Below, in pieces: positions 1 through 44,336 of a stretch of DNA of 44,336 bases. The stretch lies in assembly GCA_017555845.1 (NCBI GenBank), contig JAFZFO010000014.1, positions 1-44,336 of the forward strand, in the 5' to 3' direction. The first letter of the stretch is position 1. Each line of letters starts with the position of its first letter. This DNA is from Bacteroidaceae bacterium. Lineage in GTDB: Bacteria > Bacteroidota > Bacteroidia > Bacteroidales > Bacteroidaceae. The position numbers and the translations under genes are program-made. Below the pieces are notes generated by a model. That model was not told the DNA's origin. It saw only the letters and a program-made list of their open reading frames with translations, and made no database searches.

Positions 1-1
1 C

Positions 2-2116
2 AAACTCATTGCAGACTATCTGAAAGAAGACACTGCCAGATTCAGCAATTTCTGCCAGATTCTTGATCAGGCAAAAATAGGTAAGAGAGCCGGTAGTATG
101 TTGACTACATTGTCCACATATGGTTCATATACCTGCTTCGCACCAACAAATGAAGCTATCGAAAATTACATCAAGGAGAAGTACGACGAATATATGGAGA
201 GCGTTGAGGCAAACAGACTCGACCCTTCGGTAAAGATTACAAACACAGGTATCACTTCGCCATATCTTGATGAGTTGAGCGACAGTATGGCTACCGTGAT
301 TGCAAAGAACCACATCATTGAGCTTGGTATCACAACTATTGATGTTGGCAACGGTGCATTCCCAAAGAAGACCATGAACCGCCGCAGTGTGATGCTTGGA
401 TGGACAAACGACTCACTTGGCTATGCTGTTGCAACAGCAGACGGTGTGGAGATTGCCGAGCAGAACATTGAGACCGAGAACGGCTACATACACGTATTGA
501 AGGGCGCCCTCGCTCCATCGGACCAGCCTACATCAAGACTGCTTGCTTCACAGCCTGCATTTACAGTGTTCAGTGACGCATTGACAGCAACCGGTTTCGA
601 CGAGCACCTTACAAAGTTCGAGATAGACCCAACATACGATGGTCTTGGCAAATATGGTCCTGCATTCGTGACACAGTATGAGGCCGGCGCAAACCCTCCT
701 TACCCCGAGGCTTACAATCAGGGCTTTACACTGCTTGTTGAGACTGACGAACTCCTTGCCGATCCTAACAACAACGCTTTCGGCATCTCAATCCAGTCAA
801 TCGAGGACCTTGAGTGGTTTGCAGCTCACTTCTATGGTTCAAACTTCAAGAAGGAGACAATGGAATGGGATTACAAAGGCCAGTACAAGAACCAGGAGAA
901 CCCACTCTACAAGTTCATTGCATACCACATCATTGACCGTAAGTTGCTTTACAAGTCAAGCCGTGGCCCAGGCGGTTTCTTGATGGAGGGTTACCAGACC
1001 ATCAGCAAGGAGGGCGAGGTTGACAAAGGCAAATTCGACTCTGAAGAGAACATGTCTACATCACTCGACAGATATGACTATTTTGAGACTGCGCTTCCTT
1101 ATACATCTATCAAGGTTACAAAGCCATTTGGAAACAGCACTACAATGTACACCAAGCCAAACGGCGAGACAGGATACCTGAGAGATCAGCTTGTTGTAAA
1201 CTATGCTCAGGAGATGGGTACACGTTGCGTGAGAACAAACATCATGGAGAAGCACATCAACGTTGTAATTGAAGAGGCTTCGACAACAAAGACACGCCCT
1301 GAATTGGAGGACTTCCAGCAGCAGGCTGTAAACGGTATGATCTACACCATTGACAAGATCCTTGTTTATGATGAGACAGAGATGGCCGGTAACATCCTTG
1401 ACGAGCGTATGCGTTGGGATATCTTCTCATTGTTCCCAGAGCTCACAAACAACGATGTGCGTTGGGTACCAGAGGAGACAAACAAGACTCTTGTATACAT
1501 CCCCGAGAACTACTGTAGCCGCATAAAGCACAGAAACACCGACACACACATCTACTATCTGAGACCACACAACACCGGTATCGGCGGTTATGTTAACTAT
1601 CAGGGTGATGAGATGCTCGTTACAGGTAAGTATGACTTCGAATACCGCTTGCCTTATGTACCAGCCGGCACATATGAGGTACGTTTCGGTTTCTCAACCT
1701 CTGATGCTCGCGGTGTCGCACAGTTCTACTTCAACAACAAGATCTGCGGTATTCCATTGGATATGCGCGCAAATGCCCGCAACGTTGAGATCATGGGTTG
1801 GGAAGAGGAAAGCGACTCTGAAGATGAGAACAGCAAGAACGACAAAGCGATGCGTAACCGTGGCTTCATGAAGGCTCCTGCAAGCATGTTCGGTGACAAG
1901 AACGGCGAGATCCTCAACTTCCGCTACTCTAACCTGGCACTCCGCCGAATCATCGGTACATACGAGTTCGAGACCGGCAAGGACAACTGGTTGCGTTACA
2001 AGGACGTTACCGAGGGTGGTAGCGAGGGCAAGCCAAACGAGTTCAACCAGGACTACTTGGAGATTGTACCTATAGGTATCATCAACAACCCTGCAAAGCC
2101 AGAGGACATATACTAA
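2..2116 (+). CDS. FAS1 (fasciclin) domain surface protein, 5' end missing
   Basis: The reading frame is already open at base 2, so the true start lies outside the window; 704 residues are visible. Two FAS1-like modules can be seen. The first holds the FAPTNEAIENYI motif and closes at NGYIHVLKG near residue 165. The second begins near PAFTVFSDAL (about residue 186) and closes at NGMIYTIDKILVYDE near 456. The C-terminal ~240 residues form a separate region ending in a beta-rich YEVRFGF/FYFNNK segment, like the DUF5108-type tails of Bacteroidetes FAS1 proteins. FAS1 domains usually act in adhesion or carbohydrate binding at the cell surface; in Bacteroidales they often sit with SusC/SusD genes, which is not testable here. 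Signal peptide or lipobox would be upstream. Family call is firm, function is inferred. Confidence 0.82.
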   Translation, partial: KLIADYLKEDTARFSNFCQILDQAKIGKRAGSMLTTLSTYGSYTCFAPTNEAIENYIKEKYDEYMESVEANRLDPSVKITNTGITSPYLDELSDSMATVIAKNHIIELGITTIDVGNGAFPKKTMNRRSVMLGWTNDSLGYAVATADGVEIAEQNIETENGYIHVLKGALAPSDQPTSRLLASQPAFTVFSDALTATGFDEHLTKFEIDPTYDGLGKYGPAFVTQYEAGANPPYPEAYNQGFTLLVETDELLADPNNNAFGISIQSIEDLEWFAAHFYGSNFKKETMEWDYKGQYKNQENPLYKFIAYHIIDRKLLYKSSRGPGGFLMEGYQTISKEGEVDKGKFDSEENMSTSLDRYDYFETALPYTSIKVTKPFGNSTTMYTKPNGETGYLRDQLVVNYAQEMGTRCVRTNIMEKHINVVIEEASTTKTRPELEDFQQQAVNGMIYTIDKILVYDETEMAGNILDERMRWDIFSLFPELTNNDVRWVPEETNKTLVYIPENYCSRIKHRNTDTHIYYLRPHNTGIGGYVNYQGDEMLVTGKYDFEYRLPYVPAGTYEVRFGFSTSDARGVAQFYFNNKICGIPLDMRANARNVEIMGWEEESDSEDENSKNDKAMRNRGFMKAPASMFGDKNGEILNFRYSNLALRRIIGTYEFETGKDNWLRYKDVTEGGSEGKPNEFNQDYLEIVPIGIINNPAKPEDIY

Positions 2117-2134
2117 AATTCATACACATTATAC

Positions 2135-2169
2135 AAAAACGGTTACCGGCCTGGCCGGTAACCGTTTTT
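2135..2169 (+). terminator. Rho-independent terminator after the FAS1 gene
   Basis: A 16-bp perfect inverted repeat (AAAAACGGTTACCGGC, loop CTG) ends in a run of six T, 19 nt after the TAA. The A-run on the left arm lets it also work on the other strand. Confidence 0.9.
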
Positions 2170-2197
2170 TATATACTCCTGGATATTTTGTCCAAAA

Positions 2198-2231
2198 TTT
2201 GGGAGCATATAAGAAAAAATGCATATTTTTG
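2198..2231 (+). promoter_or_regulatory. Probable promoter of nadE
   Basis: TTTG at 2198-2201, then 22 nt, then TATTTTTG at 2224-2231, matching the Bacteroidetes -33/-7 consensus (TTTG, TAnnTTTG) with a slightly long spacer. It lies about 64 nt before the nadE ATG and after the preceding terminator. Confidence 0.55.
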
Positions 2232-2294
2232 TAACATATGCGCCTTATATATATAATAAGGTAGAACGAACGCTGATATTAAAGACACCGATAT

Positions 2295-4202
2295 ATGAAA
2301 TATGGATTTGTAAAGGTTGCAGCAGCAACACCGGTAACAGCCGTTGCCGACTGCCACAGAAATGCCCAAAGCATCATTGAACTGACAGCTGAACTGACAA
2401 GAATGGATGCGGAGCTGATACTCTTTCCCGAGCTGTGCCTGACATCGTGCAGTTGCGGTGACCTCTTTACACAACCTCACTTTATACAAGCGTGCGACAA
2501 GGCAATTGCGAGCATCGCCGATGCCACAGCTGAAAACGGCGCCATCATTGTGTTTGGCGCACCCGTAGAGCACCGCAATGCTCTTTATAACTGCGCGATA
2601 GTAATGCACAAGGGCGAAATCATCGGTATTGTACCAAAGCATTGGCTCAACAGCCAGACCGGCGAGAACCGCTGGTTTGCCAGCGGCGCAAATCTGCCTG
2701 CAGAAAGCCATGCTACCATCGCAGGCAAGAGAGCTCCATTCGTAAAGAACGGAGTATTCAGCACTGCCACATACAGTTTCGGAATTGAGATTGGCAATGA
2801 GTCGACAACACCATCGGCACCGGGAGCACAAATGGCGATTGCCGGAGCACAGATTATACTGAACCCCACAGCTGCATGCGCGGTGGCCGGCACACACAAG
2901 AGCATCCGCAACAGCATAGCCGAAAGGTGTGCGAGATATAGGAGCGGATATGTATATGCCTGCAACGGTTGGGGCGAATCGACAAGCAGCGCAGCCTATC
3001 CGGGATATTGCGCCATTGCCGAATGTGGAGAGATCATCGGCGAAAGCGAACACCTTACCACTGCCCCACACTACTCTTTGACAGAGATTGACGTGGAGAA
3101 GATTGCAAAGGTGCGCAAGGGAGAATCATGTTTTGCACAGCCTGCAGATGCAAACGAAATTCACATACCGCAGGCAAGCAACCAAAGCAGTTCGTTGACA
3201 CGCAAATTCAGCGCTCAGCCATTCATTCCACAGGATTATACCATGGAAGAATATTGCAACGAGGCGTTCAACATACAGGCCATAGCACTTGCAAAGCGCA
3301 TTGCACACACCTGCGCAAGGACATGCGTCATTGGCATATCGGGCGGTCTGGACTCAACCCTGGCACTGCTTGTGACAGCAAAGGCATGCGACATTACAGG
3401 CAAGCCACGCAACAGCATAACAGCCGTGACAATGCCTGGATTCGGCACAAGTGACCGCACATACAGCAACGCCATGACGCTGATGCAGGCTCTTGGCACT
3501 ACAATAAGGGAGATCTCGATAAAGGATGCCTGCATACAGCATTTCAAGGATATTGAGCACGACATAAACCTGCACAATGTCACATATGAGAACGCACAGG
3601 CAAGAGAGCGCACACAGATTCTGATGGACATTGCCAACCAGGAGGGCGGTATAGTAATAGGCACCGGCGACCTGTCGGAGCTTGCGCTCGGATGGGCGAC
3701 ATACAACGGCGACCAGATGAGCATGTATGGCGTGAACGCATCGGTTCCAAAGACATTGATGCAGCACATGGTGCGCCATATTGCCGGCATGGAAGCCGAT
3801 GAGAAGGTAAAGAGTACGCTGCTCGACATTGTGGACACGCCTATCTCGCCCGAGCTCACACCGGCCGATGACAACGGCAACATAAAACAGAAGACCGAGG
3901 ACCTTGTGGGCCCATACGAACTGCATGATTTCTTCATCTACCACTTCATACAATATGGTTTCGCACCCGAGAAAATCCACGCAATGGCGAAGAGCGCATT
4001 CAGCGGAGCATACGACAGCGAGACCATAAAGAAATGGCTTACGACATTCATGCGCCGTTTCTTCTCGCAGCAGTTCAAGCGCGCTGCAATGCCCGACGGC
4101 CCACAGGTAACATGCTGCAGCCTGAGCCCACAGAATGGCTGGATGATGACATCGGATACATGCAGCAACGTGTGGACAGCAAACTGCGAAGAGATACAGT
4201 AA
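2295..4202 (+). CDS. nadE: NAD+ synthetase, glutamine-dependent type with altered glutaminase domain
   Basis: The 635-aa protein has the two-domain form that makes NAD+ from deamido-NAD+ and ATP, normally with NH3 from glutamine. Residues 1-~290 are the nitrilase-fold glutaminase (FPELCLTSCSCGDLF near 43-57) and ~310-635 the synthetase, with PP-loop SGGLDS at 349-354 and the GTGDLSELALGW and YGVNASVPKTL motifs intact. In the nitrilase triad, Glu46 and Lys115 are present. The usual GIEICED catalytic Cys position instead reads GIEIGNE, giving Gly167; the segment after VPK (HWLNSQTGENRWF) also departs from the usual TYLPNYxEFYExRWF. No frameshift is visible. By inference the synthetase is active but glutamine hydrolysis may be lost, making it ammonia-dependent. 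Start ATG is the first in frame and matches the family N-terminus MKYGFVKVAAA. Confidence 0.93.
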   Translation: MKYGFVKVAAATPVTAVADCHRNAQSIIELTAELTRMDAELILFPELCLTSCSCGDLFTQPHFIQACDKAIASIADATAENGAIIVFGAPVEHRNALYNCAIVMHKGEIIGIVPKHWLNSQTGENRWFASGANLPAESHATIAGKRAPFVKNGVFSTATYSFGIEIGNESTTPSAPGAQMAIAGAQIILNPTAACAVAGTHKSIRNSIAERCARYRSGYVYACNGWGESTSSAAYPGYCAIAECGEIIGESEHLTTAPHYSLTEIDVEKIAKVRKGESCFAQPADANEIHIPQASNQSSSLTRKFSAQPFIPQDYTMEEYCNEAFNIQAIALAKRIAHTCARTCVIGISGGLDSTLALLVTAKACDITGKPRNSITAVTMPGFGTSDRTYSNAMTLMQALGTTIREISIKDACIQHFKDIEHDINLHNVTYENAQARERTQILMDIANQEGGIVIGTGDLSELALGWATYNGDQMSMYGVNASVPKTLMQHMVRHIAGMEADEKVKSTLLDIVDTPISPELTPADDNGNIKQKTEDLVGPYELHDFFIYHFIQYGFAPEKIHAMAKSAFSGAYDSETIKKWLTTFMRRFFSQQFKRAAMPDGPQVTCCSLSPQNGWMMTSDTCSNVWTANCEEIQ

Positions 4203-4249
4203 TATACTCTATATGCGGTTGAGAGGCCCCTTGACCACATATCAGCAAC

Positions 4250-4294
4250 TTGCGCTGACATTTTGGCTTACAACAAGCCAAAATGTCAGCGCAA
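4250..4294. terminator. Perfect 20-bp hairpin between nadE and clpB
   Basis: Left arm TTGCGCTGACATTTTGGCTT at 4250-4269, loop ACAAC, exact complement at 4275-4294. No T-run follows on either strand, so it is not a standard intrinsic terminator. It could still end nadE transcription, protect an mRNA end, or regulate clpB, whose ATG is 51 nt downstream. Confidence 0.5.
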
Positions 4295-4345
4295 ACTTCA
4301 TTGGCCCGATATTTGTTCTATGCCTGATGAAAGGAGATTACAAAT

Positions 4346-6937
4346 ATGGATTTCAACAAATTTACAATCAAGGCCCAAGAGGCAGTTCAGGAAGCTGTAA
4401 ACCTTGTACAGCAGCAAGGACAGCAAGTAATAGAGCCCGTACATATAATGAGCGGCATACTGAAGAGCAGCGAGCAGATAGCATCGTTCCTGTTACAGAA
4501 AGCCGGAGCAAATGTTGAGAACATCAAGCGCCAGACCGATGATGCCATACGCACACTACCCAAAGTGAGCGGCGGCAGCCCCTATCTGAGCCGAGAAAGC
4601 AACCAGGTAATAACAAAAGCACAGGATAAGGCCAAGCAGATGGGCGACGAATTCGTGTCGGTTGAGCCACTATTGCTGGCACTGCTCGATGTCAACAGCA
4701 CCGCTGCGAACATCCTGAAAAGCAACGGAGTGACAAAGAACGACCTGGAGAAAGCGATTGCCGAGCTGCGACAGGGCTCAAAGGTCAACTCACAATCGGC
4801 CGAGGAGAGCTATCAGGCGCTAAGCAAATATGCAGTAAACCTCAACGAGGCAGCAAAGAGCGGAAAGCTTGACCCCGTAATTGGGCGCGATGAGGAGATA
4901 CGCCGCATACTGCAGATCCTCAGCCGCCGTACAAAGAACAACCCCATTCTCATTGGCGAGCCCGGAACAGGAAAGACCGCCATTGTCGAAGGCTTGGCGC
5001 ACCGCATCGTACGCGGCGACGTGCCCGTCAACCTGCGCGACAAGCAGGTGTACTCGCTTGACATGGGCGCGCTCATTGCCGGCGCGAAATACAAGGGCGA
5101 GTTCGAGGAGCGACTGAAAGCTGTAATAGGCGAAGTGACAAAGTCCGACGGACAGATTATACTGTTCATTGATGAGATACACACCCTTGTGGGTGCAGGC
5201 AAGAGTGACGGCGCAATGGACGCCGCAAACATACTGAAACCCGCACTTGCCCGCGGTGAACTGCGCTCAATTGGCGCAACTACGCTCGACGAGTATCAGA
5301 AGTACTTCGAGAAGGACAAGGCATTGGAGCGCCGTTTCCAGACAGTGATGGTAAACGAGCCCGACAAGATGAGTACCATCTCCATACTGCGCGGCCTGAA
5401 GGAGCGATACGAGAGCCACCACAAGGTACGCATACAGGACGACGCCATCATTGCAGCCGTAACACTCAGCGACCGCTACATCACAGAGCGTTTCTTGCCC
5501 GACAAGGCCATAGACCTCATTGACGAGGCCGCATCGAAGCTGCGCATGGAGCGCAACTCCCTGCCCGAGGAACTCGATGAGATTGAGCGCCACATAAAGC
5601 AACTTGAGATTGAGCGCGAGGCGATAAAGCGCGAGAAGGATGAAGCGAAGCTCACACAACTGGGCAAGGAGATATCGGCCCTGAAGGAACAGGAAAGCAC
5701 CATGCGCGCAAAGTGGCAACAGGAGAAAGAACTCGCCGACAGCATACAGAACGCAAAGCACGAGATTGAGGAGCTTAAGTTCGAGGCCGAGCGTGCCGAA
5801 CGCGAGGGCGACTACGGACGTGTGGCCGAGATACGCTACGGCAAGATAACGAAGCTTGAAGAGGAGATCGCCGCAACACAGGAGGCGCTGCACAATGCGC
5901 AGGGTGCAAATGCCATGATAAAGGAAGAGGTCACAGCCGAGGACATCGCCGACATTGTATCGCGCTGGACAGGCATTCCCGTGAGCAAGATGCTGGAGAG
6001 CGAGCGCCAGAAGCTGTTGAACCTTGAGGAGGAGCTGCACAAGAGCGTAATTGGACAGGACGAGGCTATACAGGCTGTCAGCGATGCCGTGCGCCGCAGC
6101 CGCGCCGGCCTGCAGGACCCCAAACGCCCCATCGGCTCGTTCATATTCCTTGGTACCACAGGAGTTGGAAAGACCGAACTCGCAAAAGCCCTTGCAACAT
6201 ACCTCTTCAATGACGAGGCGTTGATGACAAGAATCGACATGAGCGAATACCAGGAGAAATTCTCCGTATCACGCCTCATTGGAGCACCTCCGGGATACGT
6301 GGGATATGACGAGGGCGGCCAGCTCACCGAGGCTGTGCGCCGCAAGCCCTACTCAGTGGTACTCTTTGATGAGATTGAGAAAGCACACCCCGACGTGTTC
6401 AACATCCTGCTGCAGGTGCTCGACGATGGCCGCCTTACCGACAACAAAGGCCGCGTGGTAAACTTCAAGAACACCATAATTATAATGACAAGCAACCTTG
6501 GCAGCAGCTACATCCAAGAGCAGTTCGAGAAACTGAACGACAGCAACCGCGAGTACATCATTGAGGAGACAAAGGAGAAGATCATGGAAATGCTAAAGAA
6601 GACCATACGCCCCGAATTCCTCAACCGCATAGATGAGACAATAATGTTTACACCGCTGAACAAGAGCGAGATTGAACAGATCGTAAGGTTGCAGACCGCC
6701 TCGGTTGCAGCCCTGTTGAGTGAGAGCGAGATCACGCTCGATGTCACCGACGCCGCAGTGCAGTTCATTGCACAGGCCGGTTTCGACCCTGAGTTCGGCG
6801 CACGCCCCATCAAACGCGCCATACAACGTTACCTGCTCAACGACCTGTCGAAACAGCTGCTTGCAGGCGCCATTGACAAGAGCAAGCCGATAAAGGTTGA
6901 CACCGAGAATGGAACGCTTACATTCAGCAACCGTTAA
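4346..6937 (+). CDS. clpB: ClpB disaggregase (Hsp100 AAA+ chaperone)
   Basis: The 863-aa protein is full length for ClpB, which works with DnaK/DnaJ/GrpE to pull proteins out of aggregates in the cytoplasm. In order it shows the N-domain (1-~145), NBD1 with Walker A GEPGTGKT at 204-211 and Walker B LFIDEIH near 272-279, a charged coiled-coil middle domain (~400-530, rich in E/K/R), and NBD2 with Walker A GTTGVGKT at 603-610, Walker [11 protein letters not shown] near 670 and TSNLGS. The middle domain separates ClpB from ClpA and ClpC. A clear AAAGGAG ribosome-binding site (4330-4336) precedes the ATG, uncommon in this phylum. A GATATTTG box at 4308-4315 resembles a -7 element but lacks a convincing -33. 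An intrinsic terminator follows at once. Confidence 0.98.
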
Positions 6938-6941
6938 ACAT

Positions 6942-6981
6942 AAAAAAAGATACGCAACCTCTCGGTTGCGTATCTTTTTTT
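6942..6981. terminator. Bidirectional terminator between clpB and the DUF4923 gene
   Basis: An 18-bp perfect stem (arms 6942-6959 and 6964-6981, loop TCTC) is bounded by seven A on the left and seven T on the right, so it can end clpB on the plus strand and the convergent DUF4923 gene on the minus strand. Confidence 0.93.
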
Positions 6982-6998
6982 ATGTTCACAGTAGTCAA

Positions 6999-7847
6999 TT
7001 ACTTCTTGAACAGACCACCAAGTCCCTTAAGGATCTTGCTGCCGGTGCTTTCAGCCTCCTCGGCATTAGTCTTGGCATCAGTAGTGCTTGTTGCAACCTC
7101 TGTAGTTGCCGCTGCACTCGAACTGCTGTCTGCAGTGCTGCTTGCTGGTGCCTCGCCCACTCGGCTCAACTTAACACCAAGCATCATGCCGTCATAGTTC
7201 TGCAACAGAGTACCGATTGTACCCACACTCTGCATGATAGACTGCAACTGACCAAGCTGCTGGCCTGTAGCATCGTTTGAGAGATAAGATGCCACATTCT
7301 TTACAAAAGAGAGCAATCTGTCAGCCTTGAACACAACATTGAGGTTCTGAATCTCGTAAGAGACATAAGACTTTATTGGCAACTTGTCATACATGAATGT
7401 GAAAGTGATAACCTTCTCCTCGGCATCCAACACATATTTACCGTTCAAGTCACGGCCACCAACATTGATGACACATGTACCGTCCTTTACGAAAGTGAAA
7501 GAGCAGTTACCCTTTGTAAGACCCATTGAGGCAAGCTTCTCGTCGAGTTTGCTCTCCAATGTAGAAGTCACCACTGAACCACCGATATCAGAAAGTGCAT
7601 TCTCACTCTCAAGCACACATGCCACACCCTCGTAGCTCCATGTACCCTCCAGAGCCTCATCACTGAGAGTCAACGAAGTTCCCAGGATAGCACCCAACAC
7701 ATTTGTCACCGCGCTACCGCCATCTGTTGACGCAACCTCCTCAACAACCTCATTGGCTACCTTGCCAAGAAGATCCTTCCATGACTGTGCCGATGCGCTC
7801 GCTGCAACAGCAAGCATCAACACCAAAGTAAAAATAGTCTTTTTCAT
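6999..7847 (-). CDS. Secreted DUF4923-type protein
   Basis: The 282-aa protein begins MKKTIFTLVLMLAVAASASAQ, a typical Sec signal peptide with cleavage after ASAQ or before QS, and no lipobox Cys. The mature part opens with SWKDLLGKVANEV and includes the GTWSYEGVACVLESENAL block, then a beta-rich core (NVGGRDLNGKYVLDAEEKVITFTFMYDKLPIKSYVSYEIQ, shown here only as a location, residues about 120-165) and an A/S/T-rich low-complexity linker near 238-265 before SKILKGLGGLFKK. This matches my memory of the DUF4923 family of Bacteroidales, whose role is unknown; a lipocalin-like fold is plausible. It lies 19 nt downstream of the DUF5606 gene and is probably cotranscribed. Confidence 0.78.
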   Translation of the reverse strand: MKKTIFTLVLMLAVAASASAQSWKDLLGKVANEVVEEVASTDGGSAVTNVLGAILGTSLTLSDEALEGTWSYEGVACVLESENALSDIGGSVVTSTLESKLDEKLASMGLTKGNCSFTFVKDGTCVINVGGRDLNGKYVLDAEEKVITFTFMYDKLPIKSYVSYEIQNLNVVFKADRLLSFVKNVASYLSNDATGQQLGQLQSIMQSVGTIGTLLQNYDGMMLGVKLSRVGEAPASSTADSSSSAAATTEVATSTTDAKTNAEEAESTGSKILKGLGGLFKK

Positions 7848-7866
7848 AGTAAAGCGTCATTTATCA

Positions 7867-8298
7867 TTAAGCATTCTCAACCTGCTCGCCCTCCTGCTCC
7901 TCGGCTACGAAGTCTACCACACCGTTTGCAACAAGGATATTGTACCAAGAGAACATCTTCTTGATGTGTGTGAGATACACGCGCTCGCGGTCGTAATCGG
8001 GGATGATACCCTCGAAATACTCAACCATCTCCTCGGGAGTAGTCATCTTGAGGTCGAAAGGCAATACACCATTCTCCTTCTCATAAATCTTGGCGAATAC
8101 GTTTCTCAAAGGCAACTCCTCAGTGTCGGTGTAGATTGCAATGTCATCAAGCATAACCACCTGGTCGCTGTTATATACAGGCACACGCTTCTTCGAAGCA
8201 TCAACACACTCCACGATAAACATATTACGTCCGTGTGACAACAGACGATACAAGCCCGGTTTGCCCGAGATAGTCAAAACAGTTTCAAAAACATTCAT
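7867..8298 (-). CDS. DUF5606 family protein
   Basis: This 143-aa cytoplasmic-looking protein has the ISGKPGLYRLLSHGRNMFIVE N-terminus that marks DUF5606, then VMLDDIAIYTDTEELPLRNVF and the DRERVYLTHIKKMFSWYNIL segment near residues 103-124. The N-terminal ~45 residues look like a small SH3-like or KOW-like barrel, but this is a guess. The function is unknown. In Bacteroidetes it commonly sits beside coaE, ybbR-like, yajC and nusB genes, as here. It has its own promoter in the 110-nt gap after coaE. The Glu-rich C-terminal tail (EEQEGEQVENA) is probably disordered. Confidence 0.85.
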   Translation of the reverse strand: MNVFETVLTISGKPGLYRLLSHGRNMFIVECVDASKKRVPVYNSDQVVMLDDIAIYTDTEELPLRNVFAKIYEKENGVLPFDLKMTTPEEMVEYFEGIIPDYDRERVYLTHIKKMFSWYNILVANGVVDFVAEEQEGEQVENA

Positions 8299-8341
8299 AG
8301 TATCAGTTATTAATTTGTGTTATCATTTATCAAAATCCCCG

Positions 8342-8373
8342 CTAAGATACGGAGCTATTTTCTCATTTACAAA
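8342..8373 (-). promoter_or_regulatory. Promoter of the DUF5606-DUF4923 unit
   Basis: Read on the minus strand: TTTG (8373-8370), 20 nt, TATCTTAG (8349-8342), one mismatch from TAnnTTTG. The start codon is about 43 nt further on. A weak 7-bp hairpin (TTTTAGT/ACTAAAA, 8375-8398) just upstream may end the nusB-coaE transcript. Confidence 0.6.
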
Positions 8374-8408
8374 ATTTTAGTTTTTTTTAATACTAAAACC
8401 ACGCCCCA

Positions 8409-8999
8409 TCATCCCTTGGCAGTTTTCAGTTCCCCAAGCAGCTCCACTACGTCGGGCATCACCGCATTGTCACCACCGTTGTATATGGAATAGTCCGAGA
8501 GCAGCAGCAGATCATCCGTCGCCATCTGCTTCTCCATCCTGTTCAGCACCTGATTGCGCGACATACCGCTCCTTTGCATAGTACGTGTTATCGCCGTCTC
8601 CTTGTCGGTCCACACCACCAGCACCTTGTCCACCACATCAACCATCCCCGACTCATAGAGCAGCGCCGTCTCTACAGCCACCACCGGAGCATTCTGCTGC
8701 TCCACCCATGAGCAGAAATCACTTTTTACCACAGGATGCACCAGAGCATTCACACGCTTGGTATTCCTCTCGTCTACAAAGATACGCGAAGCAAGATATT
8801 TGCGGTCGAGCGCCCCGTCGGCATCATAACACTCATCGCCGAACATACGCTTCAACTCCTTCACAATGCCCGCGTTCTTCACCATCAGTTCCTTTGCACG
8901 GCTGTCACAGTCATACACCGGCACACCCATAATCTCCATCATCCGCGACACCACAGATTTTCCACTGCCAATGCCGCCCACAATAGCAAGCCTCATCAT
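8409..8999 (-). CDS. coaE: Dephospho-CoA kinase
   Basis: The 196-aa P-loop kinase catalyses the last step of coenzyme A synthesis, phosphorylating the 3'-hydroxyl of the ribose of dephospho-CoA. Walker A GGIGSGKS lies at residues 8-15, followed by the family motif VYDCDSRAKEL near 32-42, and ETALLYESGM with VVWTDKETAITRTMQRSGMS as the lid and adenine-binding part. Length is normal. The ATG overlaps the stop of the upstream ybbR-like gene by 4 nt (ATGA on the minus strand), implying translational coupling. Confidence 0.95.
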   Translation of the reverse strand: MMRLAIVGGIGSGKSVVSRMMEIMGVPVYDCDSRAKELMVKNAGIVKELKRMFGDECYDADGALDRKYLASRIFVDERNTKRVNALVHPVVKSDFCSWVEQQNAPVVAVETALLYESGMVDVVDKVLVVWTDKETAITRTMQRSGMSRNQVLNRMEKQMATDDLLLLSDYSIYNGGDNAVMPDVVELLGELKTAKG

Positions 9000-9991
9000 A
9001 GAGCATCAACATTTAAACCGGCATCGGCAGATTCAACGTTCTCAACCCCCACTACCTTTGCATTTTTTACAAGCGGCGATGTGACAGACACCGCGAATTT
9101 CTTCTCCAAGTCGCCCGCAGCGCCAACAATAACGCTATAGGCATAGTCGTCAAAGCGCAGTCTCACCGAGAAATCATCGGCCTTAACCCTGCTCTCGTTT
9201 ACCTCCAGCACTTCGTATACCACATTCACATCCTGAGGCAAGAAACCAAGATTCACGTCACTGGGGAAATTCACATACTCCACAGGCACCGCAATGGTTC
9301 TGTTCACATACTTCGAAACACCCACACGCACCTGCACCCTCTCCGGGTACACATCAATGTACCTTCCCGGCAGGAAAGTCATTTCAAGCACCGTGTCACG
9401 TTCCAGCCCGTCGCACGCAAGGACAGGAGTCCTCACCTCCTTGACGACGGTTGCCTCATCAACCAGTGTAGTCACGCGCACCTCCTCGGGAACATATTTT
9501 ACCGAGACTATCTCACAACCCTCGGCCGCCCTCAGGCCAATATGTCCCTGCTTTACAGGCACCATAGCCGTCGCACGCTTCACGTTTGCCGTAACCGAAT
9601 CGACAAGAAAACTCTTCAGCGTCAACGAAGGTCCAAGCTGTTCAATGACCTTGCTCCTTATGGCATTTACCGGCATCGCCAGCCTTCCCCTGCTCCTGAC
9701 AAACGAGGCATAATCGACAGACAGTCCTATTCCATCGTTGAAGAAATGCCCGAACAGGTCAGTACCCTCTCCGCGCACAACCACACGCATCGCTATCTCT
9801 CCATCATTCTCCAGTGCCACGCCCTCGGGGATATTCTCCACCTGTACCGACACAGAAATATCAGTCTCGTATATTCTATTCAAGGTTAACGATAACCAAA
9901 GACTACACGAGACCAATAGGAAGAAGAGAAAAACCACCAGGCTGTTTCCCTTAGCTTTTACAAAAGTCCTTTTTAAGGAATCTATATCCAA
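8996..9991 (-). CDS. YbbR-like domain protein
   Basis: The 331-aa protein has one N-terminal membrane segment (about residues 17-35, LVVFLFFLLVSCSLWLSL) and an extracytoplasmic part of repeated beta-rich YbbR-type modules, each starting with a pattern like VSVQVENIPEGV (near 46-57) or IAVPVEYVNFPSDV (near 233-246). YbbR domains occur in CdaR, the activator of diadenylate cyclase in Firmicutes; in Bacteroidetes the role is not established. It lies 14 nt after yajC and overlaps coaE, so it belongs to the nusB-yajC-ybbR-coaE operon. Confidence 0.83.
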   Translation of the reverse strand: MDIDSLKRTFVKAKGNSLVVFLFFLLVSCSLWLSLTLNRIYETDISVSVQVENIPEGVALENDGEIAMRVVVRGEGTDLFGHFFNDGIGLSVDYASFVRSRGRLAMPVNAIRSKVIEQLGPSLTLKSFLVDSVTANVKRATAMVPVKQGHIGLRAAEGCEIVSVKYVPEEVRVTTLVDEATVVKEVRTPVLACDGLERDTVLEMTFLPGRYIDVYPERVQVRVGVSKYVNRTIAVPVEYVNFPSDVNLGFLPQDVNVVYEVLEVNESRVKADDFSVRLRFDDYAYSVIVGAAGDLEKKFAVSVTSPLVKNAKVVGVENVESADAGLNVDAL

Positions 9992-10005
9992 GACGGTGCA
10001 AAGTA

Positions 10006-10356
10006 TTACTTACCCTCCTGACTCATTGCACCCGGGTTGGCGAATACCACCGAGATGTCAACGCGTACATTCACGTTGTGAGCAACCTCAAGAACAACAA
10101 CGTTACCGTCGATCTCCTTGATCTTGCCATAGATACCACCGCTTGTCACAACCTCCATACCTGGCTGAAGACCACGACGGAAGTTCTCAATCTCCTTCTG
10201 ACGCTTGCGCTGTGGGCGAATCATCAGGAAGTACATGATAGCAATGATGATAACGAACATGAACAAAGGATTGCCCAATACGGCAGCTACGCCTGTTGGC
10301 TGCTGAGCTGCTGTTTCAACAGCCTCAATAGCTGCTTCGGCCTGCATAAAAACCAT
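10006..10356 (-). CDS. yajC: Preprotein translocase subunit YajC
   Basis: The 116-aa protein has one membrane helix (about 28-47, NPLFMFVIIIAIMYFLMIRP) directly followed by the diagnostic RPQRKRQKEIENF motif and a small soluble domain with GMEVVTSGGIYGKI. YajC associates with SecDF at the inner membrane. The N-terminal ~25 residues are Ala/Glu-rich. It lies 29 nt after nusB. Confidence 0.95.
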   Translation of the reverse strand: MVFMQAEAAIEAVETAAQQPTGVAAVLGNPLFMFVIIIAIMYFLMIRPQRKRQKEIENFRRGLQPGMEVVTSGGIYGKIKEIDGNVVVLEVAHNVNVRVDISVVFANPGAMSQEGK

Positions 10357-10385
10357 AATTCAATAAATTAAATTGTCAATAATAA

Positions 10386-11309
10386 TTACTTGTTAATCTT
10401 ACCTGCTTCGCGCAAGCTCTTTGTTATAGCATCAAGCAATCCGTTCACGAACGAACCACTCTTTGCAGTGCTGTAATACTTCGCAATCTCAACATACTCA
10501 TTGAGTGTTACCGACAGCGGAATGTCATTCTGCGTCATCAGCTCGGCCAATGCCACCTGCATAATCACCACATCCATGAATGCCAGACGCGACATATCCC
10601 AGTTCTTTGAGTTCTCGCTCATCAGCTTGCGATACTCCTCGGCATTTGTTATCGCGTTGCGGAACAGCTTGCATGCGAACTCCTTGTCACTGTCATCCTT
10701 GTACTCCGGCAACAGCAATGAGTTTCCGTGCGCATCCTCGGCAAAACGCTTGATGGTCTTAATCACAAAAGTATCCACAATAGCCTTGTCATCGTTCCAG
10801 TACAGGCTCTGCTCCTCAATGAGGTCATCCAGTTCCTCGTTGTCGAACACAAACGCCTTGTACAGTTTGCGCCACAACTCCTTGTCCTCCTCGTAGCTGT
10901 CCACGCCCGACTCCATATACTCCTTGTATATCTCGCTCGCCTCGATCTTGTCGAGCAGACGACGCAGGAAGTCCGAGTGATCCACCCAGTTCAGTTTGCT
11001 CTTCTCGGCAAACTTCACCAGCTGCTCAATCTTCTCCAGCTGAGCCACAAAACGGTTGTTTACAAACTTCAGATTAGGATTCTTGTCACTTTCAGTAGGA
11101 CGCACCTTCATGCTGAGAAACGAAATTCTGTCAGCTGCATAGTTGGTCAAAGCCGGCATCAGCAGCAACAGATAATGATAAAGATCATAAGCCTTCGAAA
11201 GGCTGAAAAACATCTCGTCCTCGGCAGCTTTCAGGCTCTTGCCACTATTCTTGTAGTACGCATACACAATCTGTACCACCTTCAGACGAATAAGAACTCT
11301 ATTAATCAT
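10386..11309 (-). CDS. nusB: Transcription antitermination factor NusB, long Bacteroidetes form
   Basis: I place the start at the ATG giving MINRVLIRLKVVQIVYAYYKN, the N-terminus usual for Bacteroidetes NusB, which yields 307 residues. An upstream ATG would add 41 residues rich in Cys with no family resemblance. The C-terminal ~140 residues form the NusB fold (NSLLLPEYKDDSDKEFACKLF, WDMSRLAFMDVVIMQVALAEL, and the closing FVNGLLDAITKSLREAGKI are the recognisable parts, about residues 190-305). The first ~160 residues are an extra helical region seen in this phylum. NusB with NusE binds boxA RNA in rRNA antitermination. First gene of the minus-strand operon. Confidence 0.93.
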   Translation of the reverse strand: MINRVLIRLKVVQIVYAYYKNSGKSLKAAEDEMFFSLSKAYDLYHYLLLLMPALTNYAADRISFLSMKVRPTESDKNPNLKFVNNRFVAQLEKIEQLVKFAEKSKLNWVDHSDFLRRLLDKIEASEIYKEYMESGVDSYEEDKELWRKLYKAFVFDNEELDDLIEEQSLYWNDDKAIVDTFVIKTIKRFAEDAHGNSLLLPEYKDDSDKEFACKLFRNAITNAEEYRKLMSENSKNWDMSRLAFMDVVIMQVALAELMTQNDIPLSVTLNEYVEIAKYYSTAKSGSFVNGLLDAITKSLREAGKINK

Positions 11310-11474
11310 AAAACGCTTTTTCTGATATGTCGACAAAGGTCGCATTTTATTATGACACACACAAGAAAAAACAAAAATAATTTCACACAAAACACACCGG
11401 TGGCAGCACCACCTGCCCAAACAACACCCCACACCCCAGAAAAGTTCACCGCCACCCCTTGACCTCCACCCGTT

Positions 11475-11606
11475 TTCCCCTTCAACCTTTATCCTCTAAC
11501 CGTTAACCGTTAATCGTTAATCGTTTTAGCCCCTTTAACCTTTCCCATTTCACCTTTAACCTTTAACCTTTAACCTTTCACCTTTAACCTTTGCCCTTTG
11601 CCCTTT
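11475..11606. repeat. Degenerate tandem heptamers, block 1
   Basis: Successive 7-nt units of CGTTAAC/CGTTAAT type are followed by CCTTTAA type (TTAACCTTTAACC) and then CCCTTTG variants. No spacer-like unique sequence separates units. The block ends at a 92-nt structured element. Confidence 0.85.
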
Positions 11607-11698
11607 GACAACACTCGCTGTTCGCGACCCGCAAGGCACGACCTAACCCCGTGCAACCTGCGACCAACCGCTGCTCATGTTATCGAAGCCTCGTTTTC
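11607..11698 (+). repeat. 92-nt structured repeat, copy 1
   Basis: Begins GACAACACTCGCTGTTCGCG and ends near TTATCGAAGCCTCGTTTTC. It shares most positions with copies at 18531-18622 (same strand) and 39283-39374 and 39509-39600 (opposite strand). Nested complementary parts GCACG/CGTGC and GCAGG/CCTGC (imperfect in this copy) lie in the middle with GACAACA/TGTTATC at the ends. Confidence 0.85.
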
Positions 11699-11699
11699 C

Positions 11700-11890
11700 C
11701 CGTTAACCTTTAACTTTTTCCCCATTCCCTTTAACCTCTCCCCGTTAATCGTTAACCGTTAATCGTTAAACTTTAATCGTTTTAGTCCCTTTTCAGTTCT
11801 CCGTTTACAGCCCTCGGCTTTCAGTTTTCAGTTTTCAGTTCAATTGCCCCTTTAACCTTTATCCGTTAACCGTTAATCATTTTTCCCCAC
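11700..11890. repeat. Degenerate tandem heptamers, block 2
   Basis: CGTTAAC, CGTTAAT and CGTTAAA units (about 11745-11785) grade into TTTTCAG units (11810-11842) and back to CCTTTAA and CGTTAAC. No ORF or RNA gene is credible here. Confidence 0.8.
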
Positions 11891-11919
11891 CACATAGCAC
11901 CGCGTATCATTATTTTATG

Positions 11920-11927
11920 TACTTTTG
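11920..11927 (+). promoter_or_regulatory. -7 element before the first pyruvyl transferase gene
   Basis: TACTTTTG fits TAnnTTTG and lies 31 nt before the ATG. No TTTG is seen at the matching -33 distance, so the promoter is only partly supported. Confidence 0.45.
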
Positions 11928-11958
11928 AGCACACTACACACGTACAGACACACAAAAC

Positions 11959-13092
11959 ATGAAAATAGGAATCATCACTCTTGCCCTGCAGGACAATTAC
12001 GGAGGCATCCTCCAAACCTTCGCCCTGCAGAAAGTGTTACAGGACATGGGGCACGATGTCACCGTCATCGACCGCAGCCGCTATCTCCATTGGACACGCT
12101 TCAAGAAGTCACGCGTCTACACCCGCCGCTTCCTCAAGAAGCTGTTCATCGACCGCCGCACCATCGTCCGCCCCGACAAGAAGAACAACGACGAAGTGGA
12201 AATCCTGCGTGCAAACACCTACCCCTTCCTGCTCAAGTACCTCAACAGGATCGAGGTCAAGAGAGACTTCTCCGATATCCGCCCCGGCGATTTCGACGCC
12301 TTTGTCGTCGGCAGCGACCAAGTGTGGCGCCCCCGCTATTTCAGCAAGCCCCACATCGCCCATGCATTCCTTGCCTTTGCCAAAGGCTGGAATGTCAAGC
12401 GCATCTCCTACGCCGCCTCTTTCGGCACCGATGAGTGGCTCTACGACAGCCGCCAGACCAGGCGTTGCGGCAACCTCCTCAAGCAGTTCGATGCCGTCTC
12501 CGTGCGTGAGAAATCGGCCGTCAAGCTCTGCAAGAAACACTTCGGTGTCACTGCACGGCACCTTCTCGACCCCACCATGCTCCTCGCAGCCGCTGACTAT
12601 GTCAAGCTCTTCGAGGCCGCCGGCACGCCACCCAGCGACGGCAACCTCATGTGTTATATCCTCGACAGCAACCCCGACAAGGAGCACATCATCTCCCACA
12701 TCTCAAGCACCTTCGGCCTCAAGCCCTTCTCGGCCAACTCCAAGTTCGATCACCCCGAACTCCCCATGGAGCAACGCGTGCAGCCCCCCGTCGAGAACTG
12801 GCTCCGCGCCTTCCACGACGCCCGTTTTGTCATTACCGACTCCTTCCACGCCTGCGTCTTCTCCATCCTGTTCCAGAAACCCTTCATCGTCTACGGCAAC
12901 AAGTCACGCGGGCTCACACGTTTCCACTCCCTCCTCTCCACCTTTGGCCTCGAGAGCCGCCTCGTCACCGACAGCACCCAGGCAACCCAAGCCATCAACG
13001 AGCCCATTGATTGGGAGAGAGTCTATACAATAAAGCACGAGTGGCAGGAAAAGTCAATGCAGTTTCTCAAAGACAACCTCCAACACCCATGA
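11959..13092 (+). CDS. Polysaccharide pyruvyl transferase family protein, copy 1
   Basis: The 377-aa protein belongs to the PS_pyruv_trans family (PF04230), which moves pyruvate from PEP to sugars of extracellular polysaccharides, making acidic ketals. Visible marks are the N-terminal MKIGIITLALQDNYGGILQT, the VVGSDQVWRP motif near residues 113-122, LLDPTML near 201, and DSFHACVFSILFQKPFIVYGN near 292-312. It has the same length as the gene at 21546-22679 and both are followed directly by a GT2 gene, so the two pairs are paralogous cassettes. Codon use is strongly C-ending, unlike the AT-rich second copy. The stop overlaps the next start (ATGA). Confidence 0.88.
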   Translation: MKIGIITLALQDNYGGILQTFALQKVLQDMGHDVTVIDRSRYLHWTRFKKSRVYTRRFLKKLFIDRRTIVRPDKKNNDEVEILRANTYPFLLKYLNRIEVKRDFSDIRPGDFDAFVVGSDQVWRPRYFSKPHIAHAFLAFAKGWNVKRISYAASFGTDEWLYDSRQTRRCGNLLKQFDAVSVREKSAVKLCKKHFGVTARHLLDPTMLLAAADYVKLFEAAGTPPSDGNLMCYILDSNPDKEHIISHISSTFGLKPFSANSKFDHPELPMEQRVQPPVENWLRAFHDARFVITDSFHACVFSILFQKPFIVYGNKSRGLTRFHSLLSTFGLESRLVTDSTQATQAINEPIDWERVYTIKHEWQEKSMQFLKDNLQHP

Positions 13093-14060
13093 GCACCCCC
13101 GGCATCAGCATCATAGTCCCCGTCTACAAAGCCCAGAGCTACCTACACCGTTGCGTCGACAGCCTCTTGGCTCAGACCTATACAAACTTCGAGCTCATCC
13201 TCGTCGACGACGGCAGCCCCGACAACAGCGGCGCCATCTGCGACCTCTACGCTCGCAAGGATCCACGCGTAAAGGTTTTTCACAAGACCAATGGTGGTGT
13301 CTCCTCGGCACGCCAGTACGGCATTGAGCACGCCGCCGGCCTCTACACCATCCACGCCGACCCCGACGACTGGGCCGACCCCACCATGCTCCAGGAACTA
13401 TATGACCAAGCCATCGCCACGGATGCCGACATCGTCTTCTGCGACTACTACACCCACAAGAAAAGCCGCACATGCCACGTTTCACAAACCCCACAGAGCC
13501 TCCAGGCCAATGAGCTCCTCAAACAATTCCTGCGCCAGAAGCTCCATGGCGCCATGTGGAACAAACTAATACGCACCACCCTCTACACCCGACACAACAT
13601 TACCTTCCCTCGCGAGATGACACGTTGGGAAGACCTCTTTGTCATCTGCACCCTCTACACCCACCCCGTCACCACCACCTATCTGCCCCGCGCCTTCTAT
13701 CACTACGACCTCGGCACCAACCCCCACAGCCTCGTCAGGCAGAAGAACAACAAAGGCCTGCTATCGCAGATACATTTTGTAAAACATTTTCAAGCCATCC
13801 TACCACCGCAACAGTACGCGCAAGAACTCTACACCATCAAGGCCGTCACCAAGGAACTAGCCTACAACTCAGGCACCCTTTCCGCCCACGAGCTCCGCGA
13901 GCTGTATAGCGAAATCAACGCCCAATACATACAGTCGGCCAACCCCGCCAACCCCCGTCAGCTCTGCCTCGCCCGTTTCCTCAGCGGCCGCTACACCCTT
14001 GCACAATCCAAACGCATCCGCCGCCTCATCAGCCTCCTGCACCCCTTCACCAAACATTAA
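13089..14060 (+). CDS. Glycosyltransferase family 2, copy 1
   Basis: The start ATG overlaps the TGA of the upstream gene and gives MSTPGISIIVPVYKAQ, the standard GT2 opening; an ATG 78 nt upstream would only add non-homologous residues. The 323-aa protein has VDDGSPDNSG (near 40-49) and the metal-binding region ADPDDW (near 96-101), so a GT-A fold enzyme using a nucleotide sugar on the cytoplasmic side is expected. Donor and acceptor cannot be told. It pairs with the GT2 at 22684-23688 in position, but shows C-rich codon use. The TAA is the first base triplet of the TTAACCTTTAACC repeat that follows. Confidence 0.88.
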   Translation: MSTPGISIIVPVYKAQSYLHRCVDSLLAQTYTNFELILVDDGSPDNSGAICDLYARKDPRVKVFHKTNGGVSSARQYGIEHAAGLYTIHADPDDWADPTMLQELYDQAIATDADIVFCDYYTHKKSRTCHVSQTPQSLQANELLKQFLRQKLHGAMWNKLIRTTLYTRHNITFPREMTRWEDLFVICTLYTHPVTTTYLPRAFYHYDLGTNPHSLVRQKNNKGLLSQIHFVKHFQAILPPQQYAQELYTIKAVTKELAYNSGTLSAHELRELYSEINAQYIQSANPANPRQLCLARFLSGRYTLAQSKRIRRLISLLHPFTKH

Positions 14061-14157
14061 CCTTTAACCTTTTCTCGTTAATCGTTAATCGTTAACCGTT
14101 CATCGTTCATCGTTAAATCCCTTTAACCTTTAACCTTTAACCTTTTTCTCGTTAACC
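14058..14157. repeat. Degenerate tandem heptamers, block 3
   Basis: CCTTTAA units, then CGTTAAT, CGTTAAC, CGTTCAT and CGTTCAT units, then CCTTTAA again. The GT2 stop codon is the start of the block. Confidence 0.85.
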
Positions 14158-14161
14158 TGTT

Positions 14162-14253
14162 GACGATGCCAACTCATCGCATCCCATGGGGCACAAACTG
14201 CGGCTGTGCTACCCATGACTATATGCTGTTGGCACCGTCGATGCCTCCGGCAT
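14162..14253 (+). repeat. Second structured repeat type, full copy
   Basis: Outer arms TGCCAAC (14167-14173) and GTTGGCA (14228-14234) enclose inner arms CATGGGGCACA (14185-14195) and TGTGCTACCCATG (14205-14217), a nested hairpin. The right half (14205-14234) recurs as an exact 30-nt reverse complement at 39696-39725. GACGATGCC/CGTCGATGCC words flank it. Confidence 0.75.
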
Positions 14254-14291
14254 TAATCGTTAAACGTTTTTTCTTATTACAATAAATTCAT

Positions 14292-14299
14292 TAACTTTG
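14292..14299 (+). promoter_or_regulatory. -7 element of ugd
   Basis: TAACTTTG matches TAnnTTTG, 48 nt before the ATG. The -33 region falls in the edge of a heptad block and is T-rich without TTTG. Confidence 0.5.
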
Positions 14300-14346
14300 C
14301 ATCCGGTGGCCACACAGGCACCACAAAAACAAAATCACCAACAACA

Positions 14347-15684
14347 ATGAAGATAGCAGTAGCAGGAACAGGATATGTAGGCCTCAGCATTGCCACCCTC
14401 TTGGCACAGCACAACGAGGTTGTTGCCGTTGACGTCATCCCCGAGAAAGTAGAGAAAATCAACAACCGCATCTCCCCCATCCAGGACGACTATATCGAGA
14501 AATACCTGACCGAGAAGCAGCTCAACCTGCGCGCCACCCTCGATGGCCGCCAGGCATACCGTGATGCCGACTTCATTGTCATTGCCGCCCCCACCAACTA
14601 CGACCCCCAGAAGAACTTCTTCGACACCCACCACATCGAGGATGTCATAGACCTTGTCCTCGAGGTCAACCCCAATGCCACCATGGTCATCAAGAGCACC
14701 ATCCCCGTGGGCTATTGCCGCAGCCTCTATGTGAAATACGCCAAGAAGTTCAAGGAGATGGGATGGGACACCACCCACAAGCTCCGCCTGCTGTTCTCAC
14801 CCGAGTTCCTGCGCGAGAGCAAGGCCCTCTATGACAACCTCTATCCCAGCCGCATCATCGTCGGCTACCCCAAGATGATCGACCGTTTCGATGAGGAAAA
14901 CAACGCCATCAAAGCCATCGCCGGCAACCACCTGGAAGAGGCCGCCCACACCTTTGCAGCACTCCTGCAGCAAGGCGCCATCAAGGAAGACATCCCCACC
15001 CTCTTCATGGAACTCAAGGAAGCCGAGGCCGTCAAGCTCTTCGCCAACACCTACCTTGCCCTGCGCGTCAGCTACTTCAACGAGCTCGACACCTATGCCG
15101 AGATCAAAGGCCTCGACTCCGCCGCCATCATCCAAGGCGTCGGCCTCGATCCCCGCATCGGCACCCACTACAACAACCCCTCCTTCGGCTACGGTGGCTA
15201 TTGCCTCCCCAAGGACACCAAGCAGCTCCTTGCCAACTACCAAGAGGTACCCCAGAACATGATGAGCGCCATTGTCGAGAGCAACCGCACCCGCAAGGAC
15301 TTCATCGCCGACCAGGTACTGCACATGGCAGGTTGGTATGGATACACGCAGAACAACGAATACGACTCATCGTTCAACGTTAAACATTCATCGCTCAACG
15401 TTCCCATAATCGGCGTCTACCGCCTCACCATGAAGGCCGGCAGCGACAACTTCCGCCAGTCATCCATCCAGGGCGTCATGAAACGCATCAAAGCCAAGGG
15501 CGCCCAGGTCATCATCTACGAGCCCACCCTCCAGGACGGCAGCACCTTCTTCGGCAGCCGCGTGGTGAACGACCTCGTCCAGTTCAAGGCCCGGTCACAG
15601 GCCATCATTGCCAACCGCTACGACACTGCGCTCGACGACGTAAAGTCCAAGGTCTATACCCGCGACATCTTCCGCCGCGACTGA
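14347..15684 (+). CDS. ugd: UDP-glucose 6-dehydrogenase (UDP-sugar dehydrogenase)
   Basis: The 445-aa enzyme oxidises UDP-glucose to UDP-glucuronate with NAD+, supplying uronic acids for capsule synthesis. The Rossmann motif GTGYVGLS is at residues 7-14, the central helix region holds [22 protein letters not shown] (only its centre is cited as evidence, near 224-245), and the catalytic Cys286 lies in [17 protein letters not shown]-ManNAc dehydrogenases are related, so substrate is probable rather than certain. Odd point: residues ~341-353 ([13 protein letters not shown]) are encoded by five tandem heptads of the intergenic repeat type, sitting between the central domain and the C-terminal NAD/UDP domain that resumes at [17 protein letters not shown]-rich codon use as in its left neighbours. 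Confidence 0.92.
15369..15403. repeat. Five heptads inside ugd
   Basis: The units ATCGTTC, AACGTTA, AACATTC, ATCGCTC and AACGTTC follow without gaps and resemble the intergenic CGTTAAT/CGTTCAT heptads. The reading frame stays open through them. Confidence 0.75.
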
Positions 15685-15911
15685 CAACCACCCATTGAAA
15701 AGCGAGCGATAGGGAGCATAACATCCTTTTAGCCCACGCCATGCCCTACAAGCGGCACATCCAGCACAAAGCAAAGGCGGACGAACAAAAAAGCTTTGTA
15801 TTGTGTTATAGTCAATGACAACATACAAAGGATTTTCATAATGACATTTTCCTTTTTCACATCAATTATTTACGCAAACAATGATATAATGTGAAAATCG
15901 ACTGCAAATGT

Positions 15912-15942
15912 TTTGAAAACGCCACACTTTTAGCTACTTTTG
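15912..15942 (+). promoter_or_regulatory. Promoter of WecG-type gene A
   Basis: TTTG (15912-15915), 19 nt, TACTTTTG (15935-15942): a full Bacteroidetes consensus. The promoter of the paralogue at 36960-36990 has the same geometry and similar spacer. The rest of the 313-nt gap after ugd holds an 8-bp CTTTGTAT/ATACAAAG inverted pair (15794-15830) and nothing else I recognise. Confidence 0.8.
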
Positions 15943-15997
15943 TAAACAACACATACAATGAGTGATGCGCAACCAAGCATGAGCGCGCGACAACACC

Positions 15998-16735
15998 ATG
16001 GAACAATATTTCGACATACGATACGAGTTCGATGTGCCAACCGTGCACGCAACCATCGACAAGCACGTAACCGGCAAGCAAGGCGGCTACATATGCGTTG
16101 CCGACGGCAACATCCTCACAATGGTGCACAATGATAAGGAATATCGCGATGTGGTAAATGGCAGCATCTTCTCCATCTGCGACAGCAGCTGGGTGCCCAA
16201 ATTCGTCAAGTGGATATACGGATACACACGCAAGCACTACTGCGGCAGCGACATCTTTATCGACATTATCCGCTCACGCAAATACCGCATGATATTCCTT
16301 GGCACCAAGCAAGCAGTCCTCGACGCCCTGCAGCAGAATCTCGCCAAGGAAAACCCCGATGTAGCCGGGATGACCTTCAAGGAACTACCATACTGTACTG
16401 TCGATAGTTTTGACTACCCTGGTATAGCAGAGATGATTGAACAGGACAAAGCCGATATCATATGGGTGGCACTTGGTGCACCCAAACAGGAGATGTTCAT
16501 GCACCGTCTGCAGCCTCACCTCAAGCATGGCGTTCAAATTGCAGTTGGTGCTGCATTCAACTTCTATAGTGGCCTCAGCGATGCGCCACAAAGATGCCCC
16601 GCATGGATGCGTAAACTGCATCTTGAATTCATACATCGCATATTCAAGGAGCCCAAGAAACAGATCAAACGATGTTGGGGCATCGTCACCACACTGCCCG
16701 CAATCTTGCACAAAGAACGGAAAGCAAAAAACTGA
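15998..16735 (+). CDS. WecG/TagA/CpsF family glycosyltransferase, copy A
   Basis: The 245-aa protein matches the GT26 family (WecG, TagA, CpsF), which adds a sugar, often ManNAcA, GlcA or ManNAc, to an undecaprenyl-linked acceptor. Marks are YICVADGNILTMVHND near residues 31-46, KYRMIFLGTK near 95-104 and the family motif WVALGAPKQEMFM near 157-169. The C-terminal ~50 residues are very basic with conserved CPAWMRKLHLEF, fitting membrane contact. It is ~88% identical (by eye) to the same-length protein at 37053-37790. It has its own promoter and stands alone, rather than in an operon with ugd. Confidence 0.9.
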   Translation: MEQYFDIRYEFDVPTVHATIDKHVTGKQGGYICVADGNILTMVHNDKEYRDVVNGSIFSICDSSWVPKFVKWIYGYTRKHYCGSDIFIDIIRSRKYRMIFLGTKQAVLDALQQNLAKENPDVAGMTFKELPYCTVDSFDYPGIAEMIEQDKADIIWVALGAPKQEMFMHRLQPHLKHGVQIAVGAAFNFYSGLSDAPQRCPAWMRKLHLEFIHRIFKEPKKQIKRCWGIVTTLPAILHKERKAKN

Positions 16736-16810
16736 AAAATAGTCAAAAAACAACATTTTTCATAAAAAAGCACTCGTTTTCAAAACAAAACGGGGCTATC
16801 AGGTGTTTAT
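16733..16810 (+). repeat. Leader-like sequence R1 (paralogue of the ECF gene leader)
   Basis: TGAAAAATAGT, then ACAACA(T/C)TTTT, AAAAAAGC, ACTCGTT, CAAAACAAAA and TGTTTA appear in the same order and spacing as at 17720-17797, upstream of the ECF sigma gene. Here no intact sigma gene follows directly. Confidence 0.65.
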
Positions 16811-16854
16811 ATTGCCTGTATTGACTAATAAAGCAGACACAATGGGATTTACAG

Positions 16855-16899
16855 AATGGCTGCGCGATAGGTTAAACGCAATGCGGGCACAGTCCGCAC
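16855..16899 (+). repeat. Copy of the sequence found just 3' of the ECF sigma gene
   Basis: About 45 nt starting AATGGCTGC and ending with the CGGGCACAGTCCGCAC portion match 18341-18386 with one gap and four substitutions. In the second place it starts 17 nt after the ECF stop codon. Confidence 0.65.
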
Positions 16900-16975
16900 C
16901 GTTCGGGTCGCTTATACCAACCTGGACACCCTTACGCGTTTGCCGGCACCACTCCTCACTTTTATTGTGAAAAAC

Positions 16976-17008
16976 CTTGCAAAACGGGCATCCCATGTGG
17001 TATATTTG
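16976..17008 (+). promoter_or_regulatory. Promoter of the first sigma-like gene
   Basis: CTTG (16976-16979), 21 nt, TATATTTG (17001-17008), 26 nt before the ATG. Confidence 0.55.
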
Positions 17009-17034
17009 CAACAAACTCAAAAAAGCAGAACCAC

Positions 17035-17511
17035 ATGAACAAAGACATCCCCGGCGCCATCAACCTGCGCCAAGCACTCCATGCCCACGCCCTCAAGCTC
17101 ACCAACGGCAACCAACACCTCAGCCAGGAACTCCTCCACAACACCATCAAACGCATCGCCGCAACCGCAGCCGCCTATCACCCCGGCCTCGGCTTCATCG
17201 CATGGGCCAAGATGGTAATGGAAAACACCTTCGACGCCACCACCCCGTGTGCCGACGTCTGCAAGCTCCGCTACCTCTGCTACCACGGTACCATCACCCC
17301 CACCACGCACAGCCATGATAGCACATACACCATCCTCCAGCAACTCCACACCATGTCACGCCTCACACCCCACCAGGCCGCCGTCGTCACCCTGCGCCTC
17401 AAAGGCTACACCCCGGCTATCATCGCCAAGCAAATGGGCAACACCACCAACCACGTAAAAGCCCACATCCAACAAGCCACCCACATCCTCAACCACATCT
17501 GGGACAACTAA
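17035..17511 (+). CDS. Divergent ECF-sigma-like protein
   Basis: The 158-aa protein has the layout of a small sigma-70 family factor. A region-2-like part (LSQELLHNTIKRI and FIAWAKMVMENTF, about residues 29-68) lines up with TDDLLQETFLRI and FYAWASKVMHNAF in the next gene. A region-4-like helix-turn-helix follows (LTPHQAAVVTLRLKGYTPAIIAKQMGNTTNHV sits around 104-135; only its pattern is used). The region-2 core is weaker than usual, with acidic DDLLQE replaced by QELLHN. CxxxxxxC in CADVCKLRYLC between the regions is unusual. Codon use is extremely C-rich. It may be a sigma factor, a degenerate one, or a DNA-binding protein derived from one. Confidence 0.6.
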   Translation: MNKDIPGAINLRQALHAHALKLTNGNQHLSQELLHNTIKRIAATAAAYHPGLGFIAWAKMVMENTFDATTPCADVCKLRYLCYHGTITPTTHSHDSTYTILQQLHTMSRLTPHQAAVVTLRLKGYTPAIIAKQMGNTTNHVKAHIQQATHILNHIWDN

Positions 17512-17524
17512 TAACACAACTCGC

Positions 17525-17695
17525 CAACCATTAATCGTTAACCGTTAATCGTTCATCGTTAAATCCCTTTTCCCGTTAACCATTAACCGTTAATCGTTAA
17601 ACGTTAATCGCTACTCGTTAAATCCCTCTAACCTTTTCCTTTTCCCGTTCCCCTTTAATCATTAATCGTTAAACGTTCATCGTTTTAGTCCCTTT
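17525..17695. repeat. Degenerate tandem heptamers, block 4
   Basis: CGTTAAC, CGTTAAT, CGTTCAT and CGTTAAA units in long runs, with short CCCTTTTC breaks. It separates the two sigma-like genes. Confidence 0.85.
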
Positions 17696-17719
17696 CGCAC
17701 AATATCACGGAATAAATTG

Positions 17720-17797
17720 TGAAAAATAGTTAAAAACAACACTTTTTATTAAAAAAGCCACTCGTTGGCAGAACAAAAGCGGCCGTCAATTGTTTAC
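17720..17797 (+). promoter_or_regulatory. Leader R2 upstream of the ECF sigma gene
   Basis: Conserved with R1 at 16733-16810. It ends 32 nt before the ATG and probably carries the promoter, although no clean TAnnTTTG is present; an autoregulated ECF-type promoter is possible. Confidence 0.45.
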
Positions 17798-17829
17798 ATA
17801 AGTATAAATAACCCAAAAAGTATGAAACA

Positions 17830-18324
17830 ATGGAACCCACAGACATAGAACGACAGCTGCTCAAAGCCAGCAAAAAGCTACGCGACTACGCCTACAGCCT
17901 CACGCACGATTTGGACCGCACCGACGACCTCCTGCAAGAGACCTTCCTCCGCATCCTCAACAACGCCCACAACTACAAGGAGCGAGGGCACTTCTATGCG
18001 TGGGCAAGCAAAGTCATGCACAATGCCTTCCTCAACAACACCAAGCACGAGGAAGACACCACCTTCATCGAGGAATTCGCCACCCCACTCCCCGACGACG
18101 AGTCCCACACCCACTGCGGCGATACCCCCACCGGCGTCAAGGAAATCTACAAAGCCATCGACAACCTCCCCGAGAAATCCGCCAAGGCCATGCGCCTCTT
18201 CATCAGCGGCCACAAGTACATTGAAATATCCGTAATCATGCAAATCCCCATCGGCACCGTCAAGACCCGCATCAACAAATCCCGCGAAAAACTCAAAAAA
18301 GACCTCAAGGATTACCTGAATTAA
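17830..18324 (+). CDS. ECF-type RNA polymerase sigma factor
   Basis: The 164-aa protein shows sigma region 2 (LRDYAYSLTHDLDRTDDLLQETF around residues 17-39, then FYAWASKVMHNAFLN near 56-70) and region 4 (LPEKSAKAMRLFISGHKYIEIS near 117-138, then PIGTVKTRINKSREKLKKDL). Region 1.1 and 3 are absent, as expected for ECF factors. It directs RNA polymerase to a special promoter set. No anti-sigma gene follows: the next gene is a flippase 439 nt away. This suggests control other than by an adjacent membrane anti-sigma, and the polysaccharide locus is a plausible target, by position only. Confidence 0.87.
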   Translation: MEPTDIERQLLKASKKLRDYAYSLTHDLDRTDDLLQETFLRILNNAHNYKERGHFYAWASKVMHNAFLNNTKHEEDTTFIEEFATPLPDDESHTHCGDTPTGVKEIYKAIDNLPEKSAKAMRLFISGHKYIEISVIMQIPIGTVKTRINKSREKLKKDLKDYLN

Positions 18325-18340
18325 CAGCGTGTTGATAGAC

Positions 18341-18386
18341 AATGGCTGCAGCGATAGGTCAAGCGCAGTGCGGGCACAGTTCGCAC
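18341..18386 (+). repeat. Repeat just 3' of the ECF sigma gene
   Basis: Matches 16855-16899 as described there. It is followed by TGCTGTTTGCACCGTCAATGCC, reminiscent of the right edge of the second structured repeat (14225-14244). Confidence 0.6.
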
Positions 18387-18414
18387 AGCGCTTGACAAGA
18401 TGCTGTTTGCACCG

Positions 18415-18530
18415 TCAATGCCCTCGGTTTTCCGTTTACACATTTCCGTTTACAACCCTCGGTTTTTCAGTTTTCCGTTTTCCCTTTTCAGTTCTCCGTT
18501 TACAACCCTCAGCTTTCAGCTTTCCGTTTC
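18415..18530. repeat. Heptad-like TTTTCAG/TTTCCGT block 5
   Basis: Runs of TTTTCCG, TTTACAA and TTTTCAG words with the phrase ACAACCCTC recurring three times. It ends at the second 92-nt element. Confidence 0.7.
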
Positions 18531-18622
18531 GACAACACTCGCTGTTCGCGACCCTCAGGGCACGACCTAAACCCGTGCAACCTGCGACCATCCGCTGCTC
18601 ATGTTATCGAAACTTCGTTTTC
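18531..18622 (+). repeat. 92-nt structured repeat, copy 2
   Basis: Same strand as copy 1. Inner arms GGCACG/CGTGC and CCTGC are present. After it come CCTTTAA heptads up to 18650 and then the flippase promoter. Confidence 0.85.
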
Positions 18623-18674
18623 ACCTTTTCCCTTTAACCTTTCACCTTTAATAAAAAACATTCATTACTTAAAT

Positions 18675-18705
18675 TTTGTTATTAATAATGTAATTATTAA
18701 ATTTG
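18675..18705 (+). promoter_or_regulatory. Promoter of the flippase-led polysaccharide operon
   Basis: TTTG (18675-18678), exactly 19 nt, TAAATTTG (18698-18705): a full match to the Bacteroidetes housekeeping consensus, 58 nt before the ATG. Confidence 0.82.
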
Positions 18706-18763
18706 CAAGAAATGGTATTTTGAGCCAATTATATACAAGCAAAACAAATTCAAGTAAAAACCG

Positions 18764-20299
18764 ATGAGCGACAACTCACAAAATAATAAACGCATAGCCA
18801 AGAACACGGTTGTTCTGTATATCAGGATGATAGTAATGATGGTTATCAGTTTCTTCACAACACGCGTAATTCTAAATGCACTTGGTGTTGTAGATTATGG
18901 TATCAACAATGTTGTCGGTGGCCTTGTTGCCATGTTCTCTTTGCTTTCCTCTTCATTATCAAGCAGTGTAAGTCGTTTTATCACATTCGGTCTTGGTAAG
19001 GGGAACCTGGAAGAATTGAAGAAAATCTTCACAACAGCAATAAACATCCATGTTATATTAGCCATCATTGTCATCATAGCCATTGAAACCGTCGGTGTGT
19101 GGTTCTTGAACAACAAGATGGTCATCCCCATCGAGAGGTTGCATGCTGCAACTTGGGTATTACATTGCTCTGCTATAACGTTTGCCATTGGACTTTTGTC
19201 TGTTCCATACAACGCAGCTATTATAGCACACGAAAGGATGTCTGCTTTTGCATATATGACAATCTTTGATGCCGTCGCCAAGCTATCAATAGCATATGCT
19301 ATTAAATTTTATGGTGGAGACAGGCTCATTCTTTTTGCCATATTGAATATTATTCCATTAGCTATATCACAAATCATCTATTGGACATACTGCAAGCGTA
19401 AATTTGAAGAATGTGCATACTCATTCTCTTGGGACAAGGGCACATTTAAAGAAATTTCGGGCTTCGCGATGTGGAACTTTATTGGATGTACCGCAGGACT
19501 CATGAAAGACCAAGGTGTAAACATTGCAATAAACATGTTTACAGGCCCCGTAATCAATGCTGCACGTGGCATTGCAATGCAAGTCAACAGCATTGTATCA
19601 CGTTTCATTCAGAATTTCACTATTGCACTGAACCCACAAATCATCAAGGACTACGCAGCCGGAAATCTTGAAAGAATGCACAAGCTGATATTCACAGGTA
19701 CACGTTTCTCATATTTCCTATTCATGTTCCTTTCTATACCTATTTTTTTTGAGATAGAAAGTATTCTTTTACTTTGGCTGGGCCAAGTGCCTGAACACAC
19801 AGTGCTTTTTACGCGCTTGGTGCTCATCCTGACTTTGTGCGAAATTATATCCCAAACGCTTATAACCGCACAGTCCGCTACTGGAAAAATACGCAATTAC
19901 CAGATAGTTGTTGGCGGAATTCTTTTAATGAATTTCCCAATATCATACCTGTTGCTTTATCTTGGATTCGCGCCCGAAGTTACGGTAATTGTTGCCATAA
20001 TAATTTCGCAAATATGCCTTTTAGCACGTCTTTTATTTTTAAGGACGATGGTGAAACTGCCTGTGAAACAATTTGTAACAGATGTTTATTTCAAGGTCAT
20101 CCTTGTTACCATCCTGTCAGCATTGTTGCCACTCGTTTGCTATGTGCTCATACAACCATCAATTACAAGATTTATCATCATCGGTTTGACTTCAGTAATG
20201 ACATCTGCGACATGCATATATTACGTCGGCTGCAACCATAACGAGCAGAAGAAAGTAATAAACGCGATTGTAAAAATAAAGAAAAAGCTACTGCATTAA
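18764..20299 (+). CDS. Polysaccharide flippase (Wzx-like, MOP superfamily)
   Basis: A 511-aa integral membrane protein with about 12-14 hydrophobic segments, opening with NKRIAKNTVVLYIRMIVMMVISFFTTRVILNALG (location residues 8-41) followed by DYGINNVVGG, typical of the Wzx/RfbX group. It would flip undecaprenyl-linked repeat units to the periplasmic face. It is the first gene of a tight AT-rich operon; its TAA shares a base with the next ATG. Codon use differs sharply from the C-rich genes to its left. Confidence 0.9.
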   Translation: MSDNSQNNKRIAKNTVVLYIRMIVMMVISFFTTRVILNALGVVDYGINNVVGGLVAMFSLLSSSLSSSVSRFITFGLGKGNLEELKKIFTTAINIHVILAIIVIIAIETVGVWFLNNKMVIPIERLHAATWVLHCSAITFAIGLLSVPYNAAIIAHERMSAFAYMTIFDAVAKLSIAYAIKFYGGDRLILFAILNIIPLAISQIIYWTYCKRKFEECAYSFSWDKGTFKEISGFAMWNFIGCTAGLMKDQGVNIAINMFTGPVINAARGIAMQVNSIVSRFIQNFTIALNPQIIKDYAAGNLERMHKLIFTGTRFSYFLFMFLSIPIFFEIESILLLWLGQVPEHTVLFTRLVLILTLCEIISQTLITAQSATGKIRNYQIVVGGILLMNFPISYLLLYLGFAPEVTVIVAIIISQICLLARLLFLRTMVKLPVKQFVTDVYFKVILVTILSALLPLVCYVLIQPSITRFIIIGLTSVMTSATCIYYVGCNHNEQKKVINAIVKIKKKLLH

Positions 20300-21540
20300 T
20301 GATTAATATAGTAAACAAAAAAGATTGTTGCGGATGCAGTGCATGCGCACAACGTTGCCCAAAGCAATGCATATCAATGCGAGCAGACAATGAGGGCTTC
20401 CTATACCCCATTGTAGACACCGCAACATGCATTGACTGTGGTTTGTGCGAAAAAGTATGCCCAGTCATTAATCAAGCAGAACCACAACTACCTCTAAAAG
20501 TTTATGCAGCATACAACAAAAACGAAGAGGTAAGGATGCAGAGCTCGTCTGGTGGAATATTCACAATATTAGCCGAAGAAACCATCAAAAAGGGCGGTGT
20601 CGTTTTTGGAGTCAAATTCAATGAGGATTGGATGCCCGAGTTCGATTACACCGAGACCATAGAAGGCATTACCCCATTCCGTGGGAGCAAGTATGTACAA
20701 GCAATAGTTGGCAATGCATATAAAGAGGCCGAAAGATTCCTAAAGTCAGGACGTGAAGTGCTTTTCAGCGGCACACCATGCCAAATTGCAGGACTAAAGA
20801 AGTATTTGCAAAAAGAATATGACAAGCTCGTTACAGTCGACATCATCTGCCATGGCGTGCCCAGTCCCAAAGTTTGGGACATGTATCTCAAAGAAACATG
20901 CTCCAAACTATTGAAGACTATACCGGATAGAAAAAATTCAGTCGTCTCCGCCAATGGCGGAGAATATAAATCTTGCATTGAAGCTATAAGCTTCCGCAGC
21001 AAGATTACCGGATGGAAAAAATTCAGTTTTCTGTTAAAACTGAATTTTTCCAACTACGATGGAAAAAATACAGGCGTTTTTGCCGAGACGCTCGACAAAA
21101 ACGCCTTCATGCACGCATTCCTCAGTGATACAATACTGCGTCCATCATGCCATGCCTGCCCTGCAAAGCAAGGTAAAAGCCATAGTGATATTACAATTGC
21201 AGACTTTTGGGGCATCAATATTGTAGACCCCGCATTCGATGATGATAAGGGTTGCGGAGTTATTTTCATTAACACAACCAAAGGCGAAACTTCATACCCG
21301 ACATCGCGAACTGTTTACAAAGAAAAAAACTTTGATGAAGTTATAGCATACAATAGTGCATACTATCAAAGCAGCAAACCACATCCAAACAGAAAAAAAT
21401 TTTTCAAAGGACTAAATGATTGCACAGAGTTGTCATCATATATCCCCAAGATGCAAAAACGAACCTTTAGAAGCAGAATAACCAACAAACTTAAAAGATT
21501 CGTTAAAGCAATATTGCAAAAAACAGGATTATCAAAATAA
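20299..21540 (+). CDS. F420 hydrogenase/dehydrogenase beta-subunit family FeS protein
   Basis: The 413-aa protein starts with a two-cluster ferredoxin domain: CCGCSACAQRCP (residues ~8-19) and CIDCGLCEKVCP (~45-56). The rest matches the FrhB-type FAD/FeS domain, with QSSSGGIFTILAEE near 77-90, FSGTPCQIAGL near 156-166, DIICHGVPSPKVW near 180-192 and a later CHACPAKQGKSHSDITIADFWG part near 281-302 carrying further cysteines. Such proteins often sit next to pyruvyl transferase genes in polysaccharide loci, as here; the reaction is not established. An F420 coenzyme is unlikely in this phylum, so a ferredoxin-linked redox step on a sugar or the pyruvyl donor is a guess. Confidence 0.87.
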   Translation: MINIVNKKDCCGCSACAQRCPKQCISMRADNEGFLYPIVDTATCIDCGLCEKVCPVINQAEPQLPLKVYAAYNKNEEVRMQSSSGGIFTILAEETIKKGGVVFGVKFNEDWMPEFDYTETIEGITPFRGSKYVQAIVGNAYKEAERFLKSGREVLFSGTPCQIAGLKKYLQKEYDKLVTVDIICHGVPSPKVWDMYLKETCSKLLKTIPDRKNSVVSANGGEYKSCIEAISFRSKITGWKKFSFLLKLNFSNYDGKNTGVFAETLDKNAFMHAFLSDTILRPSCHACPAKQGKSHSDITIADFWGINIVDPAFDDDKGCGVIFINTTKGETSYPTSRTVYKEKNFDEVIAYNSAYYQSSKPHPNRKKFFKGLNDCTELSSYIPKMQKRTFRSRITNKLKRFVKAILQKTGLSK

Positions 21541-21545
21541 GAATT

Positions 21546-22679
21546 ATGAAAATAGGAATAATAACCCAACCTTTAGAGACCAACTATGGAGGATTATTGC
21601 AGAACTATGCCTTACAACGAGTTATGCGTGATTTAGGGCATAATGTTTACACCCTCAACAAAAAACCTTTCGACATATACACCTGCCGTTGGGATGTGAT
21701 TATACGTTGGGAATTTAAGCGATATATAAACAAGTTGTTTAATATTGAATATCCATTTTCACAAAAAGAATACTGCAACATAAAAAAAAATTGTGCAGTT
21801 TTTGTAGAAGACAATATATCCACAACAAAACTTTTCCGTAGCAACAAAAAACTTAAGAAAATTATTAAAGAGCACAAATTTGATGCGTATGTTGTAGGTA
21901 GCGATCAAGTATGGCGACCTTGCTATTCATATAATATCTTTAATGATTTTCTTGCTTTTTGTAAAGAACAAACGAATGTCAAACGTATTGCATATGCAAC
22001 ATCATTTGGTGTAAACGAATGGGAATTCAACAAAAAAGAAACAAAAAAATGTTACAATTTAGCAAAATTATTTGATGCTATTTCTGTACGCGAAGAATCT
22101 GGAATTGCATTGTGCAAAGATTATTTAGGCGTCAATGCCATACAGGTTTTGGACCCTACTCTATTATTAGAAAAAGAAGATTACATTAAATTGGTAGAAA
22201 AAGCAAAAGAACCGGTTTCTGAAGGCAAGCTATTCTGCTATGTTATAGACAATAACGAACAGATAGAGAAATGTGTGAAGAATATTGAGAATGAACTCTC
22301 ACTAAAGAGTTTTAAAGTAAAAGCAAAAAACGACAAGTGGACATTAAAACGCAGAGAGGATATAAATGACCATATCATACCTTCGCCCAACAGATGGCTA
22401 CGCGCTTTTATGGATGCAGAAATGGTTTTTACCGACTCTTTCCATGGTTGTGCATTCTCAATAATATTCAACAAGCCTTTTTGGGTAATTGGAAATAAAA
22501 AAAGAGGTAATGCACGTTTCGATTCTTTGTTGAATTTATTTAACCTTGAAAATAGAAGAGTAGATATAAACGATATCAGCAATATTGATTTAACCCTACC
22601 TATAAATTGGGACAAAGTAAACTCCATTAAAAAAGAGTGGCAAGAAAAATCAATAAATTTCCTTAAAGAAAATTTATAA
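21546..22679 (+). CDS. Polysaccharide pyruvyl transferase family protein, copy 2
   Basis: A 377-aa PF04230 member: MKIGIITQPLETNYGGLLQN at the start, VVGSDQVWRPC near residues 116-126, VLDPTLLLEK near 199 and DSFHGCAFSIIFNKPFWVIGN near 295-315. It is the AT-rich counterpart of the gene at 11959-13092, with identical length and clear homology along its whole length. It lies 5 nt after the FeS protein gene and 4 nt before a GT2 gene, so it is translated as part of one operon. A role in adding pyruvate ketals is inferred from family. Confidence 0.88.
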   Translation: MKIGIITQPLETNYGGLLQNYALQRVMRDLGHNVYTLNKKPFDIYTCRWDVIIRWEFKRYINKLFNIEYPFSQKEYCNIKKNCAVFVEDNISTTKLFRSNKKLKKIIKEHKFDAYVVGSDQVWRPCYSYNIFNDFLAFCKEQTNVKRIAYATSFGVNEWEFNKKETKKCYNLAKLFDAISVREESGIALCKDYLGVNAIQVLDPTLLLEKEDYIKLVEKAKEPVSEGKLFCYVIDNNEQIEKCVKNIENELSLKSFKVKAKNDKWTLKRREDINDHIIPSPNRWLRAFMDAEMVFTDSFHGCAFSIIFNKPFWVIGNKKRGNARFDSLLNLFNLENRRVDINDISNIDLTLPINWDKVNSIKKEWQEKSINFLKENL

Positions 22680-22683
22680 TATC

Positions 22684-23688
22684 ATGCAGACTGAAATATC
22701 AGTAATAATACCTGTTTACAAAGCAGAAAAACACATCCGTAGATGTGTTGACAGCGTTTTAACACAGACATTCAACGACTTTGAACTCATTCTGGTAAAT
22801 GACGGTAGTCCAGACCGAAGTGGTATGATTTGTGATGAACTTGCCGAGAAAGATTCTCGCATTAAGGTCATCCATAAAGAGAACAGAGGTTCCAATTCGG
22901 CACGACGTAATGGTTTTCTTTACAGCACAGGTAAATACTTGGTTTTTTTGGATTCCGATGATACACTTGCCGAAGAAGCATTAAGCATACTATATAATAA
23001 TATAACCCAAGGGTATGATATAGTGAAAGGATGCGTTGTTAAAATTGATGACCAAAATAAAATTATCTCAACAGAACAATACCTATTCCCAGAAGGTACA
23101 ATCGAATGCAAAGAAGATATAATAATAAAAATATTCAACGAAGATATTGCCCCCTACTTATGTGGCGCAATATACAAAAGGGATTTATTCACTGTAGAAA
23201 TATTCAACAAAAGCATTGAAGCTAATATTTCATTTGCAGAAGATTGGCTTACAAATTTATTAATAGCAGACAAAATACAAAAAATTTTATGCATAAAAGA
23301 TATTGTATATAACTACTATGTAAATAATGCATCTATAACACTTTCCAGGGTTGTAAGTCTTGATTATTTCAAACGTATAGATAAAATCTTGGACAAAGAA
23401 GGTTTTTTTAACAAGACTTTTTTAAAAGAATTCATTGAAGCAAGAACATGTTTTTTATATATAAGAAACTTATTTATACCGGAATTCAGCTTTAATTTCC
23501 AGAATTATAAAAAGGCTAAAGAGTTATTAAAGAACAAGACCGTACATGCCTTGACTAAGCAGAAGATTGACAAAAAATTCTTGTTGTTTTTTAACATCCT
23601 TCCACTATACATTGCATATACTAGAACTTATTGCTTGTTATTCCTAATTTTAAGACAGCATTGCAAACGTAGAAAGATACTCAATTAA
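22684..23688 (+). CDS. Glycosyltransferase family 2, copy 2
   Basis: A 334-aa GT-A enzyme with ISVIIPVYKAEKHIRRCVDS at the start, VNDGSPDRSG near residues 38-47 and FLDSDDTLAEEAL near 90-102. The N-terminal 100 residues resemble the GT2 at 13089-14060, consistent with cassette duplication, but the C-terminal halves have diverged, suggesting a different acceptor. The C-terminal end is basic and hydrophobic (IAYTRTYCLLFLILRQH), possibly a membrane contact. A 102-nt AT-rich gap follows with no clear feature. Confidence 0.88.
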   Translation: MQTEISVIIPVYKAEKHIRRCVDSVLTQTFNDFELILVNDGSPDRSGMICDELAEKDSRIKVIHKENRGSNSARRNGFLYSTGKYLVFLDSDDTLAEEALSILYNNITQGYDIVKGCVVKIDDQNKIISTEQYLFPEGTIECKEDIIIKIFNEDIAPYLCGAIYKRDLFTVEIFNKSIEANISFAEDWLTNLLIADKIQKILCIKDIVYNYYVNNASITLSRVVSLDYFKRIDKILDKEGFFNKTFLKEFIEARTCFLYIRNLFIPEFSFNFQNYKKAKELLKNKTVHALTKQKIDKKFLLFFNILPLYIAYTRTYCLLFLILRQHCKRRKILN

Positions 23689-23790
23689 TGTCATTATATA
23701 TGAGATTAATTCATCATATTAATATTAGAAATATTATAAATTACTTCCAGCATTTTTACAAATTGTTATTAACTTAATAATATTGAAAAC

Positions 23791-24588
23791 ATGATAAGCG
23801 TTATTACTGTATGTTATAATGCAGAACAACTTATTGAAGGCACTCTCCGTTCAACACTTCAACAAAAAGACGATCAGTATGAATTGATTATTGTTGATGG
23901 ACTATCAAGAGACAAGACCTTGAACGTTGCCAAGCAAATTATTGAAGAATTTGAATTCCCTGAAACCAGATATAGGATTTTGTCAGAAAGGGATAATGGC
24001 ATTTATGATGCTATGAACAAAGGCGTAAAGCTGGCTAAAGGCGATTATGTCATTTTTATGAATTGCGGTGATTCGTTTAACAACCCCAATGTATTAAGTA
24101 CACTTGAAACATTTTCTCAAAGGAACAATGCTGATGCCATATACGGAGATACACGTATACAATTTTATGAAGGCACTGGATTGTATTGTGGTGAAATAGG
24201 TAATGGAGACGATATTATGCCTTTTAGCCATCAATCAATAATTGTCAAGCGCGAACATCTTATAAACCACCCTTTTGACACATCATACAAGATACTGGCA
24301 GACAGAGAATTCTTTACATGGATGAGAAACAACAAATTAACTTTTGCACATTGCGATGTAGTTGTTTCCAATTATGATGCACGCGAAGGATTAAGTGAAA
24401 ACAATCCATTAAAAATGGCATTCGAAAGGGATAGATTAACAGGAAAGGTTAATGGTAAACTTTATTTTATAAGAAAACTAATTCTTACCTTCACCATCGG
24501 TTTGATACAACCTATTAAAAGGTTGTGTCCTCGCAAAATTTTGAATGTTTATTTTAGAAAGAAAAGAAAATTCATACAGTGGATTTAA
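23791..24588 (+). CDS. Glycosyltransferase family 2, WcaA-like short type
   Basis: A 265-aa GT2 of the kind with IYDAMNKGVKLAKGDYVIFMNCGD near residues 71-94. It opens MISVITVCYNAEQLIEGTL and has IIVDGLSRDKTL near 33-44. The usual DxD is replaced by NCGD, normal for this subfamily. A likely catalytic-base region is at ILADREFFTWM near 169-179. Donor sugar not predictable. It is separated from the next GT2 start by 4 nt. Confidence 0.87.
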   Translation: MISVITVCYNAEQLIEGTLRSTLQQKDDQYELIIVDGLSRDKTLNVAKQIIEEFEFPETRYRILSERDNGIYDAMNKGVKLAKGDYVIFMNCGDSFNNPNVLSTLETFSQRNNADAIYGDTRIQFYEGTGLYCGEIGNGDDIMPFSHQSIIVKREHLINHPFDTSYKILADREFFTWMRNNKLTFAHCDVVVSNYDAREGLSENNPLKMAFERDRLTGKVNGKLYFIRKLILTFTIGLIQPIKRLCPRKILNVYFRKKRKFIQWI

Positions 24589-24592
24589 AATT

Positions 24593-25549
24593 ATGGATCT
24601 ATCTATAATTATACCAGTATATAATGCAGGCGCATTGATTAACAGATGCCTCGACTCCATATTCTCCCAACAGGGCAAATATGAAATAGAAGTTATATGC
24701 ATTGACGACGGCAGTACAGATAATTCTGTCGAACTTATCAAAAGCAGAAAAGAGGATAATATTATTATACTGCAGCAGGAGAATGCCGGCCCTGCTAAAG
24801 CCAGAAACAAAGGAATGAATGTTGCAAGAGGACGATATATGGCATATCTTGACGCCGATGACTATTGGTTGCCCGGTTTCATTGAAGAAACAATTGCCTT
24901 CTTGGATTCCAACACCGAATGCATTGCTGTCACAGTGGGACAAAAGCATATAACCACATCAGGTACTCATATATTACCTGCAATAATTAACAATAATGAT
25001 GTCACTCCACAAGTATTAGATGACTTCTACTCTTTTTGGCTACAACACAACCATATATGTACAGGCAGTATTGTCATAAAAACCGAGATTGCAAAAGCCA
25101 CCGGAGGACAACGTGAGGATTTGCGTATATGCGAGGATTTGGAATTCTGGACACTTATTGCCACCTATGGAAAATTGGGGTTTATCCCTAAAATGTTTTT
25201 TGTAAGTGACGGAAGTAAAGTTGCAGAAACAATTGGTTGGGTTGAGAAACATATCAAACGTTGGAACGCAGCTGTTCCTGTAGAGTGTTGGGAAGAGCGT
25301 CTTCTGCGACGCCTACCCAAACAGCTTCCAGACGCATATATACAAAAACGCGGAGAGATAGCACAGAATTTAGCGTACACGATACTTCTATCCAAACGGT
25401 ACGACTTGGCACGAACGCAAATACTGAAATACGGCAAAGATTTCCCTAGTGGTAAAATGAAAAAAATATTGACCTTAAGCGCTAAAAGTTCACTGACTTG
25501 GTTTGTTGTCTCAAGAGTTTTAATGTACAGAGAATATCATCGTAAATAA
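24593..25549 (+). CDS. Glycosyltransferase family 2
   Basis: I place the start at ATG 24593, giving MDLSIIIPVYNAGALINRCL, the normal GT2 opening; an in-frame ATG 48 nt upstream lies inside the previous gene. The 318-aa protein has CIDDGSTDNSVEL near residues 38-50 and AYLDADDYWLPGF near 84-96 with the DxD. ICEDLEFWTLIATYGK near 166-181 fits the acceptor-side helix. Tight spacing to both neighbours marks operon membership. Confidence 0.88.
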   Translation: MDLSIIIPVYNAGALINRCLDSIFSQQGKYEIEVICIDDGSTDNSVELIKSRKEDNIIILQQENAGPAKARNKGMNVARGRYMAYLDADDYWLPGFIEETIAFLDSNTECIAVTVGQKHITTSGTHILPAIINNNDVTPQVLDDFYSFWLQHNHICTGSIVIKTEIAKATGGQREDLRICEDLEFWTLIATYGKLGFIPKMFFVSDGSKVAETIGWVEKHIKRWNAAVPVECWEERLLRRLPKQLPDAYIQKRGEIAQNLAYTILLSKRYDLARTQILKYGKDFPSGKMKKILTLSAKSSLTWFVVSRVLMYREYHRK

Positions 25550-25551
25550 TT

Positions 25552-26973
25552 ATGCTATTTAATAGTTTTAATTTCATAACATTCTTCTTTTGCGTATTGC
25601 TACTATTGATAATAGAGCAATATACGACAAAACGCATTGTAGTGCGCAATACATTGTTATTGGTAGCGAGCTACATTTTTTACGGTTGGTTCAACATCGG
25701 TTTCCTGCTTATACTATTTTATGTAACATTAGTCAACTACGCAACGGGCTATTTGCTATCTAAAAAAAGCAAGCACAGCAAAGCGACACTGGGAACAGGA
25801 GTTATTCTGTCACTTTTGCCATTGCTTTTTTATAAATACTCGACATTTATAGTAAGCAACATACAGTTATTGATTAACGGGAATGCCGACACAGGATTCC
25901 AGAGCAGTTGGATTATGCCGGTGGGCATCTCCTTCTTCACTTTTCAGGCACTCTCCTATTCTATTGATATCTACAGGGGAAAAATCACAGTTGAACGTTC
26001 CCTGCCTGAATTTATGCTGTTTGTTGCGTTTTTCCCCACCATCCTCTCCGGTCCCATTGAAAAGGAACGTAACCTGTTGCCACAGATAAAGAGCTATCGC
26101 CCAATAGCTATCAATAACTTTATGGAAGGTGCAATGACATTCATCTGGGGTCTGTTCAAGAAGATTGTCATTGCCGACCGCCTATGCGCGTACGTCGATT
26201 GGGTCTATGGCAGTGCGGAATACCAATCTGGTGCAACATTGGCATTTGCAGCAGCATTATACAGCATACAGATCTATTGCGATTTCAGTGGATACTCCGA
26301 TATGGCATGGGGCGTAGCAAAGGCTTTGGGCTTTGATGTAACCCGCAACTTCCGTTTCCCATATTTTGCAACAACAATAAAGGAATTCTGGCGCAGATGG
26401 CACATATCGCTCACATCGTGGTTCACGGAGTATGTCTACTTCTCATTAGGCGGCAACAGAGTCCGCCTAAAGGTACGATGGGTATTCAACATATCAATGG
26501 TATTCCTGCTCTCTGGTATATGGCACGGAGCATCGTGGAACTTCTTGCTATGGGGATGCTTGCATGCAGTATATTACCTTATGGAGTATGCTTGCGGAAT
26601 ACATCGCAAAGATTACAAGCAGCCACGTTACTTACGCCTACCGGCCAATATATTGGTTTTTGTTTTGGTTACAATAGCTTGGATATTCTTCCGCATTGAG
26701 GATTTCTCAACGGCAACATCTGTTATTGGCAAAATAGCAACAGATATAGCATCCCCCATAGCAATGGGAGCATCTACATTCACATTTGCTTGCAACATGC
26801 TTTTGTTAGTTGTATTTATTATATTCGATTGGTTACTATATAAACACATAGCGTTGAAAGAAGAAAAACTTGGAGAGCCAACATTTGTAAACATCATTTG
26901 GCCGGTTGTACTACTTGTGATGATTGCAATGTTCAGCGTCTCCGCAGACAATTTTGTATATTTTCAGTTTTAA
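25552..26973 (+). CDS. MBOAT family O-acyltransferase (AlgI-like)
   Basis: A 473-aa multi-pass membrane protein. The MBOAT core shows ISFFTFQALSYSIDIYRG near residues 125-142, FPTILSGPIEKE near 163, the FRFPYFATTIKEFWRRWHISLTSW block near 266-289, and the presumed catalytic His325 in GIWHGASWNF. AlgI-type proteins carry acyl (usually acetyl) groups across the membrane for transfer to polysaccharide. The next gene encodes an SGNH-fold partner, as in AlgI/AlgJ or PatA/PatB systems. Confidence 0.94.
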   Translation: MLFNSFNFITFFFCVLLLLIIEQYTTKRIVVRNTLLLVASYIFYGWFNIGFLLILFYVTLVNYATGYLLSKKSKHSKATLGTGVILSLLPLLFYKYSTFIVSNIQLLINGNADTGFQSSWIMPVGISFFTFQALSYSIDIYRGKITVERSLPEFMLFVAFFPTILSGPIEKERNLLPQIKSYRPIAINNFMEGAMTFIWGLFKKIVIADRLCAYVDWVYGSAEYQSGATLAFAAALYSIQIYCDFSGYSDMAWGVAKALGFDVTRNFRFPYFATTIKEFWRRWHISLTSWFTEYVYFSLGGNRVRLKVRWVFNISMVFLLSGIWHGASWNFLLWGCLHAVYYLMEYACGIHRKDYKQPRYLRLPANILVFVLVTIAWIFFRIEDFSTATSVIGKIATDIASPIAMGASTFTFACNMLLLVVFIIFDWLLYKHIALKEEKLGEPTFVNIIWPVVLLVMIAMFSVSADNFVYFQF

Positions 26974-27018
26974 TGAGGAACTTGGAATGTCTATCTTTAA
27001 TTGCTAATCATTATAAAA

Positions 27019-27915
27019 ATGAAATACATAAAAGGACTTATTATAATTATCATACTGTTCTTCACTTGTGACTTTGCAGTTGAGCGGTTTATGAAGCACG
27101 GTATTGATGAGATGTATGGTTTGAACCAGTATGCTGACGTTTTGCTTATCGGTCACTCACATCTTATGCTCGCAACTGACAAGCAACAGATGGAGAACGA
27201 CCTAGGAATGAAGGTTTCAAAATACACACGTGAGGGTGTGAACGTATCAGACCGTAAAATCATGATACAGCAAATCCTTGATTCGGGATATGGCGATTCG
27301 TTGAAGATTGTACTATATGGAGTAGACCTCTGTACTTTCACAGGTGAAGGTTTGAGCGCCAATTCATATAAGTTATTCTATCCTTTCATTGATGATAAAA
27401 ATATCGGCAACTACATACGTCAACAAGGTGGAGCAAAAGACTATTGGCTTCACAAGTTGGTACGCACAAGCCGTTACAGCGATGATGGTTTCAAGAATGG
27501 AGCTTTCCGTGGATGGTTGCACAACTGGAGTAACTTGAAAAGCGGAACAGTTGACATTGAAGCCTACAAGCGACGTTTGCAGAATGGTGATGAACGACAT
27601 ATACAAATGAATCCCGAACTAATTGCTGAGTTCAAGGAGAGCATTGGAATGCTTACTGAACGTGGTATAACAGTAGCATTGGTCAATACACCGACATTGG
27701 ATTTACTCAACAACTTTGAAGCGGACAAGTACGATATGATAGTAGAGTGGTTTCAGACTTATGCCGATGAACGGCTATTGGTTGAGTACTGGGATTTCAA
27801 TCCAGAATACTCATCTCAACATGAGCTATTCTATGATCGCCTACATCTCAATTCAATAGGGCAGAAAGTTATCAGTAAAGAAATTACCCAAAGTTTAAAG
27901 AATTTATATGATTAA
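27019..27915 (+). CDS. SGNH-fold acyltransferase/hydrolase, partner of the MBOAT protein
   Basis: I choose ATG 27019 over a TTG 18 nt upstream. The 298-aa protein has an N-terminal hydrophobic segment (about 5-18, GLIIIIILFFTCDF) as a signal anchor. Ser47 in LLIGHSHL replaces the GDS of block I, and Asp273/His276 in YDRLHLNSIGQKVIS form block V. The short Ser-Asp-His set agrees with a periplasmic acetyl-transfer enzyme of the AlgJ/AlgX/DltD sort. It directly follows the MBOAT gene and overlaps the polymerase gene by 8 nt. Confidence 0.83.
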   Translation: MKYIKGLIIIIILFFTCDFAVERFMKHGIDEMYGLNQYADVLLIGHSHLMLATDKQQMENDLGMKVSKYTREGVNVSDRKIMIQQILDSGYGDSLKIVLYGVDLCTFTGEGLSANSYKLFYPFIDDKNIGNYIRQQGGAKDYWLHKLVRTSRYSDDGFKNGAFRGWLHNWSNLKSGTVDIEAYKRRLQNGDERHIQMNPELIAEFKESIGMLTERGITVALVNTPTLDLLNNFEADKYDMIVEWFQTYADERLLVEYWDFNPEYSSQHELFYDRLHLNSIGQKVISKEITQSLKNLYD

Positions 27916-29095
27916 TAATTTAATATATATATACAGACTTTTTCCCAAAAGTATATGGAAGCTAACTTTGCTTCAAATACTTTTCGTTGCAAGAACAACT
28001 TTTTTTACAACCAACAGAACCGTCGGTGATTATTCTATTGCATCAAGTTCATCAAGCGCAATAGTTCTTTTAGTCATTATATTATCAATATACGTCATAC
28101 TAAATAACTATCGTTACTTCAGACAAGCCAATAGAATCATTTCAAAATTAGTTATATTTTATCTTGTTTGCGTTGGCAGCCTTGTCTGGGCTGGCGTTCA
28201 TATTGTCATAATATTCAAAGCGCTTGAAGTTTTTTGTAACATTTATTTAATGTATATAATTGCATCAAAAATAGGTAACACTAGGTTACTGCTTATATAT
28301 ATCATAGTTTTATCGACAATTATGACATATCTTGATGTAATAAATTCTATGAGGCTGTTTGGGTTCGGCTTTCATCACACAAACTCATATAGTATGTCTG
28401 CCATGATTGGTTTCCTGCTATGTCTCCAAGCCAAAAGGTATAATTTATTAAGTTCAAAGGAAGCGAATATCTTCATGATACTGAACTTATTGGCTATAAT
28501 AGGTGGTACAAGCAGCGCTACATATATATCATTTATAGCAGGACTTATACTTGTATATTCATCCAACAAGAAAGGCTTCAATTTCGGAAAGATATTGTTT
28601 GTTTCTTTTTTAACGGTCATTATATATCATCTGTTCAGCGACATTATTTTTGAATTCATTTTCCAAGGTAAATCACAACAAGATATAGAAACAGGAACTG
28701 GAAGAAGCGCTATTTTCGAAGCTAGTATAAACAGTTGGCGAGATAGTCCCATATTGGGTCATGGTTATATAATCGGAGAAAGGAATCTTGGAGAATACGG
28801 TTTGGGTATAAACGTTTTATCAACGCACAACTCCTATTTGTCGGTTCTTGTGGATACTGGAATTGTAGGCTTATTCTTTTTCTTGAACTATTTGATTTCA
28901 TGGGTATACAATTTACTCAAGAAGTCAAGTAAAAACGTATATGCAGCAATTCTACTACCTGTCGTTATTGCATGCAGCATCAACTGTCTTTCATTCCCTG
29001 CAATTGGAGCTGATTGGACTTATGTTGGTTCATTGATTTTTCTTATGTACATTATGACTAACTTATATATGAATAATAACACTATCAAATCATAA
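27908..29095 (+). CDS. O-antigen polymerase/ligase-like membrane protein (Wzy candidate)
   Basis: A 395-aa protein with about 10-11 hydrophobic segments and one long periplasmic loop. Within the loop region are DSPILGHGYIIGE near residues 279-291 and LSTHNSYLSVLVDTGIVGLFF near 303-323, the pattern shared by Wzy and WaaL (PF04932). Position among flippase and transferases favours Wzy. Low primary conservation in the family leaves ligase as an alternative. Confidence 0.82.
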   Translation: MINNLIYIYRLFPKSIWKLTLLQILFVARTTFFTTNRTVGDYSIASSSSSAIVLLVIILSIYVILNNYRYFRQANRIISKLVIFYLVCVGSLVWAGVHIVIIFKALEVFCNIYLMYIIASKIGNTRLLLIYIIVLSTIMTYLDVINSMRLFGFGFHHTNSYSMSAMIGFLLCLQAKRYNLLSSKEANIFMILNLLAIIGGTSSATYISFIAGLILVYSSNKKGFNFGKILFVSFLTVIIYHLFSDIIFEFIFQGKSQQDIETGTGRSAIFEASINSWRDSPILGHGYIIGERNLGEYGLGINVLSTHNSYLSVLVDTGIVGLFFFLNYLISWVYNLLKKSSKNVYAAILLPVVIACSINCLSFPAIGADWTYVGSLIFLMYIMTNLYMNNNTIKS

Positions 29096-29099
29096 ACTT

Positions 29100-30260
29100 A
29101 TGAAGCTATTGTGGATTAACCCTTCTTTTTTAGATTACAGAATACCTTTATATAGAACCATTAATCACTTACTTAACGGTCAGTTCTCATTAATATTTTC
29201 TAAGCGCAGAGTCCCGCAAAGATGTATAGATAAGATTCAAAAAAATATTGGAGAAAATGCACTAGGACTTGAAAAGGACAAGCTTATATCATTTGGACAA
29301 AAAATAGAATTTGCAAACAAAGGTATCAGCATTCCTTTTACAAAGGGATTATACAAATTGATAAAAAGCAGCAAGCCTGACATTATCATTGCAGAAGGTT
29401 TCTTTCAATTCACGCCATTAGCTGTACTATACTCGTTTATAAATCGAAAGCCGCTGTTAATAGCATATGAACGGACAGCACACACAGAGCGTAACTGCCC
29501 ATTATGGAGACGACTATACAGACGCTTTATAGGTATTTTTGTAAGTGGTTATATTGCAAATGGACAATTGACAAAGGAGTATTTAATTTCACAAGGTATT
29601 AAACGAGAAAAGATATTTACCGGTGCAATGTGTGCTGACAGTGAGGGTTTAGCACAAAAAGTAGCAGCACTTCCTAGCGAAGAAAAAAAACTAATAAAGA
29701 CAAACTTAATTGGTAAAGAAGGTAACGGCTTATTATACATCTTTGTAGGCAGGATCATTGAGTTAAAAGGAGTCAACAATCTTCTTGAAGCATGGTCTGA
29801 ACACATCATAAGCAATCCTAAAGATAAATTACTAATTGTTGGTGATGGTCCCCTACTGAAAGAATATCAAAAAACATATCCAAACAAATCCATAATTTTC
29901 ACAGGTGGAATAGACTACTCGGATATATACAAATACTATGCAGTTTCAGATGTCTTTATTATCCCAACTTTAGAGGATAATTGGAGTCTTGTAGTACCCG
30001 AAGCGATGGCTTGCGGTTTGCCTATCGCTTGTTCGATATATAATGGTTGCTACCCAGAATTAGTAAAGAAAGATATAAATGGAATAACTTTTGACCCATT
30101 AAAAAAAGAAAGCATTATAGAAACTTTAGCTTATTTCCATACACAGGACCTTGGGATAATGGGTAAAAACTCCATTGAGATTGAAAAAAAATACAACCCA
30201 GAAAACACAGCAAACAATATCATTAATGCTATTACACACATATATAATAGTAAGAAATAG
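29100..30260 (+). CDS. Glycosyltransferase family 4
   Basis: A 386-aa GT-B enzyme. The N-terminal Rossmann part opens MKLLWINPSFLDYRIPLY. The C-terminal part has LLYIFVGRIIELKGVNNLLEAW near residues 210-231, LLIVGDGPLLKEYQK near 243-257, VFIIPTLEDNWSLVVPEAMACGLP near 284-307 with the E-x7-E motif. It retains the donor nucleotide-sugar binding signature; the specific sugar cannot be called. It starts 4 nt after the polymerase gene. Confidence 0.9.
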   Translation: MKLLWINPSFLDYRIPLYRTINHLLNGQFSLIFSKRRVPQRCIDKIQKNIGENALGLEKDKLISFGQKIEFANKGISIPFTKGLYKLIKSSKPDIIIAEGFFQFTPLAVLYSFINRKPLLIAYERTAHTERNCPLWRRLYRRFIGIFVSGYIANGQLTKEYLISQGIKREKIFTGAMCADSEGLAQKVAALPSEEKKLIKTNLIGKEGNGLLYIFVGRIIELKGVNNLLEAWSEHIISNPKDKLLIVGDGPLLKEYQKTYPNKSIIFTGGIDYSDIYKYYAVSDVFIIPTLEDNWSLVVPEAMACGLPIACSIYNGCYPELVKKDINGITFDPLKKESIIETLAYFHTQDLGIMGKNSIEIEKKYNPENTANNIINAITHIYNSKK

Positions 30261-30305
30261 AAAAAAACATTTGTTTTCGCAAGCTTTTAGGTAATGATAT
30301 TGGTG

Positions 30306-30479
30306 TTGACCTACGACTTGTTTTTTCGCGAACTTGTCATCATGACCATACCTTAACGAAAACATAAAAAATGTTCTTGATAAGTGTAGCGAACTAATGG
30401 ACAAGAACCGAAAATCGATGTTCGCAGGGGGTAAAGTCAATGTATCTGAAATAGATACTTCATTTTACTCAATATGACA
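30306..30479 (+). repeat. Dispersed inverted-repeat element E1
   Basis: Left part: TTGAC, then TTCGCGAA (30325-30332), then CTTGTCATCATGAC. Right part: AGATACTTC and TACTCAATATGAC. The same words in the same order lie at 35272-35373 (E2), although the inner lengths differ. This is the only recognisable content of the 267-nt gap before the next gene. Confidence 0.6.
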
Positions 30480-30527
30480 AACACTATTTGGATCTACAGT
30501 TATATTGTTGCTAACTATTTTTTATAT

Positions 30528-31625
30528 ATGCAAAAAAAACGACTGCTTTTCATCACTCCGTTGCCACCACCTGTACATGGCAGTGCAATGGTAAGCCAAT
30601 ACATAAAGGAGTGCCGTGAGTTGCAAGATGAATTCCAATGTGACTTTGTAAACCTCTCAACATCACGTCACATTGACGAGATTGGGAAAAGATCGCTAAT
30701 GAAATATATTCGTTTCTTTGGAGCATATTTTATTACGTTCTGGAGGTTGCTGACGCACCGTTATGCTCTATGCTACCTGGCAATAACCTGCCATGGTTTG
30801 GGTTTCCTTAAAGATGCACCGTTTGTGTTGCTGTGCAAGCTGTTCGGTAGAAAGGTTGTGATACACCAGCATAACAAGGGTATGAGCAAGTGTGTAGAGA
30901 AGCAACCTTACAAATGGTTATTGCCGGTGGTATACAGGAACACAAAAGTCATTCTGCTATCGTGGCATCTGTACACTGACATAGAGAAGATTGTCAAGAA
31001 AGAGCAAGTAATTATTTGCCCCAACGGTATCCTTGAGCTATTTGACGAAGAACCACATTTTGAGCGTAATAACAATGTTCCACAGCTTTTGTTCCTGTCG
31101 AACCTGATTCCAAGCAAGGGAGTGTATGTACTGCTCGATGCTTTAAAAATTCTCAAAGAGAAGGGATATAAGTTTTTATGCAACTTTGTAGGCGGAGAGA
31201 GCAAGGAAATTACAAAGGAGATCTTTGCTCAGACTGTAGAAGAACGTGAGCTGGACGGAATGGCTATGTACCATGGACCAAAATATGGTAAAGAAAAGAC
31301 TGCATTCTTCACTAACTCTGATATTTTTGTTCAACCTACATTTGAAGACTGTTTCCCCTTGACACTCTTGGAAGCAATGCAGTACAAACTGCCTATAGTT
31401 TCAACTGATGAGGGCGCGGTTCCCGATATGGTAAAAAATGAGACCAACGGTTTCGTTTGCAAAAGAATGGATGTTGATTCAACAGCTGATGCTATTGCAA
31501 GATTATTGGATAGCAAAGAATTGCGTACCCTATTGGGTGAGAATGGATATAGACTGTTCAAGAAGTATTATACATTAGATGTCTTCAACAAAGGTATAAC
31601 CGAGATTTTAAAAGAACAGATATAA
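30528..31625 (+). CDS. Glycosyltransferase family 4
   Basis: I place the start at ATG 30528 (MQKKRLLFITPLPPPVHGSAM), the natural start of the GT-B N-domain with its PPPVHGSA glycine-loop; an ATG 54 nt upstream adds hydrophobic non-homologous residues. The 365-aa protein has LLFLSNLIPSKGVYVLLDALK near residues 182-202, and the E-x7-E-type block TFEDCFPLTLLEAMQYKLPIVS near 271-292. It is closer to 50% GC than the genes before it, and is separated from the operon by E1, so it may have arrived separately. Confidence 0.9.
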   Translation: MQKKRLLFITPLPPPVHGSAMVSQYIKECRELQDEFQCDFVNLSTSRHIDEIGKRSLMKYIRFFGAYFITFWRLLTHRYALCYLAITCHGLGFLKDAPFVLLCKLFGRKVVIHQHNKGMSKCVEKQPYKWLLPVVYRNTKVILLSWHLYTDIEKIVKKEQVIICPNGILELFDEEPHFERNNNVPQLLFLSNLIPSKGVYVLLDALKILKEKGYKFLCNFVGGESKEITKEIFAQTVEERELDGMAMYHGPKYGKEKTAFFTNSDIFVQPTFEDCFPLTLLEAMQYKLPIVSTDEGAVPDMVKNETNGFVCKRMDVDSTADAIARLLDSKELRTLLGENGYRLFKKYYTLDVFNKGITEILKEQI

Positions 31626-31648
31626 TTATGGCCAAGTAAGGCTGATCT

Positions 31649-31684
31649 GACCCCAAAAAGTTAGACAAAAAACTTTTGGGGGTC
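31649..31684. mobile_element. Probable IS3-family end remnant
   Basis: GACCCCAAAAAGTT (31649-31662) and AACTTTTGGGGGTC (31671-31684) form a 14-bp inverted pair with one mismatch and an 8-nt loop, preceded by CTGATCT. The GACCCC-AAAAGTT-AGACA word order resembles terminal repeats of IS3-family elements. No transposase is present. It could alternatively serve as a weak terminator for the GT4 gene. Confidence 0.4.
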
Positions 31685-31735
31685 ACTTCACTTCAGGCAC
31701 AAAAAGGACTTAATATAAAAAGCATTTATAAATAC

Positions 31736-32749
31736 ATGTCTAAAAAAAGAAAAAGCAATATCGAGTTGTTAAGAATAATTTCAATGATGTTAGTACTATT
31801 ATGTCATTACGTACCAACTCGTGAAAATGGTATGCATAATGGTGTCAATGCGCTAAATGAGAATTTATTGGGAACAATTATCAATCTTGAACTAAGAAGC
31901 CTTAGCATCGTTTGCACGCATTGCTTTATTTTAATATCTGGATACTTTGGTATCAAATTCAAAATAAAATCATTAGCAAATCTTTTATTCCAGATGTTAT
32001 TTTGGTGCATTGTTTGCATTATTATAGCAGCTTTGTTAGCGGGAGATTTATCCCCAGTCCCATCCATTAAAACATTCATCACATCGATTGTATATGGTTG
32101 GTTTCCTTGCGGTTACATCATATTATTCATTGTTTCTCCTATTTTAAATTCTTTTATAAACTCTTGTTCTGAGAAGGAATTAGGCAAATACATTATATAC
32201 TTTTATTTGTTAAGCACAATAGGTGGATATATACTAGGCTTCACAGATTTCAATGCAGGAATGAGCGCTTTGAGTATGTGTGGGCTATATTTAATTGGAG
32301 CATATTTGAGAAGCAGCAAACTGAAAATATTCACTCTAAAAGCAAGAGGAGATTTATTGATGTACATAGGATTAGGTGTTTTAATGGTAGTAATAAACTT
32401 GGTATTATTATATTTTAAGATATACTCATCACCATATGGATATCTTAATCCAATAGTAATAGCAATGTCAATATACCTATTCTTATACTTTTTAAAGATT
32501 GATATAGGCAGTAATAAAATCATAAATTTCTTTTCGGCTTCAGCATTCTCCATATATTTATTCCACTGCAATATATACACTGGAGATTATATAAGCCAAA
32601 TTTGGAAAGATATTAATATACATTTTGGTATATTATCGTCAATATTAATGGGGTTGCTTTCATTTATTACAATATACCTATTTTGCACTTTAATAGACCA
32701 AACACGTATATCTATATACAAAAAGATTATCAGCAAATTTCAACAATAA
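31736..32749 (+). CDS. Acyltransferase family 3 membrane protein
   Basis: Start ATG 31736 gives MSKKRKSNIELLRIISMMLVLLCHY, the usual opening of PF01757 proteins with His in the first helix; a start 60 nt upstream would run through the IS-like repeat. The 337-aa protein has about 10 hydrophobic segments, with FSIYLFHCNIYTG (near residues 280-292, reading SAFSIYLFHCN) as the typical late-helix motif. Members O-acetylate surface sugars using cytoplasmic acyl-CoA. It would be the second acylation system in this locus, beside the MBOAT-SGNH pair. Confidence 0.88.
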   Translation: MSKKRKSNIELLRIISMMLVLLCHYVPTRENGMHNGVNALNENLLGTIINLELRSLSIVCTHCFILISGYFGIKFKIKSLANLLFQMLFWCIVCIIIAALLAGDLSPVPSIKTFITSIVYGWFPCGYIILFIVSPILNSFINSCSEKELGKYIIYFYLLSTIGGYILGFTDFNAGMSALSMCGLYLIGAYLRSSKLKIFTLKARGDLLMYIGLGVLMVVINLVLLYFKIYSSPYGYLNPIVIAMSIYLFLYFLKIDIGSNKIINFFSASAFSIYLFHCNIYTGDYISQIWKDINIHFGILSSILMGLLSFITIYLFCTLIDQTRISIYKKIISKFQQ

Positions 32750-32750
32750 G

Positions 32751-32936
32751 ATTATACATTACTTTCCCAAAAACCATCTGTCGCTACAACCAAGCCACAA
32801 GTTCTTGCAGAATTTTACGCAGGGGTGGTGGTACCGCACTCTTGAATATGCCATTTTTTTAATAAAGAAAGCCAGCGGCAACGACAAAGGAAAAATCATT
32901 GCCCACCTGAAAGAACATTATAACATAGTGCTATGA
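32751..32936 (+). pseudogene. C-terminal fragment of an unknown gene
   Basis: A 61-codon open stretch directly after the acyltransferase stop has no start codon of its own. It reads HYFPKNHLSLQPSHKFLQ, then GWWYRTLEYAIFLIKKA and SGNDKGKIIAHLKEHYNIVL before TGA. Amino-acid composition looks protein-like, and the codons differ from neighbours. I do not recognise the family. It is probably the tail of a gene cut by the rearrangement that left the IS-like ends, but chance openness cannot be excluded. Confidence 0.35.
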
Positions 32937-32944
32937 GCATGTAA

Positions 32945-33027
32945 ATAAACAAAGTGTGCCGCGTTATCACAACGGGGCACACTTTCCTCCCTATCACAGG
33001 AGTTCTGCTTTTTTTGAAAATTGTATA
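32945..33027 (-). ncRNA. Candidate small RNA
   Basis: On the minus strand a consensus promoter (33065-33034) is followed ~80 nt later by a 10-bp stem AAAGTGTGCC/GGCACACTTT (arms 32985-32976 and 32960-32951), then TGTTTATTT. A transcript of roughly 80-90 nt would result. A 37-codon ATG frame also crosses it (MLYNFQKKQNSCDREES...), but runs through the hairpin, and I see no ribosome site. No known RNA family is recognised. Confidence 0.35.
32951..32985 (-). terminator. Hairpin ending the candidate small RNA
   Basis: 10-bp perfect stem with a 15-nt loop; on the minus strand it is followed by the T-rich TGTTTATTT. On the plus strand no T-run follows. Confidence 0.5.
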
Positions 33028-33033
33028 ACATCA

Positions 33034-33065
33034 CAAAGATAGTGCATCATTTTTGAGTTTACAAA
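33034..33065 (-). promoter_or_regulatory. Minus-strand promoter upstream of the candidate small RNA
   Basis: TTTG (33065-33062), 20 nt, TATCTTTG (33041-33034): a full match to TTTG/TAnnTTTG. No annotated gene lies within 3 kb downstream on this strand. Confidence 0.65.
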
Positions 33066-33151
33066 TATTTTTAGCCTTTTTTTGCTATATCAATATAAAT
33101 CATTCGTGCAGGAATAGATTTTTCGCTACGTTCTGTCGGGATAACTTCGTT

Positions 33152-33346
33152 TTATTCGGGCGAACAAATATCGCCCTTGCATTTATACAGTTCCCACTCC
33201 TCTAATTCCAGCAGTGTTGCCACTCTATAATGCTCACTTGTGGCACTCACACCTTTGCCCTCACGGAAGAATACACGTTCTTCAATTGGAAGATTCTCAA
33301 GATTCTGGGTGTAATAGACACCCTTCTGTTTTTCAAGTTTATTCAT
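33152..33346 (-). CDS. Small hypothetical protein, 64 aa
   Basis: I use ATG at 33346 (MNKLEKQKGVYYTQNLENLP) rather than a TTG two codons upstream. The short protein is acidic overall, without membrane segment or signal, ending ELYKCKGDICSPE with a CxxxxxC pair. It lies 97 nt downstream of the tail-fibre-like gene on the same strand, with CCTTTAA-type heptads in the gap. No family recognised; it may be a companion of the large gene. Confidence 0.5.
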   Translation of the reverse strand: MNKLEKQKGVYYTQNLENLPIEERVFFREGKGVSATSEHYRVATLLELEEWELYKCKGDICSPE

Positions 33347-33443
33347 AGACAATAGTTATTTACCGTTTTATACATTATTGAACCCTCGGTTTTATCAAAC
33401 CTCGGCTTTAACCATTAACCTCTGACCTTTAACCTTTGTTTCA

Positions 33444-35150
33444 TTAGGCGCAAACTAATGAAACAAGCGGTTGTGCTTCAAGCGCTGCAACAATCTCTGC
33501 ATCATCGGCGAGGCGTGCATAAGCATCGGGGTGCAGCGTTATATTTATTACTGTTGTTGGAGTTGCATTTTGAATTATATAATAAATACTTTCTTTTGAA
33601 ATTTTTGACGAATAGCTAAAGTTTGCATTATAGTTCAACTTACATAATCTGATATATTCCAATGCATAAGCGTTATGAAAATTTTCTGATGCATTTGGAG
33701 TATAGGCATCTATTACCCTTACCTTTTTTATATTGAAAAACAATTCTTTAGCTGTCATTGCAGTTGTATTTGCATAGATAGACCACTTATTGTTGGACAC
33801 CCACTTAATAACCTCAAGATCATTGGTTGATGCGAAATGGTTAGCTCCAGTAATCAACAATCCATCAATAATTCTCATTCCGCCATTAAAGCCAAACAAT
33901 GTGCGATAACCAACGAATGAATTATCCTGAAAAAAACGAGATTGATTCTTGGCCGAGAGAAAAACCGTCATATCATCTTTATGTTGGTAGATTTTCATCA
34001 TCTCATCTTCATCAATATCGCCCAAGCCATTCAAGTAGTAATGACCAGGAAGATGGTCAACAACCTCGCCCCAGAATGCAGTTCGCGGAATTACCTCATC
34101 AGTACCATTATACTCCGCTCCCGCAGCTATGTACAGTGGGCGCAATGGGTTTTCAACCTTCGTGCGCACATCGGCAGCAAGTTTCTGTGCGGTAATGGCG
34201 CCATCCTGGATATCGCTTGTTTTTGCAGCACCAAGGTCTACCCAGGTTCCCCACTCAATAGAGGTTGAGCCACGGCCGGTGCGGGTTTTGTAAGCAAAGT
34301 TGCTGTCGGTATTCAAGGCATACTTGAACTGGCTGATGCATCTTGTCTTGCCGGTGGCGGTGGCGGCGACATAGTTGTTGATGACTACCATTACAAAGGT
34401 TTCGTAATGAGTGCCTCCATTAGTATAGATACCGCTATAGATGCCATTATCGGTAAAATTGTCAAGAGAGGGCACAACACCCACCTGTACATTCTGTTGC
34501 ATCTTACCCCACATCTCCCATCCATTGCCGGCGGCAAGCTGTTCCTTGGTTGCAGCACGGCCGGTGCGCACATAGATATCGCCATCGCCACCGGTGCGGT
34601 TACTGAGGCTTAGAACCTGTGTCACGCACTTGTCATCACTTTCGCCGGTGCCACTGATGGAGCTGTCGAGCACCTGCAGGCGGGCATGGAAAGTGTGCCC
34701 GGGAGCGGCATTGTCAATGGGAAGGCCGTCGCTGTCGTTGATGCGTTCACCTGTGATATGGTAAGTTCCTGCCGTTGTAAATGTGTCAATGTGCGACATT
34801 GAGTTCCACCTTACTCTGTTTTCCTTGCAGCTCCAGCTTGTCCATACCGGCATGCCGTTGACATTGCCGCATGTACGGGAGTAGATAAAGACACTGCCCG
34901 TGCCACGTTCCACTTTGGTTATCTCCTGCATGGTGGTGCGTCCGTGCTGCAACATGGAATTGGGGGCGTGGTCCTTGACAACAATGGTTACAATGTCTTC
35001 GTTAGCTAAGCTGCACGGCAAGTGGGAAGTGCCGTCGTCACCACTGACACGCATTGTGTAGACACCATTCCACACAAGTTCATCGATGTTTGTGAGTTGC
35101 TGCCACGGAGCAGCATCACTGTCAATTAGTTTGCGATACTCAATTTTCAT
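33444..35150 (-). CDS. Tail-fibre/pyocin-knob-like modular protein
   Basis: The 568-aa protein carries three successive modules resembling pyocin-knob repeats of phage and tailocin fibres: about 20-115 (DELVWNGVYTMRVSG ... PVWTSWSCKENRVRWNS), 118-222 (DTFTTAGTYHITGER ... GNGWEMWGKMQQNV) and 227-320 (DNFTDNGIYSGIYTN ... SIEWGTWVDLG). Each starts D-x-F/L-x-x-x-G-x-Y and ends with a Trp-rich W-G/S-x-W strand. Then DIQDGAITAQKLAADV, a fibre-shaft type linker, near 321-336. The C-terminal part (~350-568) is different, ending in a segment (SKESIYYIIQNA ... ITLHPDAYARL) reminiscent of leucine-rich-like caps in Bacteroidales phage proteins. No signal peptide, transmembrane segment or other phage gene nearby. 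Could be a fibre for a remote injection system, a phage relic, or a surface binding protein. Confidence 0.6.
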   Translation of the reverse strand: MKIEYRKLIDSDAAPWQQLTNIDELVWNGVYTMRVSGDDGTSHLPCSLANEDIVTIVVKDHAPNSMLQHGRTTMQEITKVERGTGSVFIYSRTCGNVNGMPVWTSWSCKENRVRWNSMSHIDTFTTAGTYHITGERINDSDGLPIDNAAPGHTFHARLQVLDSSISGTGESDDKCVTQVLSLSNRTGGDGDIYVRTGRAATKEQLAAGNGWEMWGKMQQNVQVGVVPSLDNFTDNGIYSGIYTNGGTHYETFVMVVINNYVAATATGKTRCISQFKYALNTDSNFAYKTRTGRGSTSIEWGTWVDLGAAKTSDIQDGAITAQKLAADVRTKVENPLRPLYIAAGAEYNGTDEVIPRTAFWGEVVDHLPGHYYLNGLGDIDEDEMMKIYQHKDDMTVFLSAKNQSRFFQDNSFVGYRTLFGFNGGMRIIDGLLITGANHFASTNDLEVIKWVSNNKWSIYANTTAMTAKELFFNIKKVRVIDAYTPNASENFHNAYALEYIRLCKLNYNANFSYSSKISKESIYYIIQNATPTTVINITLHPDAYARLADDAEIVAALEAQPLVSLVCA

Positions 35151-35186
35151 TTTCTAATGTATTTTATGGTTTTCATTTCAAAAAAA

Positions 35187-35436
35187 GGCAGGCACCGCCG
35201 GGAAGATCAAGAATTGATAGATTGAAATTGAAAAAGCTATGTATAAATTTTTTAAAGCAATAATATAGAAGTTGACCCAATGTTGACATTATTCGCGAAT
35301 TTGTCATCCTGAACGGATGTGAAGGATCTCATAACTACGCAGAACAGAGATACTTCGCTTTGCTCAGTATGACAGGGTCCGCTGGGTTAACTGCCATATT
35401 ATTATCTTTTTTAATATGGAAAATGCGGTGCCTGCC
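35187..35436. repeat. Inverted 12-mer pair flanking the spacer upstream of the fibre-like gene
   Basis: GGCAGGCACCGC at 35187-35198 and its exact complement GCGGTGCCTGCC at 35425-35436 enclose ~226 nt that contain E2. Similarity stops at the 12-mers, so this may be a decayed mobile element or chance. The remaining 35437-35560 is stuttering sequence (GCCATTTTGCCACTTTTGGC) without a gene. Confidence 0.4.
35272..35373 (+). repeat. Dispersed inverted-repeat element E2
   Basis: Shares TTGAC, TTCGCGAA, TTGTCATC and AGATACTTC...CTCA(G/A)TATGAC with E1 at 30306-30479. The inner arms (TGTCATCCTGAACGGATGTG... and ...CGCTTTGCTCAGTATGACA) are about 28-nt imperfect inverted repeats, so the RNA or single strand would form a hairpin. 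Similar TCATCCTGA/TCAGTATGA palindromes are common in gut Bacteroidetes contigs. Confidence 0.65.
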
Positions 35437-35563
35437 ACAAAACACAACGCAAAGGTATATGCTGAAGGTGCAGGCAAGGTTGCCATTTTGCCACTTTTGG
35501 CTACAAGGTGTAAAAAACACGGCAAGGTGCCTTTGCATGCTGTTTGAAATTAAGTGGGCGAGG

Positions 35564-35595
35564 TTTGTGTGTATTCAAAATAATACATAACTTTG
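35564..35595 (+). promoter_or_regulatory. Promoter of the nucleotidyltransferase gene
   Basis: TTTG (35564-35567), 20 nt, TAACTTTG (35588-35595), 44 nt before the ATG. Confidence 0.72.
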
Positions 35596-35639
35596 TGGAA
35601 AGAATTGCGCACTGCAGCGCTGCTTAGTAAAATGATTAT

Positions 35640-36767
35640 ATGAACCGGACAATGCATACTTGCAACAACTCAAACGGCACCAATGGTAGCGTGACGGTAA
35701 TAGAACTGTTCTTTGCTCTGATACAGTGCGGTATTGGCAAAAGAAACGATTTGCCACGTACGCCCACTGCGCAGGAGTGGAGCGAGTTGTTTGACATTGC
35801 AAAGAAACAGGCACTGTCCGGAATAGCCTTTGCCGGCATTGAGCAGTTGCCACAAGAGCAGCGACCGACAAAGGACATCCTGTTACAATGGTACAAACTA
35901 AGTACAATAATCAAGGGTAAGAATTCCACACTTGACAAGAAATGTGCTCTGATATCGGAAAAATTCAAAAGTGAAGGATTCAAGAACTGCATTCTAAAAG
36001 GACAAGGCATTGCACAGCTATACCCCACCCCTGCATTGCGTTTACCAGGAGACATTGACATTTGGCTTGACAGCGGCGATAAAAAAGCTATTGAATATGT
36101 AAAGAGGTTTTTCCCGGAGTGTGAACCCACATATCATCACGTGGACTTTCCAATTGCCGACGGACTTGACATTGAGATTCACTACCGCCCCACATGGCTA
36201 TACAATCCTTTTACCAACAGAAGGCTGCAAAGGTTCTTTGAGGAGAACGCCGCAACGCAGTTCAACAACGACATCACAACAGCCGAGGGCAGTTTCCCTG
36301 CACCAACCGTAGCGTTCAACCGCGTGTACATACTGTTGCACATTTATCGCCATGTTTTCTTTGAGGGCATTGGCATGCGACAGCTGCTCGACTACTATTT
36401 TGTACTGCAGCAGGGGATGTCGGCCAACGAAAAAAGCGAGTACATTGTTTTATTGAAAAGGTTCGGGCTAATGAAGTTCGCCAAGGGCGTGATGTATGTG
36501 TTGCAAAGGATGTTCGGTCTCGACGAGGAGCACACTCCCGTAGAACCAAACAAAAGACACGGCGAGTTCCTGTTACGCGAAATAATGATTGCCGGCAACT
36601 TTGGGAAATATGACCACAGGTACAATCTTGGGCAACAGGGATACTCCCTTAAAAGAGTGATCGAGACAATGAGGCGCACAATGACATTGGCGACGCGCTA
36701 CCCCGGCGAAACGCTTTGGAGCCCATGGTTCAAGGTGTGGCACTACTTCTGGCGCAGAAGACATTAG
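35640..36767 (+). CDS. Nucleotidyltransferase family protein (NTP_transf_5 type)
   Basis: A 375-aa protein matching the uncharacterised nucleotidyltransferase family (PF14907). FKNCILKGQGIAQLYP near residues 116-131 is followed by the metal-binding GDIDIWLDSGD near 138-148 and DGLDIEIHYRPTWLYNP near 175-191 with the third acidic residue. The rest is helical with R-rich stretches. The fold predicts transfer of a nucleotide or phosphonucleotide group, but no substrate is known. It has its own promoter and is monocistronic; the next gene is 285 nt away. Position in a polysaccharide locus suggests a modification role, by association only. Confidence 0.8.
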   Translation: MNRTMHTCNNSNGTNGSVTVIELFFALIQCGIGKRNDLPRTPTAQEWSELFDIAKKQALSGIAFAGIEQLPQEQRPTKDILLQWYKLSTIIKGKNSTLDKKCALISEKFKSEGFKNCILKGQGIAQLYPTPALRLPGDIDIWLDSGDKKAIEYVKRFFPECEPTYHHVDFPIADGLDIEIHYRPTWLYNPFTNRRLQRFFEENAATQFNNDITTAEGSFPAPTVAFNRVYILLHIYRHVFFEGIGMRQLLDYYFVLQQGMSANEKSEYIVLLKRFGLMKFAKGVMYVLQRMFGLDEEHTPVEPNKRHGEFLLREIMIAGNFGKYDHRYNLGQQGYSLKRVIETMRRTMTLATRYPGETLWSPWFKVWHYFWRRRH

Positions 36768-36959
36768 CCGGCCAGTTGCATGCAGCCTTTGATTCTTGTG
36801 GAAAATATAACAACACTCTCCTTGAACAAAAGATTGAAACAATCCATTATAATACGTGGTTGCCAATGAAACATAAATTCAAATCCGACATTAAATTTCA
36901 CTCTTTTGCATCATTGGTTTGGCTACATAACGACAGCATGGAAAAAACGGAAGAAACGT

Positions 36960-36990
36960 TTTGAAAAGGCCACAGTTTTGGCTATTTTTG
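36960..36990 (+). promoter_or_regulatory. Promoter of WecG-type gene B
   Basis: TTTG (36960-36963), 19 nt, TATTTTTG (36983-36990). Spacing equals that of gene A, and the words TTTTGAAAA, GCCACA and TTTTGGCTA in the spacer correspond to TTTTGAAAA, GCCACA and TTTTAGCTA there. The rest of 36768-36959 has no feature I recognise. Confidence 0.8.
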
Positions 36991-37052
36991 CAAATATCAC
37001 ATTAAAAAAAAGCAGATACAGATACACGGGATGCCTTTAAAGCATTAACACT

Positions 37053-37790
37053 ATGGAACAATACTTCGACATACGTTATGAGTTCGACGTGCCAACAGTT
37101 CACGAAACAATAGCACAACATGTTGCAGATAAAAAGACCGGATATATTTGCGTTGCCGACGGTAACATACTTACCATGGTACACAATGATGCAGACTATC
37201 GCAAGATAGTTGACGGCAGTATTTTCTCCATTTGTGACAGCAGTTGGGTACCCAAGTTCGTCAAATGGATATATGGGTACAAGCGTAGCCACTACTGTGG
37301 CAGTGACATATTCATAGATATTGTGCGTTCACGCAAATACCGCATGATATTCCTGGGAACAAAGCAGAGCGTACTTGATGCACTGCAGCTGAATCTTGCC
37401 AACGAGAACCCCGATGTTACAAGTATGACATTCAAGGAACTGCCATTCTGCACTGTCGACGAATTCGACTATCAGGGCATCGCAAAGATGATTGAGCAGG
37501 ATAATGCCGACATCATATGGGTGGCTCTTGGTGCCCCCAAACAGGAGATATTCATGAACCGCCTGCAGCCACACCTGAAAAATGGAGTGCAAATTGCCAT
37601 TGGAGCTGCATTCAACTTCTACAGCGGACTCAGCGATGCGCCACAAAGATGCCCCGCATGGATGCGTAAGCTGCATCTTGAATTCGTACATCGCATATTC
37701 AAGGAGCCCAAGAAACAGATCAAGCGCTGTTGGGGTATAGTAACCACCCTGCCAGCAATCTTTCACAAAGAGCGCAAAGCAAAAAAATGA
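37053..37790 (+). CDS. WecG/TagA/CpsF family glycosyltransferase, copy B
   Basis: A 245-aa GT26-family protein, the same length as copy A at 15998-16735, with YICVADGNILTMVHND, KYRMIFLGTK and WVALGAPKQEIFM all conserved. The differences from copy A are mainly at the N-terminal third (for example HETIAQHVADKKT against HATIDKHVTGKQG). The final ~36 codons before the tail are nearly identical in DNA as well. Unlike copy A it is coupled to a downstream gene: its TGA overlaps the wzi ATG. Both would use an undecaprenyl-linked acceptor; they may act in different strain-specific structures or be redundant. Confidence 0.9.
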   Translation: MEQYFDIRYEFDVPTVHETIAQHVADKKTGYICVADGNILTMVHNDADYRKIVDGSIFSICDSSWVPKFVKWIYGYKRSHYCGSDIFIDIVRSRKYRMIFLGTKQSVLDALQLNLANENPDVTSMTFKELPFCTVDEFDYQGIAKMIEQDNADIIWVALGAPKQEIFMNRLQPHLKNGVQIAIGAAFNFYSGLSDAPQRCPAWMRKLHLEFVHRIFKEPKKQIKRCWGIVTTLPAIFHKERKAKK

Positions 37791-39271
37791 AGAGATATCT
37801 CCTTTTCACTCTGATACTGATAACTACAGCCATTGGCGTAAAAGCCCAGACAATAACCGAGCGACAGGAGTTGACAGGTGCTTTGGGCAGTGGGGAGTAT
37901 GCCCCATTCTGGCACATGGCAAACAGGCAGGGATTGGGCAGCGAAAAGAGAAGCATGGGATATGCCCGTGTGGGGGTTGGTGGCAACCACCCATTCAGCA
38001 AAAGCGGCATTGCCATTGATTGGGACTTTGACATGGTAGCCGGTGGGCACATGGCATCGAACGTGTTCATTCAACAGGCAAACATAGACCTTACATGGAG
38101 GGAACTGAGGCTCTCCATTGGCCAAAAGGAGCGTTGGGGCGAGCTAATGAATCACCGCCTGACAACCGGCTCTTTGGTGGAGAGCGGTAATGCACGCCCA
38201 ATACCACAAGTGCGTCTTGAGCTGCACGACTATTGGAACATCCCCGGAACAGGAGGTTGGCTTGCATTAAAGGGCCATTTGGCATACGGACGTTTTACCG
38301 ATGGCAAGTGGATGGAGAAGAACATTGCACCTGACCAAAAATACACAATAGGTACATTATACCACTCAAAAGAGGGTTTCATGCGCTTTGGAAATGCAAG
38401 TAAGTTCCCATTGACAGCCGAGATTGGCCTTCATATGGTCACACAGTTCGGTGGAACAAGTTACAATGCCGGAGACAAGCCCGGATATACCATATATAAC
38501 CCTTCGCGCTTTAAAGACTATTTTCTGGCTTTGATACCATTAAAGGGAGATGATTCATATCATGCATCAGACCAAGCGAATATTGCAGGCAACGTTTTGG
38601 GCAGCTGGAAAGGAGCTATCACATGGCACAGCGATAAGTGGGTGCTAAAACTGAATTATGACCACGCATTTGAGGATCACTCACAGATGTTCTGGGAGTA
38701 TGGGCTATGGACTGAGCAGCTTGTGGGCTTGGAACTGAACTTAAAAGAGTTCAAATGGATAAAGGCCGCAACGGTTGAATATTTCAACCTCAAGAACCAG
38801 AGTGGCCCGGTATATAATGACACAAACGCCACATTCCCCGACCAGATAAGTTGCAAAGACGACAATTATAATCATGGCCGATATGGTTGGTTCAATTACG
38901 GAATGATGATTGCAACCCCACTATGTACATCGCCCATATACAACAAGGACAACACTTTAAGATGCCACAACAACCGTGTAGAGGCTTTTCACATGGGCAT
39001 TGAAGGAGGCCTGCTCCCCTGGCTCGATTACCGCATATTGCTCACACACAGCAACAACTGGGGAACATACGGCAAGCCATTCAAGGATATAAAGAAGAAC
39101 ACATCGGGGCTTGTGGAATTCACATTCACCCCCAACATCCCCGGCAATTGGTCAATCATCACATCCTTTGCATTTGACAAAGGAAACCTGTACGGCAACA
39201 ACTACGGCGGCCTGCTGACAATAAAACGTTCTGGAAGGTATAAAGTTGAACGAAGAACGAGGAACGATTAA
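37787..39271 (+). CDS. wzi: Capsule assembly protein, Wzi family
   Basis: I place the start at ATG 37787 (MKRYLLFTLILITTAIGVKAQ), a clear signal peptide ending in AQ; an earlier in-frame ATG lies in the glycosyltransferase gene. The 494-aa protein has the Wzi-type opening GSGEYAPFWHMANRQG and repeated amphipathic strands expected of an 18-strand outer-membrane barrel, as in PF14052. Wzi-type lectins help anchor capsule at the surface. The C-terminus ends LLTIKRSGRYKVERRTRND. The last residues are encoded by the heptad repeat (AAC GAT TAA), so the native C-terminal strand, which normally ends in an aromatic residue, appears replaced or extended by repeat-coded residues. Confidence 0.88.
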   Translation: MKRYLLFTLILITTAIGVKAQTITERQELTGALGSGEYAPFWHMANRQGLGSEKRSMGYARVGVGGNHPFSKSGIAIDWDFDMVAGGHMASNVFIQQANIDLTWRELRLSIGQKERWGELMNHRLTTGSLVESGNARPIPQVRLELHDYWNIPGTGGWLALKGHLAYGRFTDGKWMEKNIAPDQKYTIGTLYHSKEGFMRFGNASKFPLTAEIGLHMVTQFGGTSYNAGDKPGYTIYNPSRFKDYFLALIPLKGDDSYHASDQANIAGNVLGSWKGAITWHSDKWVLKLNYDHAFEDHSQMFWEYGLWTEQLVGLELNLKEFKWIKAATVEYFNLKNQSGPVYNDTNATFPDQISCKDDNYNHGRYGWFNYGMMIATPLCTSPIYNKDNTLRCHNNRVEAFHMGIEGGLLPWLDYRILLTHSNNWGTYGKPFKDIKKNTSGLVEFTFTPNIPGNWSIITSFAFDKGNLYGNNYGGLLTIKRSGRYKVERRTRND

Positions 39272-39282
39272 CGATTAACGGG
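39246..39282. repeat. Heptads spanning the wzi stop codon, block 6
   Basis: Units GAACGAA/GAACGAG/GAACGAT/TAACGAT/TAACGGG run from the last codons of wzi into the spacer. The wzi TAA (39269-39271) lies inside the block. Confidence 0.8.
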
Positions 39283-39374
39283 GAAAACGAAGTTTCGATA
39301 ACATGAGCAGCGGATGGTCGCAGGTTGCACGGGTTTAGGTCGTGCCCTGCGGGTCGTGAACAGCGAGTGTTGTC
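39283..39374 (-). repeat. 92-nt structured repeat, copy 3
   Basis: Reverse orientation relative to copies 1 and 2. It begins GAAAACGAAGTTTCGATAAC and ends CAGCGAGTGTTGTC. GCAGG-tt-GCACG pairs with CGTGC-CCTGC in its centre. Confidence 0.88.
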
Positions 39375-39508
39375 AATAGGTTAAAGCTCGTGCCAACGAG
39401 TGGGCGGAAATTTATTTACGCACTGGGCGAGTGCAGCCGAGGTTCAATCGCACACAGTGCGGTTAAAGGGGGTTAACGAGGAACGAAGAACGATTAACGA
39501 TTAACGAG
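39375..39508. repeat. Spacer between copies 3 and 4
   Basis: Contains GTGCCAACGAGTGGGCGG and GCACTGGGCGAGTGCAGCC words, the former shared as a reverse word (CCACTCGTTGGCA) with the ECF leader at 17757-17770, followed by GAACGAAG and ATTAACG heptads up to copy 4. No gene is credible. Confidence 0.55.
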
Positions 39509-39600
39509 GAAAACGAAGTTTCGACAACATGAGCAGCGGATGGTCGCAGGTTGCACGGGCTTAGGTCGTGCCCTGCGGGTCGCGGTCGGCGAGTGTTGTC
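39509..39600 (-). repeat. 92-nt structured repeat, copy 4
   Basis: The most symmetric copy: GACAACA (39523-39529) pairs with TGTTGTC (39594-39600), GCAGG (39546-39550) with CCTGC (39572-39576), and GCACG (39553-39557) with CGTGC (39567-39571). It follows copy 3 in the same orientation at 226-nt spacing. Confidence 0.88.
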
Positions 39601-39695
39601 AATGCCGAAGGCATCGACAATACAGCGGGTAAGCAAACAAAAGCCAAGCCGGCTTGAGCTTTTACGGCGAGCGAGAGCTGTTTCAACGAAGTTAA

Positions 39696-39725
39696 TGCCA
39701 ACAGCATATAGTCATGGGTAGCACA
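39696..39725 (-). repeat. Second structured repeat type, right half only
   Basis: 30 nt identical to the reverse complement of 14205-14234. The remainder of 39601-39904 holds a short ATGCCGAAGGCAT palindrome (39602-39614), unrelated GC-mixed sequence and, from about 39871, CGTTAAT/CGTTAAA/CGTTCAA heptads reaching the stop codon of the next gene. Confidence 0.75.
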
Positions 39726-39904
39726 AACTGCTATACTTACATACTCCTCAGCCCTGCGGGCAGTTGCTTACAGCGAAACTTGGCTGCGCTCATTGTAAAA
39801 ACTCAAGTAAACTTGGTTTTCATTCGCTTGCACAAGCTTTGTCTCTAGCTTAGAGGAGCACCTAAAAATGCTCGTTAATCGTTAAACGTTAATCGTTCAA
39901 CGTT

Positions 39905-40390
39905 TTATTTCCTCCTCAATTCCTTCACAACATCTTTTGAGACTTTGCCGTCGATGGGCAGCCTGTTATCCTTTTGAAAGCGCAGGAGGGCATCAAAAAG
40001 TGCGCCGTCAAGCAACGCACCGCCATCGAAAGTGGGCGTGACATCTTCGGGCTTAATGTAAAGTTTTTTAACCAAAGCATTGGCAACACTCCTGACGTCG
40101 CGACCGCTGTCGCCGCGCACAATTATGCGGTCGCCAAGCTTGTAACGACGGGCAAGTTCGCGAGCCGCCTTTTGCCTTGCACGCCCATTGGCCTGCATGA
40201 CTTTTGCGAACACCTTGTCGGCAAGTTCCTCAACCTCAGCAGCCTTGCTTGCACGCAAGCAGACAGTGTCGCCCGACACCTTTTTATAGGTGCGCGGAGC
40301 AGTGAGCACTGCGCCATCATCGGGCACCGACTGCGCAATGGCAAACTGCGAAAGCAGCATCAGAGAAAAGAGAATAAAAAGCCGTTTCAT
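39905..40390 (-). CDS. Small secreted protein with peptidoglycan-binding-like domain
   Basis: A 161-aa protein with signal peptide MKRLFILFSLMLLSQFAIAQ. The mature part has a charged helical region with many Ala/Arg/Lys (about 50-85), then a PG_binding_1-like helical repeat: GDSGRDVRSVANALVKKL (residues ~94-111), and GALFDALLRFQKDNRLPIDGKVSKDVVKELRR (~128-160) with the FQxxxxLPxDGKV core. It would bind cell-wall glycan in the periplasm. No enzymatic domain is attached. Flanked on both sides by heptad blocks, and in no operon. Confidence 0.65.
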   Translation of the reverse strand: MKRLFILFSLMLLSQFAIAQSVPDDGAVLTAPRTYKKVSGDTVCLRASKAAEVEELADKVFAKVMQANGRARQKAARELARRYKLGDRIIVRGDSGRDVRSVANALVKKLYIKPEDVTPTFDGGALLDGALFDALLRFQKDNRLPIDGKVSKDVVKELRRK

Positions 40391-40396
40391 GGAATA

Positions 40397-40490
40397 AGGG
40401 TTAATGATTAACGAAGAACGATTAACGAGTAACGATTAACGAGTAACGATTAACGAGTAACGATTAACGAGTAACGATTAACGTTTAACG
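40397..40490. repeat. Regular heptad array, block 7
   Basis: AACGATT and AACGAGT alternate about four times (a 14-nt period), the most regular heptad array in the window. It begins within 10 nt of the start codon of the small secreted protein gene. Confidence 0.88.
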
Positions 40491-40529
40491 GTAAAAGAGA
40501 AAAGGAACCTATATCCATTAACCAATATC

Positions 40530-40664
40530 CTATACCCTTTCCCCTTTAACCTTTTTCCTTTGCCCTTTTTCACTTTAACCTGTTGACGATGCCTCCGGAT
40601 TAACCGTTAAACATTAATCGTTCAACGTTCATCGTTAATCGTTCAACGTTCATCGTTAATCGTT
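40530..40664. repeat. Heptads, block 8, reaching into the RluA-type gene
   Basis: CCTTTAA and CCCTTTT words, then a GACGATGCCTCCGG word as near 14162 and 14240, then CGTTAAA, CATTAAT, CGTTCAA, CGTTCAT and CGTTAAT. The last unit supplies the codons AAC GAT TAA (minus strand) that end the next gene. Confidence 0.8.
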
Positions 40665-41540
40665 TAGCAGTTTCTCGAAGCAGAAAGGTACGGGTGTCTC
40701 AAAACGGAGATGCTTGCCGGTAACGGGATGGGTGAAACAGAGCATGTAGGCATGCAGGCCAAGACGGTGCATGGGATCCTCATCGCTGCCATACTTGCGG
40801 TCGCCGACAACGGGGTGGCCAAGCTGGGCCATGTGGACACGAATCTGGTTCTTGCGGCCGGTCTCGAGCTCACATTCAACGAGCGAATAGCCGTTAGACG
40901 AAGCCAAGACATTGTAATGTGTCACTGCATATTTACCACCATTATCAACTGGGCTTGAGTGAGTTATGAATTTCTTATCCTCGGTGAGCCATGACTGCAC
41001 GCGGCCACGTGGCTGCTCGAACTCGCCCTTGACCAGAGCAAGGTAGCGACGGTCGCTGACAAGCTGCTGCCAGCCGTTGATGAGTGACTGTTGGGTCTGC
41101 ACATCCTTGGCATAGACCATGAGTCCCGAGGTGTCGCGGTCGAGACGATGCACGAGGTGCGAGGTGTTGCGGCCACCACCTTTTTCGAGGTAGCGGTTGA
41201 GCACGGTCTGCACGGTCTGCTGGCGCGAATTGTTGCTCATGGAGAGCAAACCGGGGTGTTTGTCGATGATAAAGAGGTATGGATCCTCGAAAACGATGTC
41301 CAACTCCTTGCAATGGAATGATTTCTTGTGCTTTGAACGGTCGAGCTGCACCACATCGCCGGGCTTGAGCTCGGCAAGCGGATGAGTGGTAATTGTGTTA
41401 TTTACAAGGACTACCCTGTTGCTGATTAAAGCTTTGGCTCTATTGCGGCTCATGCCGTGCATCTTCTCCATAATGAATGCGATGAGCTGTGCGGGCTCGG
41501 TGGCCTTGAATGTAAGCAGGCTTTTTATTTTGCGTTGCAT
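40656..41540 (-). CDS. RluA/RluD-family pseudouridine synthase
   Basis: A 294-aa protein with an N-terminal S4-like RNA-binding part (MSRNRAKALISNRVVLVNN near residues 30-48) and the catalytic domain with HRLDRDTSGLMV at 131-142, in which Asp134 is the expected nucleophile, then ALVKGEF near 172 and ETGRKNQIRVHMAQLGHPVVGD near 236-257. It converts U to pseudouridine in rRNA or tRNA; the exact site is not predictable. Seventeen nt separate it from the upstream rRNA methyltransferase gene, so both are likely one RNA-modification operon. The last codons (LLND) and stop fall in a heptad repeat. Confidence 0.93.
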   Translation of the reverse strand: MQRKIKSLLTFKATEPAQLIAFIMEKMHGMSRNRAKALISNRVVLVNNTITTHPLAELKPGDVVQLDRSKHKKSFHCKELDIVFEDPYLFIIDKHPGLLSMSNNSRQQTVQTVLNRYLEKGGGRNTSHLVHRLDRDTSGLMVYAKDVQTQQSLINGWQQLVSDRRYLALVKGEFEQPRGRVQSWLTEDKKFITHSSPVDNGGKYAVTHYNVLASSNGYSLVECELETGRKNQIRVHMAQLGHPVVGDRKYGSDEDPMHRLGLHAYMLCFTHPVTGKHLRFETPVPFCFEKLLND

Positions 41541-41557
41541 ATTATACTAATTTTAAA

Positions 41558-42985
41558 TCATTTAACTTCGCGACGTTCGAGCAATACAACATTCTCGACA
41601 TGGTGTGTGTGGGGGAACATGTCGACAGGCTGCACGGCGGTTACCTTGTAGTCGGCATCGAGCAGCTGAAGGTCGCGCGCCTGGGTGGCAGGGTTGCAGC
41701 TGACGTAGACAATGCGCTTGGGGGCTGCAAAGAGGATGGTGTCGATGACATCGTTATGCATGCCGGCGCGTGGTGGGTCGGTAATGATGACATCGGGCAT
41801 GCCGTGTTCGCTGATGAAGTCGCGGGTAAGGATGTCCTTCATGTCGCCGGCAAAGAATGTGAGGTTGTCGAAGCCGTTGAGCTGGGCATTGATGCGTGCA
41901 TCGATGATGGCATCCTCGACATACTCAACACCAACAACCTTCTTGGCATTGCGGGCAACAAAGTTGGCAATGGTTCCGGTACCGGTGTAGAGGTCGTACA
42001 CTACCTCATTGCCTGTGAGGGCTGCGAAATCGCGCGCCACCTTGTAAAGGTTATAGGCCTGCTTGCTGTTTGTCTGATAGAATGACTTGGGACCTACCTT
42101 GAAGCGCAAGCCTTCCATCTCCTCATAGATGACATCGGTACCCTTGTAGGTAACGACCTCGAGATCACCAAAGGTGTCGTTGCACTTGTTGTTGATGACA
42201 TAGAGCAAAGAGGTAACCTCGGGGAAATTGTCGGCAACATATTGTAAAGTTTTTTCAAGCTGAGTTTTGTCGCTGTCGCCCTCTACCCTGGCCTGCAGAA
42301 GGAGCATGACCTCGCCGGTGGTAGAGGTGCGCAACATCATGCTGCGCAACACGCCTGAATGAGAGCGGAGGTCATAGAATGGGATATTCTCCTTGATGGC
42401 GAACTCCCTGATGCCGTTGCGAAGGCGGTTGTTAAGGCCCTGCATGAGGGCACACTCCTCGATATCGAGAACCTTGTCGAAGGCGCCGGGAATGTGGAAG
42501 CCAAGAGCGTTCATATTGTCGTACTTTGTTCCGGCCTCAACCTCGTCCCATGTGAGCCAACGTTTGTTGCTGAAAGTGAACTCGAGTTTGTTGCGGTACT
42601 CACGTGTCTGCTCGGAGCCAAGGATGGGCATGATCTCGGGCAGCTCGACCTTACCGATGCGCTTGAGGGCGTCGTGGACCTGCTGCTGCTTGTACTTGAG
42701 CTGGTGCTCATAGGCGAGGCACTGCCATTTGCAGCCACCGCAGACGCCGTAGTGCTTGCAGAAAGGCACGTCGCGCTCCTGCGAGTACTCGTGGAACTTC
42801 ACAGCCTCGGCCTCGGCATAGCTGTGTTTCTTGCGCTTGACCTGGAGGTCGACAACGTCGCCGGGAACGACAAAGGGTACAAAAACTACCAGGTCATTGA
42901 CACGTGCAAGGGCCTTACCCTCGGCTGCAACGCCTGTAATCTCAATCCGCTCGAGCAGCGGCAGCTCTTTCTTTTTTCTTGCCAT
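41558..42985 (-). CDS. rlmD: 23S rRNA (uracil-5-)-methyltransferase, RlmD/TrmA family
   Basis: Start ATG 42985 gives MARKKKELPLLERIEITG and a TRAM domain through about residue 65; an upstream ATG adds 19 unrelated residues. The 475-aa protein has an FeS-cluster type Cys set (C76, C82, C85 in FCKHYGVCGGCKW), then SAM-binding DLYTGTGTIANFVA near 325-338, DPPRAGMH near 406-413 and the catalytic-Cys loop VSCNPATQARDL near 432-443. The reaction is C5-methylation of uracil using SAM. Related RlmCD or TrmA types cannot be fully excluded, so the symbol is tentative. Confidence 0.92.
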   Translation of the reverse strand: MARKKKELPLLERIEITGVAAEGKALARVNDLVVFVPFVVPGDVVDLQVKRKKHSYAEAEAVKFHEYSQERDVPFCKHYGVCGGCKWQCLAYEHQLKYKQQQVHDALKRIGKVELPEIMPILGSEQTREYRNKLEFTFSNKRWLTWDEVEAGTKYDNMNALGFHIPGAFDKVLDIEECALMQGLNNRLRNGIREFAIKENIPFYDLRSHSGVLRSMMLRTSTTGEVMLLLQARVEGDSDKTQLEKTLQYVADNFPEVTSLLYVINNKCNDTFGDLEVVTYKGTDVIYEEMEGLRFKVGPKSFYQTNSKQAYNLYKVARDFAALTGNEVVYDLYTGTGTIANFVARNAKKVVGVEYVEDAIIDARINAQLNGFDNLTFFAGDMKDILTRDFISEHGMPDVIITDPPRAGMHNDVIDTILFAAPKRIVYVSCNPATQARDLQLLDADYKVTAVQPVDMFPHTHHVENVVLLERREVK

Positions 42986-43068
42986 TATAATCGTAATATT
43001 AATTTCACACGAAAAGAGCAGGGACACCACGCACGGGTGCAAACCACTGCAAATTACAAAATCATATA

Positions 43069-43076
43069 CAAAGATA
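43069..43076 (-). promoter_or_regulatory. -7 element of the rlmD-rluA type operon
   Basis: TATCTTTG on the minus strand, about 84 nt before the ATG. No TTTG at the expected -33 distance, where ACTTTT is found. Confidence 0.45.
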
Positions 43077-43157
43077 GGGTAAAAATCACTATAAAAGTCA
43101 TTTTTAACAGCCGAACTTAAAATTTTTAGTTTATTATAATATATTTCCGCTTATAAA

Positions 43158-43188
43158 TTTCGTGGTAAAAACATTTTTGTTATATTTG
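43158..43188 (+). promoter_or_regulatory. Promoter of ppdK
   Basis: TATATTTG (43181-43188) with TTTC (43158-43161) 19 nt upstream as an imperfect -33. A 5' leader of about 90 nt would result. Confidence 0.6.
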
Positions 43189-43282
43189 CAAATTAGTTGA
43201 GCATGCCTTTTAAGGTGCAGTGCGCAACGTGAGATCAGCTAAACATTTTTTATTTATCAACAAACAATAAACTCAAAAATTT

Positions 43283-44336
43283 ATGGCAGACAAAAGAGTC
43301 TATACCTTTGGTAATGGCCTTGCTGAAGGTAACGCGTCAATGAGAAACTTGTTGGGCGGTAAGGGTGCGAACCTTGCCGAGATGAACCTCATCGGTATTC
43401 CAGTACCTCCAGGTTTCACCATTACAACTGAGGTTTGTGGCGAATACTACAGCCTTGGTAGAGAGAAGGTAATTGAGCTTCTCAAGGCAGAAGTTCAGGC
43501 CGCAGTAAAGAACATCGAGAACTTGATGAACTCTACATTCGGCGACCCAACAAACCCATTGTTGGTTTCAGTACGTTCAGGTGCCCGCGCTTCAATGCCC
43601 GGTATGATGGACACCATCCTCAACCTCGGTCTTAACGACATCGTTGTAGAGGGTCTTGCAAAGAAGACCGGCAACGAGAAGTTCGCTTGGGACTCTTACC
43701 GCCGTTTCGTACAGATGTACGGTGACGTTGTATTGGGTATGAAGCCAACAAGCAAGGAGGAGATCGATCCATTCGAGGCTATCATCGAGAAGGTTAAGGA
43801 AGAGAACGGTGTTGTTCTTGACAAGGACCTCAGCGTTGAGGCATTGAAAGACCTCGTTGCAAAGTTCAAGGCTGCAGTTAAGGCTCAGACAGGCAAGGAC
43901 TTCCCAACAGACGCTTACGAGCAGTTGTGGGGTGCTGTTTGCGCAGTGTTCGAGTCTTGGAACAACGAGCGCGCTATCCTCTATCGTCGCATGGAGAAAA
44001 TTCCCGATGAGTGGGGTACAGCCGTTTCAGTACAGGCAATGGTATTCGGTAACATGGGTGAGACTTCTGCAACTGGTGTATGCTTCTCTCGTGACGCTGC
44101 AACAGGCGAGAACCTCTTCAATGGTGAGTACCTTATCAATGCACAGGGTGAGGACGTGGTAGCTGGTATCCGCACACCACAGCAGATTACCAAGATCGGT
44201 TCACAGCGTTGGGCTGCTTTGCAGAACATCAGCGAGGAGGAGCGTGCAAGCAAGTATCCTTCAATGGAGGAGGCTATGCCAGAGATCTACAAGGAGCTCG
44301 ACGCTATCCAGACACGCCTTGAGGACCACTACAAGG
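43283..44336 (+). CDS. ppdK: Pyruvate, phosphate dikinase, 3' end missing
   Basis: The reading frame opens at ATG 43283 and is still open at the window end, giving 351 of roughly 900 residues. The N-terminal nucleotide-binding domain is recognisable: [11 protein letters not shown] near residues 7-17, [23 protein letters not shown] near 24-46, and the phosphate-loop [24 protein letters not shown] near 94-117. PpdK interconverts pyruvate, ATP and Pi with PEP, AMP and PPi, using a swinging phosphohistidine domain that would lie beyond the window. The [15 protein letters not shown] region near 254-271 also matches. Highly expressed style codon use. Confidence 0.96.

Follow-up and report, generated by a model that had tools for sequence, protein, structure and literature searches.

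Spacers of the Bacteroidaceae draft genome analyzed here contain tandem arrays of 7-nt units. These very probably belong with the degenerate heptamer simple-sequence arrays described from cyanobacteria, Xanthomonas and Beggiatoaceae, and they are laid out with a strong polarity. We call R the strand that reads as CGWKKAA, GGTTAAA and their kin, and F its complement; among the matches listed, 30 of 31 spacers with both orientations had R on the left side and F on the right. Heptamer arrays are already known in other bacteria, and the inward polarity hints at one-directional writing onto DNA ends.

Arrays in the window and in the genus

The window, i.e., the whole 44,336-nt stretch analyzed, is contig C68 of the 71 contigs of the draft genome (G000). 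The features found in it are collected in Table 1. Ten blocks were tested, namely those listed in the earlier note with a double item split. Their lag-7 autocorrelation was 0.52–0.82, in each case above the maximum of the block's own 500 dinucleotide shuffles, and that of four housekeeping control spacers was 0.28–0.37, not above the shuffle maximum; the 7-nt period reported for the blocks, and its absence from these four spacers, were thereby borne out. A sliding scan of the window at periods 4–15 returned blocks only at 7 (669 bases), 14 (517) and 15 (50). TRF recovered the blocks already listed, and the two shortest spacer arrays of the table (18619..18651 and 33406..33437), as well as the ugd-internal stretch, had been missing from that list.

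Table 1. Heptamer arrays and dispersed elements in the window (for arrays, the strand is the one reading as R, i.e., CGWKKAA or GGTTAAA)
Feature	Position	Strand	Detected by
F array; CGTTAAT and CCTTTAA units	11478..11606	-	TRF, lag-7
91-bp dispersed element between arrays	11607..11697	+	
F array; CGTTAAT, CCTTTAA and TTTTCAG units	11700..11890	-	TRF, lag-7
F array; a reading frame ending at 14060 has its stop codon here	14055..14155	-	TRF, lag-7
In-frame heptameric stretch inside a ugd linker of variable length (ugd, 14347-15684)	15364..15405	-	
F array	17524..17684	-	TRF, lag-7
Degenerate array of TTTTCAG/TTTTCCG units; the weakest of the blocks (lag-7 0.52)	18415..18530	-	TRF, lag-7
91-bp element, further copy	18531..18621	+	
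Short CCTTTAA-type array	18619..18651	-	TRF
Short CTTTAAC array	33406..33437	-	TRF
R array; holds final codons and stop of Wzi-like gene (37787-39271)	39241..39286	+	TRF, lag-7
91-bp element, further copy	39284..39374	-	
R array	39470..39515	+	TRF, lag-7
91-bp element, further copy	39510..39600	-	
F array closing the spacer of 39470..39515; abuts stop of 39905-40390	39868..39908	-	TRF, lag-7
R array; 14-bp higher-order repeat CGATTAA CGAGTAA	40399..40495	+	TRF, lag-7
F array; perfect 21-bp higher-order repeat; holds last codon and stop of pseudouridine synthase gene (40656-41540)	40500..40664	-	TRF, lag-7

The main unit, read on the R strand, is CG-W-K-K-AA, and the units tallied are mainly CGNNNAA. 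Several unit variants are mixed inside single arrays, where TRF also reported higher-order repeats of 14 and 21 bp. The tandem unit of 7 nt is the one that characterizes polar intergenic heptamer arrays.

The ugd stretch cannot be taken as a clean 42-bp insertion, since the linkers of relatives vary (by eye), some being shorter and some longer. The 91-bp element was considered as a carrier of the heptamers; in 12 copies examined, one per genome, flank lag-7 was high in G000, G025 and G023, weaker in G033 and low in eight. Because most copies have flanks with low lag-7, we regard it as a separate dispersed repeat.

Across the draft genome, unit dimers (CGTTNAHCGTTNAH) numbered 92, compared with 3 for the reversed control, and were confined to 8 of the 71 contigs (C68, 29; C7, 25; C28, 21; C45 and C55, 6 each; C26, 3; C40 and C69, 1 each), so that the uniform occurrence named in the earlier note as grounds for refutation was not seen. 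A clear excess of heptamer arrays occurred in 4 of 37 genomes of the genus, a patchy distribution. The array-rich genomes (G000, G018, G025 and G029) are 83–94% complete, and all genomes of the genus are drafts. Unit mixtures are genome-specific, arrays of one genome resembling each other more than those of different genomes (72 arrays compared; none of 5000 permutations gave as large a difference).

Three sites were compared with close relatives, whose spacers there are mostly shorter and array-free. The pseudouridine synthase spacer measures 265 bp here and 22 nt in G022 and G003, whose proteins are 96% and 95% identical, respectively. The alignment gap at ruvX–def is 343–349 bp here vs 64 in G022 and 84 in G033, G003 having a 232-bp spacer with a different repeat; that at tspO–dnaJ is 178–239 here vs 3–85 in three relatives. 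An AACG microhomology at the array start was seen in G022 and in neither G003 nor G033. Such array-free orthologous spacers, together with the genome-specific mixtures and the 14- and 21-bp repeats, support the repeat-generating process that the earlier note had proposed. With both filled and empty spacers among close relatives, the origin of the arrays can also be tested directly.

Orientation of arrays within spacers

The polarity rule, which is absent from the earlier note, was assessed in stretches from the genus and in a cross-phylum scan of at least 118 loci. The classifier left out dimers overlapped by an opposite dimer (174 in all, 4 in G000 and 170 in the scan). Scan loci L151, L153, L185, L189 and L197, which probably belong to the G018 assembly, were included in the counts of R/F order and excluded from those at stop and start codons. 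Among the matches listed, the R–F order held in 17 of 18 spacers from the genus and in 13 of 13 from the scan; it held in 20 of 21 once any spacer was removed that had over five 31-mers in common with a preceding one, and in all ten convergent spacers before that removal. The sole spacer with F at the left and R at the right, L090, has one dimer per side. Under a looser unit definition L172 provides a second close F–R pair, and L337 may hold F followed by R about 140 bp apart, in CGTTGAA/CGTTCAA units that are ambiguous to the classifier, a counter-example if this is one spacer. Opposite matches of the same units flank a small gene at L336 and were dropped as ambiguous. In 15 stretches from a viral-contig scan, the classifier found no spacer of both types.

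Most array spacers are of a single type, and in these R-only runs lie near the left edge and F-only runs near the right (G018 and scan, among the matches listed). A purine asymmetry was present in 54 array spacers and absent from 58 array-free ones, which led us to reject a general asymmetry of spacers; the test omitted spacers without a CGNNNAA tandem that had a lag-7 window above 0.55.

With respect to genes, arrays sit mostly at 3′ ends in G018 and show mixed placement in G000. Up to 100 bp past stop codons, R on the sense strand prevailed by 13:4 in G000, 20:1 in G018, 15:4 in G029/G025/G035 and, among the matches listed, 55:28 in the scan. Before start codons, the ratio of F to R on the sense strand was 7:1 in G000, 5:0 in G029/G025/G035, 1:5 in G018 and, among the matches listed, 19:21 in the scan.

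The two arms of a spacer appear to be independent and not fold-back copies, because their complementarity (0.417) does not exceed that of permuted arms (0.468; 17 spacers, spans set by hand). Fold-back palindromes and paired terminator hairpins, with complementary arms within a spacer, were rejected on this basis. When five strands were folded, 14058-14150 was better than its shuffles (z = -3.35) and the other four were not; no Rfam family matched within the window at the gathering threshold.

Possible origins of the arrays

The mechanism that best accounts for these observations, with a probability in our estimate of about 0.4, is one in which 3′ ends at breaks in spacers are extended in a strand-specific and slippage-prone manner, followed by joining and by duplication in multiples of 7. 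A spacer would be broken, or a 3′ end exposed in it, and a repair polymerase would lengthen that end through rounds of 7-nt slippage, priming anew on repeats, the R strand always being the one synthesized. Two extended ends would then be joined head-to-head (R|F), and later slippage or unequal exchange would duplicate groups of 14 and 21 bp. The arrays would require no function and would be retained wherever a spacer can accommodate them. Because random breaks alone would not place runs at edges, resection as far as the gene edge must be assumed. Points against end extension are the failure of F on the sense strand before start codons in G018 and the scan, loci L090, L172 and possibly L337, the other repeat found at ruvX–def in G003, and the lack of AACG in G003 and G033.

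Replication slippage from local seeds, with the polarity set by selection on gene ends, seems rather unlikely. In its variants, sense R would supply stop codons, F before starts would avoid upstream ATGs (as in CGATGAA), or the R–F pair would act as a terminator. Stop codons do occur in 6 of 8 CGWKKAA unit types on R sense (read from the units), R prevails on the sense strand after stops in every set counted above, the stop codons of several genes fall within arrays, and at the convergent tspO/dnaJ an R–F pair occupies the position of a hairpin seen by eye in G022. However, the R–F order of all ten convergent spacers listed arises with no start-codon constraint, no fewer than five G018 arrays of R type start downstream of a stop codon without including it (by eye), and the arms are not complementary. 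Moreover, genome-wide shared mixtures require more than local seeds, and GGGAATC repeats, according to PMC4692102, follow the rule at both stops and starts with no stop codon in their unit. It is improbable that a short palindromic core bearing an R and an F arm (AACGAANTTCGTT) was dispersed in the manner of a REP or MITE-like element and that its arms expanded later. The R–F order would be inherited, since the core would be copied with its arms, and the core is indeed present at 4 of 14 close R–F junctions; G025 has 7 core sites vs 2 for the reversed control, and R units lie left and F units right at five G025 sites and at single sites in G000 and G065 (by eye), two more sites being flanked by an array on one side only, with roughly one unit opposite. 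Over 44 genomes, however, core sites numbered 13 vs 24 for the control, of which G036 contributed 10, so that enrichment is limited to G025. No core occurs in G018, which has most arrays, or in G029, and G000 has one; single-type spacers also predominate.

A more speculative form of end extension, to which we give slightly less credence than to core copying, is that some bacteria have a strand-specific activity, other than a canonical reverse transcriptase, that extends exposed 3′ ends in spacers with degenerate R heptamers. Healed breaks would then resemble fused telomeres, R meeting F (in G025 often at AACGAAATTCGTT), and an activity of the same kind would have produced the G-quadruplex heptamers of Xanthomonas and Nostoc. 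A specialized enzyme that heals breaks in spacers by adding R heptamers, whether telomerase-like or some other repeat-adding polymerase, is very unlikely, although the strand-specific polarity on both sides, the genome dialects, the patchy distribution and the recurring G025 junction would fit it. The RVT_1 model (PF00078) had no match in G000, G025 or G029 and one in G018 (drafts 83–94% complete, as above), which argues against a canonical reverse transcriptase as common cause; its matches in 18 of 44 genomes of the genus were mostly in array-poor ones, and profiles covering RVT_1 alone yielded no candidate gene. Least probable of all is a process directed at polysaccharide loci, as the earlier note suggested; recombination or phase variation of capsule genes would be examples. 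In its favor, C68 and C7, which both carry polysaccharide genes, account for 54 of the 92 dimers. The targeting is undermined by arrays near ordinary genes on C28, C45, C55 and C26, adjoining those for ATP synthase, tspO, dnaJ(-like), ruvX, def, maf and CTP synthase, and by the spread of G018 matches over many contigs.

Comparison with known heptamer repeats

Cyanobacterial STRR sequences are degenerate heptamers dispersed in spacers, a definition that the present arrays fit. Paludibacter is a genus of the Bacteroidales. The placement of G-rich bacterial heptamers has been discussed as G-quadruplex effects on neighboring genes. The titles and abstract openings listed in literature searches contained no account of such arrays in the genus analyzed here.

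The P6b repeats in the tRNA-Leu intron of Nostoc are heptamers (TDNGATT, NNTGAGT; PMC4476775) that resemble ours in their degenerate consensus and in showing different heptamer classes by lineage at one site, as in the ugd linker; those repeats pair in an RNA stem, whereas the arms here are not complementary beyond chance. TAACTGA direct repeats occur in Beggiatoaceae, cyanobacteria and five Bacteroidetes including Paludibacter propionicigenes (PMC4679880), so the remark in the earlier note that no Bacteroidales counterpart was known is not quite right, although TAACTGA is not the unit here (mainly CGNNNAA) and the TTTTCAG-type blocks resemble it but differ. According to the same paper, they too are largely intergenic and sometimes intragenic heptamers, patchy across phyla, missing in some near relatives and mixed with other heptamers in some species; they have one fixed unit in two to six copies, mostly a few nt upstream of starts in the main species, whereas the present arrays are degenerate and often long.

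A further likeness is to the GGGAATC and GGGGA(C/T)T repeats of Xanthomonas and Nostoc, which, as described in PMC4692102, are 7-nt, mainly intergenic repeats for which no function was found, with an inverted pair shown and with length and sequence differing between relatives. Their G-rich strand begins near the 5′ neighboring ORF irrespective of ORF direction, being the coding strand near stops and the non-coding one near starts. Much the same placement rule applies here, with R on the coding strand near stops and the R–F order, although the start-codon rule is not general; the present arrays also differ in their mixed variants, patchiness within one genus and frequent R–F pairs. Judged from sequence, the units tallied as CGNNNAA lack the runs of 3–4 G of a G-quadruplex-forming unit: CGWKKAA is mostly without G runs, AGG/TGG variants have GG, and some GG-type arrays contain GGG. 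Because the main unit here is mostly without G runs, the placement rule needs a wider cause, and the recurrence of a closely similar rule with R–F pairs in such units across several phyla suggests that the arrays are made in a shared, strand-specific way.

Heptamer period, units and genomic distribution

Lag-7 autocorrelation was 0.52-0.82 in all 10 blocks tested, each value exceeding the maximum of 500 dinucleotide shuffles, and did not rise above that maximum in any of the four housekeeping spacers tested. The earlier note's claims, a 7-nt period in the polysaccharide-locus spacers and its absence from the four housekeeping spacers, thus both held. TRF and a sliding scan of the window agreed with the autocorrelation (periods 7 and 14, plus 50 bases at 15).

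Further features of the window
Feature	Position	Remark
Additional block	18619-18651	TRF
Additional block	33406-33437	TRF
Heptameric stretch in frame within ugd	15364-15405	
Higher-order duplicated groups, 14- and 21-bp	40402-40483, 40614-40664	
91-bp dispersed element	11607-11697, 18531-18621, 39284-39374, 39510-39600	
~86-bp dispersed repeat (GCTCGTGCAAGCGAATGGGCGG...)	39385-39470	single copy, by eye
ugd	14347-15684	orthologs L059-L088
Leader-like stretches	16740-16830, 17718-17800	resemble each other, by eye
Sigma-factor-like genes	17035-17511, 17830-18324	near the leader-like stretches
WecG/TagA-type glycosyltransferases, one locus	15998-16735, 37053-37790	245 aa each
Minus-strand reading frame, polysaccharide locus	33444-35150	568 aa; no Pfam match at E 0.001

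On the R strand, that is, the strand reading CGWKKAA or GG-type units (GGTTAAA and kin), the commonest units were CG-NNN-AA, with ATT, TTT, AGT, ATG, AGG, TTG, GTT or TGT in the middle, accompanied by GGTTAAA-like and CTGAAAA-like families. The unit mixtures of 72 arrays from four genomes were more alike within a genome than between genomes (mean cosine 0.53 vs 0.43; no difference as large in 5000 permutations), and therefore a genome-wide process, not local seeds alone, seems to supply the units. The Ugd linker ahead of IGVYRL is hypervariable in the genus, with CGTTCAT-type heptamers in this genome (G000) and G025, AACTCTC-type in G061 and unrelated sequence elsewhere. The 91-bp element has nine matches in G000, where it sits between heptamers, and matches turn up in 22 of the 44 genus genomes, some of which (G030, G010) carry it in tandem; 8 of 12 copies looked at were without heptamers.

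The 2.08-Mb draft of G000 held 92 matches to CGTTNAHCGTTNAH, against 3 for the reversed control (the pattern read backwards). Rather than being uniform genome-wide, they were clumped on 8 of 71 contigs: 29 on the window, 25 on C7, 21 on C28, 6 each on C45 and C55, 3 on C26 and 1 each on C40 and C69. On C7, too, there are polysaccharide genes, encoding a sugar transferase, an export protein and a Wzc-like protein. The targeting of the polysaccharide locus proposed earlier was not supported: arrays are common on contigs with such loci yet are not limited to them, since on C26, C28, C45 and C55 they lie beside ordinary genes (ATP synthase, tspO, dnaJ-like, ruvX, def, mannose-6-phosphate isomerase-like, maf, CTP synthase).

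Among 37 genus genomes, four had a clear excess of matches (G000 92, G018 318, G025 45, G029 38) and the other 33 had 0-7 each. Draft assemblies may undercount arrays, because two G018 contigs end soon after one (C42 after 13 bases, C31 after 150). A second pattern, SGWNNAA x3, run on 44 genus genomes, added G035 (22 vs 11 reversed) and G065 (83 vs 3, with 78 of the 83 on one strand). Of 395 genomes sampled from the phylum, 6, G000 included, contained CGWKKAA x3; in the same sample, three genomes of another family (G224, G308, G417) gave 34-50 matches each to the reversed control AAKKWGC x3, which are heptamers of other sequence, i.e., other dialects. In public genome contigs, CGWKKAA x5 occurred in at least 118 stretches, with many phyla among the matches listed. 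We read this as heptamer arrays being widespread and patchy, with lineage-specific sequence.

Polarity and placement of the arrays

When runs were classed as R or its complement F on the plus strand, R lay left of F in 30 of 31 spacers holding both types (G000 9/9, G018 3/4, G029 2/2, G025 3/3, listed scan stretches of public contigs 13/13), the sole exception being L090, with one dimer (two tandem units) per side. After removal of spacers with over five 31-mers in common with a preceding one, the order was kept in 20 of 21 (p = 2e-5): by flanking-gene orientation, +- 7/7, ++ 6/6, -- 5/6 and -+ 1/1, with one spacer adjoining a contig end. It was kept in 12 of 12 filtered spacers with at least two dimers on both sides. 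A looser unit definition gained one close F-R pair (L172), and a viral stretch, L337, may be a second additional case, in ambiguous units. Another viral-collection contig (L336:9900-10370) has inverted heptamer arrays on both sides of a small gene, cassette-like; the gene resembles, by eye, a four-helix 23S intervening-sequence protein.

Single-type runs tended toward the matching spacer edge in G018 (median R 0.18, F 0.78 of spacer length), G029 (0.12, 0.87) and the listed scan stretches (0.28, 0.63). Medians in G000 were R 0.21 (2 spacers) but F 0.34 (5); the trend was not followed in G025 (F 0.46, 2 spacers) or G035 (R 0.67, 1; F 0.60, 2). Within 100 bp past stop codons, R was on the sense strand in 13/17 cases in G000, 20/21 in G018, 15/19 in G029, G025 and G035 together and 55/83 in the listed scan stretches. 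Ahead of start codons, F was on the sense strand in 7/8 (G000) and 5/5 (G029, G025 and G035), but the rule is not general, because the counts were 1/6 in G018 and 19/40 in the listed scan stretches. Bias to gene 3' ends was strong in G018 (22:4) and the listed scan stretches (69:38), and weaker or absent in G000 (14:11), G029 (9:3), G025 (5:4) and G035 (1:2).

A general purine skew of spacers is rejected as the source of polarity: a left-right skew was present in array spacers (n = 54, p = 1e-5) and absent from 58 array-free ones (p = 0.61). Fold-back copying and selection for a hairpin are both disfavoured by the arms, which in 17 spacers were no more complementary within a spacer than between spacers (p = 0.955). 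A supply of stop codons does not account for at least five R arrays of G018 that start past a stop outside the array (by eye), or for the R-F order in 10 of 10 convergent spacers (before the 31-mer filter).

Orthologous spacers and origin of the arrays

In G000, R and F arrays make up the 265 bp that separate the pseudouridine synthase gene (40656-41540) from its neighbour, starting within the gene's last codons; the spacer is 22 nt in G022 and G003 (start codons as read here), whose proteins are 96% and 95% identical to that of G000. At the array start point, AACG is found in G022, not in G003 or G033. For ruvX-def, the gap in the alignment measures 64 bp in G022 vs 349 in G000, and 84 in G033 vs 343; TTTAACGATTAA at the stop codon in G033 is perhaps a two-unit beginning of an array. 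G003 has 232 bp there, carrying a different tandem repeat; the ~86-bp repeat is tandem in this spacer (L323). For tspO-dnaJ the gaps are 72 (G022), 85 (G033) and 3 bp (G003) vs 220, 239 and 178 in G000, and at the position of the R-F pair a hairpin is visible by eye in G022. From these alignments, we read the arrays as recent and replacing entire spacers.

The 13-mer AACGAANTTCGTT occurred in 4 of 14 close R-F junctions. It has 13 sites in the 44 genus genomes, 7 of them in G025 (reversed control 24 and 2). By eye, R units stand to the left and F units to the right at seven sites, of which five are in G025, one is in G000 and one in G065. Two further G025 sites combine an array on one flank with roughly one unit on the other, where that unit adjoins a relative of the 91-bp element; the remaining four sites are unrelated. 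The 13-mer may mark where two extended ends preferentially stop, or it may be a core that was copied; this junction is not general, as G018 and G029 are without it.

The most likely origin is slippage-type end extension followed by joining and later duplication. Exposed 3' ends in spacers would be lengthened by repeated slippage and re-priming, always producing the R strand; the two extended ends would then be joined, and 14- and 21-bp groups duplicated afterwards by slippage or unequal exchange. Polarity, array-free orthologous spacers, genome dialects and higher-order repeats are observed; a spacer break, a polymerase extending the ends and their joining are parts that we infer. Judged by RVT_1 matches, a canonical reverse transcriptase is not common to the array-rich drafts.

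Relation to known heptamer repeats

According to PMC4692102, G-quadruplex heptamers of Xanthomonas and Nostoc lie closer to the 5' neighbouring ORF whatever its direction, on the coding strand near stops and the non-coding strand near starts, a placement rule nearly the same as that of the present arrays. TAACTGA heptamers are described from Beggiatoaceae, cyanobacteria and five Bacteroidetes (PMC4679880). Our units differ in being degenerate and for the most part free of runs of G, which makes quadruplex formation an improbable general cause of the rule; in their period, their position at stops and their patchy occurrence, the present arrays agree with the known kind.
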